A DNA stretch of 64,000 bases. Origin: Acholoe squamosa (Eukaryota; Annelida; Polychaeta; Phyllodocida; Polynoidae). The translations under genes were made by a program, and so were the position numbers. The stretch spans positions 90,433,920 to 90,497,919 of the forward strand of contig OX439036.1 of assembly GCA_949317995.1 (NCBI GenBank), given 5' to 3'. Below are positions 1 through 64,000 of the stretch, in pieces (the first letter of the stretch is position 1; each line of letters opens with the position of its first letter). The notes under the pieces are model-generated. The model made no database searches and was not told the origin of the DNA. It saw nothing but the letters and a program-made list of their open reading frames with translations.

Positions 1-1511
1 CCTGGCGGCGGGTAACGAAGGCAACGGAAATGCGCACCAATCATACTGACACACACATCCTGCCTAACCAAATCAAGCGGCCATCGGATGACCGGCCCAT
101 TGGCCACCCCTGGACTGGGGCTGACCAACGAGCAGTGGGCAGTTGCTGGGCTCCTCCTGTGTGTATCATTGATAGCATTAACGCCTGGCGGGGCGGTGAC
201 CCGGCCCATGGTGTACGCCGCCGGCTCAATAAACGCTGACTCGTTCATCACCCAGCACGCCCAATAAACGTCGGCCATTTACTACATGCCTCCCACTACC
301 CTCTACAACCCCCACAGACCTAGCGGCTTCTCTTCTGGCTGGTTGGAGCCACAGCCCTGCTGGCCTTGGCTGTGCGAATGGCTAACAATGTACAATGTAA
401 GGGGCTGGGTGGTACATTGGTGGGTGAGCTATAAAAATTTAGGAAGGTGAGCTGCTCGACCGTACCTACAGTAATACTAGACATATCATAGATCTTATGA
501 AGGTCATATTTTCTCTAATGAGGTCTAGGCTGCTTACACGTCTGTCACTTGTCTTAGGATCCAAGGCCCTTTGCTCGAACCCTTGTCATGCACACAAATT
601 GAATTTCAAAGGTCTGTATCTTTCAGGGTGGGATGTGGTCAAATATAAGGTAAATGATGCTGATTGTCCCCCATTTGGACATTTCTGGTCCCTTTCAAGC
701 AGATTGTATACAATCTGAGAATCCCTAGCCGATTGTGAGTGAAATCCTGGCTGCTTGGTCAATAGTTGACCACTGGCATCCTGAAGCTTGATTTGCTCAA
801 TCCATCAGCAAATCCTACTCAGAACTACACAGGTTGTAATTTTATTCGAAGCAATGATAATTCTTGGTGCATAGTGTATGAAAGCCAGGGTGGCTTGTGT
901 ATTTTTTCCTTGGCCCTCAGTTGAAAAATAAATTTTGCATTTTATATCGGTATCAAATATCTTATTTACCTTAGCTTCCTTTTATTGTGCACTCATACTG
1001 TGTCGACACAGTATCCTATACTGTGTCGACAACTGGAAGCCGTGCAAACTATAGTGAAAGCCCTACCCTCTGGGGGGTATAATGAAACGCTCATGCCCTA
1101 TACAGTTCTAGAATGCCTCATGCTTCGTGATAAGCAGCGATGGCGTTTTTATTTTCCATTGTCATATTTTGAAAGTTAGCTTAAAATACGAAGAAAAGTG
1201 TACGCTTGTTATACATGCCATGATCTAGTCTGTAAAAGAACGTAACAACACTGTATCCAATGGGGCATTTCTCTATATGTTTTTATTAAGAAGGAGAAAG
1301 TCGTTGGAGGGCGGTGTCTCTGCTAAAAGAAAATATTATCTATCATTTAAAAGGTCCTGGAAATAATCCAATATACATGGCCATTTTACATTTAGACTGC
1401 ACTGGTGGGACACCAATGGAACTTGACAAGGACTGCTTTCTGCAATGAGAAAAGAAAAACAGCAGATGATTTGTTGTAATATACAAGTGTAATGGTCAGC
1501 GGAAAATGTAT
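1..1511. other. Non-coding region, no gene seen
   Basis: No reading frame here has recognisable protein similarity or good splice context. The first 350 bases are GC-richer and the rest is AT-richer. Two perfect palindromes stand out: 16 bp at 701-716 and 20 bp at 995-1014. Thirteen bases of the second are repeated at 1018-1030. A GAGCTGCTC word lies at 449-457. Confidence 0.5.
995..1030. repeat. 20 bp perfect palindrome plus partial direct copy
   Basis: ATACTGTGTCGACACAGTAT at 995-1014 is its own reverse complement and is centred on GTCGAC. The left 13 bases recur at 1018-1030 after a 3 bp gap. It could be a dimeric protein site or the end of an old inverted repeat; no function can be assigned. 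Confidence 0.6.
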
Positions 1512-1583
1512 TGGAGAAACCAGGACTGGAACCCAGTACCCTTGAACTTCGAAGCAGAAGCTCTACCCCTGAGCTACTTCCCC
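1512..1583 (-). mobile_element. tRNA-like pseudogene or SINE head
   Basis: On the minus strand 72 bases align to a cytosolic tRNA, best to tRNA-Ala. The acceptor 5' strand is GGGGAAG. The D-arm and A box read TAGCTCAGGGGTAGAGC, and the B box region is GGGTTCCAGTCC. The sequence ends in TTTCTCCA. The acceptor and T arms mostly pair. The anticodon stem (TCTGC against TTCAA) does not pair and the loop is altered, so a working tRNA is unlikely. It is either a decayed tRNA gene or the Pol III head of a tRNA-derived SINE whose body would run toward 1340. There is no clear poly-A or poly-T tail. Confidence 0.6.
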
Positions 1584-2385
1584 TGCCCTGACATTCTCTA
1601 CCTTCCAACTACCCTGGAGGGTGTTGCTCCTATAGTAAAAGGAAGAGCTGGCTAAAAATGCCCTCATTCCCAGTCCTTCCTTTTCATGTAGCTATAACTT
1701 GTCCCTTTTATTGCTCACAAGTGGTCATTCAAGTATGGTGCTAAAAAAAGGGGGATTTGAGTAGGTACCTATTTGGGAGAAATCAGTCAGTATAATATAC
1801 TATAGAGTGTGTGACATGAGTAGGTACCTGATAGTGCAGCTCTCTCTGTTTTAAACAAGGCAGGTGACCTTTCAGACTAATGTGGTGAGTGCAAGTTGAA
1901 TGGTGAAGCAGAGCGTGACTACTTTTGAAAAGAGGGTACCTACTGACAGCTCTTTTTACCATAGGAGCAAAATGCTCCAGGATCGGTATGGTATACATAG
2001 GGGAGTGACACAATCAAGTGAACTCTGAAGGCTCTGCACACCCGACAGGGGAACAAACCCCTACACCAGTAAGCAATTAAATTGATAATTGCTAACATGG
2101 CCGTGAGTCATAAAGCTATGAAGTACAAAATTTACAAACAATGGGCACGAAACAAATCTTAATTGCATGATAATGATATAAAGCTCTTACATCTATAGCC
2201 TCTCAATCTTCTGGTCACTGCTGCTGGGTATCTAACATTATGATCTGTATTGATGTAGTCATCCTGTAGCTGCTATGGGCAGCTAAATTCAGTAGAATGG
2301 ACAGTCAGTACTTGCAAATTCTCAAGAGTTGGATGCCTTATAGATCATCCTTACAAGAAAGCATTCACACTTTGTATGTACATGT
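1584..2385. other. Non-coding region, no gene seen
   Basis: AT-rich DNA without recognisable coding sequence. The 10-mer GAGTAGGTAC occurs twice (near 1760 and 1820) and a reversed GGTACCTACT near 1935, suggesting a small decayed repeat. Confidence 0.4.
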
Positions 2386-3244
2386 CACTGTAAAAAAGGT
2401 GTTTAGAATCTAAACATTTTCTTGTCCCGTTTTTGAGGACACTTTATAAACCTAAACATGTTTAGCCTCATAAAGTGATTAGCCTTTGTGTTTAGATTGC
2501 AATGTGTTTAGGTCTATCGTTAGGATTGCAAAAGTGTTTATTGTGTTTACGTTTATGTTTGTCCATGTTAAGATATGACATGCTTAGATCATGTTTCAAG
2601 GTTATAGTGTTTAGCATTATGATATTATGTTTAGATATGGTATCCATAGATATTGAACTTTGTAGATCATCTCAATTATTCTACAATATCTATATTAGGC
2701 AGAGAGTACATCATACTCTCAAAGAATATCATCACATCTGTTATCCAACATAGGGAGTAACCCCCATGTATGAATGGATGAATGAAGATAGCTTTGTCTA
2801 TTCTTGGACTACAGAGTAAAGGTGTCTCTGGAAAGAATTGCTCATTGATCCAAACAATATAGGATTTAAATGACCAATCCAGAATGTTTTATCATAACAT
2901 CTATGTTCTTTCATATGAGATTCCTGATCAATGATTTACAACGGATTTTTCACACATCTTTGATGACAATAGAGTATAACTCTTTCTAGAAACTTCATTC
3001 CAGCACAGAGCTGCCAGCTAGCGAGTCTTTCATTCCTAAACACCTAAACATATACATGTTGATATCTTAAACACCTAAACTTCAAACTATTTGACTGCTA
3101 AACATGTTTAGCATAGGTGTTTAGAATTAAAGCATTTAAATTCTAAATACATAGCCAAGAGTACACTACCTATCCAATATGTTTAGACTTTAAACATGTA
3201 TAGACCTAAACATATTTAAAGTCTAAGCTCCTTTTTTTACAGTG
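2386..3244. mobile_element. Non-autonomous CACTG-ended DNA transposon with TTTAG subterminal repeats
   Basis: The left end is CACTGTAAAAAAGG. The right end, reverse-complemented, is CACTGTAAAAAAAGG, an inverted terminal repeat of about 14 bp. Between them the word TGTTTAG or its complement CTAAACA occurs about 15 times, concentrated in the outer 250 bp on each side (2400-2640 and 3035-3220) in both orientations. A short TIR starting CACTG plus subterminal repeats in both orientations is the known plan of animal EnSpm/CACTA elements, which make 3 bp target duplications. The flanking triplets here (tgt and ata) do not match, so the target duplication is unsupported. No transposase is encoded, so this would be a mobilised-in-trans derivative. 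Confidence 0.6.
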
Positions 3245-4800
3245 ATACGGTCCTCATGTTATCAGTTAAACTTAGATAAGGCTTTTATGTGAGGGGTTGA
3301 ACTCACTGACGATCTTATTTTCATGATGTCATGTAGCTTCATAGAAGTCAAATGTATATTCACTAATACACCAATCCAGAGACAGGTGTGTCCTATACGG
3401 CTAATTGTGAACCTTTGTCATGTGATTGAAACAAGTTGTCAAACCTACACACGGTAGCTGTCTCACTCGCAGCAGTATACATTAGTATTTTCATGTAGCA
3501 TCGGTATATCCCGATTGTCCAAATACAGCAATGCTAAAAGCCTAAATGAACAGCCATACCCTTAAATCCACTTGGATATAATGGATATCTAGCCATATCT
3601 AGAGATACTGGACGACAGTTTCCTGTAATATTAACCGTTCTGTCCTCGCTGCCACCCCCCCCCCCCCATCCCCAAATACCATACCTACCGCACTGTGAAG
3701 ACTGGGGGCGGGGGATAGAGGGTTCTTTATAATATAACACCTTCCTTTCCCTCTTCCATCGAATTACTACCACCCACCTATACCATACGTACCCCACTAC
3801 CAAGGCTGGCCTATACCAGCATCAGCAGGTGAACAATATGCTGGACGGCCAGCATGGTCTATGTGCGCCGTGATGAGCAGTGACGTGTAGGAGCTGCTCC
3901 GAGCTGCTCCGACACAAGGCAGTAATCAGCCCTGGCCGAGCTGCTCACCACCTGCAAGCTTCACACCAGGACCAAGGTGGTCCCAAGGTCACCCCTCCCA
4001 ACCCTTACCCCACACCCACATACGTCATACTCTAATGGCAGGAGTCACATGTAATTTGCCGATGGCCGCGCCATACAATGAATAGGTAGTTGTACTGGAG
4101 GGACAGCGCCGACAGGCTGCATGGCTCCCCGGTGGTCAGAGATGAATTGCACCATCGACAACAACGGCCAGTGCTATTACTAGAGGCCACCAACGGTCGC
4201 CTTCCCACAGAGTGTAAATAGGGGCTGGACTCCTGCAGTGGCTTCCCGTTGAATCAGTTTTAATTGACTCTACCCATGTCGGACATATAGGGTCAAATGG
4301 CACATGCCCCTAATGCTGTGTTGGCTGTTTTATGTACCTTGTCATTCCAGAGTGGCTTTGCCTGTTCCTACCTTGTATAATCTGCCAACCTCATGCATGT
4401 TCCATCGTATGTTAAAAGCTATCAAAATTTCATTTTGTTGATAATTACTTGGACAAATCTTGATAGAATGATAGAACCCTGATAGAAACCAACTGGAAGC
4501 CTAGTTTAAATTGCCGAGCCTCCCTTGGTCGCTTGTACAGCGACAGCAGGTGAACTCCTTCTCCTTGTTGGGTGTGGCTTAGTCAGGAGGAAGATGGAGA
4601 AAGCAGGTGATGGTAGTCGGGGTACTCCCAACAAGCCTGTACTGTCACTGTAATGGAGACCTCCTTAAGATGGATGTCGTCATTCAGTCCCGTCCTACGG
4701 CTGGAGAAGCTGGCACGGCCTCGACGTGCCGACCGTCTGACCTCTGCTGACCGCCTCCAGACTGAGATACATGAGCCACAGGCTGTCAGTGACCACCTAT
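3245..4800. other. Non-coding region, no gene seen
   Basis: There is a poly-C run of about 14 bases near 3654-3667. Three GAGCTGCTC words lie within 60 bp (3891, 3901, 3938). Around 4480-4800 the sequence becomes GC-richer and grades into the following minisatellite. No gene is recognised. Confidence 0.45.
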
Positions 4801-4805
4801 ACTGC

Positions 4806-5268
4806 CCACTACTGCTGCCTGCCTACTCCAACTACAGAAGTATGAGTTGTAGGCTGGTCACTACTGCTGCCTGCCTACTCCTACTATAGAAGTATGAGCT
4901 GTAGGCTGGTCACTACTGCTGCCTGCCTACTCCTGCTATAGAAGTATGAGCTGTAGGCTGGTCACTACTGCTGCCTGCCTACTCCTACTATAGAAGCATG
5001 AGCTGTAGGCTGATCACTACTGCTGCCTGCCTACTCCTGCTATAGAAGTATGAGCTGTAGGCTGATCACTGCAGGCACTACTGCTGCCTGCCTACTCCTA
5101 CTATAGAAGCATGAGCTGTAGGCTGTTCACTACTGTTGCCTGCTGACTCCTACTATAGAAGCATGAGCTGTAGGCTGGTCACTACTGCTGCCTGCCTACT
5201 CCTACTATAGAAGTATGAGCTGTAGGTTGGTCACTACTGCTGCCTGCCGACTCCTACTATAGAAGTAT
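4806..5268. repeat. 52 bp minisatellite, about nine copies
   Basis: The unit begins near GTATGAGCTGTAGGCTGGTC and continues with CACTACTGCTGCCTGCC. Successive units start at 4840, 4892 and 4944, exactly 52 bp apart. Units differ by a few substitutions. One carries a roughly 10 bp insertion near 5060 containing a second CACTGCAGGCA. Degenerate material with the same CTGCCTACTG/CAGCCTGCTGAC vocabulary runs on to about 5520, so this array and the next probably share an origin. Confidence 0.85.
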
Positions 5269-5549
5269 GTCAGAGCTGCTTGCCGACTGTTGCGGTAGAT
5301 AAATGAGCTGTAGGCTGCCTTCTGCTGCAGCCTGCTAAATACTGCTCAAGATGTAGGCGCTTTAGACTGCCTACTAGTGAACATTACTAACTCCTGCTAC
5401 AGATGTATATGAGCTGTGGGCTGCCTACTGATGCAACCTGCTGACTCCTGCCATAGTCTACGTACCTACTGTTGTAGGGCCTGCTGACTCTCAGTGGCCT
5501 GCTAACTCCTGTTGTAGGTATATAATCAAATAATTGCAGAATGTCATAG

Positions 5550-5905
5550 GGTACCTACTGGTGCAGCCTGCGGACGTTTGCCAGCTGGCTACCAACTGCC
5601 TACTGGTGCAGCCTGCTGACTGCCATAGGGTCCTACTGGTGCAGCCTGCTGACCTCTGTCAGTGGCAAACAACTGCCATTGTCGGTCAGTGGCTACCAAC
5701 TGCCTACTGGTGCAGCCTGCTGACCTCTGTCAGTGGCAAACAACTGCCATTGTCGGTCAGTGGCTACCAACTGCCTACTGGTGCAGCCTGCTGACCTCTG
5801 TCAGTGGCAAACAACTGCCATTGTCCGTCAGTGGCTACCAACTGCCTACTGGTGCAGCCTGCTGACTTCTGTCAGTGGCAAACAACTGCCTACTGGTGCA
5901 GCCTT
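5550..5905. repeat. 71 bp minisatellite with 44 bp partial units
   Basis: CTACTGGTGCAGCC recurs near 5555, 5599, 5632, 5703, 5774, 5845 and 5889. The three central intervals are exactly 71 bp. The first and last intervals are 44 bp, and one early interval is 33 bp, so the 71 bp unit is itself composite. The reading frames it creates in several registers are by-products of the array. Confidence 0.85.
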
Positions 5906-6686
5906 CCGACTCCTGGCGACGATATACAAACTGACAGTGACCATATTCAATCCACAACATTGTCCTAACTCTCTTGGCCATCCCACCAATTATTTGTAAC
6001 AGTATTGGCCTGCTGCCCATAGACCAACCTAATCTAGACTAGTTCTCCATTGAAGCTTAACCAGGTCAGATACGTGATAACTGCCTCTAATACATTGAAT
6101 ATCCAATTAATCTGTTGACAGGAAAACCCGACACAATAGCCATGTCACTCTATTAGCCGTTATGGCCCTCGATCATGCACAGGAGCAGGTTTCCCATAAT
6201 CTAATCGTGATTGTACATTACGAGAAAATGAACGCGTCATTATAGATTTAGAATCTGTTAGATAAGAAATTGATGGACGGCTAAATGGTGTCCCGCTGAA
6301 TAGAACGTAATAAAACAAAAGAAATCGTGCTAAACGGAACGGCCTGTGTCTATAATGGTATAGTCTGTCTTGAATTGAATATCAATAGTGTGTTTTATCA
6401 GTTAAAGGTTTCCTTTCCTAGAGTCTTTAGAAATGTATATCACACAAAACCAGACTAGGTCAAGTAAAGTTCAAATTTTTATTAATATTCACAATAATTG
6501 AACAGTTACAGCAGTAGGATGAATTATTCAGTTGATAGTTTATGTAGATGTCTCCTAGAGTCTATGTGGACCTTTAACTCTGTGAGTAGCTCTGGTGAAT
6601 GAGGGAGCAAATGGCTCTGAAGTCCTCTTTGCTGACAGCAGGCATCCTGTGACTCAGTGCGGCAACAGCGGTAGGGCGTCCTCTAA
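5906..6686. other. Non-coding region, no gene seen
   Basis: AT-rich and apparently unique sequence. No coding exon, tRNA or inverted repeat was noticed. Confidence 0.4.
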
Positions 6687-6931
6687 CCCTTTACTCGCCA
6701 CATGCTGTTTTAAGGATTTTCACCATTTGTTATGGTGAAGTATTAATGCGATCCTGGCGAGTCTATCCCTGCACTCATTCACCATGCCCACCGACCCTTC
6801 TACATTATTTCACTGCAGAAAGGTTGGGATACTGCCTAAATTTCCTCCTGCTGAGTAAGGACTTGAGGACTGCCCTTCTATATCACAACAGATGGGCATG
6901 ATGTATAAATGCACTATTCAGCACTTGAAGG
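6687..6931. mobile_element. TTAA-type MITE copy 1
   Basis: The left end reads CTAA then CCCTTTACTCGCC. The right end reads CACTTGAAGG then TCTAAG. It contains the family words GGCGAGT near 6755 and GGGCATGATGTATAAATGCA near 6895. About 245 bp. Its assignment rests on likeness to the intact copy at 24114-24353. Confidence 0.55.
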
Positions 6932-7971
6932 TCTAAGTATAGACCCCGGATCGTGCAGCTGGCGGCGAAAGATGTTGAAAGCCAGAGGCAAATGCCACCC
7001 TGGCTGCCAACCCCGGTGTTCTGTGCACAGACATGGCCACATACGCTTCAACTGCTTCTTCCTCCTCCCTGCTTCCGGTTCCTTCGAGCTGCTCTTCGGG
7101 GTGGCTGCACTAACAAGCCACGTATAGTCGAGCAGCTCTAACGAGCACAGCTCCAGCAGCCCACAGGGCTGTAGCCAGAATGGCCAAAACGACACCTGTG
7201 ATAAATAATGCACGTTTGATATTCCCTAACAAAGAGGGCGTGCTTCTCTAGCTCCCTCCCATTTTTTGTTTCATCCTTCCATAATGGCCATAATGAGTTT
7301 GGATATTTTGACCTTCTCTAGTGATGAGAAGCAGAGTGAGTTGGTAGTGATGATCGAGGAACTGCTCACTGTGAAGGTGTCCTGTTCTGAGCTGCTCAGG
7401 GGGTGGGGCAATGATCGATAGGGTCAGAGCTGCTCTGACAAAACCTTTCACACTAGATACCAACATAAGGAACACGTCTCCAGCGACACATGTTTGTCTG
7501 CGTAGTGGAAAAATTCAATGATCGATGGGAGGGAATATTGACATAGTATTTCATTGAAACAGATGTAGATAGTCTCAAGGGGCAAATCAATTGTATGCAG
7601 TGTACCGACATATGCCATTGGGGGAAGCACACGCGCCAATACAAAATGGCAAAATATTATATGGAGCACATGTATGTATATTGTCAGAATTGTGGAAGAG
7701 GGAATGCAATATTAGGCTCTGCACATTATAACAAATTATGGTAAAGGTTGTGGAACATGAATTTGCTACTGTGCATCCAGTGGTTTCTTTTTAAGAGCAC
7801 CCTGGGGCGTGACTGTCCTCTGTTGCCCCTCCCCTCCACATTCCGCCTACTGTACAGTAATGTTGATCTTTTTCAGCATGGTACAACAAAGAGACAGCCA
7901 ACCACGGCGCCTTTTTCAATCACATCCATTCTTGCAGCAAGAAGGCCTTCTTGTGGCCTAGCCCTTCAAGC
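6932..7971. other. Non-coding region with four GAGC(A/T)GCTC words
   Basis: The 9-mer occurs exactly at 7086, 7130, 7389 and 7427. No reading frame here shows recognisable protein features, and no repeat element was delimited. Confidence 0.4.
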
Positions 7972-8214
7972 GCCACATAGTGCTTTAATGTATTAAGTTA
8001 TTTTGGTCCCCTTGATGAAGAGGTGCAATCCTCGCTAGTTACTCGACAGGACTGATTCATGTACATGTGTCAGGTAGGGTCTATGAGGGTTATACTTTCC
8101 TGAAGGGTCGTATGATATACAAATGAAATGCTTGCTAGCAGACCATCAACACTGGAGTGGCGCATAATGGTGACTTAAGAACATGAACCTGGAGGCGTCA
8201 GGTGCCCCTTAAGG
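7972..8214. mobile_element. TTAA-type MITE copy 2
   Basis: The left flank CTAG precedes CCCTTCAAGCGCCACATAG. The right side has GCGCATAATGG and ends CCCCTTAAGGAG. Length and word order match the family. The target site has decayed. Confidence 0.5.
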
Positions 8215-9700
8215 AGTGACTAAGGTGGGTACATGATGGTTTTTGTTTGTAGCTGCAGGCTGTTTTAGAGGGGGTGGTAGGGGGCGCTGCTGATGGGACT
8301 CGCCTTTCTCTGGCGCCCAAAGCTTGGCGTTCAATGGGTGGGCTGGGAGGCGATTGACCAGTCAAAGACACTCCCACGTTGTGGCCGTCCAAGATTAGAT
8401 CACTGCCTTGAGATTGCTGCCGTACACACGGACGCTGCAATCCCCCTCCAAACCCCTCCACCAAAACCCCTCCCCCAAAACTCCTACCTCAAAGCCCCTC
8501 CAGTACCAGCTCCTTTGCGGCCTTCCTCCCATCCCCAACTCCCCCACACCAACAGTCAACTTACGATCAATGCAAAACCACTGTGCGCGTAAAAAGACAA
8601 ACGCAAAATTACAATTGATGTCCACAAGGCTTCATTACCTACATGCCGAAACAAATTACTTCCCCCCAACCAATCAAGATGTTTTGTCCCACGACTTCAT
8701 TTCTTGCCAATCAATACTGAATCTCTGCGTCATTTCCTGTCCATTTTCCCCTCATTCCCTCAGCATTGAGGACCAATTGAGTTTGTTCTTTTCAGTTGAT
8801 AATTGTGCAGAGGAGGGAGCCACCCGATAAAACACAGATATTTCACAATCGCAATCTGGGCTGCAAAAAGACCCACACCCATCATACATCAAAGCATTGA
8901 TATAGCTTAGGCAGAACAAACCTGACTTTTCGTTTTAAAAACTGTTACAAGTGGGAATCTCCATACATCTATATACATCCTTCAGCTAGTGGCTCCTGGG
9001 CAGCAGAAGCAGCAAGAGAAGGGGATTGGAGGGTAGGTTGCCTGGCCTGGAGCTGTGAGTTGGCGTGGATTGTGAGTGGAATGGAGGTGGTGGCTGAGGC
9101 CGAGGATGATGGAAGGACGAGTGCCGTGCCTAGCGCCAGGCTTGGGGCGGTCAACCCCCAGGGACTTGACTAATGTGGCCCGGCCCATTCCTCTCAGGCT
9201 TCCATCTTCACCGTAATAAGACAGTAGAGACAACCAAATAGACCCACCTCACAGGGGGAGATTTATTAAAACACCTCAGATCTCGCGACCATGGCCAGAA
9301 TATAGATGAGGACGGGCGCTAGGCCAAAGACAAAGAGGCTGGCCAGTCTTACAGTGTAGCAGTGGCTATAGGCAGAAAGCACCTCCAGTAGTAAGGCAAG
9401 GTCTACCAAGACCAAGGCGACTTTAACCCTTTGTTTGCGCATGGCAAGAAAATCGGTCAATACCTTTGAAGATCTGAGGTATTTTTCACTCTGGATAATA
9501 ATTGACCGTTTCCTAAACACATACATTTGGACTAGCAATGCGCATGCACCTCCAGGCTCTGACGCAGAGATTCAGTACGTTTCCATGTTTACGGTTCGTG
9601 GGTTTTGGACCTAGCAGCCGAGAGCTCGAGGGTCTACATTTAGGCAATATTACAACAAATGGACAGAAATAAACATTGCATCAATGCACCCTCATAAATG
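8215..9700. other. Non-coding region, C-rich tract inside
   Basis: 8440-8545 is unusually C-rich on the plus strand (repeated CCCCTCC), which could bind SP/KLF-type factors; that is inference. The proline-rich frame through it lacks other coding signs. A solitary TTAACCCTTTG near 9423 resembles the left end of the TTAA MITE family. Confidence 0.35.
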
Positions 9701-9704
9701 AATA

Positions 9705-9705
<1 letters not shown>

Positions 9706-9745
<40 letters not shown>
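9706..9745. repeat. (CA)20 microsatellite
   Basis: An uninterrupted CA repeat of about 40 bases, probably length-polymorphic. Confidence 0.97.
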
Positions 9746-9747
<2 letters not shown>

Positions 9748-9789
9748 CAAGGTATTTATCCAATGTGGTGCCTGTGGTTTCATATTTCT

Positions 9790-9976
9790 TGGTCGTCATG
9801 ATGCACATATGCAGTTAGTGTTTTCGAGCAATTGATCATCACTGCATTGGTGCATCATGCTTGTCATGCATCTACCCTGTGAAATCAGATAGATGCATAC
9901 AGTAGCACCAATGATTACCACATGAGGTCTTAAATCGTGCATTATGGCGACAAAACATCAGGTGACCCTTAAAAGG
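9790..9976. mobile_element. TTAA-type MITE copy 3
   Basis: It contains CACTGCATTGGTGCATCATG and GTGCATTATGGCGACAAA and ends GACCCTTAAAAGG followed by TTAG. The left boundary is unclear and may lie beyond the CA repeat near the TTAACCCTTTG at 9423. Confidence 0.5.
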
Positions 9977-10727
9977 TTAGATATAGCAGTATTGTGTCAT
10001 CAGGCAGGAGGTTCTCAGGAGCAGCTCGGCGGATTCTTGTGAGCAGCTCCTGCATTGATAGCACTCTAGTAGACTGCTGATGTCTCGTTGAGTACTTCAT
10101 ATTGTCACAGACTGTGACATTCTCACGGGTCCTCTAAGTCCTCTGAAGTCATGCACACTCAGGAGCTGCTCATTCTGTCAGAGTTCGATCCTGTATTCAC
10201 AACTTGCTCACGTATATGATTCTTTAGGAGCAGCCCACAATGTCGTGCTCCACTGAACGCTAACTTGTAATACCTGTATGTTCAATTATTCAACATTTTT
10301 AAACACTTGATTGGTAGAGCTAGAAGGTTCCCTGCTGAATTTTCAGCTTCGGCTCTTCCCCCAGTCTAGCTGATTGAAATGCTAGACACCCGTCTTCATT
10401 AAAGATTACACAAGTAATTCACACCACCCCAAGCCATGCATGTGGGATTTGCATGCAAGGTGGCCACTGTATTTAGCCGAGTTAGTTTCTCTGCACAGTT
10501 GGTGTGCCTTGCTATGTGGGGAAGCATCTGTCTAATAGGCCCCGGCGTGGTTTGAAGGACAATGGCGTTTAATGCCTTCTGACAGTTTGAGCATCAATAA
10601 TGTAGGCAGCATGGGAGAAGCTGTTACCTGCATGCCGCCATTGCATTACCCCCTGCTGCTCCATTATTCACCCCCTTCAGATACACCCCAAACCCGGCCC
10701 CATACACCGATTACATCCCGATTATGA
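9977..10727. other. Non-coding region with three GAGC(A/T)GCTC words
   Basis: The 9-mer is at 10019, 10041 and 10163, with a one-base variant near 10227. The rest appears to be unique sequence. Confidence 0.4.
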
Positions 10728-10917
10728 CCCTTTAATGGCCGCATACTGCCTTAAAGCATCATCTCCATAGGTCGGCATGACGTATGACCGCAACCCAGCT
10801 GCAATCATGTCTCATGCCGACCATTTGTGAGTACGTGGACCAAGTATGGTCAGCCTGAGGTATGAAAGAAGCCCTTGTAATGGACATTATGCATTAATGC
10901 AGCATCCTGCCCTTAAG
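10728..10917. mobile_element. TTAA-type MITE copy 4
   Basis: It starts CCCTTTAATGGCCGCATA, contains GGACATTATGCATTAATGCA near 10882, and ends near CTGCCCTTAAG. The flanks no longer read TTAA. Confidence 0.5.
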
Positions 10918-13900
10918 TACTGGCTACAGGAGAGTGCTGAATGTAGAAGGCAGACAGCGGACACAACACCACCTCCGGTCATCTCTCCTCTTACCCAGAC
11001 ACTACTGCCCCTCCTCCAGCTGCCCGCCCACACACACGCCATGCCACACCGGGGGCAATAGTTTCAACAAGCAACCATGGCCATTTCTAGAGGCAATGTA
11101 CATCTCCAAGGCCAACAGAGGTGTTCTCTTCTGTCTGGTACTGTTAGTCTCTTCCCTGCCCCTGTATACACAAGATCTGCCTCCCACTCCTGTAGTATCT
11201 CTGTGTGGATAGGGATGGCATGTGTACCTTTCAGCCTGCTGATTTCTCACGCTCCAATATCCAAAGACTGACAAAAAACAGGAGATGAACGCCTCGCCCT
11301 AGATGACTGCATTCTGTGATTTTCCTGGCGCTCGTCTTAATGACAAGCAGAGTTGGCGACGACTGATTACCACCTGGTAAAAGCCACACATCCCCTGCCT
11401 GCCCACTTTGTGATCCAATTGCTCTGGTGCCAATGTCTTCGGGGCCTCCCGCCGCCCTACAGGAAGGCAATAATGTGTGAGCATGAAACAGGTCTCCCAG
11501 TCCTAATGATGCCTCCCCAAAATTACAGGCCGGTGGAAAGCCTATCTGGGTAACAGAAACCTCTTTATTCCTATTTCATGTTGTTAATATAAAAGGCCGT
11601 GGTAATTTTTGTGAGATCCTTCAGATTTATGAAGTTTTATCTTAGCAGCCAAAAGAGGATGCTCAAAAAAGGACCCTCCATTGTGCTGATAATATATGGA
11701 AATGGACTCTTTTATGAGGACGAAATGTCTACTGTAGTAGGGACTACTAACCCTATCAGAGCACCCAATGTTAGGTCCATCAGTGCCATGATCACGTGAT
11801 CTGTGAAATTGGGTGTGGAGATGCCCATAGTCTATCCACACATATTGATCGTATACCATCCATGTCTATCATTATGCAAGTGGGTTTAATGGGAATGGCA
11901 GTGAATAACTACAGACTGTCCTCTGGGCTGCCCATTCCCCTCCCCACGTCTGTTGGCTTATTGATCTCATTTTCACCTCTTTTGCATACAAATCTGGGTA
12001 CTGCTGAGTAAACAAAACCTCCAGAGCAGCGACGTCCCCAAGGGAAACCAGAATGACTAAAAGGACGCTTGCTGCTCGTCACATAGGACGACTCTGCAGG
12101 AAATTGCATTTTCAACACCGACTGATTTCTGACAGATTTACTGACAGAAATCCTAATCCTGCTGGAGGTTTAATTGGTTCACTGTTGGGAGGGACGAGAA
12201 GGACTATCAGGGATCAATGGACAAAACACTGCTTTGATCTCGGGCGAAACCTGAATTAATCCATGATTAATGGTTGGAAGAACTCCCTTGGATGTTTTCC
12301 CAGTTTGATGTGATTAATACGGGTTACATTTTGATTTTTCCCCTGTAAAGGAATCTGAACTTGAGCGTCAAATGGAAAGGACCAACAGGAGGCAATTATC
12401 CTACCTACCCCCCTCCTCCTGTGTGGGGCGGTGGGCTGCGTCAGCACCATTATCTGGCCCAATCGCTCAGAAGTTCTAACATTGCTTTTTTTCAAATTTC
12501 AACCAAATCACAGTAATATTGTCAGGCAATGGCTACTTACACAAGCACTGAATTAAAAACTGTTTAAATTAGCCCTCCCAACTTGGAATACCATCCACAG
12601 AGGATGCCAGAATCATGTGGATATTCCAGTCGATACCGTATAATCAGGAATCAATAAACAAACTGTCAGCACGTCTACATCAAATGTGACAGGATCTGCA
12701 AAATTGGCCCTAGTGCAGGGTGTATTAAGGTCCCTATTTCCAGTACATGTCACAAATACAGAAGGATCCTTTAAATAATTCACTGTTAAGAGGCATAAAT
12801 AGTACTACGCATATTTCACCATCACCCATACATACATGGCAATTCAGGCAGAAAGGTACTGTAACTATGTGGGTATTGTTCAATTGGAGGTTACCCTAAC
12901 GCAGGGTCAGGTCCCAATGATTACACTCAATTTACACGACTGCTGATTCAGGCAGTGAGCACACAGAAGCCTCTGGAGGCACTTTGTGGCTTCACATGGA
13001 GGTACTGGAGGAGAGGACTTCCATCACACACAACCACCCCTACCCTTATTTCCTCCTTAATGCTTCTATGCCTGGCCCGTGGGAACGGTGGGTGTGTGGG
13101 CCAGCTGGGTAGGGTCAGTCCTTCCGCCCCTGCCTCACACCTACCCCAGCTGCCTTTATTGACTTAATTAAGAGCTTTGTTCCCAGGCTGGAGGCGCTTA
13201 AGTCCCGTATCTGTAGGCACAAAGTGTTGCACAGGATGCAGGACCTGTCCATTACAAAGGTCTGAATTATGTTTTGATCAATTCTTAAAGGTGAAGTCCC
13301 TCCCCATCCTCCTTTCTCTGCTGACCTGTGGTGTCCCTTTCCTCGGAGAGCCGGCGAGCCTCCTCCAGGGGATATTCAGTGTCTGCAGGACATCTACAGA
13401 GACGAATAGTCCCTAAGGGGCCGGATCAGTGGACCTTCTGTACTGCAGCCCTTATTCTGCACCTTATAACTCTTTGCAGGCCATATAGTGGGTCCATGCA
13501 TTTGGTCCATTTAACGTGGGGATCTTTAATGAAGCCCTGTCATGCATCATGTAGACCTGAACACGTTCATACGCTATACAGTATGATGCACCACTGCAGT
13601 GTCCTCAAGGCTCTTGCATCAAGTCCACAAAGGAATGTGGAAATAAAGCAGGTCCATGCTGCACCCAAAAGGGGTGCAAGGCCCCACCTCCCCCTTTACC
13701 TCCACCCTGCTATCCACACCCATCTCACCCTGCCTCTTTTCCATCTGCAACCTCCTCCTTGAGAAGCACTTCCAACATATACCAGTAGCAGTGCCAATAC
13801 CACTGTACTGCCAGCACCAGTGCCACTTACACCACCATCAATACCCTCGTACCATTTTGACAAATGTGCAGCCCTTCCCAATAGTGTGAAAAGATGTTAT

Positions 13901-14967
13901 TAGAATTCAGCCCAGTTTAAAATATGTAGCGATGAAACAAAAATAAAAATCAATAGTGGGAACTCAGTACAAACATTCGTGCATGTTCTATGGGAATGGT
14001 TCCGATTGGAATTGCCAAATGAATTGCAGTGCAATGGGTGATTAAGATTTTGCTTCATTCAATTGTTTTCTAAACTCTTTGAACATTCAAAGCGACTGAT
14101 TATTTCCACAGTATAAAACTTGGCCCTTGCCCTGTGGAATAACATGTCCCAGTGCTCTAAGGTCCATACCGTGGTATTATCAAATATAAAGTTTCACTAA
14201 AATGTACCCATTTTATTTATGTACAAGATATCAGTGAATATAGGAAATTGGAGTTCATAGCAGGGCCCTTTACTACCCACCATAACTCAGTGACCCTAAA
14301 CTGTAGTAAGCGTATATATCACCAACCCTAGCCATAACATTCACCAACTATACATTCTGTCTACATTGATGTTCTAGATATGACTCTCCCTAATATCCCC
14401 AGCAAAGAGGCGCCCCCTTATTTGATATGGGTAATGTCTTGGCCCCATGACCCTGATGTTCTGTGCAGCATTCCTGAGGGCCTCCATACAGACCAATAAC
14501 ACAGAATATGACCTACCATATACTTGATGGAGCAGTACCATTGTGCCGTTATAGATGTAATAGGCGAATGGGGTTGTGGCGCTGGAGAGCAGTGTATTGC
14601 TATATGGGATGCAGGGCTTGGCTGGGCTACAGGGACAGGGCATGACAGTGCATGGGCATTATTGCTTGTCCAAATGTATGCGTATAACTTCGCCAACCGT
14701 GTGGGTACTCATATTGAGTAGCCTGATGCAAGGTTCATGTAGGGGGACAGTTTGAGCGAAACATGTATGAAAACATATTTATTGAGATAGCGATAGGGTA
14801 GATTAGATTGAGACGTACACATCCCTTGAGAAGTACACCTCATAAAATGGACATTAAATGGGTGTTTGGTACTGAATCAACATTGCCAAAGATTTGATGT
14901 GTATTGAATCAACCAGTTAATAATATTAATTCACCAGAAATATCTAACTATAGATATTTTTCATGCA
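10918..14967. other. Four kilobases with no recognised feature
   Basis: No protein-like exon, tRNA, tandem array or clear TIR element was found. Open frames up to about 144 codons (for example 13328-13762, plus) have no family signature. A GATTTCTG/CAGAAATC hairpin lies near 12124-12152. Confidence 0.4.
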
Positions 14968-14997
14968 AAAGATTTTTTCATGCAAAAAATATTCTTA

Positions 14998-15104
14998 CGG
15001 GTACTGGGGGATTCCTGCGGGTACAGGGAGGATTCCTGCGGGTACTGGGGGATTCCTGTGGGTACTGGGGGATTCCTGCGGGTACTGGGGGATTCCTGCG
15101 GGTA
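14998..15104. repeat. 20 bp minisatellite, left arm of foldback
   Basis: About five tandem copies of GGATTCCTGCGGGTACTGGG with few changes, in the opposite sense to the array at 15540-15955. Confidence 0.85.
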
Positions 15105-15270
15105 CATAAGCAAATGTCCATGACCAGGGAATAAATTTGCATCGTATTCACCAAGGTGAGGCTGTTCATATTCAACGACACCTTATAGGCGGAGTTGAAT
15201 GCGGACAGGCCTCACCGATGTGAATACAATGCAAATTTATTCCCTGTAATCGACATTTGCATTTATGTCA
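15101..15270. repeat. Long imperfect palindrome, arms about 75 bp
   Basis: The left arm contains CAGGGAATAAATTTGC, ATTCACCAAGGTGAGGC and ATTCAAC. The right arm contains their complements in reverse order (GTTGAATG, GCCTCACC, GCAAATTTATTCCCTG). The loop is only about 20 bp (15174-15193). As RNA it would fold into a long hairpin. Confidence 0.85.
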
Positions 15271-15348
15271 TAACCTAGGGGGTTATTTTGCCTTTAAATA
15301 AAGAAAAGATAAGCTAAGATCTGCTTAAAATCCAAGATGGCGGACACC

Positions 15349-15377
15349 CATTGAATACAGACACATTGTATTCAATG
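15349..15377. repeat. 11 bp perfect hairpin inside the foldback spacer
   Basis: CATTGAATACA and TGTATTCAATG are separated by 7 bases. Just upstream, AAGATGGCGGAC (about 15334-15345) matches the YY1 consensus. Confidence 0.7.
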
Positions 15378-15539
15378 CCTCCCATTGAATACGGCAGTTC
15401 TAGTACTAATCTATAGTGAAGCTCGTATCAGCCATGACATAAAGGAGGATTCCTGCAAGTACAGGAAATGATTCTTGCGGGTACAGAAACATTCATGTTG
15501 GGGCTTGAGGAGTTTATCATCATTCAGTTTCCAGAAGAA

Positions 15540-15955
15540 CAGTTTAGTATCCGCAAGAATTGTTCAGTACCCGCAAGAATTGTTCAGTATCTGCAAGAAT
15601 TGTTCAGTATCCGCAAGCATTGTTCAGTACCCACAAGAATGTTCCTGTTTCCGCAGGAATGTCCCTGTTTCCACAGGAATGTTCATGTACCTGCAGGAAT
15701 ATATTTTGCATGAAAAAAATCTTTTTATTATGTTTCCGCAAGAATGTTCCTGTTTCTGCAAGAATGTTCCTGTTTCTGCAGGAATGTCCCTGTTTCCACA
15801 GGAATGTTCATGTACCCGCAGGAATATATTTTGCATGAAAAAAATCCTTTTATTATGTTCCTGTTTCCGCAGGAATGTTCCTGTTTTCCGCAGGAATGTC
15901 CCTGTTTCCGCAGGAATGTTCCTGTACCCACAGGAATATATTTTGCATGAAAAAA
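15540..15955. repeat. 20 bp minisatellite with higher-order structure, right arm
   Basis: Tandem units resemble TTGTTCAGTATCCGCAAGAA at first and TTCCTGTTTCCGCAGGAATG later. The terminal word ATATATTTTGCATGAAAAAA is embedded three times (near 15701, 15826 and 15938), so a block of about 112-125 bp made of minisatellite plus terminus has itself been duplicated. Open frames in all three registers on both strands follow from this. Confidence 0.85.
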
Positions 15956-16271
15956 AATCTTTTTAGTATGTCCTATTAGGGGCTCCGTAGTATATGGAGT
16001 ATTGCCAGACCCTTTTATTAATATTCTGTCATTCTTTGTATAGGTAAGATATTTTATCTTGTGAGTATTAGTGCAATCTATATTTGAAATACCAGTGGCT
16101 GTATGTGGCTGTACCCAGTCACATGCAGTGGGGTTGTGTATTGTGGAGCTACATATTGTCCACTTGGCTTTGCACAGTTTGTTCCTAAGTAGAGCCTGAT
16201 TGATTGGTACTCATGGTATCCAGGTGGGTTGACTAGTGTGCACCTGTAGCAGGTACCTCTCCCTCAATCTA

Positions 16272-16460
16272 TAAGGGCCATTTTCCACCACCCGATATGT
16301 CCCCTCTGTCGGCCGCTAGACCCATAGTAGATGCTATTTTCAGCCGACAAAGACCATGCCCCACCATTGAACCCTATGGCAGCCCTGTCGGCCGAGGTGG
16401 TTGAGTGTGGCAGCTGTCCGCCGAAAGAGGTACCCTGTCGGATGGTGAAAAACGGCCCTA
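16272..16460. mobile_element. 190 bp TIR element (MITE)
   Basis: The left end is TAAGGGCCATTTTCCACC and the right end, reverse-complemented, is TAGGGCCGTTTTTCACC. The similarity extends over about 25 bp. CTGTCGGCC words are found inside both ends. Bounding TA dinucleotides would fit a Tc1/mariner-type target, but that is not secure. Confidence 0.65.
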
Positions 16461-16643
16461 AAGGTTCCTATGCAAATTAGCCATGTGTTTTCAGGATCAC
16501 ACAATGTTGACACAGAGATGAAGGTGGACAAACTAAAGAAATGTCTCTAATGCACAAGTGGGCAATATATTATACATGTATTGTCAACATACATCATGTA
16601 GGAGATAATGTAGGAACATAGGGCTGAATCCTACATCCAGTAG

Positions 16644-17572
16644 TGTTGTAATTAGACAGATCAGGCTTTAGACAGATCAAGTTTTGCTGTACAAGTATCA
16701 ACTTTGTTGCTGTAAATACAAAATTACAGCAAGTGTTGCTGTAGATATGCTCTCATATATTTGCTGTAGCCCCAAATACAGCAACACCTGCTGTTCAGTT
16801 ACAGAGTGTATTGCTGTATATGCAGGATTACAGAAAGTACTGCTGTAGACATTGTGGTTCTGTGCTTTGGCACCAGATGGCCTTAGTATGTCTTTGGCAG
16901 ATAATTTTTACCCAAAGCTGAATTTTTTTCATTTATGAAAAGGAAGTGAAATGTGTCACATAATTGAATAATTTGCAAGAGTGAACATATTGTATTTTAG
17001 TTTGATAACATGTGGAACTCTTCATTAAACTATGTAAACTAAAGCAGAAACTTCTACATTCTGTCACACACACCTTTCCTGTGGCTTGGAAGTAAATATG
17101 AGTATGGACACCAAGCTTCCTAGTGTATTAGCTAAAGTGCCGGTTGCAAAGATGATGTCATACACCACACTTGCCTGTTGTGACTTGGGTGTGATACTCA
17201 ATGGCTAGTTTTACACCCATTTAGTAATAAATGATGCTACATAGCTGGCTATCATGATGGCCCAACAAAATATCTCTAGTTGGTCAGGCCAACCAAAATA
17301 GAATGACCGAAACATTAAAGTCTTCTGTACATTTACAGCAAATTACAATCTACTGTGCATTTACAGCAAATTCTACTGGAACAATTGCTGCCAGCAACTT
17401 TTGCTGTTCAACAACAGTAGTATGATTTACAGTAGCAGTTACTGTAGTCCAACAGGACATGTTGCTGTACCTTTACAGCAAGTCAGTTGCTGTAGACCTA
17501 CAGCAAAATCTACTGGAACAATTGCTGCCAGCAACTTTTGCTGTAGATGTACAGCATTTACTATTTACAGTG
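16644..17572. mobile_element. CACTG-type transposon with TGCTGTA subterminal repeats
   Basis: The right end is CTATTTACAGTG, followed by TAG. The left end is a mutated TGTTGTAATTAG, preceded by TAG; eight of twelve bases match the reverse complement of the right end, and the first three mismatches are all transitions. The TAG on both sides fits a 3 bp target duplication. TGCTGTA or TACAGCA occurs about 17 times in the outer 200 bp on each side in both orientations. A 45 bp direct repeat (17363-17407 and 17500-17544) lies near the right end. The plan matches EnSpm/CACTA-type elements; no transposase is encoded. Confidence 0.6.
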
Positions 17573-18321
17573 TAGGAATAGACTAGTTCTAAGTAGCTTC
17601 GTGACTGATGTAGAGAAATATAAGAGGTGGTTGGGGTGATATGCTGCGGTCTTTTATATCTAGAGATCCAGTGAAGTCTACCCACTACATGCTGTAGATA
17701 TTGCCTAGGGCGAGCGCGCATATCATCAAAGATATAATACTCGGTCTTTCCCTACGCGTCTCTGTTATCACAAGATATTGCTCTTCACGCGAGGGACGGT
17801 CATGGGGGCTCACGACCCAGGGGCTCCGGACGCGGAGAAGCCACTCCTAATGGCGGCAGATAAGTGCCCACTGTCAGCCATGATTTCCGCCTCCCATGAG
17901 ACCGTTCTTCTGCCACAGGAAGCCGTCCCCAGCCGTCAGAGGAGGCCCCGGCGTCCCACAGCCCTGCAGACCAGGGGCGATAAACTCTATCTGTAGCGGC
18001 GAATGGGACCAGAGTGATGTTACCGAGTGCCCAGGGATGGCTCCCCCCATCTTAACCCACCCCATGTCTTCCTGGTGCCACGCCGACACCAACGGACGCT
18101 GCTAGGGGAGTATTGTGTGTAGATGGGTTCCTGCTAGCCTGGTATTAGTAGACCGTATAGGCAGTATGGGATGTGCTGGGCCACCAGTAGTATACTGGTA
18201 TAAGGACTATAAGCGTGAGGAGCAGCACCTATATCTAAGGAGAAACACAACAGGGCTATTGTGTGCACGCACATGGCCCAGGGAAATATGATTTGATTGG
18301 GATTAAGGGGCTTGTAATGCG

Positions 18322-18765
18322 GGAAGCCATCACAGAATGAGGAGCCTGGTTGGCCAGATTAGCAAGTGGCTTCATCAGGTCAGCTAGCCACTCTAAATGA
18401 ATAGGATAAGTGTAGCTATAACTGTAATGGGGGGGGGGCGAGAGTGAAACCACCCAGAAGCCATAACAATAAATGGTCAAGAAATATTATCTGAAGGATA
18501 TTTTTTGCTTCCTGTGTAACAATGAGAGATATTTGACAGATATTGGAGACTAATTGTGTAATTCTGGTCAATATACTAAGGAGGTATTATGGAGTAATTA
18601 AGAAGCCACTATGGAAGCCACGTCTCGGAAGCCACCCTTCAAACATGGTATATTCACATTGGTGTGATGGGACAACTACTACCATATACAGAGGAAGCAC
18701 AGGGGGGTAATAATATTTAATGCACACTAGTCTAGAAAGTCTTGAAGAAGCCATATCGGAAGCCA
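18322..18765 (+). repeat. GAAGCCA word cluster
   Basis: GAAGCCA occurs at about 18323, 18458, 18602, 18614, 18628, 18747 and 18759, all in the same orientation. Two of the neighbouring pairs are exactly 12 bp apart. The same 12 bp spacing recurs at 28268/28280 and 47245/47257/47269. Confidence 0.6.
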
Positions 18766-20044
18766 TCAAGAAGCCTATTTTCGTGAATGGCCTGCATTCA
18801 GATTCTGCCTTGCATATAAAGTGGATATGTAGTGAGCTCAGTGTGTGTGCGCAGGCCGTTCGGCTGCTTGGCTATTGCTGGTCATGAGATGTTGGGACTA
18901 ACCCGTTATGACATATTGCCTTTCAAATCATAATCAGTTTCTCACATGATACATTATGTACCATAGCCCAGCTGTAATTCATATATATCAAAAGTGAATT
19001 GAAAGAAGAAAAAAGAAAAGAGTGAATTGGGAGGAGCTGAAATCATATAACCAGTCTGAATTAAGAAACAAAAGGAGTAGAGTACACGGTATGATATAAC
19101 AGTATCACTGACTATCCCAGGCCATTGAATTTACGGACTGAACTGACAGCAAAGTAGCAACACCAATCCATATTGCCCACAGTATTTGGTGGCACGTCCA
19201 ACCACTCTTTCTCCCCAATACCTCTCAACAGTCCAGAGGATGCGTAAACTGGGCCTACTTGATTAACATTACCCCACCGTATGACCAAACCGCCTGCTCC
19301 ATGAAGGCCCCCTGTGTAGGCCTGGAGTAGTCCTATTGACCCACAAGTCTGCATATCGGCTCTACAAGGGCCAATAGACGGTCGGGGTTGATGGATCGGG
19401 GTAGGATCGGCGCGGCCTGGATTATTGGAATAGACAGCCACCATGGAGGTTAGTGATGTGAGTCACTGTGAGCAGCTCATGGGACGTCAGTGGAGCTGCC
19501 GGCTCCTAACGGATTATGAAAAAACGAGTGTGGGGTCCAAAGAGAACGTTAGGGGCGAGGGAGCTAAGGGGAAGACCCTATAATAAGGGATCGGCTATGA
19601 CTCAGTGACTACTCAACGGAGGGTAAATTGAATAGATCACACGTTTGTGACGTGTATGTAGAGCCTTGACTCATTCACAACGCAGTACGGTAGAATAAAG
19701 CCGGGGAATAAAGGGGTGAACGCCTTCAAACAGAATGCTGTCCATCAGTTGGGTGTCTGACCTGCCATTATAGTCATATTTTTATGAAAGATTAGCCTTT
19801 TATCCCCACCTTTTATTATATGGATTTACCTCTTACTATAAGTAGCTTAAATGCTGCGGCTTCAGCAATCCATGAGACTCTGTCTTCAGTGGCAATCATG
19901 ATATAGCGTGTTTGGGTAATGTATAGCCCACTGCCTACAGCAGTCTACAAGTGTAGAATGTTCAGATTGAAATGGAGCCTATTGACGCTACCTGCCCTAT
20001 CATACATGTGTAATAGGACGCCCCGAGGGCGTCATTCACGGCCC

Positions 20045-20069
20045 ACTCTCTCTCTCTCTCTCTCTCTCT
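20045..20069. repeat. (CT)n microsatellite
   Basis: About 24 bases of pure CT repeat. Confidence 0.95.
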
Positions 20070-20126
20070 TTTCAGTTTTCCAATCATGAAATGACGCACT
20101 GCTTCATTTCTGTGTGCCACATATGA

Positions 20127-20325
20127 CAGGGCTCCACTAGGCGGCACGGGGCGGCAGCGTCACAGGCGGCACAGGTTTGGGGTACCCTTTCTGTCTGTCA
20201 ATGCAAGAATGCAGCGCCGCGACATTGACGCGAAACGCTGCGTTCCTGATTCGACAAGCAGAAAGGATACCCCAATATGATTCGCACAGGAACGCTGCCG
20301 CCCTGTGTCGCCTAGTGGAGTTTTG
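20127..20325. mobile_element. 199 bp TIR element, hAT-like ends
   Basis: The left end CAGGGCTCCACTAGGCGGCA pairs with a right end whose reverse complement begins CAAAACTCCACTAGGCGACA. Similarity continues for about 35 bp through GGGCGGCAGCGT. The inner sequence GGGGTACCCTTTCTG is also mirrored. CAGGG-type termini are typical of hAT elements, but an 8 bp target duplication was not found. Confidence 0.65.
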
Positions 20326-22135
20326 GCTATACATGTACTTGATAAATAGGCTGCAGGTGGATGGGGGGGCGGGTGAGTAAATATGAAGCGTAGGTGTGTA
20401 CTGGATGAAGGGATCTTGTAAATGACCGGCATGAAAGGGCATAAACACGTCTTTAAATTATGTAAAGGTGCTGACCAGTTATCATCCTACAATATGACAC
20501 TAGGACTGGCGGAGCTCTCAAACGCAGCTCGATGATTATCTTTGGGTTTTAAATGCTAGGGTTAGGTCAAGTCAGCCCAAATAATTGTGGGCAAATGAGG
20601 GGAAAGGGCCCTCCCTGCGAGATTTTTAGTATTAGATTCGGCCACTAGGGGAGCCACAGAGGCTAAAAACATGAAAAATAGACAAAAGAATTGCTATTAT
20701 GTAATTTTTTATACAGAAAAAGATGGTTTTCTCAAAAACGTTCTATTTTCTGGCACTTCCTGTGTATGTAGAGTGTAAATGGAACATTTTGAATCCAAAA
20801 CAAGGCCTAAATAAGCATTCTCAGAGATATGGGATGCCATGGCAACCAAAATAATATTCCAAAGAGAAAAAATATTAATGTCAATTGATACAATGATTCA
20901 TGTAAATTCATATGCTGAAAAAAGCATTGAGATACCATTTCTAGATCCAAAGTTATGCCCAAATGTATGGAAAGGGTTGGCCACTTTTCAATTGATTATT
21001 TGAATCATTATGCTAATTAGATGCCTGATTTAATTAAAACAAGGAATGGTAGAGCTTATTGGCTGTATTGGTACAGTTATGTCATTCCATTTTCGTGAAG
21101 CAATATCTCAGAGACCAGAGGGGTTATCTGCAAGTGTTATACCTCATTTTAAAGCCAATGACTTCAATTCTAAATATCACATTTTACCTCGAATGACCCT
21201 TTCCCTTCATCTGTCCACAATTATTTTAATCTGTTCACCTTATGTTTACAACTGCAATATCTAGTGAGCATGTATGTGGCATGTACGAGAGCATATACGC
21301 GTGAATCACATATGTCAGTCGGTATGGGTATGTTGGGGTATCATGTTTGGGTACCCTTCATGTCGACCTGGAGTCCATTATTAACGACCTAAGCACCCCT
21401 CGCGGAATATGCACCCTGCCCTTTGGTCAGTCCTCCCACGACATATCCTCAGAGGAAAGGCAAACAAAGGGAATGACCTATAGCTTCCTGTCCATGACAG
21501 AATATATGCAATGAGGGGTTGGTGAGAAGTATTCACCCATGTTTTATGTAATAGGGTTCGGTGACCAAGGCATCCATACTCAGGCTGAGGCTGTAGGACG
21601 TTGTGTGTATGTACAGACCTGTAGTCTTTCTGTTAAACAGATATAATGAAGTTGTATTGAATTTGCCTTTCTTTCCATTTATTTTATATTAAATAATTTA
21701 GGTATCCAAACCAGAAAAGGAGAAAAGACCCTACCATCTTTTCCTTCCATTTTCAGGGGGGGGTGGAGAAAAGTACAAAGAGAAATTTTAAAGAATTACC
21801 CTAGACTTTAAGATTATGTAACCTCAAGCAAACTTCTTTCTTATTTCATTTCCGGCATTAGCTCGATATTGACTAGCAATTTCACGTCATTTACAGTTAT
21901 GAATTTTGTGAATGCGCCTTCTCATCCATTCAGTTTATAATCCACCAAGCGATACTGTCCCTAGAGATTACCTCCAACTGACGGACTGGAAAAAAACAGA
22001 AATTTGACTCATCCCCAATGCGCATTATGCACTTGAAATCCACATCATCCCCCAGATACACACACGTGTCACAGCACAGCTGAAATTTCTCCCTCAACTT
22101 TTTTTGAAGCACCTACTGCCGTGGCCTCTTTATCT
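20326..22135. other. AT-rich non-coding region
   Basis: 20640-21260 is markedly AT-rich. It includes ATGCCATGGCAACC near 20834, a half-perfect RFX X-box. No coding exon was found. Confidence 0.4.
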
Positions 22136-22138
22136 ATA

Positions 22139-22329
22139 GTGCACAGGCGTGGACTGGTTACCAGGTTTAGTCTGTGTAGGTGGTACCACTCACCTCCGTA
22201 ATCAAGGTCTGTGCATAGCAAATAAAAGCACCAGAGGGCAGCACGGTTCCCTTTAGTTTCTCACCCTTCTATAGCATATATGGATAACACCTACACAGAC
22301 TAAACCTGGTAAGCAGTCCACGCCCGTGC
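22139..22329. mobile_element. 191 bp MITE with about 40 bp TIRs and TATA target site
   Basis: The left end GTGCACAGGCGTGGACTG continues through ACCAGGTTTAGTCTGTGTAG. The right end is the reverse complement with few changes. TATA is present immediately outside both ends (22135-22138 and 22330-22333), which supports a 4 bp (or TA) target duplication. The interior carries CACCAGAGGGCAGCA at 22229-22243, a close match to the CTCF core. Confidence 0.8.
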
Positions 22330-22332
22330 TAT

Positions 22333-24109
22333 ATATCCCCTACAAATCCATTCAAAATTATCATGGACCACTACGTATTGCCCGGTGTAGCATGTTGCTG
22401 TTACATCAGTATATGCAAGTACAGATTGTGGCATTTGTGGACATACATATGCCTTAAGCCATGGTAAAAGTTGTTATTTACGATCCGCCATGTTATCTCA
22501 AAGCATTTTGGTAATTGCTACTTTCTCTGGGGTCTTTTTGATGATAACAACAAATAGGGAAATATTCCTGTCCCCGTATCAACCATGAGACAGCTAGTAT
22601 TTGTTACATCAACACCACATATATTTGACAGTCCTGTCAGACCCATATGTTACTGCCCACATCTCCCCCAGTGACCCCCCCCCCCCGCCCATCCCTCCTC
22701 TATGCTAGTGATGATAGCAAAGTTGCGGTTTTACTAGACAATGCCTTCTCTGACTACAGTGACCAGAGTGAGTGACCAGTCCATTCACGGTGACTGATGG
22801 CACTCGTCCAAGGTCCCTCACTGCCGGCCGCTCCCTGACCACATGCACGTTGTGGCCGTGCCTCCAGGGCCTTACATCCTCCACACAAAGGTTGGCGTCC
22901 TCTCTGCATACAGAGGACCGCCATATTCATCACCACCAGACATGTTAAAACGGCCAAAAATAATTTTCTTACAACATTTTCAAGACTTGTGAACGGCCGA
23001 GGACATTACGGCCCTCCAATGCAAAAATCAATTTTGAACTGGTAATCACGAGATTTTCAATCCTGTATCACATTAAATGATAGTCTTACAATTTTTCGAG
23101 GAATGGCAACATTAATATGGATGGATATCACCCCAATATCATCCATTTCTCCTTGCCAAGAAGGCTCAAAGTGGTATTCATCGTAATAACCATTATAATG
23201 CAAATTAGCTAACAATTCTACTTTTTTTCTACTACTTCTCCTGGCTTAATCTTAAAATGTGATTTTTATTTCATTTTCACTAGGCAGTCTTTGTACATCT
23301 ACTGAATTCTTTCATTTTTTAATTTCGAATAGATAGTGAAAATAATCACATGCTGGGCTCAAAATGACACCAGATGTAAACAAAGAAAATTCGGTTTAAG
23401 AAAACTGCTTTTGGCGATATAGCTACATGAGGACTAGCATTAGGATATTAGATGTGGCCAGTCTGTATAATGTCTTCATGAGGAAAAGGAGTGTACGTGT
23501 TGTGTCTTCTTAACAGGGGAACATCCACATTGTTTGTGTCGTGTAAGTTTATCATTTATCAATTTCATTTCTTACCCTTTGAAACCAAATATGATTTATC
23601 TACTGATGAAGACACATTACTGCAATTATTTTCAGGAAAGTGTATCAATAGTCACTATTATACCATAATTATACAACGTATGGTATAATACCATATGTAT
23701 GTTATGTAGGTTGGTGTATACATTTTTAGAATTATTCATATATTTACTTGGTAGACGTGCCTTGCTACTTATCATTCAATTACCTGCTGACTTGATATAA
23801 TGCGTATAATTATATACAATATGATTAAAGGCATCTACATACGGGTGTAACATGATTTATATACCCTCACCATGCTGGTAAACTGGCTTTATATAATACC
23901 TACTACAATGTAGGGTTGTCATATGCATTCAGAACTCTCCAGGGTGGGGGTTTAGACCGTTTTACTACATGCCCAAACCCCTCATGCACATACGGAAGAT
24001 CAGGGCGGGGCTTTCCAGGATCACTCTACACTGTCATAAAGTCACGTCTTATATACCAATGATATCCTTGTACTGTGATCTCACTGAAGGAACCTAAAAT
24101 GAGAGCCCT
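22333..24109. other. AT-rich non-coding region
   Basis: There is a poly-C run near 22675-22686 and a TATACCAT/ATGGTATA hairpin near 23657-23687. No gene is recognised. Confidence 0.4.
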
Positions 24110-24113
24110 TTAA

Positions 24114-24353
24114 CCCTTTAAGGATGGCATAATGCATTATGCCTATTAGTCATCATTATACACAATTGCACCCCTGGCATGCTACTCAGGAGGGGTGTAT
24201 CCATGAGTCATGCCAGAAATTTGAGATTGATAACATATCAAATGCACGGCAATGCAATAACCAGTAGTGAATTTTCTCGCCACCGCTACATCATTGCATC
24301 ATGAAGACAAAGGAACATGAACCTCAGGGCATTATGTAGTAGCCCTCAAAGGG
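24114..24353. mobile_element. TTAA-type MITE copy 5, best-preserved copy
   Basis: TTAA at 24110-24113 precedes CCCTTTAAGGATGGC, and CTCAAAGGG is followed by TTAA at 24354-24357. The 240 bp element therefore has an exact TTAA target duplication and CCCTTT-type inverted ends. That combination is the hallmark of piggyBac-superfamily elements and their MITEs. GGCATAATGCATTATGCC lies just inside the left end. The words GAACATGAACC and GGGCATTATG near the right end recur in other copies. No coding capacity, so it would have depended on a transposase made elsewhere. Confidence 0.85.
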
Positions 24354-24357
24354 TTAA

Positions 24358-26693
24358 AGTATAGACACCTGGGCAGTTCTCCACATGAGGGGTAACACTA
24401 TCTCTATCTATTCTATCAGTAACATCTCCATAGCGTGCGTACAGAACAATATTCTTCTTATCCATGGCTAATGAGAATTCTGACTCTATAGTGTGTGGAA
24501 ACAACAGTGTTTCATGGCCGGATCTATCCACACAGCTCTAAGTACACGTTTAGAACTATACACAAGGTTAGTCCATCATTAGACCTGGTTTGGCTATCTT
24601 TTTGTCAGTGATTCCCCCGTCACCAGTCGCTGCCTCATTATGGCTGGCCTCACATTCCTTCTGATGGAGGAAGGGGAGGGCGCTGACCCTTTGATGTTCA
24701 GTATCAACTGCGAAACTACAGACCACCAACCCTTTTTTAACGGCCTTTATCATTTCTAGAGCCCTCTATTCCAAGAAAAAGTCAAATGAGACCCCCCCCC
24801 CCTGTCAGGGAACTATTAGGAAAGAACGTTTATAACAAGTTTGATTGGTGATGATAATGAGGGGTCTCAGAGGTTTGGATGAATGCATGTTCATTCCAAA
24901 TGGTGCAGGTTTTTTTTTCATGTTATCGACACCCCTCCCCTTTTTTTCTAAGACAAGTTGACAAGCCTAGCTCTTCCTGGTCGGGGCCACATTTGGTACC
25001 CAGTACTCTTTTGAGCAACCCTGGAGGAGAATCCTCCAAGCAGGGTATTGACTGACACGGCCCAATCCTCTTGTCTTCACATCCATCATAGGAAGATGAG
25101 CCCAGCGCCCCGAAAGTTGTAGCCGCTAATTTACCATTAAGATACCCGCTACACCGCCCGACAGAGGGCACTGTTCGGGGTCTCGCTAAGTCCCGTTCCA
25201 GTCTCCGAGATAATTGAGGAGACCGGAGACAGGTTAGGGAACACTGGAGGATAAAAAGAGGGCCTATCCTGCATTGTTTCATCATTTATGTCATCTTCTT
25301 CAGTTTCGTGTACTTGCCCCTATTCATTTTTACCATAGAGGCCACAGTTGCCTTTTATGCCCCCCCCCCAAACTGGCATGTCTTGATTTTCGTGATGTGC
25401 AGACTACAGAGGGAAAATTAAACCAGAAATAAAATCGAAATGCAAAAAGGGACCTTCACTGGTCGCTGTCGACATTTTGATTTCTGATGTTTCTTTTAAG
25501 GTAATACGAAGCAGCTGGTAATTCACGTGATGTTTTAAAAGCGTTCTTTTAAAGCATGTAAGGTGGCAGTGTCTGTGCATGAGTGCATTGAGTCATAAAG
25601 TATTGATTCTAACTAAATCTTGAGTTTACTACTACAACATGTACATGTAGTTAAATAGTAAAAATCGGGATCTTCTATTATATGCTAGTCATACCCGGGA
25701 GTCATACTCATCTGAGGGCGTTTCGTAAGTGAATACTTTTGGGAAACACATGCAGTGGTCTGTTGCACAACCAGCACTCCACTCGCCAATGATGTATTAT
25801 GACAACTCATTGGTAGTAAGTATTTAGTGAGAGGTCGTTATCTCATCTTACTATACCTGAGATTTACTTATATCCAATGACTGTGTAGTGTACGAGAGAC
25901 ATGCCTCTCACTAAAGACATACTTGCAGCAGTAGCATTTTTACGACCAGATTTTTGTGCGACAGGCGACTGGATTCCCTTATTGTGTAGCTGCAACTGCT
26001 GACCGACGTCGTTTGCACTGACGAAACCAACATCTACATCTCTGGGTCGTCATTCCAGGATCCAATTTTGTCGCAATAGATATGACAGATGACATGACTG
26101 TGCAAATGATTCTATATATAAAGGACCTCCATTTTAATGACTTTGGGTTATCATAATAATGAGCTGAAGTTATAGATTTTGTTTGATGTAGGAATGTCTA
26201 TCTTCTTAATGGTGGATTACTTTATATGCAAGCATATCACAACTGACTGAACATACAGCTTGGTGGTGAGTAATATAAGCAATACAATAGAGAAGCTGCA
26301 TCTGCCATAGGAGAAGATAAACCATTGGAACTTGTAATTCTGGTTTATTCCCTGGTCTGAAGAGTGATCGTGCAATTAAAGACTCCAAATATCAATGTAT
26401 TCTGTCTGCAGACTTAATAAAAAAGAGACAGTTTTTTTAAATGTTTGCTCGTCTCTTTTTATTCATTTGAATTAACCATGTCTTTTTAGATAGGTGCCTG
26501 GCGTTCGCATGGGTTAACAAGAAAATGGGTGAGACCCTAATATGGGCGTGACATGCTACAACATTGGGGTCTTAGTATCCTGTGCTGCATGGCGCCAAGT
26601 TTGTCATCACATGCCATGTCGTGAGGGAAAAAGTGCCTTCTGGTGTTCACACATCGATGTTTAATCCTTTTTTTTCTTTTTCTTCTCTTCTAG
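24358..26693. other. Non-coding region, possible upstream intron
   Basis: Unique-looking sequence with poly-C near 24788-24799. A 120-codon minus-strand frame (24923-25285) has no family signature. The last 30 bases are a strong polypyrimidine tract ahead of the candidate exon. Confidence 0.35.
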
Positions 26694-26740
26694 GTTTACC
26701 AAGGTGACTGGGATTTAAGAATCTGACGATCTGAAAACTG
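26694..26740 (+). other. Candidate internal non-coding exon (47 nt)
   Basis: A long pyrimidine tract (26668-26690, almost only T and C) ends in TCTTCTAG, a near-ideal 3' splice site. Forty-seven bases later CTG|GTGAGTG gives a near-ideal 5' splice site. All three forward frames contain a stop and there is no ATG, so it cannot be an internal coding exon. It would fit a 5'UTR exon or a lncRNA exon of a plus-strand transcript. Both signals are seen directly; transcription is inferred. Confidence 0.4.
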
Positions 26741-27368
26741 GTGAGTGTTCACAAGATGTTACTCAAATATCATTACATAAAAAATATGGGTATTCTTTAT
26801 ACATACATCTCAAATCTATTTTATCATGACTTAACAATAATATTCCAAATCGCTGAAAGCAGTGATGTATAAATAAACTCCTGATTCAGAGATGTAACAA
26901 AACACTGAAACTTGCATCGCTCGCTTTATTTCTGAAACTGTGAAATTATTATGTTTGAAATGTCACGTACTATCAAATGTCAATTACTGTGCTATTGCTC
27001 AGAGGACTTTGACAGGGACTCTTATGAAATAGCTGCGCCGAAACGTCTTCAGGAAAATTGCATGACTATACTATATACATAAACAGCCATCTCCCTTGTG
27101 AGAGAGAAAGGTAATAATAGAATGGATTTACCATGTTTAGTCACACGATTAGTCTCCATAATTTCCTATTTTAATCCACGCTTGCGGACATTAAATGTGA
27201 GCGACATTACGAATATCTTACAGAATTGCAAGGGGTATAAATCTCTATGACTGCAAATAATATCACTTTATTGCTGTTTATTGTACTGAATGGCCCCACT
27301 CAGTCATAAATAGTAGCCCCAGACTGCATGCCTGTTTTGGGGACTAGTAGGATGGTTGGGCTAGATAT
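26741..27368. other. Non-coding region, possible intron
   Basis: AT-rich sequence follows the candidate donor. No repeat boundaries or coding signal were noticed. Confidence 0.35.
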
Positions 27369-27577
27369 TTAGGAGGCACACATTGCATTAATCTGCAATG
27401 TCAAAGGGCCATTATGATGCATAAATGCAGCCATGGTGAGTAACTCGCCAGTGTTTCATTCAAACAACATGGCGACCACCATGGTCTAATACAATACTGG
27501 TCAGTGACTCAGCATCGATGCGCCATGGTGACAGAAAATGTATTATTAGTTAAGGCATCTTGCAGCCATTAAAGAGG
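27369..27577. mobile_element. TTAA-type MITE copy 6
   Basis: It begins near TTTAGGAGGCACACATTGCA, as in copy 17 at 49996. It contains AACTCGCCAGTGTTTCATTC and ends CAGCCATTAAAGAGG. The target site is not preserved. Confidence 0.5.
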
Positions 27578-30500
27578 AAACTTTCGTTAGTATCCAAACG
27601 AGTTTGTAACCTGCTGAGCCCTTCCACCAGGTCTTATATCGCATCCACACAGAAATGCTAATTTTATTGCCCAGCAGGGTGCCTTCTGTGCAGTTTGGTC
27701 TGGCTGGGGTCGTTAGAGATCGGGGTGGTGGTGGGAGAAGCTCAGTAAAAAGACCAGCGACCAGACAATAAGGAGTGTTTGTCAATTGATGGAACAGCCA
27801 GATTTCAAAATGTTGACAGTTGGTGAATATTTAAAACTCAATTTCTGAGTATATTCTATCCATCAAAAGTACTTGATTTTAGGTATGTCTATCGAGTTGA
27901 TATTCCCACACATGCATTCATTTAAGACATAGATATTTGGGAAAATTTGACATATTTGACCAGAGCTCTTGACTCCACCATATATGAGACCCCCTGTTGG
28001 TTCACAGGCTGTTCCGTCTTATTTATAGTCTCCCCTCCCCTTTAAAGGTTCCTAATGCAGTTTGCTGATTCCTGCCACTAGGCATTGTGCACCCCACTGG
28101 AGGAGCCAGGACATGTGCCGCCATGGATAGGCCTGGCTTGTTGTGACAAATGGACGGTCAGTATGCAGGGGGTCAGAGCAGTGTCATCACAGCTGGGGGC
28201 CGCAGGATTGAGATTATCTAGCCTAGGGCCAGTCACTAGTCTTATGTATATATATACATAAAATGATGAAGCCACATCCGAAGCCACTGCTTCTGAATGC
28301 ACACTACTGCCTGCGTTGTTCTGCATATTGATATGTTGTATGTACCAACGGATGATAAGATAATGCAGCATTTAGTAGGGTATAACTGTGTTTATTACCA
28401 GGGAGACAATGGGCTGAGATAGCCTGTCACTCCGAAATGCCTATTCAGGAGATGATGGTGATTATCATTGTGCCCATAGTAATATTCATCATATTAAATG
28501 TATCGCATGAACATGCATGTACAACACAATAAAGGGCATCCTGTCGGCTTGGACACGGATGTGGTGGGGCAGTGAACTCTATATAGTAAACTGATAAAGC
28601 ATAGGATACCTAGAGTCTTCAAAGAGACACACATAGAATGAACAAGTGATGGCTTAGACTCTCGATGTGGACAACTCCCGGGGACAACTTTCTAGGCTAA
28701 CACTCAATGGTTCAACCCTGTGTTACCTTAAGTTATAGAAATGAAACCTCATGACCTGGGGTCTCAGTTCTAAACATCCTAATTTGCTTTTTTTTATGCC
28801 AGTCACTTAGAGAAGACCCTACAGATCCTATATTTTTGCAGTGTAGATAGGGGTGGCAATATTCATGTTCCTCCATGACTAGAATGGCCATGGGGGGAAG
28901 GGAAATGACCGGGGTTCACTGCCCTTAGTCCTTTGAAGCTGGTCATGATGGCATAGTTTCGTGACGTTACCTACTGTAACGGAGTCATTGGGTACATGCC
29001 ACTGTTGGTGGTGGTCGTCGTCTATGCTATTAGGGCATTCGGAAAAGTTTCCGTCTTTTTTTCTCTTTTGCATTTAAGTTTTCCTCTGGATCTTAGTCAC
29101 ATAATGGTTTGTACTGCCCTACCAAAACCTATGTAATAACTGGTCCGTAATTACTACATAATTGCTGACCTTAAAGAGCGGTCGTAAGTAAAGGCTTTGA
29201 TCATCCACTCTAACTTTTTTTATACATTGTAGTGGCTGTGTGCAGTCGTATGTAACTTAAGATATGGTCTGCTGTCGAAATAATGTCCAAGAGTAATGTA
29301 TAATTCCAATCAAACTCGTGTCAATCGAACCTATGAAGATCAAAACTGTCATTTGACATGTCAAATTTAAAGCCTTCACCTGTAGCTAGCACGTAGCATC
29401 TGATGCCCGGGGTGGTGCGCAGATTATAGATAGGGAAATAATTACGCCGCTAATGGTCCACATCAATACAGGTACTTATCAGGTACTCTTGAGCCGCTGC
29501 AGATCCAATCACACATGAAATGAGATTCCCTCCCAGTCAATATAAACCCCATTAATACTATATGCCTCTGTTTTGGTGTCAATACTGGAGGGAGGGAGAT
29601 GTTGCCCTACATAGGCCTCCTTGGTATGCCGACTGCATCCGACTGTTGATAACAACAGCCGAGTGGCAAGGGGCTGATGGCACACTATAAATTAAAGGAT
29701 AAGCAAGGGTATATTGACACAGTATGGCAATTTCCTCTGTTTGAAACACAGTCAAGATTACATTACATCACATATATAACATTGACATCTTATCAAGAGA
29801 GGCAGGATGCATGGCCTGTTGTGTGTGTTTTTCCTCAGTAAATATTGGGCTTACAGTCATAAATGCTACATCTGTCATTCTATAGTCTTGAAAACATGCG
29901 ACATTGAGACAGATACGAAAGGAGAAACATCATCTGGTTTTAGGCTGGATTTCATAGATGTGGTCCTTCAATATTCCCATAAAATAAAGTGAATGTGGGC
30001 CAGTGGTAAAGATGAGGACAAAGCCCATGTTATTCTCTGGGATATAAAAAAGGAATATATTTAGTTTATTGGAACCCTATAAAAGGATGGAGTATGACGA
30101 TATAAACCATATTTGTATACCTGTTGCGTCAGTCCTCTAGGGCCAGGGCTTAGACAATCTAAGGTCATATTGCCTGGGGTTGTCTGCCCTTTTTGTCGGC
30201 GACCTCACATGCTGAATCGTCTCTCTGTAGGTCAGGCTATTGTATTGCTGGACGCTCTGACGTCCCCAACACCATGCTAAGGAGCCATGAGAGATGTGTA
30301 CTGTAGCCTTTATCCTCAGCGGCCCTCTGACTGTACGTTCGGACTAATGCACTCTGGTAAATGGAACCGATAGAGGGTGGAAGTAGTAGTGTACCGCCTG
30401 TAAGTAGTATATAATTGAGACCTTGGAGCAGGCGTTGTTTCCAGTCCTTTTCACCATAAACTGATCCATCTTGAGTCGGACCCATATATTTAGTCACATA

Positions 30501-31015
30501 CCTGAATTTGTGTTGTCTGCACTCTCTATTTCCTAACCAGAACACTGTTTAATTATTGATTTTACCAACAACCAAAAGGGAGAGCTTAGCGAATGAAGGT
30601 TAACTTATGTTGTCATTCTTGATGAATTGCTGTATGAGAACATGGGAATATCATGCTATCCGGTGGTCCTTGTGTAGTGATTTTATTACTAAACATGATG
30701 AATTTTCCAAAGGTTCTGTAAGACTTCAAAACACACAGACAACACCTTGAATATAAGCATAGCGCTCTTTCAAAAGCTTTGTCCTTAAAGAAGCAATTCC
30801 AAGGTCTGATCTGTCCACAGCAGAAACTGCGTCAAAGCCAAAGCCGACGCCTTAAGGGTAGCCACTACTTAGTTAAAGAACCTCTAAGGATGAGGTCAAT
30901 TACCTTAAGTTGTAGGTTTGCTTGTATGTGTTACATCAAAGAAAGTCATTGATAACGCCTGCAGTGACAGGTGTGAGAAGTTGTGCCCCCCACCCAGACA
31001 TTTAACCCTTTAACA
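27578..31015. other. Non-coding region, no gene seen
   Basis: It contains an 18 bp TA-rich palindrome near 28241 and a GAAGCCA pair at 28268 and 28280. A weak acceptor-like TCTCTCTGTAG ends at 30230. The 102-codon minus-strand frame at 30237-30545 has no recognised family. Confidence 0.35.
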
Positions 31016-31274
31016 TCCACGATTTAGGTCTCTTTGTGGCCGGGATGTCTCAATTTTCCAAAGGTTCTGTAGGTTAGGCAATCCAACAAATATATATGAA
31101 TATAATGAATATACGGTCCCTTGGGAAACAATTTTAAATGATCACAATAGCTTAGAGTTGCCCATGCAGTACATATCCATAAGTCGTTGGTGTTGAATTA
31201 AATGCATCATGACCATCTATGGTCAACATAATGTAGGAATGGAGCGTGCATCGCGAGGACTATACCTCAAAGGA
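31016..31274. mobile_element. TTAA-type MITE copy 7
   Basis: TTAA at 31012-31015 is followed by CCCTTTAACATCCACG. The right end is probably the ACCTCAAAGG near 31264-31273. AAATGCATCATGACCATC near 31200 is a family word. The right target site is mutated. Confidence 0.55.
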
Positions 31275-31697
31275 TCTAATCTAATGAGGACGATTACATC
31301 TTGAGCCAGCTTATTTTAGTAACTATTTGGTTAACATAAACGACCGACGGGGGATTTCACTTTGTAACCGTGTAAATCTATGCATTCAAATTGACAGGTC
31401 GCTTCGGTTATTGATAAACGAAGCAAATAGACCAATCAATCATGCAAATCAAGAGTTCTCCTGGTTAATCGGATAACAGAACGGATGGTGATTTTGAATG
31501 CATAAAGGGGCCATGGAAAATTGACAGTAATAATAGTTCCGTAGTCGCGCTCATGCCTTTCTCTCTGGACGAGAAAGAAATGTACAGAGATTATGTAGAA
31601 CCATTACCATCCCATTACATTCCTCTTGTTTAATTAAAGCTAATCCTGAGAATTCCCCTATTCTTTCTCTGTCAGTCATATAGAAATGTTGCTGGTG

Positions 31698-31919
31698 GAA
31701 CCCTCTGTGTGACGCATAATGCATTAATTAATGTATTTTGCAAATTTGCAATCATGACCATGAATGCACAATGCACACCAATCCTATGGTGTTGATACAC
31801 TCCGGAAAGGTCAGAACGATGCATGAACGCAGTGTTGGGAAGTATACTCACCAGTACACTCATGCACCATGGCGACAAATGGACACGATATACCAAGTGC
31901 TATGCTCCCGTTAGGGGTT
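31698..31919. mobile_element. TTAA-type MITE copy 8
   Basis: The left end is GGAACCCTCTGTGTGACGCA followed by TAATGCATTAATTA. The interior has ACCATGAATGCAC and CATGCACCATGGCGACAAA. The right end is CTCCCGTTAGGGGTTTAG. The order matches the intact copy. Confidence 0.55.
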
Positions 31920-32059
31920 TAGTCCGTCCCTTGGGAGACTTGCTGCCTCAAGATGGTTTCTTGCTCCAGAGCCTGCCTTTAGTCAACAACTCAGGTTAGT
32001 CGGCCTCCTGGTTTAGAGCGGTGAGGATGCGTTCCCCTTCCTGTCTCCCTCCTGCATGC

Positions 32060-32279
32060 ATCAATACAGTATGCGGCCTGAGCTAATAAACCTCTGAGGC
32101 TAGCTTCGGGTTCTGTGTTGGCATGATGCACCGATGCAGCGTTGGTGATCCTCTATGCATTGGTGCATCAGGCCAATCCTTCAGAGGCCCTAGAGTCGCT
32201 CAGCGGCTCATCGGGGTTGCATTTCCCGTATATCCACTGTAGGCATAATGCATTAATGTGCTATTTGTTCTTTAAAGGG
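32060..32279. mobile_element. TTAA-type MITE copy 9
   Basis: The right end is exact: TTTAAAGGG at 32271-32279 followed by TTAA (32280-32283). The interior carries GGCATGATGCACCGATGCAG and CTATGCATTGGTGCATCAGG, facing each other as an internal palindrome. The left end is uncertain. Confidence 0.6.
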
Positions 32280-33051
32280 TTAAAAATACGCCTGTTGGCC
32301 CAGCAGAGCTACCACGGTAGAAGTTCCCAAAATACCTTAGCATTTGTACACATCTGGTTACGACTACAAGTGTCAATAAACGTGGGAGATGTTCCAGATA
32401 CCGATCGATTGGCAGCCTTTCCTGCCTTTTTGTATTTTATTTCTTTTACCTTCCTCTTTAAAGTGTAATGAAAGTTCCATTGTTTACAGTGCCCAATGGG
32501 ACTATCGTATAGGTCAGATCAATTGGTGCGTCTGTACATCCCTTAATCTTCATCTTTGATGCATGAGAGATGTAGACAGAGCTTCAAGAGTATTCCTCCA
32601 AACTGAGTGCGTCTTCACCAGTTTCCCCCAGTCTTAATTTTACAAGGCAGAACCGAGTGAAGTACAGTCTAAGTGCTGAGATCAAACAAATTAAGGAATA
32701 GGATCGATCTCAGTGTATTTATTCTAGGTTGATATGGAAAATAATCTAGTGACATTCAATTCAGAGATCATATCTTTTTTATGGGAATGTTGGGAATGAG
32801 CACCATATGTTTGACCATACAGATTCTCCTTCTCCACATAAAACACCCTATTCATTCCTTACTGTGGCTGCTTGATCGCGCGCAGCATACATCCATTTCT
32901 TCCCATCCCTTCTCGCTGCAAAGATTACCAAAGGGGTTAGCTGCATGAGATCGCTACAGTGACAGTGAGTCGGCATCTTGAGTCGCCTTCAAGAAAGAGG
33001 ACTGAGAAGTGTTTGGGTAATCCGCCACAATGGCAGTAATCCTATACATTT

Positions 33052-33279
33052 AGCCCTCCAGCGAGCACATAGTGCCTAAAGGTTCATGTACCTTTGCAGC
33101 CATGATGCACTGTTGCGGTGCTGAAGAGTCTGCTCATTGAGTCCTGTTGGACGATTTGGAGTGTATTAGTCCCAGAGTGTCGACATAATGCATGACGCGT
33201 AGACTTGCCGTGATTCATTTATGAATCATGACGATCAATGGGTATCACGCTTTAAAATGCTACGTGGCCCTTAATGGGC
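33052..33279. mobile_element. TTAA-type MITE copy 10
   Basis: TTTAGCCCTCCAGCGAGCAC forms the left end and GGCCCTTAATGGGCTGA the right end. Family words GCCATGATGCACTGTTGC and CGACATAATGCATGACGC lie between. Confidence 0.5.
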
Positions 33280-34059
33280 TGATCTTGCAGGTTGCCGAGA
33301 TGAAGATAGTTGCCTTTCGGTGAAGCGTCGTAGGATTACCATGAATGTTTCCCTATCTGGTCAGAAGCAAAGGGGAGATTTTCCAGTTCTCCTGAGATAC
33401 ACCGGTCGCTATTAATATTGATCATCGAAAGGTTGATGGCCGAAGGCTATGATGGTACAATGTATTCTGTTATATCTAAAAAATACTGATGCATAATTCA
33501 CATAGAGAAGTTTGATAGAAATGCTTACAGGTATGCTGCATGGATGTACATTTACTTCGGTCTCCATGGTGAGTAGGTCGGACTGAACATAATATAAAGA
33601 ATAAGCACAACCTTGAGCTATATGGAATCAAAGATGGTGAAGGCTATTTTTGGCAGTATGTGTGCCTCATAACGAGCTTCATGATTTTTGAAAAATACTT
33701 TACGACAGCACCCACAGTTGGCATATGCCCGGTTTCAAATTTCAGGTTGACAGCAGAATGTTTGATATCAACTACCTATTGTGCGATGTTTTAATTAGTT
33801 GATGGCCTTAGGAAGGCCTTGCTTTGCCCGTGTCACCCTCCTAGAGTACGGTGCGTGTAAACACTGTTCCGTGGGAATAGCTCAGAAAAGATAAGTGCTC
33901 TAAACAAACAGCATTTGCGCCGTTGTAAAAGCCAGGATCATAACATTTATATGACAGACAAATGGCCCCATGATAGCGTAGAGTTCAAATACTGCTGTTA
34001 GTGTCCAATGTAAGTTGTATTCATAGTGTCTCATTTTATTCATGGTATTGCCATCCCCT

Positions 34060-34195
34060 TATGGGTCTCACGTTAATGCACTCTACGCTGGATATCAAGA
34101 TGTATTCTGAGTAGACATGCACTATTGTCGTCATGATGCATGAATACATAGCCTTGCCGAGGTTCTTCATACGTCATGCAGACCTTATAGTGTCC
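34060..34195. mobile_element. TTAA-type MITE copy 11, partial
   Basis: GTCATGATGCATGAATACAT and a TTGCCGAGGTTCTTCATACG-like segment match the family interior. The ends are not well defined. Confidence 0.35.
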
Positions 34196-34224
34196 ATACA
34201 CTCCCACAGGCTATGGTTGTGGAC

Positions 34225-34410
34225 CACTAAAATCGACATGGGCTATTTTAGGCTTAGTTACATGGTACATGAACAATTTCTTAAAATCGACATGGTGACA
34301 TGAACAATTTCTTAAAATTGACATGGTGACATAACCTTTTTTTGAGATTGACATGGGGACATGGCCATTTTTTTTTAAATCGACATGTGACATGGGGACC
34401 CCCACCCACA
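34225..34410. repeat. About 31 bp tandem repeat containing AAAATCGACATG
   Basis: CGACATG or TTGACATG recurs near 34233, 34288, 34319, 34349 and 34381. Spacing is about 30-32 bp after the first interval. Units combine TTAAAATCGACATGG with TGACATGAACAATTT. A C-rich run follows. Reverse-complement copies are found at 56785-56865 and 57143-57195. Confidence 0.65.
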
Positions 34411-37120
34411 CCCCCCCCCCATGCTGGACATGTCACACCAATGCAATGCAGACTAACGAGTAGAATCTTAGTATTGCATATGTGTAGCAGTTTTACATTC
34501 GACCAAGGAAAAAGTACCTAGAGCTATTGTGTGTTTCTTAAAGGTCTAAAGGTCTCAGTGAAGGAAATCCCGCAGAAAAACGGAAGTCATAAACGATTGT
34601 GGTCAGAAGTGAATACTGCAGGCACACTGAATGGTCAATAACCATGTTGAAAATAATGCCAATAAATATAAAACCACTACACATGTTGTTGAAAATTTGC
34701 TGCTTTAGATAAAATACCAGGACGGCATTTCTCAAAGTGCTTACCCATTTTTTCAAGTGTTAGATTGGAAATAATGAATCTACATTTTATTCAGTGCAGC
34801 TTTAGGCAGAATCAGGGTGTTTTTACGCGATAGTCCAGTGCTCAAAATTTTCGTGGTCAATTCATATTTTAAGTCAGCCTATATTATGAAGGAAGGATGT
34901 ATCTATTCATTCTGGGGTGATTTTTAGAAAATGAACATGTTCCAATTGGTGCTATTGCATTTCGCGCTATATTAAGTTATAGTGTGGAACTAATTCCTTC
35001 TATGAGACCTAAAGCATATGGGGTATTAGCATGAAGAATGAAAATACTCCTCAAATCAGTTTTTTTCTATATTAATTATTTAGAGAAGGATTGTTTTTGC
35101 CAAATTCTATGGAAAATACGTTCATAGGTCTCTAAAATGTGTCACAAATCAAGGAAAAATCATCTTTATATTGCTGTCGGAGTGGTCTGCAGGCCGAGCT
35201 GCAGGTTCATTTCAGTCTAGGCCCACGGGCAAAGTGCAGATTATTTTGATAGGCCCAATTTATTTTTAACTTATTCTTAACAGGGTAGGCATATCATATC
35301 TGTATAGTATTGGCCACTTGCTGCTAGTCTAGGTAGTACAGAGAGGAGTTATTGTTGCACTTTGACATATCATCTGTATTAGTTAAGTTAGGGACTGACA
35401 CCACAAATGACATATCTACTGCTTCAAGGAAACTATCTAGGGTATAATATTTTAGGACATTTCCTTGAAATCATCTAGAAATGTAGTATTGTATAACCCA
35501 GTGTCCATGTTACCTACTCTCATAAATCTTCCCAGGCATGACATGTGAATATTGTGAACTTTTTGCAGCGATTTTTATGTATTTTTTACAATTTTTCATA
35601 ATTTGTCAATTATATCGACAGTAAACTGCAGCAAGGACACTTGCACCATATAGAGAAAGATCAAAAGAATAGCCATGCCAAATTTGATAGTCCTAGAGGC
35701 ACTGCTTGTCATGAAAATGACTCAAAGATGAAGAGGGCGGTATCCTTGGCCAGAGACATAGAAATCAGACTGATTTTGGGTATTACTTGGCCCGAAAGGC
35801 ACCATATATCATGAGATAGAGCGGTCCAAGGAGCATAAAACCTAGGGGCCTGTGTAAAAACATCTATTGGATTATAAAATTCTCAATTATAGACAAGACA
35901 TGCGCACAGCCCATTAATAGTAAAGGGTAGAGAACTTGTACTAACTTATAGGCATAGTGTATGGCATATATACCAGAGGGCAGTGAGCTGCTCACAGAAC
36001 AGCTCCATGACATAACGTCTCCTGGCGTGTATGCGGCGTCCAGTTAACATCACTGTGACGGGTCGAGCCCTGAATCGGATACGGAACGGTCGACATTAAA
36101 TACCATGTTGTCGGACGCGCCTGGAGCCACCCATCCAAGTTTGATGAGGCTAGGGCAGTGGCCACGTCCTCCTGAATAATACACAGGAGGAAGCTACCCA
36201 CAGCCTGCCTGGATCTTCTCCTCCAGTGAGCTGGTCGCTGTTTGTGTGCTAACTGGAGAATAACTCACCCACAGTCCCTGCTCGTCACTGGTGGGTGGAT
36301 AAGCTGTGACCTGCGTGACCTGCTGTTATTTGTAGGCAGTCAGCCATGCAGAGGTTTGGCTCTTAGCTACGCTACTAAACAGGCAGATAAATCAGGGATG
36401 TCATTGTATGATGTACTTGTAATACCAATGAATAGGATGTGGAGTTGTTGCTTCCAAAAGTGCATACAGTCGCACACAGCTTCGTACGATATAGAACCTC
36501 AGAGAAGATTATTACGTATCGTCAAGTTTCTATGATTCCCCATAGATCCATAGACGGCCCTGGTCCACTCTAGGCTTAGAGCTTTTGATTTTGAAGGGTA
36601 ACGTTCATAGAACCTCCACATTCCATGAGTTCCATATTCCAAGACAGTAACCAGTACTACTTGCAAGAGCGGACTGTGCATCTTCTCCAACATCCTCGTC
36701 CTTTCTTTGTCAGTTTTGCTTTAAAAGGCCAGTCACCTTTGTCCTGAATTTTGTAATCCCTGTCACTCAGGATTAATGAAATCTGACAGAGTAGGGATCG
36801 AGTTTCTTTGTATTTGATTCGTTTAATTCAGCAGAACCTCACACCGATGAAAAGAAACCCCAGCTATCCTTTTTACAACATCACAGTTTATCACAAGGCA
36901 TTGGGAGCCATTGATTTCCACGGGTAATCACGGCATGGCCTGTTCCTTATTGGATGTGAAAGTAGAAAAAGTACTGAAAATCAATAAGGATATTTTGTAA
37001 GCACTGAGAGCAGTGTCCATTACTGTTTTGAAGCATATTTCATGGTTGGTACACTGAGCCACCAGAGGGACTCCAAAGTCCGGTAGCTCATATACATGTA
37101 TGGTAGTAATACAAGTTAAG
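34411..37120. other. AT-rich non-coding region
   Basis: No exon or delimited repeat was recognised. CCAGAGGGCAG (CTCF-like) near 35974 lies just before GAGCTGCTC at 35985-35993. Confidence 0.4.
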
Positions 37121-38008
37121 GATCCCTGCACTATATATCACATTATAGACCTCTGCACTATATAGCACATTATGGACCCCTGCACTATAATAGCAAATTA
37201 TGGAACCCTGCACTATATAGCACATTATGGACCCCTGTACTATATAGCACATTATGGACCCCTGCACTATATAGCACATTATGGACCCCTGCACTATATA
37301 GCACATTATAGATCGCTGTACTATATAGCACATTATGGACCCCTGTACTATATAGCACATTATAGATCGCTGTACTATATAGCACATTATGGACCCCTGC
37401 ACTATATAGCACATTATAGATCGCTGTACTATATAGCACATTATGGATCTCTGTACTGTAAAGCACATTATGGATCTCTGTACTATATAGCACATTATAG
37501 ATCGCTGTACTATATAGCACATTATAGATCGCTGTACTATATAGCACATTATGTATCTCTGTACTATATAGCACATTATAGATCGCTGTACTATATAGCA
37601 CATTATGGATCTCTGTACTGTAAAGCACATTATGGATCTCTGTACTATATAGCACATTATAGATCGCTGTACTATATAGCACATTATAGATCGCTGTACT
37701 ATATAGCACATTATGGATCTCTGTACTATATAGCACATTATAGATCGCTGTACTATATAGCACATTATGTATCTCTGTACTATATAGCACATTATAGATC
37801 GCTGTACTATATAGCACATTATGGATCTCTGTACTGTAAAGCACATTATGGATCTCTGTACTATATAGCACATTATAGATCGCTGTACTATATAGCACAT
37901 TATAGATCGCTGTACTATATAGCACATTATGGATCTCTGTACTATATAGCACATTATAGATCGCTGTACTATATAGCACATTATGGATCTCTGTACTGTA
38001 TAGCACAT
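37121..38008. repeat. 27 bp minisatellite, about 33 copies, with higher-order repeat
   Basis: The unit is CACTATATAGCACATTATGG plus seven variable bases (for example ACCCCTG or ATCGCTG). The period is exactly 27 bp, a multiple of three. Long frames of roughly 275-330 codons therefore stay open on both strands through the array. Early units carry GGACCCCT, later ones alternate AGATCGCT and GGATCTCT. A marker variant with CTGTAAAGCAC instead of CTATATAGCAC returns after six and then eight units (162 and 216 bp), which shows block duplication. Confidence 0.97.
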
Positions 38009-39212
38009 CCAAATGAAGCTACCAGGGCTTTGCCACATGTAAGTGCTACTCAAGCAAACTGGCAGGATCGTCAAAGTTGTAATGTTACAATGTGACCCTG
38101 TAGACTCATGACTAGAGGCTTTCAGTGTAGCAGACTTTAGTTGGCAGAACAGCTCGTGAATAGTCAGCTTGAGTCAGCCTCCAGCAGAATGGATTGGTGA
38201 CATAGATCACCAACATGGCTCTGCCCGCTGGCAACCGTCATCTCTACTGGGCGACGAAGCCCTGGAAAACGTCGGTGGACGCTAATGAATTATACAAAGG
38301 GGCGTTCAGTCTCAGTAATGACCACCGATTGCCTCCTGTGCCTACCCATTGTGCAGCCACCGAGCTGCACGAACGTGGAGGAGAACCCTGACGCCGTCCC
38401 TCTCACCAGTAAAAGCCATTCCAATATAGTCATTCAGCCGACGAGCCCTGCTATACAATGTGATTTGGACGTCGCTCAAATCATAACGCTCACGCGACCG
38501 TTGGCAGGAAATTAGGAACGAGACGAAGGTGTACCGACAGTGTCTGTGAGGCCAAAACGCCCCATGTTATAAATATACAAACAGCCTCGACAGCACGATT
38601 TGCTCGACGTGTGATTTTACCAGGCGATAACACTGGGTGGGTAAGGGAAGGCGTAGGCGCTTATATTGTGCCGGCCACGATGTGTACTGGAGAGGGGAGG
38701 AGAAATCCCAGTCTGCCAATCCGTCCTCGGTTGTTTTGAGACGTCTCATGGAAAATGTATCAGCGTCATTTGTCACCAGCTAGGTGGGCCCTCCTGGGAA
38801 GCCCCCACCCTGGCCGTGCTGCACGGGCTGATGCTGCAACTGATCATCACTTGGTACACAGTGTGATCGGGGATCTTCATGTCCTATCTGGCCGCCAAGT
38901 GATTGAATATGCTCTTTGTCGCAATGGGCAAGCCATCATAGAAGCAGCAATGGGAATGTGCTCTGGGTGGTAGTAATGGCTGCAAATAGACAGCCTGAAA
39001 TATGGTGGCAAAAGCAAATAGAAGCAACAACCCCCATCTGTCTGTTGGGAGAGGAGGGCATATTTCCACATTGTCAGCTCCAATCGGTGATCGGGCAGCC
39101 CCGAATAAAAGCACTGAAATGTGGTGATAGATGTTTTTGTGCAAATCTGTTGAGCCCAGCTGTGTGTTGTGCTCAGTGGGTCACAACCTTCCGGTTATGT
39201 GTTTGCCGCATG

Positions 39213-39215
<3 letters not shown>
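38009..39215. other. Non-coding region with one weak ORF candidate
   Basis: A 58-codon frame at 38215-38391 has strong start context (CAACATGGC) but no recognised family and no clear donor. The overlapping frame at 38285-38515 is also unrecognised. Confidence 0.3.

Positions 39216-39272
<57 letters not shown>
39216..39272 (+). repeat. (GA)n microsatellite
   Basis: About 55 bases of uninterrupted GA repeat. It is complementary to the (TC)n tract 260 bp downstream. Confidence 0.97.
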
Positions 39273-39275
<3 letters not shown>

Positions 39276-39519
39276 GGATGATGAGAGATGGTGTTACTAA
39301 TAAAAGAGTGAGGGGCAACAGAGGCAGAGGCAGGTGAAATCAAAAACCTGTTGACGTACCAGAAATGTTAGATGTAATTCAGCTGTAAAGGACAGAATGT
39401 TCAATTTTGTGGCGTGGGTTGTGATGTACGTATGGTACATTTCCTTTTGCCCATCCATACCAACCTTTTCTAACTTATAACCCCCATTCTTTTCACTATG
39501 TCTTCCCTATCCTTCTCCT

Positions 39520-39578
<59 letters not shown>

Positions 39579-39602
39579 ACTAAAATTCTCTTCCCCCCCC
39601 CC
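39520..39602 (+). repeat. Poly-C, (TC)22 and poly-C block
   Basis: Ten or so C are followed by about 44 bases of pure TC (39531-39574), then a short spacer and another C run near 39594-39602. The all-pyrimidine strand is compatible with triplex (H-DNA) formation. Confidence 0.95.
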
Positions 39603-42600
39603 TTTCTCTCTTTATAGAAGATTCAGGCAAAGTGAAAGTGCCATGTTGAGGCAGGCCTTTTGCAGGTTGGGAATTTGAGAGGGTAAAAGAGGACACCTCT
39701 CAGTAACTAGAACATGTCCCAGCAGCAACCAGCTGCAATAGAGCTCCACCCACCCATGTAGCCGTCCACCTACCACTTGTTTTCCCGCTGAGTGCAATTC
39801 ATTGGGAGACAGCCTCTTAATTGGGTTAGGATTCACAGCGGCCTGTTGTACTATCTCACACCCAATTCCTCGCCATCCTATTTTGTGGTTATTTCGCTTG
39901 GCTTGACAGACAAACAGACAGAGGACACACTGAAATGAGCCCACACAGGCATTGCCCGCCTCCCTAGCAGTGACCAGTGGCACACACATACTGATAAGAA
40001 CAGAGAGAGGGTGTGTGGCTCTGTGATCTAAAGGTTTAGTACAGCAGGAAACCATCCCTGCCCCCTTGGCTCCCAATGCCTTGTGATAAACTGCAACCAG
40101 AGGCCTTTGAAGTAACTAGCCAAGGCAAGGCCAGCACGAAGAGCATCACGGACTTGGCATTTATTCTTCATCATATACATTGAAGACATTAGTGGTGACC
40201 CTATAATGGGATGGGGGAAATGTCCGCCCCCTCATACTACCATTATTACCATGGCTTTACATTATTGAATTGCATTGGGACTGTGTGATTGAATAAGATT
40301 GGGGCTCCTGCAGTCTCAGCCCCAACTGTTGATTGGCGCTAACTATCCATGTAAATAGGCAGTCGAAGTCGAACCACAGGTAACTATAGTATACATCCAG
40401 TATAGGCCTTCTTGTCTATACAAGGTAATACTGTAGGGCACAACAAAAAGCGTTGCACTGTTTATTTACGTGGACGGGCTGACAGTGTGTAGTTCCATGT
40501 AAGACAGGGGTGAAAGGTACAGTTAAATATACGGTCTATATTGGTCTGTCACTAAAACATCCCTGTGGCATCGCCTGTTGCACATGATTGTTAAGTACGT
40601 TTGTACCTTTATTGGATTCCCAAAGTGCTGCATTTACCAACATCCCAATGTTCGACTGGTTCTTGCCAAAAGGAAAGTTCTCTAACATTGCCCCAACACC
40701 TGCCTATATACGATATAAGAGTAAAAACATATTGCTTGGTGCTAATGTATGTACTGTGATGGAAAGTAGTGTAATGGCTTCGCTAGAGGCGATACGCCCA
40801 GTGGAGAGCCACGAGGATGCCAAGGACGCCAGCCAAAGAGGAAGTGGGAGGGGGACAGCAATGTGAATGGGGCTGCTGGACGCCATCCAGGAGGGTCTTG
40901 CCAAAAAGAAAACGTGAACCCAAAAGGAAAACGTGCACGTTTTTGTGTTGCTAAATGATTGTTAGGATAAACGTTTATATGAAACGTACACTTCTTCTTA
41001 CAACTTTAAAAGAGTTTTCCATTGAATCTGCTGTACTTTCTTTGTCAATACAATGAAAAAGAGTTGGGCCATATACGTTTTCCTCAGCATTCTTTGAAAA
41101 GATTCACAGACATACATCCTCGTTTGCCTTTGGCAAGACCCTCCTGGCTGGCTCCTGTACAGCCTCCGGTAGGTTTGTGCTTTGTGCTTAACGGTACTCT
41201 ACTTGCTATATGAGACATGACCGAGGTTATGATGCACGTGAGTCAGGCTCAGGGAAGGCGCGTCAGCGAATCAGGCAACTCAGGAGTAGGGCTTGGACCA
41301 CATGCCAGTGGTCGAAGCCAGTCATTGTATGATACTACATTGATCACCCCTCCAACCTTAACCTCATGGCCAGGGATCCCATCCCCAACTGTCTGGGCTT
41401 GGTACCGGCTGTCTTGCTCGGCGCCGGCCGATTGCATGGGAAGCACTTTAATTGGCATAGATCTGATGACCAGGAGCTAGCGGCACGGCACGGCCAGTGG
41501 TCAGGCGCGCTTATCACTGGCACCATGGGCTCTGCGGCCATGCCCTGGCCACGGCAGTACTATGTGGGGCCAGGAGGTGTGTGCAAGGCCTGGCATGGAA
41601 TGGAAGCCACCCAGTCGTTTACTATTGATTCCATCCAGGCGCCACGGCCATGGCAATCTACTCTCTCTCATTCGACTCAGCTTTGGCCAGGCCTCCTTTT
41701 CATCTTTCCATTCAGACTGAGGCACTGCAGCAAGAAGTGAATTTGAATGTTTTGGTTACGGAAGAAAGGCGTTGGGCCCGCCGTCGTTTCACCAGAGCTA
41801 TTTTTCCTCCATCGATTTTCTCTAACCACGCTCTACTTCAGTCCCAGTCCCCGATAGACGCTCAATACATCATAGGGACCGTGATTTCTACGAGGATGCT
41901 CGTTTTGTAATCCAGAGGGAAAACTGCACCCCACCCTCCCACCATCCAACTCAACATCACTTCTGTAGTACCAGCACACACAGCGTCAGCCATCAGCACC
42001 TGGGTTCTTGTTTGCTGAACTGTCAGGTTTAGCTTACTAAAGAAACACACCATGTGTTCAGCAATGGAAGAGGGTTGCAATTATTCAAATTGACTCACTC
42101 CTCATAACATGATAGGATAATTAAATCTCATGTCATGGATGATAGGTTGCAGAACCACACGAACCCCATAGTTTTAGCTTTCCATGTATCGTGCCATTAA
42201 TTTGTGGAAAAATAACAATCCGTCATTTGTTTTCAAATTCTGTTCTCGGAGGAGACAACAAAGTAACGAATATTAGTTTAGTCATGCAACAACTTTAGAT
42301 AGTAATGTAGTAGATGCTAGTCTTATTCCATGTTAAAGAAAATCTGTCCTTATTCCCAAATGATTTCCAAATGCCCCGTCCCTAATAGAGTTCTTTGCCC
42401 ATATATTTTTCTGAACAAATATGAAAGTAATCATGTTTGAGTGCATGCAAAATGTGTCTAGGATGCAAGGCTTCCATGTCTCTACTCTGGGCAGGAGTCA
42501 TCCAGTACATTGATTGGTTAGACTTAGTAGGGATGTAATCCTGCTTCTATGGACCTTAATTCCTTAGCACAGTGTGCTTTTACATATACACCATCCTGAG

Positions 42601-43682
42601 AGTATAGGGAAGGAGAGGCCTGTGCATGGGAAGGCATTAAAACAGTCTCAAACAAGCTGGGTCTGTGCACCTAATCTGTGGTGTGGAGGGAACCTGATCT
42701 AAAAGCACCAGGTTCACACGCTACTTTATGGTCTATTTTCACATCATTGGCCACAATTTGCAGTATTCCTTATGCCTTATAAAGGTTTTGGCATGTCCGA
42801 AATGTGCACGACAAAAACAACTCAGGACAAACTTTAGAAGCACTCGTCCATAGATATGTGTGATAGGGTGATGAAATGGTATACACTTGAATTGTGGACA
42901 AATTCATGGAAGTTGGTTAACCATATCGCAAAGGTTGACTGGCTCTTGTCCACCCCGTGGAGGAAAGGGGTAAAAAGTGGCTGCTTCTGACTGTGAGCAA
43001 GGCTGGTATGCATTTGATGATGATGCTTGTTACTGGGGGCCGTGTTTGGCTGTGATAGTGGGCGCGCCCCTCCTACCACCCCAATCTTGAACTGCAATAA
43101 GCCTGATCATTTTTCTCCTGCTCTCTCAGAGGCTATTGTATGTTTCCCGCCAGGCCTGCTGCTACCAGTGGCTTGGCAGTAAAGATCAGGCATAATGGCG
43201 TCCAGACTAGGCGAGAGCTCAGCTTACAACGAATACTACCTCCTATATCACCTAGCTCAGGTTTTCCCCCACTCAGCATACCTTGGGGGTAAACAGCGAG
43301 AAATAACACCAGGACGGGAGGCTGGTAAAGTAAAGCTGGAGAATACTATGGTTTTACGCCATATAGATTCAAACAACTATGGGTATTTTGCTCCACATAC
43401 TAATTTTTGTTGGATTGCAAGAAAAACTGTTATTAGTTTATGGCTCGGTGTAATTGTAAATTAAGTACACCATAGCAAAGAGAAGACAGGAACTTCCATT
43501 GATTAATGTGAAATAATAAGAACACAATTTTGTTCTCTAGCACAGTCTGGTGTTCCCATTCTTATGATGATGTTCCTTCGGTGATTATTACAGCCATTAT
43601 TGAGCGTGATAAACTAGGTGTGGGATAGAAGCAGTCGCCTATGGTTAATTAGGTTTATTCTCGGTAGTAGGGACATGTTCAT
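39603..43682. other. Non-coding region, no confident gene
   Basis: A 154-codon minus-strand frame (39612-40076) is the longest outside repeats but has no domain signature. A GC-rich patch lies at 41370-41660. A good pyrimidine tract with CTCTCTCAG ends at 43129, followed by a 53-codon open stretch (43131-43292) without a recognised family. Confidence 0.35.
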
Positions 43683-44048
43683 GAGGCCAAGAAAAAAATT
43701 GTGTGTTTCCAGTAACATGATCCAAATGTCCAGGGTCGGTAGGTCGGGTTTTATTTTTTGTTTTGTTTTTTACATTTATATAGGAAATGATAGGGCACAT
43801 ATCAATGGGTGTATCAAATTCTTTGATCTCATTATAAAATAATGATGGGAAGATGACAACTGTGAGAGAGGGGAAGAACACAAAAGGGATACAGGAAAAA
43901 TCCTCAGAGAGTAATGAAAAATTTCTTTAATATATGAAAATATTAGACAAAATTCTTCAAAATCAATTAAAAAAGTGTTTTTTTTTCTTTCCCTTTTTTG
44001 CTAGGGTCGGTTGGGTTACTGGAAACAAACCTTTTTTTTATTTGGCCT
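43683..44048. mobile_element. 366 bp TIR element
   Basis: The left end AGGCCAAGAAAAAAATTG continues to TGTTTCCAGTAAC. The right end, reverse-complemented, begins AGGCCAAATAAAAAAAGG and reaches TGTTTCCAGTAAC. A GGGTCGGT word follows inside each end. No coding region. The superfamily is not assigned. Confidence 0.65.
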
Positions 44049-44124
44049 GAATATAAGATTAATGCTAACAGACTGGTGTGTACAGAATAGAGGAATTCTT
44101 GAAAACAACTAGGAAGATCAACTT

Positions 44125-44770
44125 CTGGAGGTTAATTCAAAAGGTCCTGGGATTTCTACCCCTGCGATCTTAGCGTAGGCACATATCATAAGACCTAGCC
44201 AGTATACCCTATCTAATGCAGTGGTTGCAGGCCAGTCAGGCACAGTGAGTCCTGAGATCCCTTCACTATTCCTTTTCCAGCTGTAAGATCACTGCAATCT
44301 TAGTGAAATAATTGCATAGTGGTTTCACCTGAGTACAAGAGCACTCACAGGAAACACTCCTGCTGCCAAGAGTAAATGTCCCTGCTGTATACATATAGAG
44401 AGGAGGGAGGACATTTGCTGAGAGTCCTTGATGGCTCTTCAGGCTACTCAGGCATGAAGTGCACTTGAATACTGTACAAGGTCAATTGCACCCTATATTC
44501 TATAAGTAGCTTATATAGGAAAGGGGAATGAATGCTTGTATAATGACTCTTGTGAGAAGGAGTGTTTCCACTGTTATTCTTTTACTATGGGCCCCTTGCC
44601 CCTGGGCACAGCATGTTCTACTTGGAATGGTGTAGGAGGGCTGAGGCTAAGATCACTGCGATCTTAGTGCTGGCTGTGAAAAGGCAAGATAGTCTAAGCC
44701 TTGGATAAGGCAGAATAATTCCTAAGATCGCTGAGGTAGCGATCCCAGGACCTTTTGAATTAACCTCCTG
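44125..44770. mobile_element. 646 bp TIR element with repeated AAGATC(A/G)CTGC(G/A)ATCTTAG palindromes
   Basis: The left end CTGGAGGTTAATTCAAAAGG continues into TCCTGGGA. The right end is its reverse complement with one early mismatch (CAGGAGG). Similarity continues to about 50 bp. GCGATCTTAGCG near the left end, two interior AAGATCACTGC(A/G)ATCTTAGTG copies (about 44287 and 44650) and AAGATCGCTGAGGTAGCGATC at the right end make a spaced set of palindromic sites. Superfamily unassigned. Confidence 0.75.
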
Positions 44771-45181
44771 GTTAAACAACTGAAAATCAAAGGATGCTTT
44801 AGGTGTTTGTGTCTCAAGATTCTACAATCACACTCCGTCAAGATGCATCTAAACTTTATGAATCTAGGCAATGTGCACAACCTGCAATTAGGCTGTGCAA
44901 AATCGTGAGAACTTGAGAAATGGCATACTGACATGTTCTTTCAACAAAGATATGGCTTCCCTCGAACTTGGCTCTTATTTCGATGGTCGTCGCCAAACTT
45001 AATACCGGGCTGGCAATGTGACTAGAATAGCACCTTTTGTGGACGAGCCGGGAAGGAATCTCAAGCTGATGGACTTCTTCCTCCAGGGAGCTATGGTCAA
45101 TATTCATTTGGTGAGGAGATCGTTGATATGTGTGTGGGGAGCGACTTGTGCACCTCGACCCAAACCAACATGGTCATGCAC
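44771..45181. other. Non-coding region
   Basis: No feature recognised. Confidence 0.4.
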
Positions 45182-45185
45182 TTAA

Positions 45186-45407
45186 CTCTTTAAGTGCCTC
45201 CTGGTCCTTGTTCCTTGTTCCTCATTATGTATGAATGCAGTCGACATGCCAGCACTGTATTGGTACATCGTGACGACCATTTCAGAGCGCATAAATGGCA
45301 TATGGTCTGTATGATGCATGAATGCAAACCTGGCGAGTGGGCTGTATCAATGCATCATAAAGCCCAATGAACACAGTGCATGAAATCACCTTCTGCCCCT
45401 TCAAGGG
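45186..45407. mobile_element. TTAA-type MITE copy 12
   Basis: TTAA (45182-45185) precedes CTCTTTAAGTGCC. The right end CCCCTTCAAGGG is followed by TTAG, one change from TTAA. The interior words CCAGCACTGTATTGGTACAT and TGATGCATGAATGC match the family. 222 bp. Confidence 0.7.
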
Positions 45408-46413
45408 TTAGAGGATTGGAAGGCACTCTTGGTACAGACTCCGGTACCATTCATCTATATGGACACCGCGTTGTGGATAGGCGTTCGGGCAAGGTATCGC
45501 CAAGTCAGAAGCAAAATAACGATTATTCAGCTTTCAGGCTTGATTCAGGTACCCTAAATGACAATAACTTCCCGCTGCCTTGCATCAGCACTAATGAAAC
45601 TGTGACCCCAGCCTATCACTAAGCTTCCAGCTTTCACCCTTCTGATCTCATCTAGTGCCCATATATAAGAAGGGGCTTGCAGAAAAAAAAAAAAAAATAC
45701 TGACTTGTCAGTGTAAAAGAAACAAGGCAAATCTTATCAAACTGACTCGCCGGCGTAGGGTCTTGGTTCATATGGGCAATTTGTTATATGAAACCTGAAA
45801 AATGTGCATTATCACCCGACTCCTGATAAACGTATAAAAGTATTGCCATGTTGTTAGGATGGTAGCAGGTCAATTCTTTGACAATTTCTCAAGACTTGTC
45901 CATATTATGAGATGGTTACTGAGTACCGATAGACCCTATTTTCAATGTTTTGAACAATGGTGGCATCTGGAAGTGAAGGTCTCCCATTCCAGGTCCATCT
46001 AGCAGACAGAGGAGAGGTTGAGGCAATGTTTCCACATCCCTGCAGCTCTTCAGACCACAACCAATGTCACAGTCTGGAAAACCGCCTCCAGACTTTTTTT
46101 TATCCCCAACTCAATTTCGTCAGGGGAAATTTCGCTCTCGAAATTCTGACAGGCCGCGTGGTTTATGGACGATGGGACGATTGTCAAATTTACTGACATT
46201 TTCTTATCTCTCGTGGCGTTAGGAGTAGTCACAGAGCTACTCCGGTCCAGGAACACACAGTTTTAGCTATGCACTAATAACAACATGGAATGTGAGGAAA
46301 GGTACCCATGCGGACTTACTGAGGAATTACAGCCGGTCTGTTGATTATATCCACCTCTCCTAACAGGATGCTCTTACCAGGCAAGGTTTTACTGGGGAAT
46401 CGCTAACAGTGCA
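45408..46413. other. Non-coding region
   Basis: A 15-base poly-A at 45683-45697 may be a retroposon tail, but no body was identified upstream. No gene recognised. Confidence 0.35.
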
Positions 46414-46417
46414 TTAA

Positions 46418-46650
46418 CTCTTTAAAGGCAGCATGCAGGATACCATATTAAAGTATGTGCAAGATGCATGACTGCAGACCTAGACCTCCTTCACCAATTT
46501 ATAAGGCTATATTCATGCATCATGCCAACCCTCCAGGGTAGATAAAATGATGAAGGATTGACATGATGCACCAATACTATTTCTGTATCGGTACATTATG
46601 AAGACAAAGGAGCATGAAACCAGGGCATGAATTAGCCCTTAACAGCTTCA
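46418..46650. mobile_element. TTAA-type MITE copy 13
   Basis: TTAA (46414-46417) precedes CTCTTTAAAGGCAGC. The interior has TTCATGCATCATGCCAACCC, ATGATGCACCAATAC and GAAGACAAAGGAGCATGAAA. The right end AGCCCTTAACAG is mutated. Confidence 0.65.
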
Positions 46651-46997
46651 GCAATACAATCCATTGTTATCTTCTTGTGCTACTGCATTATAATACCTGT
46701 AAATGAGGCCTTGCATTAGGATGTCTGAAGATACACACTTCCGATCTTGTAACATATGGAATTTTCCATAAATACATTTGGAATATGACCGGTGAGCAGT
46801 ATATTGGATTGGGTCAAAGCGTCGGCCTCGCCCCCACAGTGACATTCCATTAGAGGCGTGCGATGCGATCCCCCAATGGTGCCCCGGCCCAGGTCCAAAG
46901 GTGAGAGCCTGGTTATAGTTGTCCAGCTGGTGGGTAACCCGGCCCAACTTTGCACGCCATTGTGCATTCATTGTTGTGACACGCCTCTGGTCTAAAT

Positions 46998-47232
46998 CTT
47001 CAAGGGCCGCAAAATGTCTCGGAATCGATGCTCCTTGGCGGTCTTAATGCACCAATGTGATGCTGGCAAGCCTACATCCCAGCACTGCATTGGATAATAC
47101 TGAAAGGCCAAATACCATTAACGGCATATGAGTGAAATGATACATGAATGTGGCCCTGGCGAGTTACTCATGCATCATGATGTTAAGAAGGTATGAAGCA
47201 TTCATGCATCATACAGCCTCCATAGGTCTAAG
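46998..47232. mobile_element. TTAA-type MITE copy 14
   Basis: It contains TGCACCAATGTGATGCTGGC, CAGCACTGCATTGGATAATA, GATACATGAATGTGGCCCTG and ATTCATGCATCATACAGCC in family order. Ends are decayed (CTTCAAGGGCC on the left). Confidence 0.5.
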
Positions 47233-47244
47233 GGCCACCCGGCC

Positions 47245-47275
47245 GAAGCCACTGCCGAAGCCATTGTGGAAGCCA
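47245..47275 (+). repeat. Three GAAGCCA words at exact 12 bp spacing
   Basis: GAAGCCA starts at 47245, 47257 and 47269. The interval bases are CTGCC and TTGTG. Confidence 0.8.
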
Positions 47276-47825
47276 ACACGACAAGTGGGAGGCGTGACCG
47301 CGGCTGGCCGTCTTCTGCCTATCCAAACAGATTGCCGCCGTCCCATTGCCTACACCCAGTGAATCGTAGGCATGTCAGTATGAATCAGAGCTCTGAACAC
47401 GTGGCCGACGGAAACAACAATGCCCCAGCCAATCTAATCATGACCCTTCGGGTATTCGGGCACAACTGTCAGCCAATATTTTTCACCTAATTTCCACCTC
47501 TCAGCATCATTGTTCCAGTGTTATTTTCTGCGTTGACGTGTGACATGCATCACTTATTATGCATTTATACATTAGAATAAAAACCAAAATCTACAGACCT
47601 GTATTTCACAGAAGCATCTGAAGGCATGCACCGTGCTGCATTTGCCCTGGCATACTGGTGATTCGATAGTGGAAATTAGCTTGTGTAAAAAGAGACACAT
47701 CAATAGATTTCCCGTCGAGATTAAAAGAGCGGCTCTTCTCATCTTTCTGCAGGATTTGATCGATATACAACGTGCGTGCCTGTTGCCTGACCCAGTCGAC
47801 AGCACAGTGTTTTTACCATTTGAGG

Positions 47826-48030
47826 GCAGCATAGTACATTAAAGCATTATAAGTCAAATTGCAAGCATGGCGCATGAATGCAGCCTTGGAAAGCCAACTT
47901 GCCAGGGGGTGTTCATGTATCCTGCCGAATTGACACACTCTCAACTCAAGGTTTGCCTCGACGTATAAATACATGCATCCTGATAAGAAGTGGGAATGAA
48001 GTAGTAAAGCAATAACCGATCTTTGAAGGG
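47826..48030. mobile_element. TTAA-type MITE copy 15
   Basis: GGCAGCATAGTACATTAAAG near the left end, ATGGCGCATGAATGCAGCCT inside, and CTTTGAAGGG followed by TTCA at the right end match the family. The target site is one or two changes from TTAA. Confidence 0.5.
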
Positions 48031-48333
48031 TTCAGTCTACAGAGCAGTGTTTTTAAGTTAGCAGGGGGGTTAAATTAACAGCTCCACATGAGGAGCAGCA
48101 GGGAGCAGTTCGCCAACGGCAGTTTTCTCCCCAACGAGCAGCTCGGCCGGGTAGGTGATGCGCTCATGTCACGAATGGCCAAACCACCGGCTTCAGGCTG
48201 GAGCACTGAAAACTCAACTTAACAATACAACCAATCTAAATCTTTAGGTCGCCAACCTAAGAAAGCAATATGACCAAAATGTCGCAATCAAGACCCTTCA
48301 AGTCCCGCTTGAGTGTAGCTACCCCAGGTTGCC

Positions 48334-48412
48334 GGAATAGCAGAGTGGTTCTACATTTAATTTGTGATTACCTTCAGAATGATGACCTAGGTTTGTAGAT
48401 TCTTGCGTGGCC
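48334..48412 (+). mobile_element. Weak tRNA-like segment
   Basis: GCCGGAATAGCAGAGTGGTT resembles the 5' half and A box of a Leu/Ser-type tRNA. A degenerate B box (GGTTTGTAGATTC) follows about 50 bp later. The anticodon arm is not recognisable. It may be an old SINE head or chance. Confidence 0.25.
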
Positions 48413-48663
48413 AGTTTGATGACCTAAGTCATCAGCCCTGATTAATGTGGAGCACCCATGAGTTTTCAGTGAGGTGAGACGGTGCGGCTAGACCCTGGAG
48501 GAGCTGTGCAGCTACAGGAGGATCACATGGGGAGGCAGGCGGCAGGAGTGGTCAGGTGTCAGCAGGAGATGTCTGAGTGTGAGGACACGTTAGGCGGGCA
48601 CACACGTGCCTCCTCCAGCCACTGAGAACCAATTACCCTAGGGGCGGCCAACGTGAGCCCCTA

Positions 48664-48928
48664 ACACCTGAAGGGCAACATGACGCTTAAAAGGCACAAG
48701 TAAGCATTCGCATTGCTGCAGGAACTAGCGAGTCTAGCTCGACAGGCTATATTCATGCATCAATCCAACCCCTCTGAGACGATTTACAGACAAAGGTTTT
48801 GCATGATGCGCCAATGCAGTGCTGGTGGGTAGATTCACCAACGCTGTTTTGATGCGTCATGACGACCAGGAAAATTACATGTACCTTGATACATCATGCG
48901 GCCATTAAAGGGCTAGGAGCTCCAACGT
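48664..48928. mobile_element. TTAA-type MITE copy 16
   Basis: The interior is well preserved: TATTCATGCATCAATCCAAC, GCATGATGCGCCAATGCAGT and GATGCGTCATGACGACC. The right end GGCCATTAAAGGG is followed by CTAG. GAGCAGCTC words follow at 48967 and 48989. Confidence 0.6.
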
Positions 48929-49060
48929 GAGCCACACCAGGTTTTCCTTATCCAAAAGCCAGCCACGAGCAGCTCATGTGAGAGCTAGGAGCAGCTCATG
49001 GGGAGTCCACACATTGATTGGATACATACTGTAAGCAGTACGTCCAACCAGCTCATATTG

Positions 49061-49061
<1 letters not shown>

Positions 49062-49129
<68 letters not shown>
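49062..49129. repeat. (TA)34 microsatellite
   Basis: Sixty-eight uninterrupted bases of alternating T and A. It is self-complementary and can extrude as a cruciform. Confidence 0.97.
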
Positions 49130-49132
<3 letters not shown>

Positions 49133-49228
49133 ATGTGAGAAGATCCTCTACTTGACCCCACTCATCGTGGTTACAGACACCAATAAATCACAGGGGGGGA
49201 GAGGCAAGAGTCCCTGAAATAAAGTTCT

Positions 49229-49348
49229 TTATGGTGGAACTGTTGGCTTCTTCTTGGTCTTGGATGTCGAGTGCTTCACAGGTCGGCAGAAGTGGGGAAT
49301 CCGGAAACTGTGGTGAGCATCAAAGGCCTGCTGGAGTGGCCTGACCAG
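49229..49348 (-). CDS. Candidate terminal coding exon, unknown protein
   Basis: On the minus strand a plausible branch point (CTGAC) and the acceptor CCCCAACAG precede 39 open codons ending in TAA at 49229. The frame is closed by a TGA just upstream of the acceptor, as expected if it starts at a splice site. The C-terminus is basic and lysine-rich (HSTSKTKKKPTVPP). I do not recognise the family and see no partner exon or clear poly-A signal downstream. The plus strand is also open here (49271-49657, 128 codons) with no known domain. The minus reading is favoured only because of the splice-site fit. Low confidence. Confidence 0.2.
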   Translation of the reverse strand: MVRPLQQAFDAHHSFRIPHFCRPVKHSTSKTKKKPTVPP

Positions 49349-49995
49349 CTGTTGGGGTCAGCCTTGGAGTCAGATGGTAATGAGGACAAGGAATGCTCAC
49401 ACCTTGACAGCGGCCAGGTGTTCTCATCTGGATCACAGTACCATGGGCGGGGCCTGCAGGGAGATATGTATAGATCTGTATTCCTCTCATATGCTGGAAG
49501 GCTAGGTTCTGCAGATGTTGAAAGTAGGGTTTCATCAACAGAAAGTCTTTGGCATGTCTGTTCTATGAGGAAAAATACGTCTGGTGATTTAATGGGGAAA
49601 AAGAATAGACCTCATCACAGAAGTAACATGCGTAATATGATAATATCAGATATTTGATATTATGGATTACTTGTTCCATCATTGGTAAAAGGGTAATTTT
49701 ATTAGTATGGCCCGGTGGCATTGTTGAAGTACATCTAGCATATTGAATAAAAGAAGGATAATATACCTCCATGCCTTGGACTGTGATAGACTATAATATC
49801 AATATTGGCATAGTGCACAATCCACTGGAGCTGTTGTAATGTCTCAGCTTGATGGATTAAAAAGCTGATTGTTTGTGGAGGAGAAGAAGACATGTGCAAT
49901 CCCTCAGACACCTGCAGCATCTACGATATAATTACAGCTAGGCACTAACTCCCTAGTCAATATATACAAAGTCGTTATGTCTCCTTGGCTTTTAA

Positions 49996-50155
49996 GTCTT
50001 TAGGAGGCACAGAATGCCTTCATTGCTGCACCAATGCAGTGCTTGTGAGTCGACCTGCAATCACAGCATTTGAGGACAATGCCGACCGTTTGGTAGGGCA
50101 TCAATCTTGAAAGATTAACATAGTGCAATAAGGAACTACCTACATCTTTAAAAGG
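49996..50155. mobile_element. TTAA-type MITE copy 17, short
   Basis: TTAA at 49992-49995 and at 50156-50159 flank 160 bp beginning GTCTTTAGGAGGCAC and ending CATCTTTAAAAGG. The interior has TGCACCAATGCAGTGCTTGT followed by GAGTCGAC. Both target copies are intact; the inner part is shortened against the 240 bp copy. Confidence 0.75.
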
Positions 50156-50159
50156 TTAA

Positions 50160-50900
50160 CCACATAGCTGTACATAAAGGGTTTAGCTGGCATCCTGTCA
50201 ATAAATGTTTTCTGAGCGGGGCCTAGGCAGTGAGAAAGGTAATTAAAGTTTTAATGAGTATCGGCTGTTGGGTAAGTTGAATGCGTTTCATCTGATGGTC
50301 GAGGGCTTCTCTTGTGAAGGAGCAATGATGAGGAAATCTTATCTAGTGCTGAAGTTATTAAGGAATATTGCCGACAACATGGAGTAACCAGGCCTGAGCC
50401 AAAGGAGTGTGTGTCAAATTCGTTAAAGACGCTGGTGCAAGAAAGCTGTGGGAGAGCAATAATGACAGCCTTTTAACACCACGCCCGCCCGGCCATCCAA
50501 TAATATTTGCTTCCTATGCTACTGAGAGATTGCTACAGCTCTGAACCTACATTTTGGTACTATTGAGTATTAAGCCTATATGTAATACTATTACAAGCTA
50601 TATTGTATAGAGGCCATATAGGAATCCTAAAGCATATGTGCAATACTCCCAATAGGAGTACCCCTCTCCCCCGACCAGGAGCCACGATCGAGACGGCAAG
50701 CCATTTCCCCCCATATAGTTTACCATGTCAGTCCCAGCAGTGAACATGCAGGGCTGGTGTGGAGGGGAATAAGGGAAGGGGAGGGGGGGATGTTGTCAAA
50801 TTAAAGTCATCAAGCTTTGTTCACACGTCTTGGGTCTGTCAATGCCACCAGTACCTTGCCCGCCATTTAAATCGAGTAATTTCTTGAACCAATTAATAAG
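50160..50900. other. Non-coding region
   Basis: Unique-looking sequence with no recognised feature. Confidence 0.4.
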
Positions 50901-51995
50901 CACTGCCTATAGATCAAAGGAACAGCTCGGCATGTTACAAAGATTACAAAGATTATAGAATCAGGGTCTCAGAATTTGCTTTCGTTGCTCAGTCCGTGAT
51001 ATGAGTCTTGATGATCTGCATGAACAAAGTGGTGTTCCATATCTGGAAAGAAGAAGAGATGAATTGCATCTCTCTTTTATGTACAAGTGTTCTGTAACTG
51101 GCAAACACTTACATGTTCCTAATAATGTGAACAGAACCACACATAGCTCAAATAAGGTTAAGTTTGAGGTAAAGCAGCCCAAAAAAGACTTCTATAAACA
51201 GTCCCCATTGTATAGAGGAGTAAAGTTGTGGGATAACCTGGATGAATGGTACCAGAAAAGTGAGACAAAGCAGCAGTTCAAGAGCAGGCTAACCAGGATC
51301 AAGGACTTGCACAAGAAGAGTAGAAGACCCGCCAATGCTGATCTACCACAAAACAGTCTACTTATTGACAAATCTATTGTCATAATTTGACATCTAACTG
51401 TATTAACTGTAAACACAATGTCAGAGCATATCAATTGGATATACTCGCTCCATATTCAAGATATTACGTTTGTGTGGCTTATGGCAAAATTCTGTCTTTT
51501 CTTTTCTTTTTTTTTCTTCACTAGACTTGTCAGTGCTGCATCCCACTCCTATTTTTTCTATGTGAGAGCTATTTTCTGTCCTCGCAAAAAGCAGTCAACC
51601 ACATAAGACTTTCGTTTCCTTTTTCACCCAAATGGCTTGAGTAGCCCTTTTCTTTGTATGTATATGATTGTATGTAAATATGTCTTTTTCCACTGTTCTT
51701 TATTTTTTCTGTGTATTCGGGTATAATACTGTAACTCCTTCTCCTGACTTGGGGATGGAAACTGAGTCATTTTTCTCACCATTGATCCAAAGGTAAACTA
51801 ACTGATCATTGTAAATATCATTTCTGTTTTCCGGACACCTAAAGTGTGTGATCTGGAGAGTGGTATATCATCTAATTTATATTTAATTTTCTTTTCTTTT
51901 GCATATGAATCGAGGTGAAATACCACAGGCCACACATTTGACTGACTTATATTATCACTACGGCATGTAGTGGATCGGTCAATAAAGATCTTTAA
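50901..51995 (+). mobile_element. 5'-truncated non-LTR retrotransposon (LINE) 3' end
   Basis: The segment carries the C-terminal region of a reverse-transcriptase polyprotein, then about 600 bp of non-coding sequence. It finishes near CAATAAAGATCTTTAAAAAA, an A-rich 3' tail. No RT catalytic motifs are present, so most of the element is missing at the 5' side. A precise left boundary and target duplication were not found. Confidence 0.6.
50959..51390 (+). pseudogene. LINE reverse transcriptase C-terminal fragment
   Basis: After an in-frame TAG at 50956-50958 the frame is open to 51390 (143 sense codons). The codons before and after the stop read LQRL*NQGLRICFR, which fits the LQ(R/K)LQNRALR motif found after the RT domain in jockey/CR1-like LINEs; a CAG to TAG change would explain the stop. 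Further along, LDDLHEQSGVPYLERRRDEL, LSFMYKC and SPLYRGVKLWDNLDEWYQ match the family's usual C-terminal order. The first ATG in the frame is at 51001 but is unlikely to be a real start. It is a dead fragment. The clade is not resolvable by eye. Confidence 0.6.
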
Positions 51996-53930
51996 AAAAA
52001 ATGCTGCGGGAAGCTGGGTGAGCTGCTCACCCCAGTAACCAGGCCCTCATATATATAGCTTTACAACGATTCCAACTATTCCCTCTGCTAATACCAGTGA
52101 TGCTTGCCACCAGACCTCATATATTTGGTGTAAAACATACAGGATATGGTAATACAATTATAGGATAGACGGGGAGATGGAATATGTAGGACATGTTCTG
52201 TTAAAAATACTGCAATACTACAGTGGTATATTCTGTTTGGATTATGCACTCTCTTACCCTAACATCTCAAACTGCCGGATGTATAGGGCTTATAAAAAAA
52301 TAAGTCTCTGCAATGTCTATTTTCGATTTAGACTTGTTCGGAATGATCCTTTGAAGGTAATGCATGTAATAATTCAGTCCTTCCTATTTCGGATGAGGCA
52401 GTCCGCAAACAAAAATAGTTGAGCTACTGTTGTGTAGTTAAGACTATTTCCCGTGTCTCTTTAGGCAGTACACTCTCCCTTGGAGGAGGCTGGGACGATA
52501 TACTGCTTCCTGTGCAGGCGAGTTGCAGTCTGGGAGGTTGTGGTATGGGCTATAAGGGCCCGCAGGGAGTTATTAGCGAAGGAGTAAACGGCCTCCTCAA
52601 GAGAAGACATGCGAGGCGGCTGGTGGGATTTTTGCTTTGGGCCAGACAATATGAGGCTTTGTCTTTAAGGTTAAGAGTGTGAGACATGAGCATGGTGCTA
52701 AACATGAGTTTGAATGCCATCAGGTGTCCGTATTTACATCTAACAGTCTGCCTGAAGCCTGGATTTACACCTAGTCCATGAGTACTGAGACATTCCTGGC
52801 AAGCATTTTGTGAACATTAACATGACGAGCACGAATGGGGCTCATCTCGTGAGGCATCCAATTAGGATGCTATTAGAAAATCGATATGAACCTGGTGGGA
52901 AGATGGCCTCTACTACATTCTCCCCTGTCCTCGATTGGCTAGCGTGGGTTAATGGATATTTATGGTCAGTTGTGATATACTCGACCATTACCGCTTATAG
53001 CCGGTGCGTGTGACCTTATGGGTCACTCATGCTGGGGCAGCCATGATAGTCTGGGTTAAAGGTCAGATTGGTGGCGAGGGTGAAGGTCATATTAGAAGAG
53101 ATCATCATGTCTGCTCTGGTTATGTCGTTACTGGCTGCTCGGCATGTGTGTGATCAAGTCTCCCCTGACAGTTCAACCCTGACCGGTAGTAATTAATGAT
53201 TGATCATATAATTATTGGTGATTAAATGATTGATTACCTTCTGGTGTTGTGAGGCTATGCCACAGACAGATGAACAGCAAGCCCCAGACTTTCTTCACAG
53301 TATAAGATTCTTAGATCCCCTAGTTCACAGATATGAGAGGTACAATGCAGCAGTGATAACTATTAAATGTTTCGGAATTTCCTTATCACTATGTCTTAAA
53401 ATATGTACTCCGTTAATTCTGTACAGTCCCCCGACCAACCAGAAGGTTTTAGATCTGAATATGAGCATAAGCAAGAAGTACACATTGGGGCTGCTACTCC
53501 GGCTGCCACAGGATGTGGTTTCCATGATACTTAAATCATTATAGGCATGCATTATCCATGTCATCCAATACATGAGCAAGTATGCATGATGCTGGGAGGC
53601 TGACCCCGCCCTGACCCCATCAGCATGCCCCCCCCTCTCACCATCCCACTGCCTTCTGACCCTGACTTATCCCCGGTACTCTCTGCCCCTGCCAAGTATG
53701 ACTTATTGCCACTTCCCCCAGTCTGTAACTTATTCCTGTACATCCACCACCCTTGTAGACTGCCTTTCTGGTCCACCAGGACCCGAGGATGGCAGGGCTT
53801 CCCTAGCCCACTTAAAAGGGTCTATATCTCCTCTTTACTATCCCCTCAGGATGTGTGTGGTGCACATATGCGCAGGCATCGATACATTCCTCTGTGAAAT
53901 TGTGTAATGTCGTTCTCTCCATGAATATGA
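51996..53930. other. Non-coding region, one weak exon candidate
   Basis: GAGCTGCTC at 52020 lies just past the LINE tail. A fair acceptor (TCTCTTTAG, ending near 52465) precedes a 40-codon open stretch, but the other frame and the minus strand are equally open and none is recognisable. Two AGGTCA half-sites lie near 53043 and 53067. Confidence 0.3.
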
Positions 53931-53979
53931 CCTTAGCTGTCGAAATGGCGTTAAACATCTATTACTCACTCACTCACTC
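53931..53979 (+). mobile_element. Possible retroposon 3' tail ending in (ACTC)n
   Basis: GTCGAAATGGCGTTAAACAT runs into ACTCACTCACTCACTC. A conserved tail followed by a short tetranucleotide array is common at LINE/SINE 3' ends, but the body was not delimited. Confidence 0.3.
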
Positions 53980-54010
53980 CCGAGGATGGCACAACAACAC
54001 GTTAGTGAAC

Positions 54011-54149
54011 AAGTAATTAATGGATATGTCATGATGCGTGACTGATATCAAACAATAACATGAAATGAGGGGATGAAGCCCCCCCCGAGTTGCATGTTAT
54101 TGTGTGATATCAGTCACAAATCATATGATGACATATCCATTAACTACTT
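54011..54149. mobile_element. 139 bp foldback / MITE hairpin
   Basis: The left arm begins AAGTAATTAATGGATATGTC and ends AACAATAACATG. The right arm is its reverse complement with small gaps. Arms are about 52-57 bp around a loop of about 30 bp that includes a run of C. Nothing coding. As RNA it would form a long hairpin. Confidence 0.85.
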
Positions 54150-54305
54150 ATTTTATTACATGATTAATCAATAGATAATCAATAGAATATCAATAAATTC
54201 AATTTGAAAAAAAGAATTCTTCACCTCCCCATGGGACTCGAAGCCTGCCATAGTGTGTGTACACACAAGATGTGACAGCTTGCACTGCGAAAAAGATGAA
54301 CCAGA

Positions 54306-54380
54306 CTTGGACACGAACACATGTACCTAGGGTTAGGAGCGCAACTCGCTAACCAATATACTATCAGTACACATACCATG
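54306..54380 (-). mobile_element. tRNA-like SINE head
   Basis: On the minus strand ATTGGTTAGCGAGTTG resembles the D arm and A box, GCTCCTAACCC an Arg-CCT-like anticodon loop, and TGTTCGTGTCC the B box. The anticodon stem is only partly pairable. The body may continue to a T-run near 54205-54215, preceded by GCTTCGAGTCCC. Likely a tRNA-derived SINE. Confidence 0.45.
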
Positions 54381-54558
54381 CCACCCGGCAGCTGCTGGCT
54401 TGGTTTGAATGCGTCCATAGAGCTGTGATAGACTTATAACCATAATGCCATTCTCACCTTGTGCATGTGACAAAGGTAGGGGTCTCTACTATGTGTACAT
54501 CTCTTTCATGCAACAATATAATATATACAGGCAAATACACTCTGTTTCTCGTCAGTCC

Positions 54559-54632
54559 CTGTGGCACATTGCATAGGGAGTTGGATTTGGGATCAGTAGG
54601 ATATGGGTTTGACCCCTAGCCCTTGGCAATAG
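54559..54632 (+). mobile_element. tRNA-like SINE head
   Basis: GTGGCACATTGCATAGGGAG corresponds to the 5' half with A box, GTTGGATTTGGGATCAG to a Pro-TGG-like anticodon arm, and GGGTTTGACCCC to the B box region. A functional tRNA is unlikely because the acceptor stem does not close. No tail boundary was identified. Confidence 0.5.
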
Positions 54633-54668
54633 AATTCACATAGGTTTTAACATGTGACATATGACATG

Positions 54669-54736
54669 TAAGGTGTGCTGATATCCATGGATAACAGCAC
54701 TGGGTGCCTGTTATCCATGGATAACAGCACACCTTA
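54669..54736. repeat. Nested palindrome, 29 bp arms
   Basis: Two 29 bp arms are complementary apart from one mismatch, with a 10 base loop (54698-54707). The right arm contains CTGTTATCCATGGATAACAG, itself a perfect 20 bp palindrome. The left arm carries the same with one change. The structure can fold in more than one way. Confidence 0.9.
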
Positions 54737-54759
54737 CAATGGTCATGATGCATGCATCA

Positions 54760-56780
54760 TGGCATGCAATATTGACAGGTATCATAATGGGAATATCCAC
54801 AAAAAGAACCCAAAATCACAAAAGTCGTGTAATAACTGCCTCTAACAAAGTGTGTAGAGCAGCCCTCTGTTCAAACAGCCAGGTTTATCCCCCGCTGCTT
54901 CAAATAACCCCCATATTGATTCAGCTGTGTGGCTGGTAGTTTAGGTCTGGTCGTCTTCACTCTTCAAGCGGAGGTTTGTTGAAGTATGGACATCTGTTTC
55001 TCTGTGTGCTGAGAGGGAGGAGGATTAAAAGAGCGAGCAAACAGGTCCTCTGGCCAATAATCATGTTGGTACATCACAGGCAGTGGAATGGCAGAACAAG
55101 ACAGGCTGAAAGCCTTTGGGCTATAACAGAGAATCTACATCTAATTGGCCGTAATTACCATACAGTTCTTGTACCACCAAGAAAAGTCTGCTAACAGCAC
55201 CATTATCTATAACTATCCATGATAAGGCATGTTTATCCTTTAGAAAACAGCCTGCCATCTAGATGTGATCTATACACCTGACTCTCATGGTTTGCATTCT
55301 ATAAACTTAATTCTCTCTAATAATTCATCTTTGTTGAATTCATCTGAATGATGCTACTGTGGTGCATATAGTGTATTAAAGGCAGTGCCATTTTGATTAT
55401 AAGAACTTCTTCGGTTTTGAGTTGCTTCAGGGGCTGGGCCATGCATTGACTGCAGGGCTAAGGCTTTGGTGGCGGCAGTCTGGCTGGCTGTGCAAGGGCT
55501 GGGGTGAGGTAGGTAGGTAGGTTAGAAAGGGGGTGTATAGAGGGTATATATAGGTCTGCTAAGACTGGTGACAGCATCCGCCTCTGCCTCCCTAAACCTG
55601 TCAGCGACAAGTGCTTTACGCACACCACATGTAGGCTCTCTATGTCGGATATGAGCAACTCACTGCCACTGAAGGCAGCAGCCTTGAGCAGCTCGCCCTA
55701 CACCCTACTACTGCACTCCTTGGGCAAAGTGATACAACCAGCATTATGGTATTTCAAAATATATGCCTTTCTTTTATGAAAGCACAGATTAGTCTGTTAT
55801 CCCAAGAAGTACTTGCTATAATGTTACTAGTCTTGTGGAAATCCCACCCCTTTGTGAGGTAGGATGCTTATAAGCTATATTATTAAGAAAATGTACATTT
55901 GTTTTGAAAAAATACAGATATAAATAGTAGCACCTTGATATTAGGGAAATATCGATCTTTCGATATATCTCCTGGAGTAACTAACTAACCTTAATCATGC
56001 ATTTCTTCAGAATAATACGTGAAAAATTAAGACCCTATAACAACTCACGAATGCAAGCTTGGAAAAAAATCTTACCCTCTCTCAGCATAATATTTCTAAC
56101 GCTAATGGTGTCAGAATGGGCACAGAGTGCAAGGACTCGGGTTGCACACAATATGTTCTTGGTATAGTCCAACCAGGCAGGTCACCTACACGAAAGGGGT
56201 CCATTCCTCAACAAGGCCACTCAGCAGATGTTTTCATTTTGTTTTATTTCTGGTCCTTTGCTCATGGAAAATATGCAACAGATGTATAACTGTATGCATG
56301 TGGGGACAAGCTTATTATAGGGATATGTCCATGTCTGTGTTACTTTATAGGACGTGTGATTGTCGGGAAAGTGAAAGGTGCAGTGGTTGTACAGGAGCAT
56401 TGCTTTCCCATATTGTCTGGAAGTTGTATGTATTGAAAAGTATCTGATAATCACCCATGTCGTTTTCACAATAAATGTCATAAGGACATGTATAGAGTAT
56501 TCCATCCCTTTGACATTTTGTCCTATACATTATGACTGAGGGTGAGCAGCATGAACACTGTGTACCAATGTCTGTCCTTTATAGTGTTAGACATCCAAGA
56601 TATGTGATAAATGGCAGCTATACCATAGTCTGGGCAAGGAGATACTACACAAGTAGACGTCTGGATATGGTGGGAATATGACACATACTCCCTCACACAT
56701 ACACACTCTGTAACTGATGGACAATTCTCACAACTTCGGCCGAAATGCATGCTTCACTGGGGCCCTTGATGGAGGGGCCC
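54760..56780. other. Non-coding region
   Basis: A short (GGTA)n tract lies near 55505-55520 and GAGCAGCTC at 55686. No exon recognised. Confidence 0.35.
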
Positions 56781-56784
56781 CAAT

Positions 56785-57195
56785 GTCACATGTCGATTTT
56801 AAGAATTACCCATGTCCCATGTCACTATGCAAAAGCCCATGTCACTAGTGTCACTAACACAGCTACCTTAAATCATTGTGTATAGAATGCACCTCATGTA
56901 TAGGACACATCCGGATTTAGACAAAATTCTATAGGATGATGCACCTAGGGTCAAGTTTTGGTTATTTTAGTAGGCCTACTGTTCTACAATGTAAAATCCT
57001 TGCCTATAAGATGCCCCTGTGTTGAAGCCTAGGCTAAAGGGGATCTATGGCCTTCCCAGGAAGTTTTTTAACAAGTCAAGACCAAAAGGTGCATTTTGAA
57101 GCATTCTGAGGATAGATGAGATCTTTTCCAGACCCTATTTTTCATGTCACTAAGTCTCATGTCAGATGTCGATTTTAAGGAATGGCCATGTCACT
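56785..57195. repeat. Two copies of a TGTCGATTTTAAG repeat
   Basis: Copies at about 56785-56865 and 57143-57195 both combine ATGTCGATTTTAAG with CCATGTCAC words. They are reverse complements of the units at 34225-34410, giving a dispersed family. Confidence 0.6.
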
Positions 57196-57605
57196 GGTAA
57201 CTTTGCTCTGATGTATGCTATATAGCTACACAACACAAGGTATCAATAATTATAGCCCGTACATATTTTCCTCTGTCAGATGTTGGGCCAACACATGAGA
57301 TTAGACCCGACACATCCGCCATCCCACCATATCTCAGACAGCCATAGCAAGAATAAATAGACCTGCACCCAAACATAGTGATAAGAGTAGACTGATAAGG
57401 ACGCCGCTGTAAAGCCGAGTTCATTGCCGATATCTCATTATGCCATGTCACGACTGATATGAAAAATCTCATTCCGCTGCTATGACTGTGGGTACAGAAG
57501 ATCTCCCCACAGTGTCTCTTCAGAAAGTAGTAAGTGGGACAAATATTGATTAAATGCCACACAAAACTAGACCCTCAGAGCCCTCTGCTCGACAGGGTAA
57601 CTCCT
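57196..57605. other. Non-coding region
   Basis: Nothing recognised. Confidence 0.4.
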
Positions 57606-57922
57606 ATATGTGTAGGGGGTAGACTTTGGTAAGAAGAGAAGGCTGGTTTTGGCAATGGAAGCTTTGGGTTATAGTACAGAAATCAAAGTTAGCTATATGA
57701 GATAACAAGTTTATTGGCCAATTAAATTATAACATGGACATTCTTCGTATTACAGCAAGAATATATGTGCAGGGGGTAGACTTTGGTAAGAAGAGAAGCC
57801 TGGTTTTGGCAATGGAAGCTTTGGGTTATAGTACAGAAATCAAAGTTAGCTATATGAGATAACAAGTTTATTGGCCAATTAAATTATAACATGGACATTC
57901 TTCGTATTACAGCAAGAATATA
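57606..57922. repeat. Near-identical 157 bp tandem duplication
   Basis: The segment from TATATGTG(T/C)AGGGGGTAGA to TACAGCAAGAATATAT is present twice, offset by exactly 157 bp. Only one or two differences were seen (for example GGCTGG against GCCTGG), so the duplication is recent or has been homogenised. Confidence 0.95.
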
Positions 57923-60738
57923 TACATTAGACACATATAGCGTGATACGAGACATATATGACAGTGAGGGGGCTGGCATGGCAGTTAAAGCACGACCAGG
58001 TTTCTGTGCAGTCTATTCTAAAATACCAACTCGTGTACTATTTTCCTACTTATCGGATGACAGTTCTAATAAGATTCAAGCGCATACATGTACATGCTCC
58101 TCCACAATGCGGAGGACGGTTCTGTAGATGGACACGATATCAACTATAAATGTACATGTACATTGTACTTGTTCTGACTGGCTGTCCCCGATTATTATGA
58201 GGTCCCCACTCGCCTCCAACATTCGAGGTTGTTGTTCTTGGTAGTTAACATAAGAGGGCAACAGGAACTGACAATGCCCTCAAAAGATAACTGAGCAAGA
58301 ATAAAACTAGAATATTGTAATAAGAAATGACTTCCAAAGCTGTATACTTATAAATAAAGTTATAGTTATGCAAAGTTACAGTCATATATTATCAAAATTT
58401 ACCGTTTCCAATTAATCTTTTCGATGGTTGAACACAACTGGGCGAGTGGTCCAAAACATTTCTCCTGAAATTTGTTGCTACTGCTCTGACATCTCCGGGG
58501 GACATCTTCAATGACCTTAGAGAGAGGTCAAAGTCACCCGCCTTTTAGCTGTCAATTTAAGTCCTCTCCGCCCCTATCCCACCTCCTCCCCATCAGACTG
58601 ACAGCGCAACCTACCCTGATTTGCATTGCCATTTGGCTCTACAATATCATGTACATTCAGAAAACGGTGTCATCAATTTGCTATGTCATCATGAAGTCCC
58701 AAGTTGTCATGGTTTCAGTTTCACATGGAATGAGCACAGAGGCTGACAAAATATTAACCGCACCATAATGTAAATTATTCAGTTCAGTTAGGTTCCTCTT
58801 CACTGTTTGTTATTTTCGGTATACATGGGGACGTGGGAGATTGTACATACGTGTCATCTGACTAATGTAGCACCGATTGTTAGTCCTCCAGGGCCAGGCA
58901 CGGGTTGAAGTCATCATTAATAACAAGCACAGATAGCAAATATCCCTGACATCCTTAGGGTGTGAATGGGGATCACTCCCACCCTGTAACCCTCATAGAG
59001 GGAAATACTACAAGCCTTATCACTACCCGCATCACCAGTGTACACTGAAAACCCATGGAGGATCAAAGTTGTCGGTTGGAGTCACAGCAAACAACTGGTA
59101 CTATACCCTCTAACAAGACAGGCCATATCCCGATTGCTTATTAGAACATAGCTTTTAAAATTGAAAATATTGGATGACAGGTGACATTACGGTCTTAATC
59201 TAAATCTGTGTCTATACAGATCATGCTCGAGCCACCGCAGGGATAGCTATGTGCAGCTCGAAATATCTTGAGAGGTTATCATTTTGACAGTACAAATAGT
59301 ATAGTGTCATCACATTGACCTCACAATGTTGTAGATTGTGGTATCGTCACCTCTGGTTGTCAGTGTATGTAGCCTGCCGCATCCTACTGAGCACCCTCCT
59401 CATCCTGACCTGCCCCTGGGCGGCAAAATAAGCCCGACTGGAGTGGATGTCGTCGACACAGTCCCTTCCCCCAAAGAAATCCCTACCATAGCCAGAGGCC
59501 ACAGAGGGCCCGAGTGGCCTCCTCTTCCCATCTCCATACGTCCATATATACTACGTAGTTCTACTACGCAGAGTAACTGATGCTGAGACTGGACAATATA
59601 GGGACATTATACTGACTGCAGGGTTCTCTCTACATTGTACCTATACTGAGGAGGACCACAGCAGAGGCCCGGGAATCGAGGTGGGTCTTACCTTCTCTGA
59701 CCCCGACAGTCTATTCACTGACCAAGGGTCATGACAATGGTCCTTTGATCCCCAGGCTTTGATCCCCTGTGTGAGATGTGCTTTACTGTTTTACAGGACA
59801 GCCAGGCCTAGGGCCACAGGGTGGCTGCAACATGTGTTTCCTATCACAGGGTATTTTACCACTACTTTCAGTTTTAAATTGACTTATTTGGGATTAATGT
59901 TATCGAGTTTAGATCAATTGCCAAAAAGAAGTGTATAGTTATTGTGTGTTTTCATTGTATGTGTTTACTAAATCAAAAGCCCTAGTGTTTTTTTTCTAGC
60001 TACGAGATATTTGTTGAATTGCTAATAGGAATGGTCTGTGGGTCGTGCTCATAACATTTTTATGTGAGACAATGGGGAGGAGTTTATCTCCATATCATAT
60101 AACGTCTACGCATGAATTGAATCCTGATATGTATAACATGTATAGTGGCCAGCGGCAATACCATGACAGTCATCAGTCCCTTTCATTTTCAAATAGCAGC
60201 AGAGCGCCATTTTGGCATAATTGGACATTGACTCAGCATTTCAATAGGCTAGATATCGTACATGTTAGACACAAGTATGGGTAGTGTTATTCGTGAATGA
60301 TGTAGTTATATATGACCAAGAAGGTCATAAAGGTCATTCATGACACAGTGATGATAACATCACAAATTCATAACTTTTTTTGCGCTTTATATGTCATATT
60401 TTCTTTTCCAGTCCACTCCTCTGCCTCCATTTGCGTTGCTTGAAAAAATGTATCTATAGATGCTCCAGACTTCATGTTGTTTTCCTTAACGTCTACGTGA
60501 CATTGTCAATTCAGGAAACTCATTAGCGATTGTTATTACATTTTTGTATAACAACGAAGCTCTTCCCATTCCTTTTTTGGCACATGTATACGTGATGCTT
60601 GTAGTTAGGATCCCATTTCTTGGCGAGACACGACGTCAAGGTTCACAAATTCACGAGGCAATCATAATTTCCAGTATCAGATAATAGCCTCCTCCATCAG
60701 TTGATAACAGCTCCCATTGTCCACTACATGTATAACGG
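57923..60738. other. Non-coding region with nuclear-receptor-like sites
   Basis: No coding exon recognised. TGACCT and AGGTCA face outward at 58512-58530. A perfect AGGTCA direct repeat is at 60322-60336. A fair acceptor (TTTTCTTTTCCAG) ends near 60411 but the frame after it stops soon. Confidence 0.35.
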
Positions 60739-61086
60739 CAGGCCCGTAACTAGCCCTTGTCGCGGGGTGGTTCAATTTTCGATAAGGTGGAACTCGATCA
60801 GTTAAAAGGTGGAACCCGCCAAAATTTCATATGATAAACAGCAAATATTAATTTAATTTGTATGCAAATTTGTATGGTAATGGGTCATTTGAGGCAAAAT
60901 GTCCTAATTTTAAGGTTTACTCTCTAAAAACCTTAATAATTGACCAACTTACAAGCCACAAAAACTGACATGTAGCTTATCATGTGCACTTTTGGGCTAG
61001 CTAGGGTGGAACGTTTTTGGCCCATCAGGGGCCTGGGGGGGGGGGGGTTCGTTCGAACCGACGAACCCACCCTAGTTACGGGCCTG
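60739..61086. mobile_element. 348 bp TIR element with 13 G run
   Basis: The left end CAGGCCCGTAACTAG is mirrored exactly at the right end (CTAGTTACGGGCCTG). A poly-G of 13 bases (61035-61047) and a GGTTCGTTCGAACCGACGAA segment lie just inside the right end. GTGGAAC words recur within. CAGG ends suggest a hAT-like origin, but no 8 bp target duplication is visible. Confidence 0.7.
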
Positions 61087-63576
61087 CAACGTGTCATAAG
61101 GAACCTAGTTTTTCCATTGAACCCCCGGCATTGTACACGACATGATTATTTTCAATTTTTAGTCTTTAAGGTTTGTAATTATTATGGCTGTGTTAACTTA
61201 AATGTTGCACAAGGGAGTGGACGAGATATAAATTTATGTTGGGTCTATATATACTTAACCATCTTGGTCCAGGGTCCAACTAACATTCCCATTACAATTT
61301 CACGGACGAAAGATGTTCAGATATATGTAACATCAAAAAGTGGTGAAGACTTGGCAACGCTTAGGCCAATGACGTTTAAACGAGTGCTATAATCTCCTGT
61401 TTTTAAACCAGGGGCTAACAAACAATGTAAAAACACCATGACCAGCTATGACAGATATGCCTGGTTCAAATTGTATTTCTTTAGTCGGCATGAGCTGACT
61501 GGGGGTTAAACGCTATCATTGTGTATCCATCTATTAGCCTCTAGGTGCATGGAGACTAAATCCTCTGCATATTCCCCCAAAAAGAGGGGTTGCGTGTGGA
61601 GAAGCAGGCCAATCCCATCTGCCTCTACCCGGGGTATTATGCTGTAATCTGCTGTCTAGGCTGCCGCTGTCCCATGTCATTTCTGGTAGGATCAGTGAGT
61701 ATTAGTCGAGCATTGATGTCATAACCGCTGTGGACCGGCGTGATCCCTGATGGCCGGTATGGGCGCCCCTCTGCCTGTCTATCAAACCTCCTCCACAATC
61801 CCACCTCCAGCTTGGCGCCTCTTAGTTCCACCCATATCCAATAGATGTCAGCACAGCTATTGGCGCCAGCCAGCCAGCAGTGGGAGTAAAAGCGTCAGAG
61901 ATACGAACGTCCAAGACTAAGGTGTTGGCACTGGGGATAGTGGGGATATTGGCAGTGAAAGTGATAGTGGTTCCAAGTTATTTCACATGATCTTGATAAA
62001 AAAAAAACTTGATACATGTGAGGTGTTTTTTTTTTCTAAACCACTACTAATTCTCAAATTAGATAAGCATGTTGCTGAGTACTGTATTATATTATCATGT
62101 ATCATTTGAACGGAATAATGTACAATGATGATGCTGCCAGAACTTTATTTTGTAAATCAGTCAAAAATATCGCACCTAAGCCCTAATGACCATGTGAATA
62201 CCATGTATACGAGAGGAAAGGGAGAAATAACCCCTGGATATGGATTTAACATGGACAATGATAAGCCCATACCAGAGCCCTGGATAGAAAGCCTATCTTT
62301 ATAACTTAGTTCCTGAATTATCTCTTTGCACTTTGTGTTTGCCCACACGACCTCTGTTATCATACACGGCCGTACGAACCAGTACTGAGATTGTAAACTC
62401 GCTGGGTTAAAGGGCATCCAAAGGGATTAACCACAGACCCAGAGAGAAGTTAGAATTTGTGCTGACGTGCAAACAATCACAAGTCATAGCTTTTTGTAAT
62501 GACTGAGTGATATTTGATGACGTGCTAGACTGCATGTAAGGTTTCAACTGCATACTGTATTTGATATCTCGACCAATAGCCAATGATTTTGTGAAAGGGG
62601 CATTGTACCTGAACCAGGACCTAGGTTTGGATTAGATCTGTCTCCCTTCCATCCTTAGGCATTACAAAAGGTGGCCTTTAACAGAATAGCTTTTACACAG
62701 AGCTTCTTTTTCATGGTTTTTGTTGACATGATTTGACAAAACCCAACAAATCTACAAGTTTGTAGTTTGAACAGTGAAGTAAGACTAAGAGTGTGCTTGG
62801 ACAATTAGGCCCGCCCCCTGGTGTGAGTTGTTGTAGGTATAATAGGTCGCAGTACACCCAAAGTCACCTAGAGGGCGTCGTTAACGTGCCTCTGCTTTGT
62901 GTGACCGCAGGGGTCTGGGGTCTGGGGTCTGGGGTGTGGGTTAGACAATGGGTATATAATGTCAGCACCATGTAAAAGGGATTAAGCTTTAGCCTACTTT
63001 GGAACCTTCAAGGGAGAAATGTCCAACAAGCTCATAAGTGTATGCCCTTTATAAACTTTGTAATAACTTTGTATGTCTAGTTGGTAATGGTGACAGGACA
63101 TGTGGCTTTGGGCTATGGGATTTAGGACTAAGTCATTTTTTTTCTGTGGTATTATAGCTGTAACCAGGCAAGCAAAAACACCCCTCTGCAGGGAAATTCT
63201 TTATCAAAGTTCATCTCAAGATCTTTAAAATGAGACATCATTGGGTTAGATATTCCTAGTAGTCATGTCAGAACTCCTCCTTGAAAATAGGTTGTTATTC
63301 ATATCTGAAATCGATGATTAAGCTCTAAATACATTAAAAACCATAATAATGTCTAAAAACACAATAAATCAGCCTTTTTCATAAAAATACATAATAATGT
63401 GGTGATTTTTATCATAGATTTACAAGGAATTTTCCATTTCTGTTTTTAGTTTTGGGTTTTGGTGAGTATTCCCGAAAATTGGCATACAAATCTGCAAATT
63501 TTGATTATTGGGATGGTTGCCATGGCAACCTGGAACAGGCGTATAGGTTGATTTCTCATGAACAATGTTCATTTTA
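61087..63576. other. Non-coding region, AT-rich at the end
   Basis: It contains CTAGAGGGCG (CTCF-like core) near 62869 and a GGGTCTG triplet repeat near 62910-62935. A perfect 16 bp RFX-type palindrome is at 63515-63530. No exon recognised. Confidence 0.4.
63515..63530. promoter_or_regulatory. Perfect palindromic X-box (RFX site)
   Basis: GGTTGCCATGGCAACC is fully palindromic and contains the best-known RFX binding sequence, two GTTGCC half-sites. RFX factors are present in animals generally. Binding here is inferred from sequence only. Confidence 0.5.
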
Positions 63577-64000
63577 CACTGTTAAAAAATTTCCGTAGAA
63601 AAAACAAAGAATCATTGGCAACAATGGCTGCCAATCTTTCACCATTTTTTTAACGGTGACCCTTTTTTCAATGTCACCGTAATTTTTACGGAATTTCACC
63701 GTTATTTCTAAACAATGATTAAAGGTAATTAATTACACATTGTTTTGGTTTCAATGCCATACACCATTAACTTTTCATAGCAATATTCAGCCTCTGGCTT
63801 GACATTTTAGAAATTCCACTATAAATTCACAATGGACTAGGTTATCTTAATACATGATTTGGTTGCATGTACAGTTCATCTGGACATCCTAGTGTAAGGA
63901 CATTCTAATCAATATAATTATAGATTAGTCCTTGAGAGGCACATCATGCCCTTCATAACTTTGGAGGAATGATCTAAGTACATAGATAACTTCAGAATTG
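63577..64000. mobile_element. CACTG-type transposon, left part, runs off the window
   Basis: It starts CACTGTTAAAAAATTTCCGT. ACGGTGA, TCACCGT and ACGGAATTTCACCGT words follow at 63650-63710. This fits the plan of the elements at 2386 and 16644, with a third subterminal word. No right end is seen before 64000, so its length and the real right boundary are unknown. Confidence 0.5.

Follow-up and report, generated by a model that had tools for sequence, protein, structure and literature searches.

The palindrome GAGCWGCTC in an annelid genome: excess, clustering and LTR promoter placement of a candidate host-factor site

A nine-nucleotide odd palindrome, GAGCWGCTC, recurs along a 64-kb stretch of the Acholoe squamosa genome (the window; C2:90433920-90497919 in a 1.48-Gb assembly of 63 contigs), which raises the question of whether the word owes its frequency to chance, to a repeat family or to a protein that reads it. 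An earlier note on this DNA had listed 18 exact copies in the window, and we recovered every one of them by exact match (Table 1).

Table 1. Copies of GAGCWGCTC in the window, with what accompanies each
Feature	Position	Observation
Word copy	449..457	TATAAA start 19 bp upstream, + strand
Word copy, cluster A	3891..3899	stretch 3700-4100 single-copy
Word copy, cluster A	3901..3909	stretch 3700-4100 single-copy
Word copy, cluster A	3938..3946	stretch 3700-4100 single-copy
Word copy, cluster B	7086..7094	stretch 7000-7500 single-copy
Word copy, cluster B	7130..7138	stretch 7000-7500 single-copy
Word copy, cluster B	7389..7397	stretch 7000-7500 single-copy
Word copy, cluster B	7427..7435	stretch 7000-7500 single-copy
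Word copy, cluster C	10019..10027	stretch 9900-10300 single-copy
Word copy, cluster C	10041..10049	stretch 9900-10300 single-copy
Word copy, cluster C	10163..10171	stretch 9900-10300 single-copy
Word copy, alone	19470..19478	exact match
Word copy	35985..35993	TATATA start 18 bp upstream, + strand; one-mismatch copy at 35997
Word copy	48136..48144	one-mismatch copy at 48103
Word copy, pair D	48967..48975	word flanks single-copy
Word copy, pair D	48989..48997	word flanks single-copy
Word copy	52020..52028	TATAWA starts 27 and 29 bp upstream, - strand
Word copy	55686..55694	one-mismatch copy at 55653

Dinucleotide shuffles of the window (n = 100) contained 0.44 copies of the word on average and 3 at most, and Markov models of orders 1–5 predict 0.37–1.39 copies. 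We compared the word with the 11 other W-centred nine-nucleotide palindromes whose arms use the same letters: these occur 3 times altogether in the window and 5 times in 200 kb of sampled sequence, against 18 and 10 occurrences of GAGCWGCTC. Six of the 11 are rare because they contain a CpG, and the five without CpG supply all 3 and all 5 of these counts; the S-centred form of the word, found once in the window and once in the samples, contains a CpG too. With copies of similar flanks collapsed, window and samples together hold 22 distinct contexts of the word, where 1.4 are expected. Among the 3,395 9-mers with at least 8 occurrences, ranked after copies with similar 6+6 flanks had been merged, GAGCWGCTC is by the score used the most over-represented word except poly-C. 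These counts confirm the excess of the word over expectation. The clustering of its copies in the window, also remarked upon before, is real: 8 of the 17 gaps between neighbouring words are shorter than 500 bp, where 2.2 such gaps are expected (P = 0.0002). The one-base variants described beside the copies are a weaker feature than they had appeared, with 18 one-mismatch places against ~10 expected.

The excess extends to the whole genome. We counted 71,505 copies (48 per Mb), far above the Markov background against which the earlier note had proposed to measure the word: the order-3 model predicts ~4.6 per Mb or ~6,800 copies and the order-5 model 7.9 per Mb or ~11,700 copies, both scaled from the 200 kb of samples, so that the genome count amounts to ~6–10 times the Markov expectations. 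The order-5 expectation already contains much of GAGCWGCTC itself. The samples comprise 20 loci of 10 kb at preset coordinates on C1–C4, of which 4 lie no more than 20 kb from the window; in the 160 kb of the other 16 loci there are 7 copies, or ~44 per Mb, in agreement with the genome-wide density. The window itself, at 281 per Mb, exceeds the genome density 5.8-fold, a ratio that makes no fair test because this word was the reason for choosing the window.

The word is also strict. One-mismatch words number 322,826 − 71,505 = 251,321 in the genome, against ~187,000 expected (order 3, samples), and the excess over order 3 of the two exact forms (~65,000) is about that of all 50 one-mismatch words together (~64,000). 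The reversed control CTCGWCGAG (2,172 copies genome-wide) was rejected as a yardstick, having two CpG inside. Pairs of words separated by 0–30 bp occur 10,119 times in the genome, arrays and LTRs included, against 107 if copies were spread uniformly, and the pairs among the matches listed include LTR-like pairs and a 19-bp minisatellite. We found no helical phasing in 24 pair spacings chosen by eye, from which pairs resembling LTR or minisatellite copies had been left out (P = 0.086 for the 18 spacings below 50 bp, P = 0.44 for all 24).

We then ask whether the copies are parts of a repeat. Across the 18 window copies, the commonest letter of any flank column is found in at most 10. The letter preceding the word shows a mild bias to T, present at 41 of the 88 word ends that the window, the 20 samples and 6 additional loci provide. 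Palindromic extension past the word reaches 29/72 in the window (P = 0.004), 5/40 in the 20 sampled loci and 21/64 in LTR loci; with the window value unrepeated in the sampled loci, we did not keep dyad symmetry beyond GAGCWGCTC as a feature. Local BLAST of the 200-bp flanks of all 18 copies against the window and 28 loci returned no match to other copies or LTR loci closer than 140 bp to a word. The flanks of 10019 and of 48967/48989 have a 24-bp piece in common (9837-9860 and 48801-48824). It belongs to a small dispersed repeat, which sampled loci carry too, and keeps a distance of 140 bp or more from the words.

In a genome-wide DNA search, which passes over very common words, the stretches 3700-4100, 7000-7500 and 9900-10300 match themselves only, and 48860-49060 matches itself and has one 45-bp match that ends short of the words. 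An LTR stretch, searched as positive control, returned 2,405 first-look candidates, of which the best 40 were scored. The four window stretches searched in this way account for 12 of the 18 copies and are single-copy around the words. The suggestion that the word is the remnant of a short interspersed unit is unsupported for these 12 copies, whose word flanks match themselves only; we reject a single repeat family as the source of the window copies, on account of the unshared flanks and of these self-matches. The window copies tested do not belong to one repeat family; membership of one such family was the outcome that the earlier note had set against its own reading. In the 16 sampled loci away from the window, the 7 copies fall into L006 (3 copies), L008 (2) and L015 (2); those in the preset sample L006 are clustered in single-copy DNA, and those in L008, likewise a preset sample, lie within an LTR family. 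Several copies of the same word in single-copy DNA, as in homotypic clusters, are thus found in three window clusters, in pair D and in L006. Elsewhere in the genome, many copies of the word occur in LTR families and in 19-bp and 51-bp tandem arrays.

In the LTR loci L025–L028, two words frame a TATA box. The layout consists of a first word, 4–10 bp, TATAWA, and a second word that begins 14–18 bp from the TATA start, with orientation and first gap judged by eye. By eye, too, a TCATC start-like string lies 30–32 bp past the TATA start in L025, L028 and L008 and is absent from L026 and L027. In L025, the LTR is accompanied by an integrase frame (Integrase_H2C2, E = 1.7e-17; rve, E = 2.9e-7, marginally below the cut-off), and the locus belongs to what we take to be a Ty3/gypsy LTR retrotransposon. 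The best 40 of the 2,405 candidates of the L026 family include 7 same-strand pairs 4.9–6.0 kb apart, a spacing as expected of the two LTRs of one element; L027 and L028 were called LTRs by eye only. Genome-wide, TATAWA lies 12–21 bp upstream of the word 6,237 times, against ~2,740 expected from the frequency of TATAWA. Among the 100 matches listed, the first of C1, many different spacers separate TATAWA and word, and more than one family therefore has the TATA–word design. A tandem array and TA repeats also figure in this listing, and together with LTR families such sequences may account for all of the upstream enrichment. TATAWA 5–30 bp downstream of the word is not enriched genome-wide (5,919 against ~7,120 expected), so that there is no general link between word and TATA.

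To determine the conservation of the words, we drew 20 copies of the L026 family from the best 40 of the 2,405 candidates, choosing them by similarity, not by their words; the reference copy had been found through its words. None of the 360 word cells differs from the reference, whereas 225 of the 4,490 cells in flanks of up to 100 bp do (5.0%), or 189 of 4,150 (4.6%) when CpG columns are left out. Counted by column, 0 of 18 are variable in the words and 66 of 225 in the flanks, with Fisher P values of 0.004, and of 0.008 without CpG columns, that are too small because of shared ancestry, of the word-chosen reference and of L038 and L043, two of the 20 copies, which are probably the ends of one element. 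Both words sit in invariant runs, of 10 and 12, and the family has further invariant runs of 11, 9 and 8, those of 11 and 9 lying 125 and 108 bp downstream of the first word. L008, which was met through its words, was dropped from the final count; with L008 included, 0 of 378 word cells differ, and among 175 placements of two 9-mers around the LTR TATA, only that of the words and its one-base shift yield invariant pairs. This one LTR family keeps its words intact.

We consider it reasonably probable that GAGCWGCTC is the recognition site of a putative host transcription factor, more likely an activator than a repressor. Three lines of reasoning lead to this proposal: (i) a strict odd palindrome with two GAGC arms fits a homodimeric protein, (ii) homotypic clusters in unique DNA fit cis-regulatory modules, and (iii) conserved words around the TATA box fit a factor on which LTR transcription depends. 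The putative protein would most likely be a homodimer reading two inverted GAGC half-sites around one W. The clusters at 3.9, 7.1–7.4, 10.0–10.2 and 49.0 kb, homotypic groups of 2–4 copies, would probably act as enhancer or promoter modules, and more than one kind of LTR retrotransposon presents the same site on both sides of its TATA box. LTR transcription, in germ cells for instance, would probably depend on the host factor, with the consequence that the one tested family keeps the site, and retrotransposition would then have spread further sites. The idea of a protein-binding site, one of those raised from the window alone, gains indirect support from strict identity, dyad symmetry, the single-copy homotypic clusters and conservation in an LTR promoter; its E-box part is lost, as detailed below. 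More tentatively, we suggest a wider version, in which a putative annelid core-promoter or architectural factor has this strict site, several LTR families have seeded many thousands of copies by building TATA boxes that two such sites frame, and host factor and mobile elements now share one genome-wide regulatory word.

Could the word be repeat debris and nothing else, spread in LTRs and tandem arrays, with the window copies as old LTR remains whose flanks have decayed? This is unlikely. Many genome copies do lie in LTR families, one of which gave the 2,405 first-look candidates, and in the 19-bp and 51-bp arrays; the copies at 449 and 35985 have a TATA 18–19 bp upstream, near the LTR spacing, and the small dispersed repeat comes within 200 bp of clusters C and D. 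The window copies, however, have no common flank column, no match to other copies or LTR loci in the comparison set comes closer than 140 bp to a word, and four window stretches are single-copy around the words; moreover, decay of the flanks would leave two to four intact 9-mers within 50–350 bp only if the word itself had been retained. An origin in chance, composition or mutational bias is extremely improbable and, at the level of counts, refuted, with shuffles, Markov models of orders 1–5 and the CpG-free palindromes of the same letters all predicting far fewer copies.

Two further explanations grant the word a function of another sort. A CTCF-like or loop-anchor factor of this lineage, whose sites are carried by mobile elements, would be the main functional rival, and we regard such an architectural role as distinctly improbable. 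It would accommodate 48 copies per Mb in both mobile elements and unique DNA, and has a reported precedent in the ends of placozoan Mutator elements (PMC12221973), yet the promoter-tied placement in LTRs would suit a transcription factor equally well or better. The words flanking the TATA box might instead be operators by which host or element limits LTR transcription. Two words stand close on both sides of the TATA box, and a bound protein could block TBP; elements would, however, be expected to shed sites used only against them, whereas the words, with their one-base shift, are the very 9-mer pairs that stay invariant. A repressor site of this kind is very doubtful.

The preferred proposal, a site for a host transcription factor, can be set beside known systems. 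The E-box, the site of bHLH proteins, has the core CANNTG, and the E-box-like core that had been read into the word falls away, with CANNTG in neither of its two forms, GAGCAGCTC and GAGCTGCTC. The half-site of the p53 family is RRRCWWGYYY, with two central W; its RRRC and GYYY arms fit, yet GAGCWGCTC has a single central base, and we rejected this candidate. p53 sites in the LTRs of primate endogenous retroviruses are an example of transcription factor sites borne by LTRs. The LTRs described here would resemble them in carrying and scattering the sites of a host factor, and differ in that paired words straddle the TATA box in more than one kind of LTR and that the word is frequent in single-copy DNA too. 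Homotypic clusters of transcription factor sites occur in enhancers; here as there, a strict dyad-symmetric word recurs over single-copy stretches of tens to hundreds of bases, whereas the unusually large copy number and the spread through LTR promoters set the present word apart, and its factor is putative.

Two cited systems resemble the word in other respects. According to PMC12221973, the placozoan loop-anchor motif lies in Mutator terminal repeats; it would be like our word in being common to mobile elements and regulatory DNA, and unlike it in that a DNA transposon and contact data are involved there. HIP1, a highly iterated palindrome of cyanobacteria that PMC4390886 discusses with DNA methyltransferases, is likewise a short palindrome far above its genome-wide expectation, as we find for GAGCWGCTC (71,505 against ~6,800–11,700). 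HIP1 (GCGATCGC) is prokaryotic, whereas the present word, an odd palindrome, belongs to an animal and has promoter placement.

A factor site common to host and mobile elements is thus of a known kind; the scale and the TATA frame are new. We did not find GAGCWGCTC, in either form or degenerate, as a separate word in the open-licence literature, in whole-word searches that pass over copies embedded in longer strings such as primers. If a protein reads the word, a regulatory factor of annelids could be predicted purely from sequence, and the TATA box with its two framing words would lend itself directly to a promoter assay. If the proposal is true, this is a clear case of one strict word common to the mobile elements and the single-copy regulatory DNA of an animal, in which a comparison of related worms could test which of the two borrowed from the other.

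Two minor observations concern the window and the assembly. Six frames of the window had no match in Pfam, and Rfam returned one weak tRNA-like match. Contig 63 (15,641 bp) is the mitochondrion: read with code 5, it has nad4, a stretch without gene-like long frames, nad1, then nad3, nad2, cox1, cox2, atp8 and cox3, followed by nad6, cob, atp6 and nad5, with all listed genes on one strand (last 1.1 kb excluded). Here, cox1 was identified by a family-model match and the remaining genes were named by eye, and the order is presumably the common annelid one.

Pieces of a small dispersed repeat, at window positions 9837–9860 and 48801–48824, lie close to two groups of GAGCWGCTC copies, the cluster at 10019, 10041 and 10163 and the pair at 48967 and 48989, and the words themselves fall outside these pieces. 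Further pieces occur in L005, L018, L020 and L021, which are sampled loci of the same genome. The small dispersed repeat is adjoined by a 72-bp repeat pair (window 46504 and 48744).

A second word, CCCTGGAGG, is likewise above expectation, with 15 contexts after collapsing copies with similar flanks against 2.8 expected in the window and the 20 sampled loci. On contig 1 of the host assembly (G000:C1), positions 9353943–9354765 form a tandem array with a spacing of ~51 bp, in which GAGCWGCTC and TATATA are paired in units among the matches listed.

The tRNA-like match on the minus strand (see table) is possibly a tRNA gene or a tRNA-derived SINE; ARAGORN called no tRNA at this site. A Pfam search of the putative LINE-derived open frame gave no match, and the 47-bp inverted repeat resembles a small DNA transposon.

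Coordinates of individual features in the window
Feature	Position	Strand	Details
tRNA-like Rfam match	1512–1583	minus	31.3 bits (cut-off 29)
Inverted repeat arms, 51 bp	22135–22185 and 22285–22335		90% complementary, 99 bp between arms
Inverted repeat arms, 47 bp	44127–44173 and 44722–44768		91% complementary, 548 bp between arms
Open frame, putative C-terminal end of LINE reverse transcriptase	50959–51390		likeness judged by eye

A 27-bp unit is repeated in tandem in 33 copies at window positions 37116–38008, a stretch along which three long frames are open, covering both strands. The mitochondrial contig (G000:C63; L050 4442–5026) carries a TA repeat of ~410 bp, followed by ~15 copies of an 11-bp unit.
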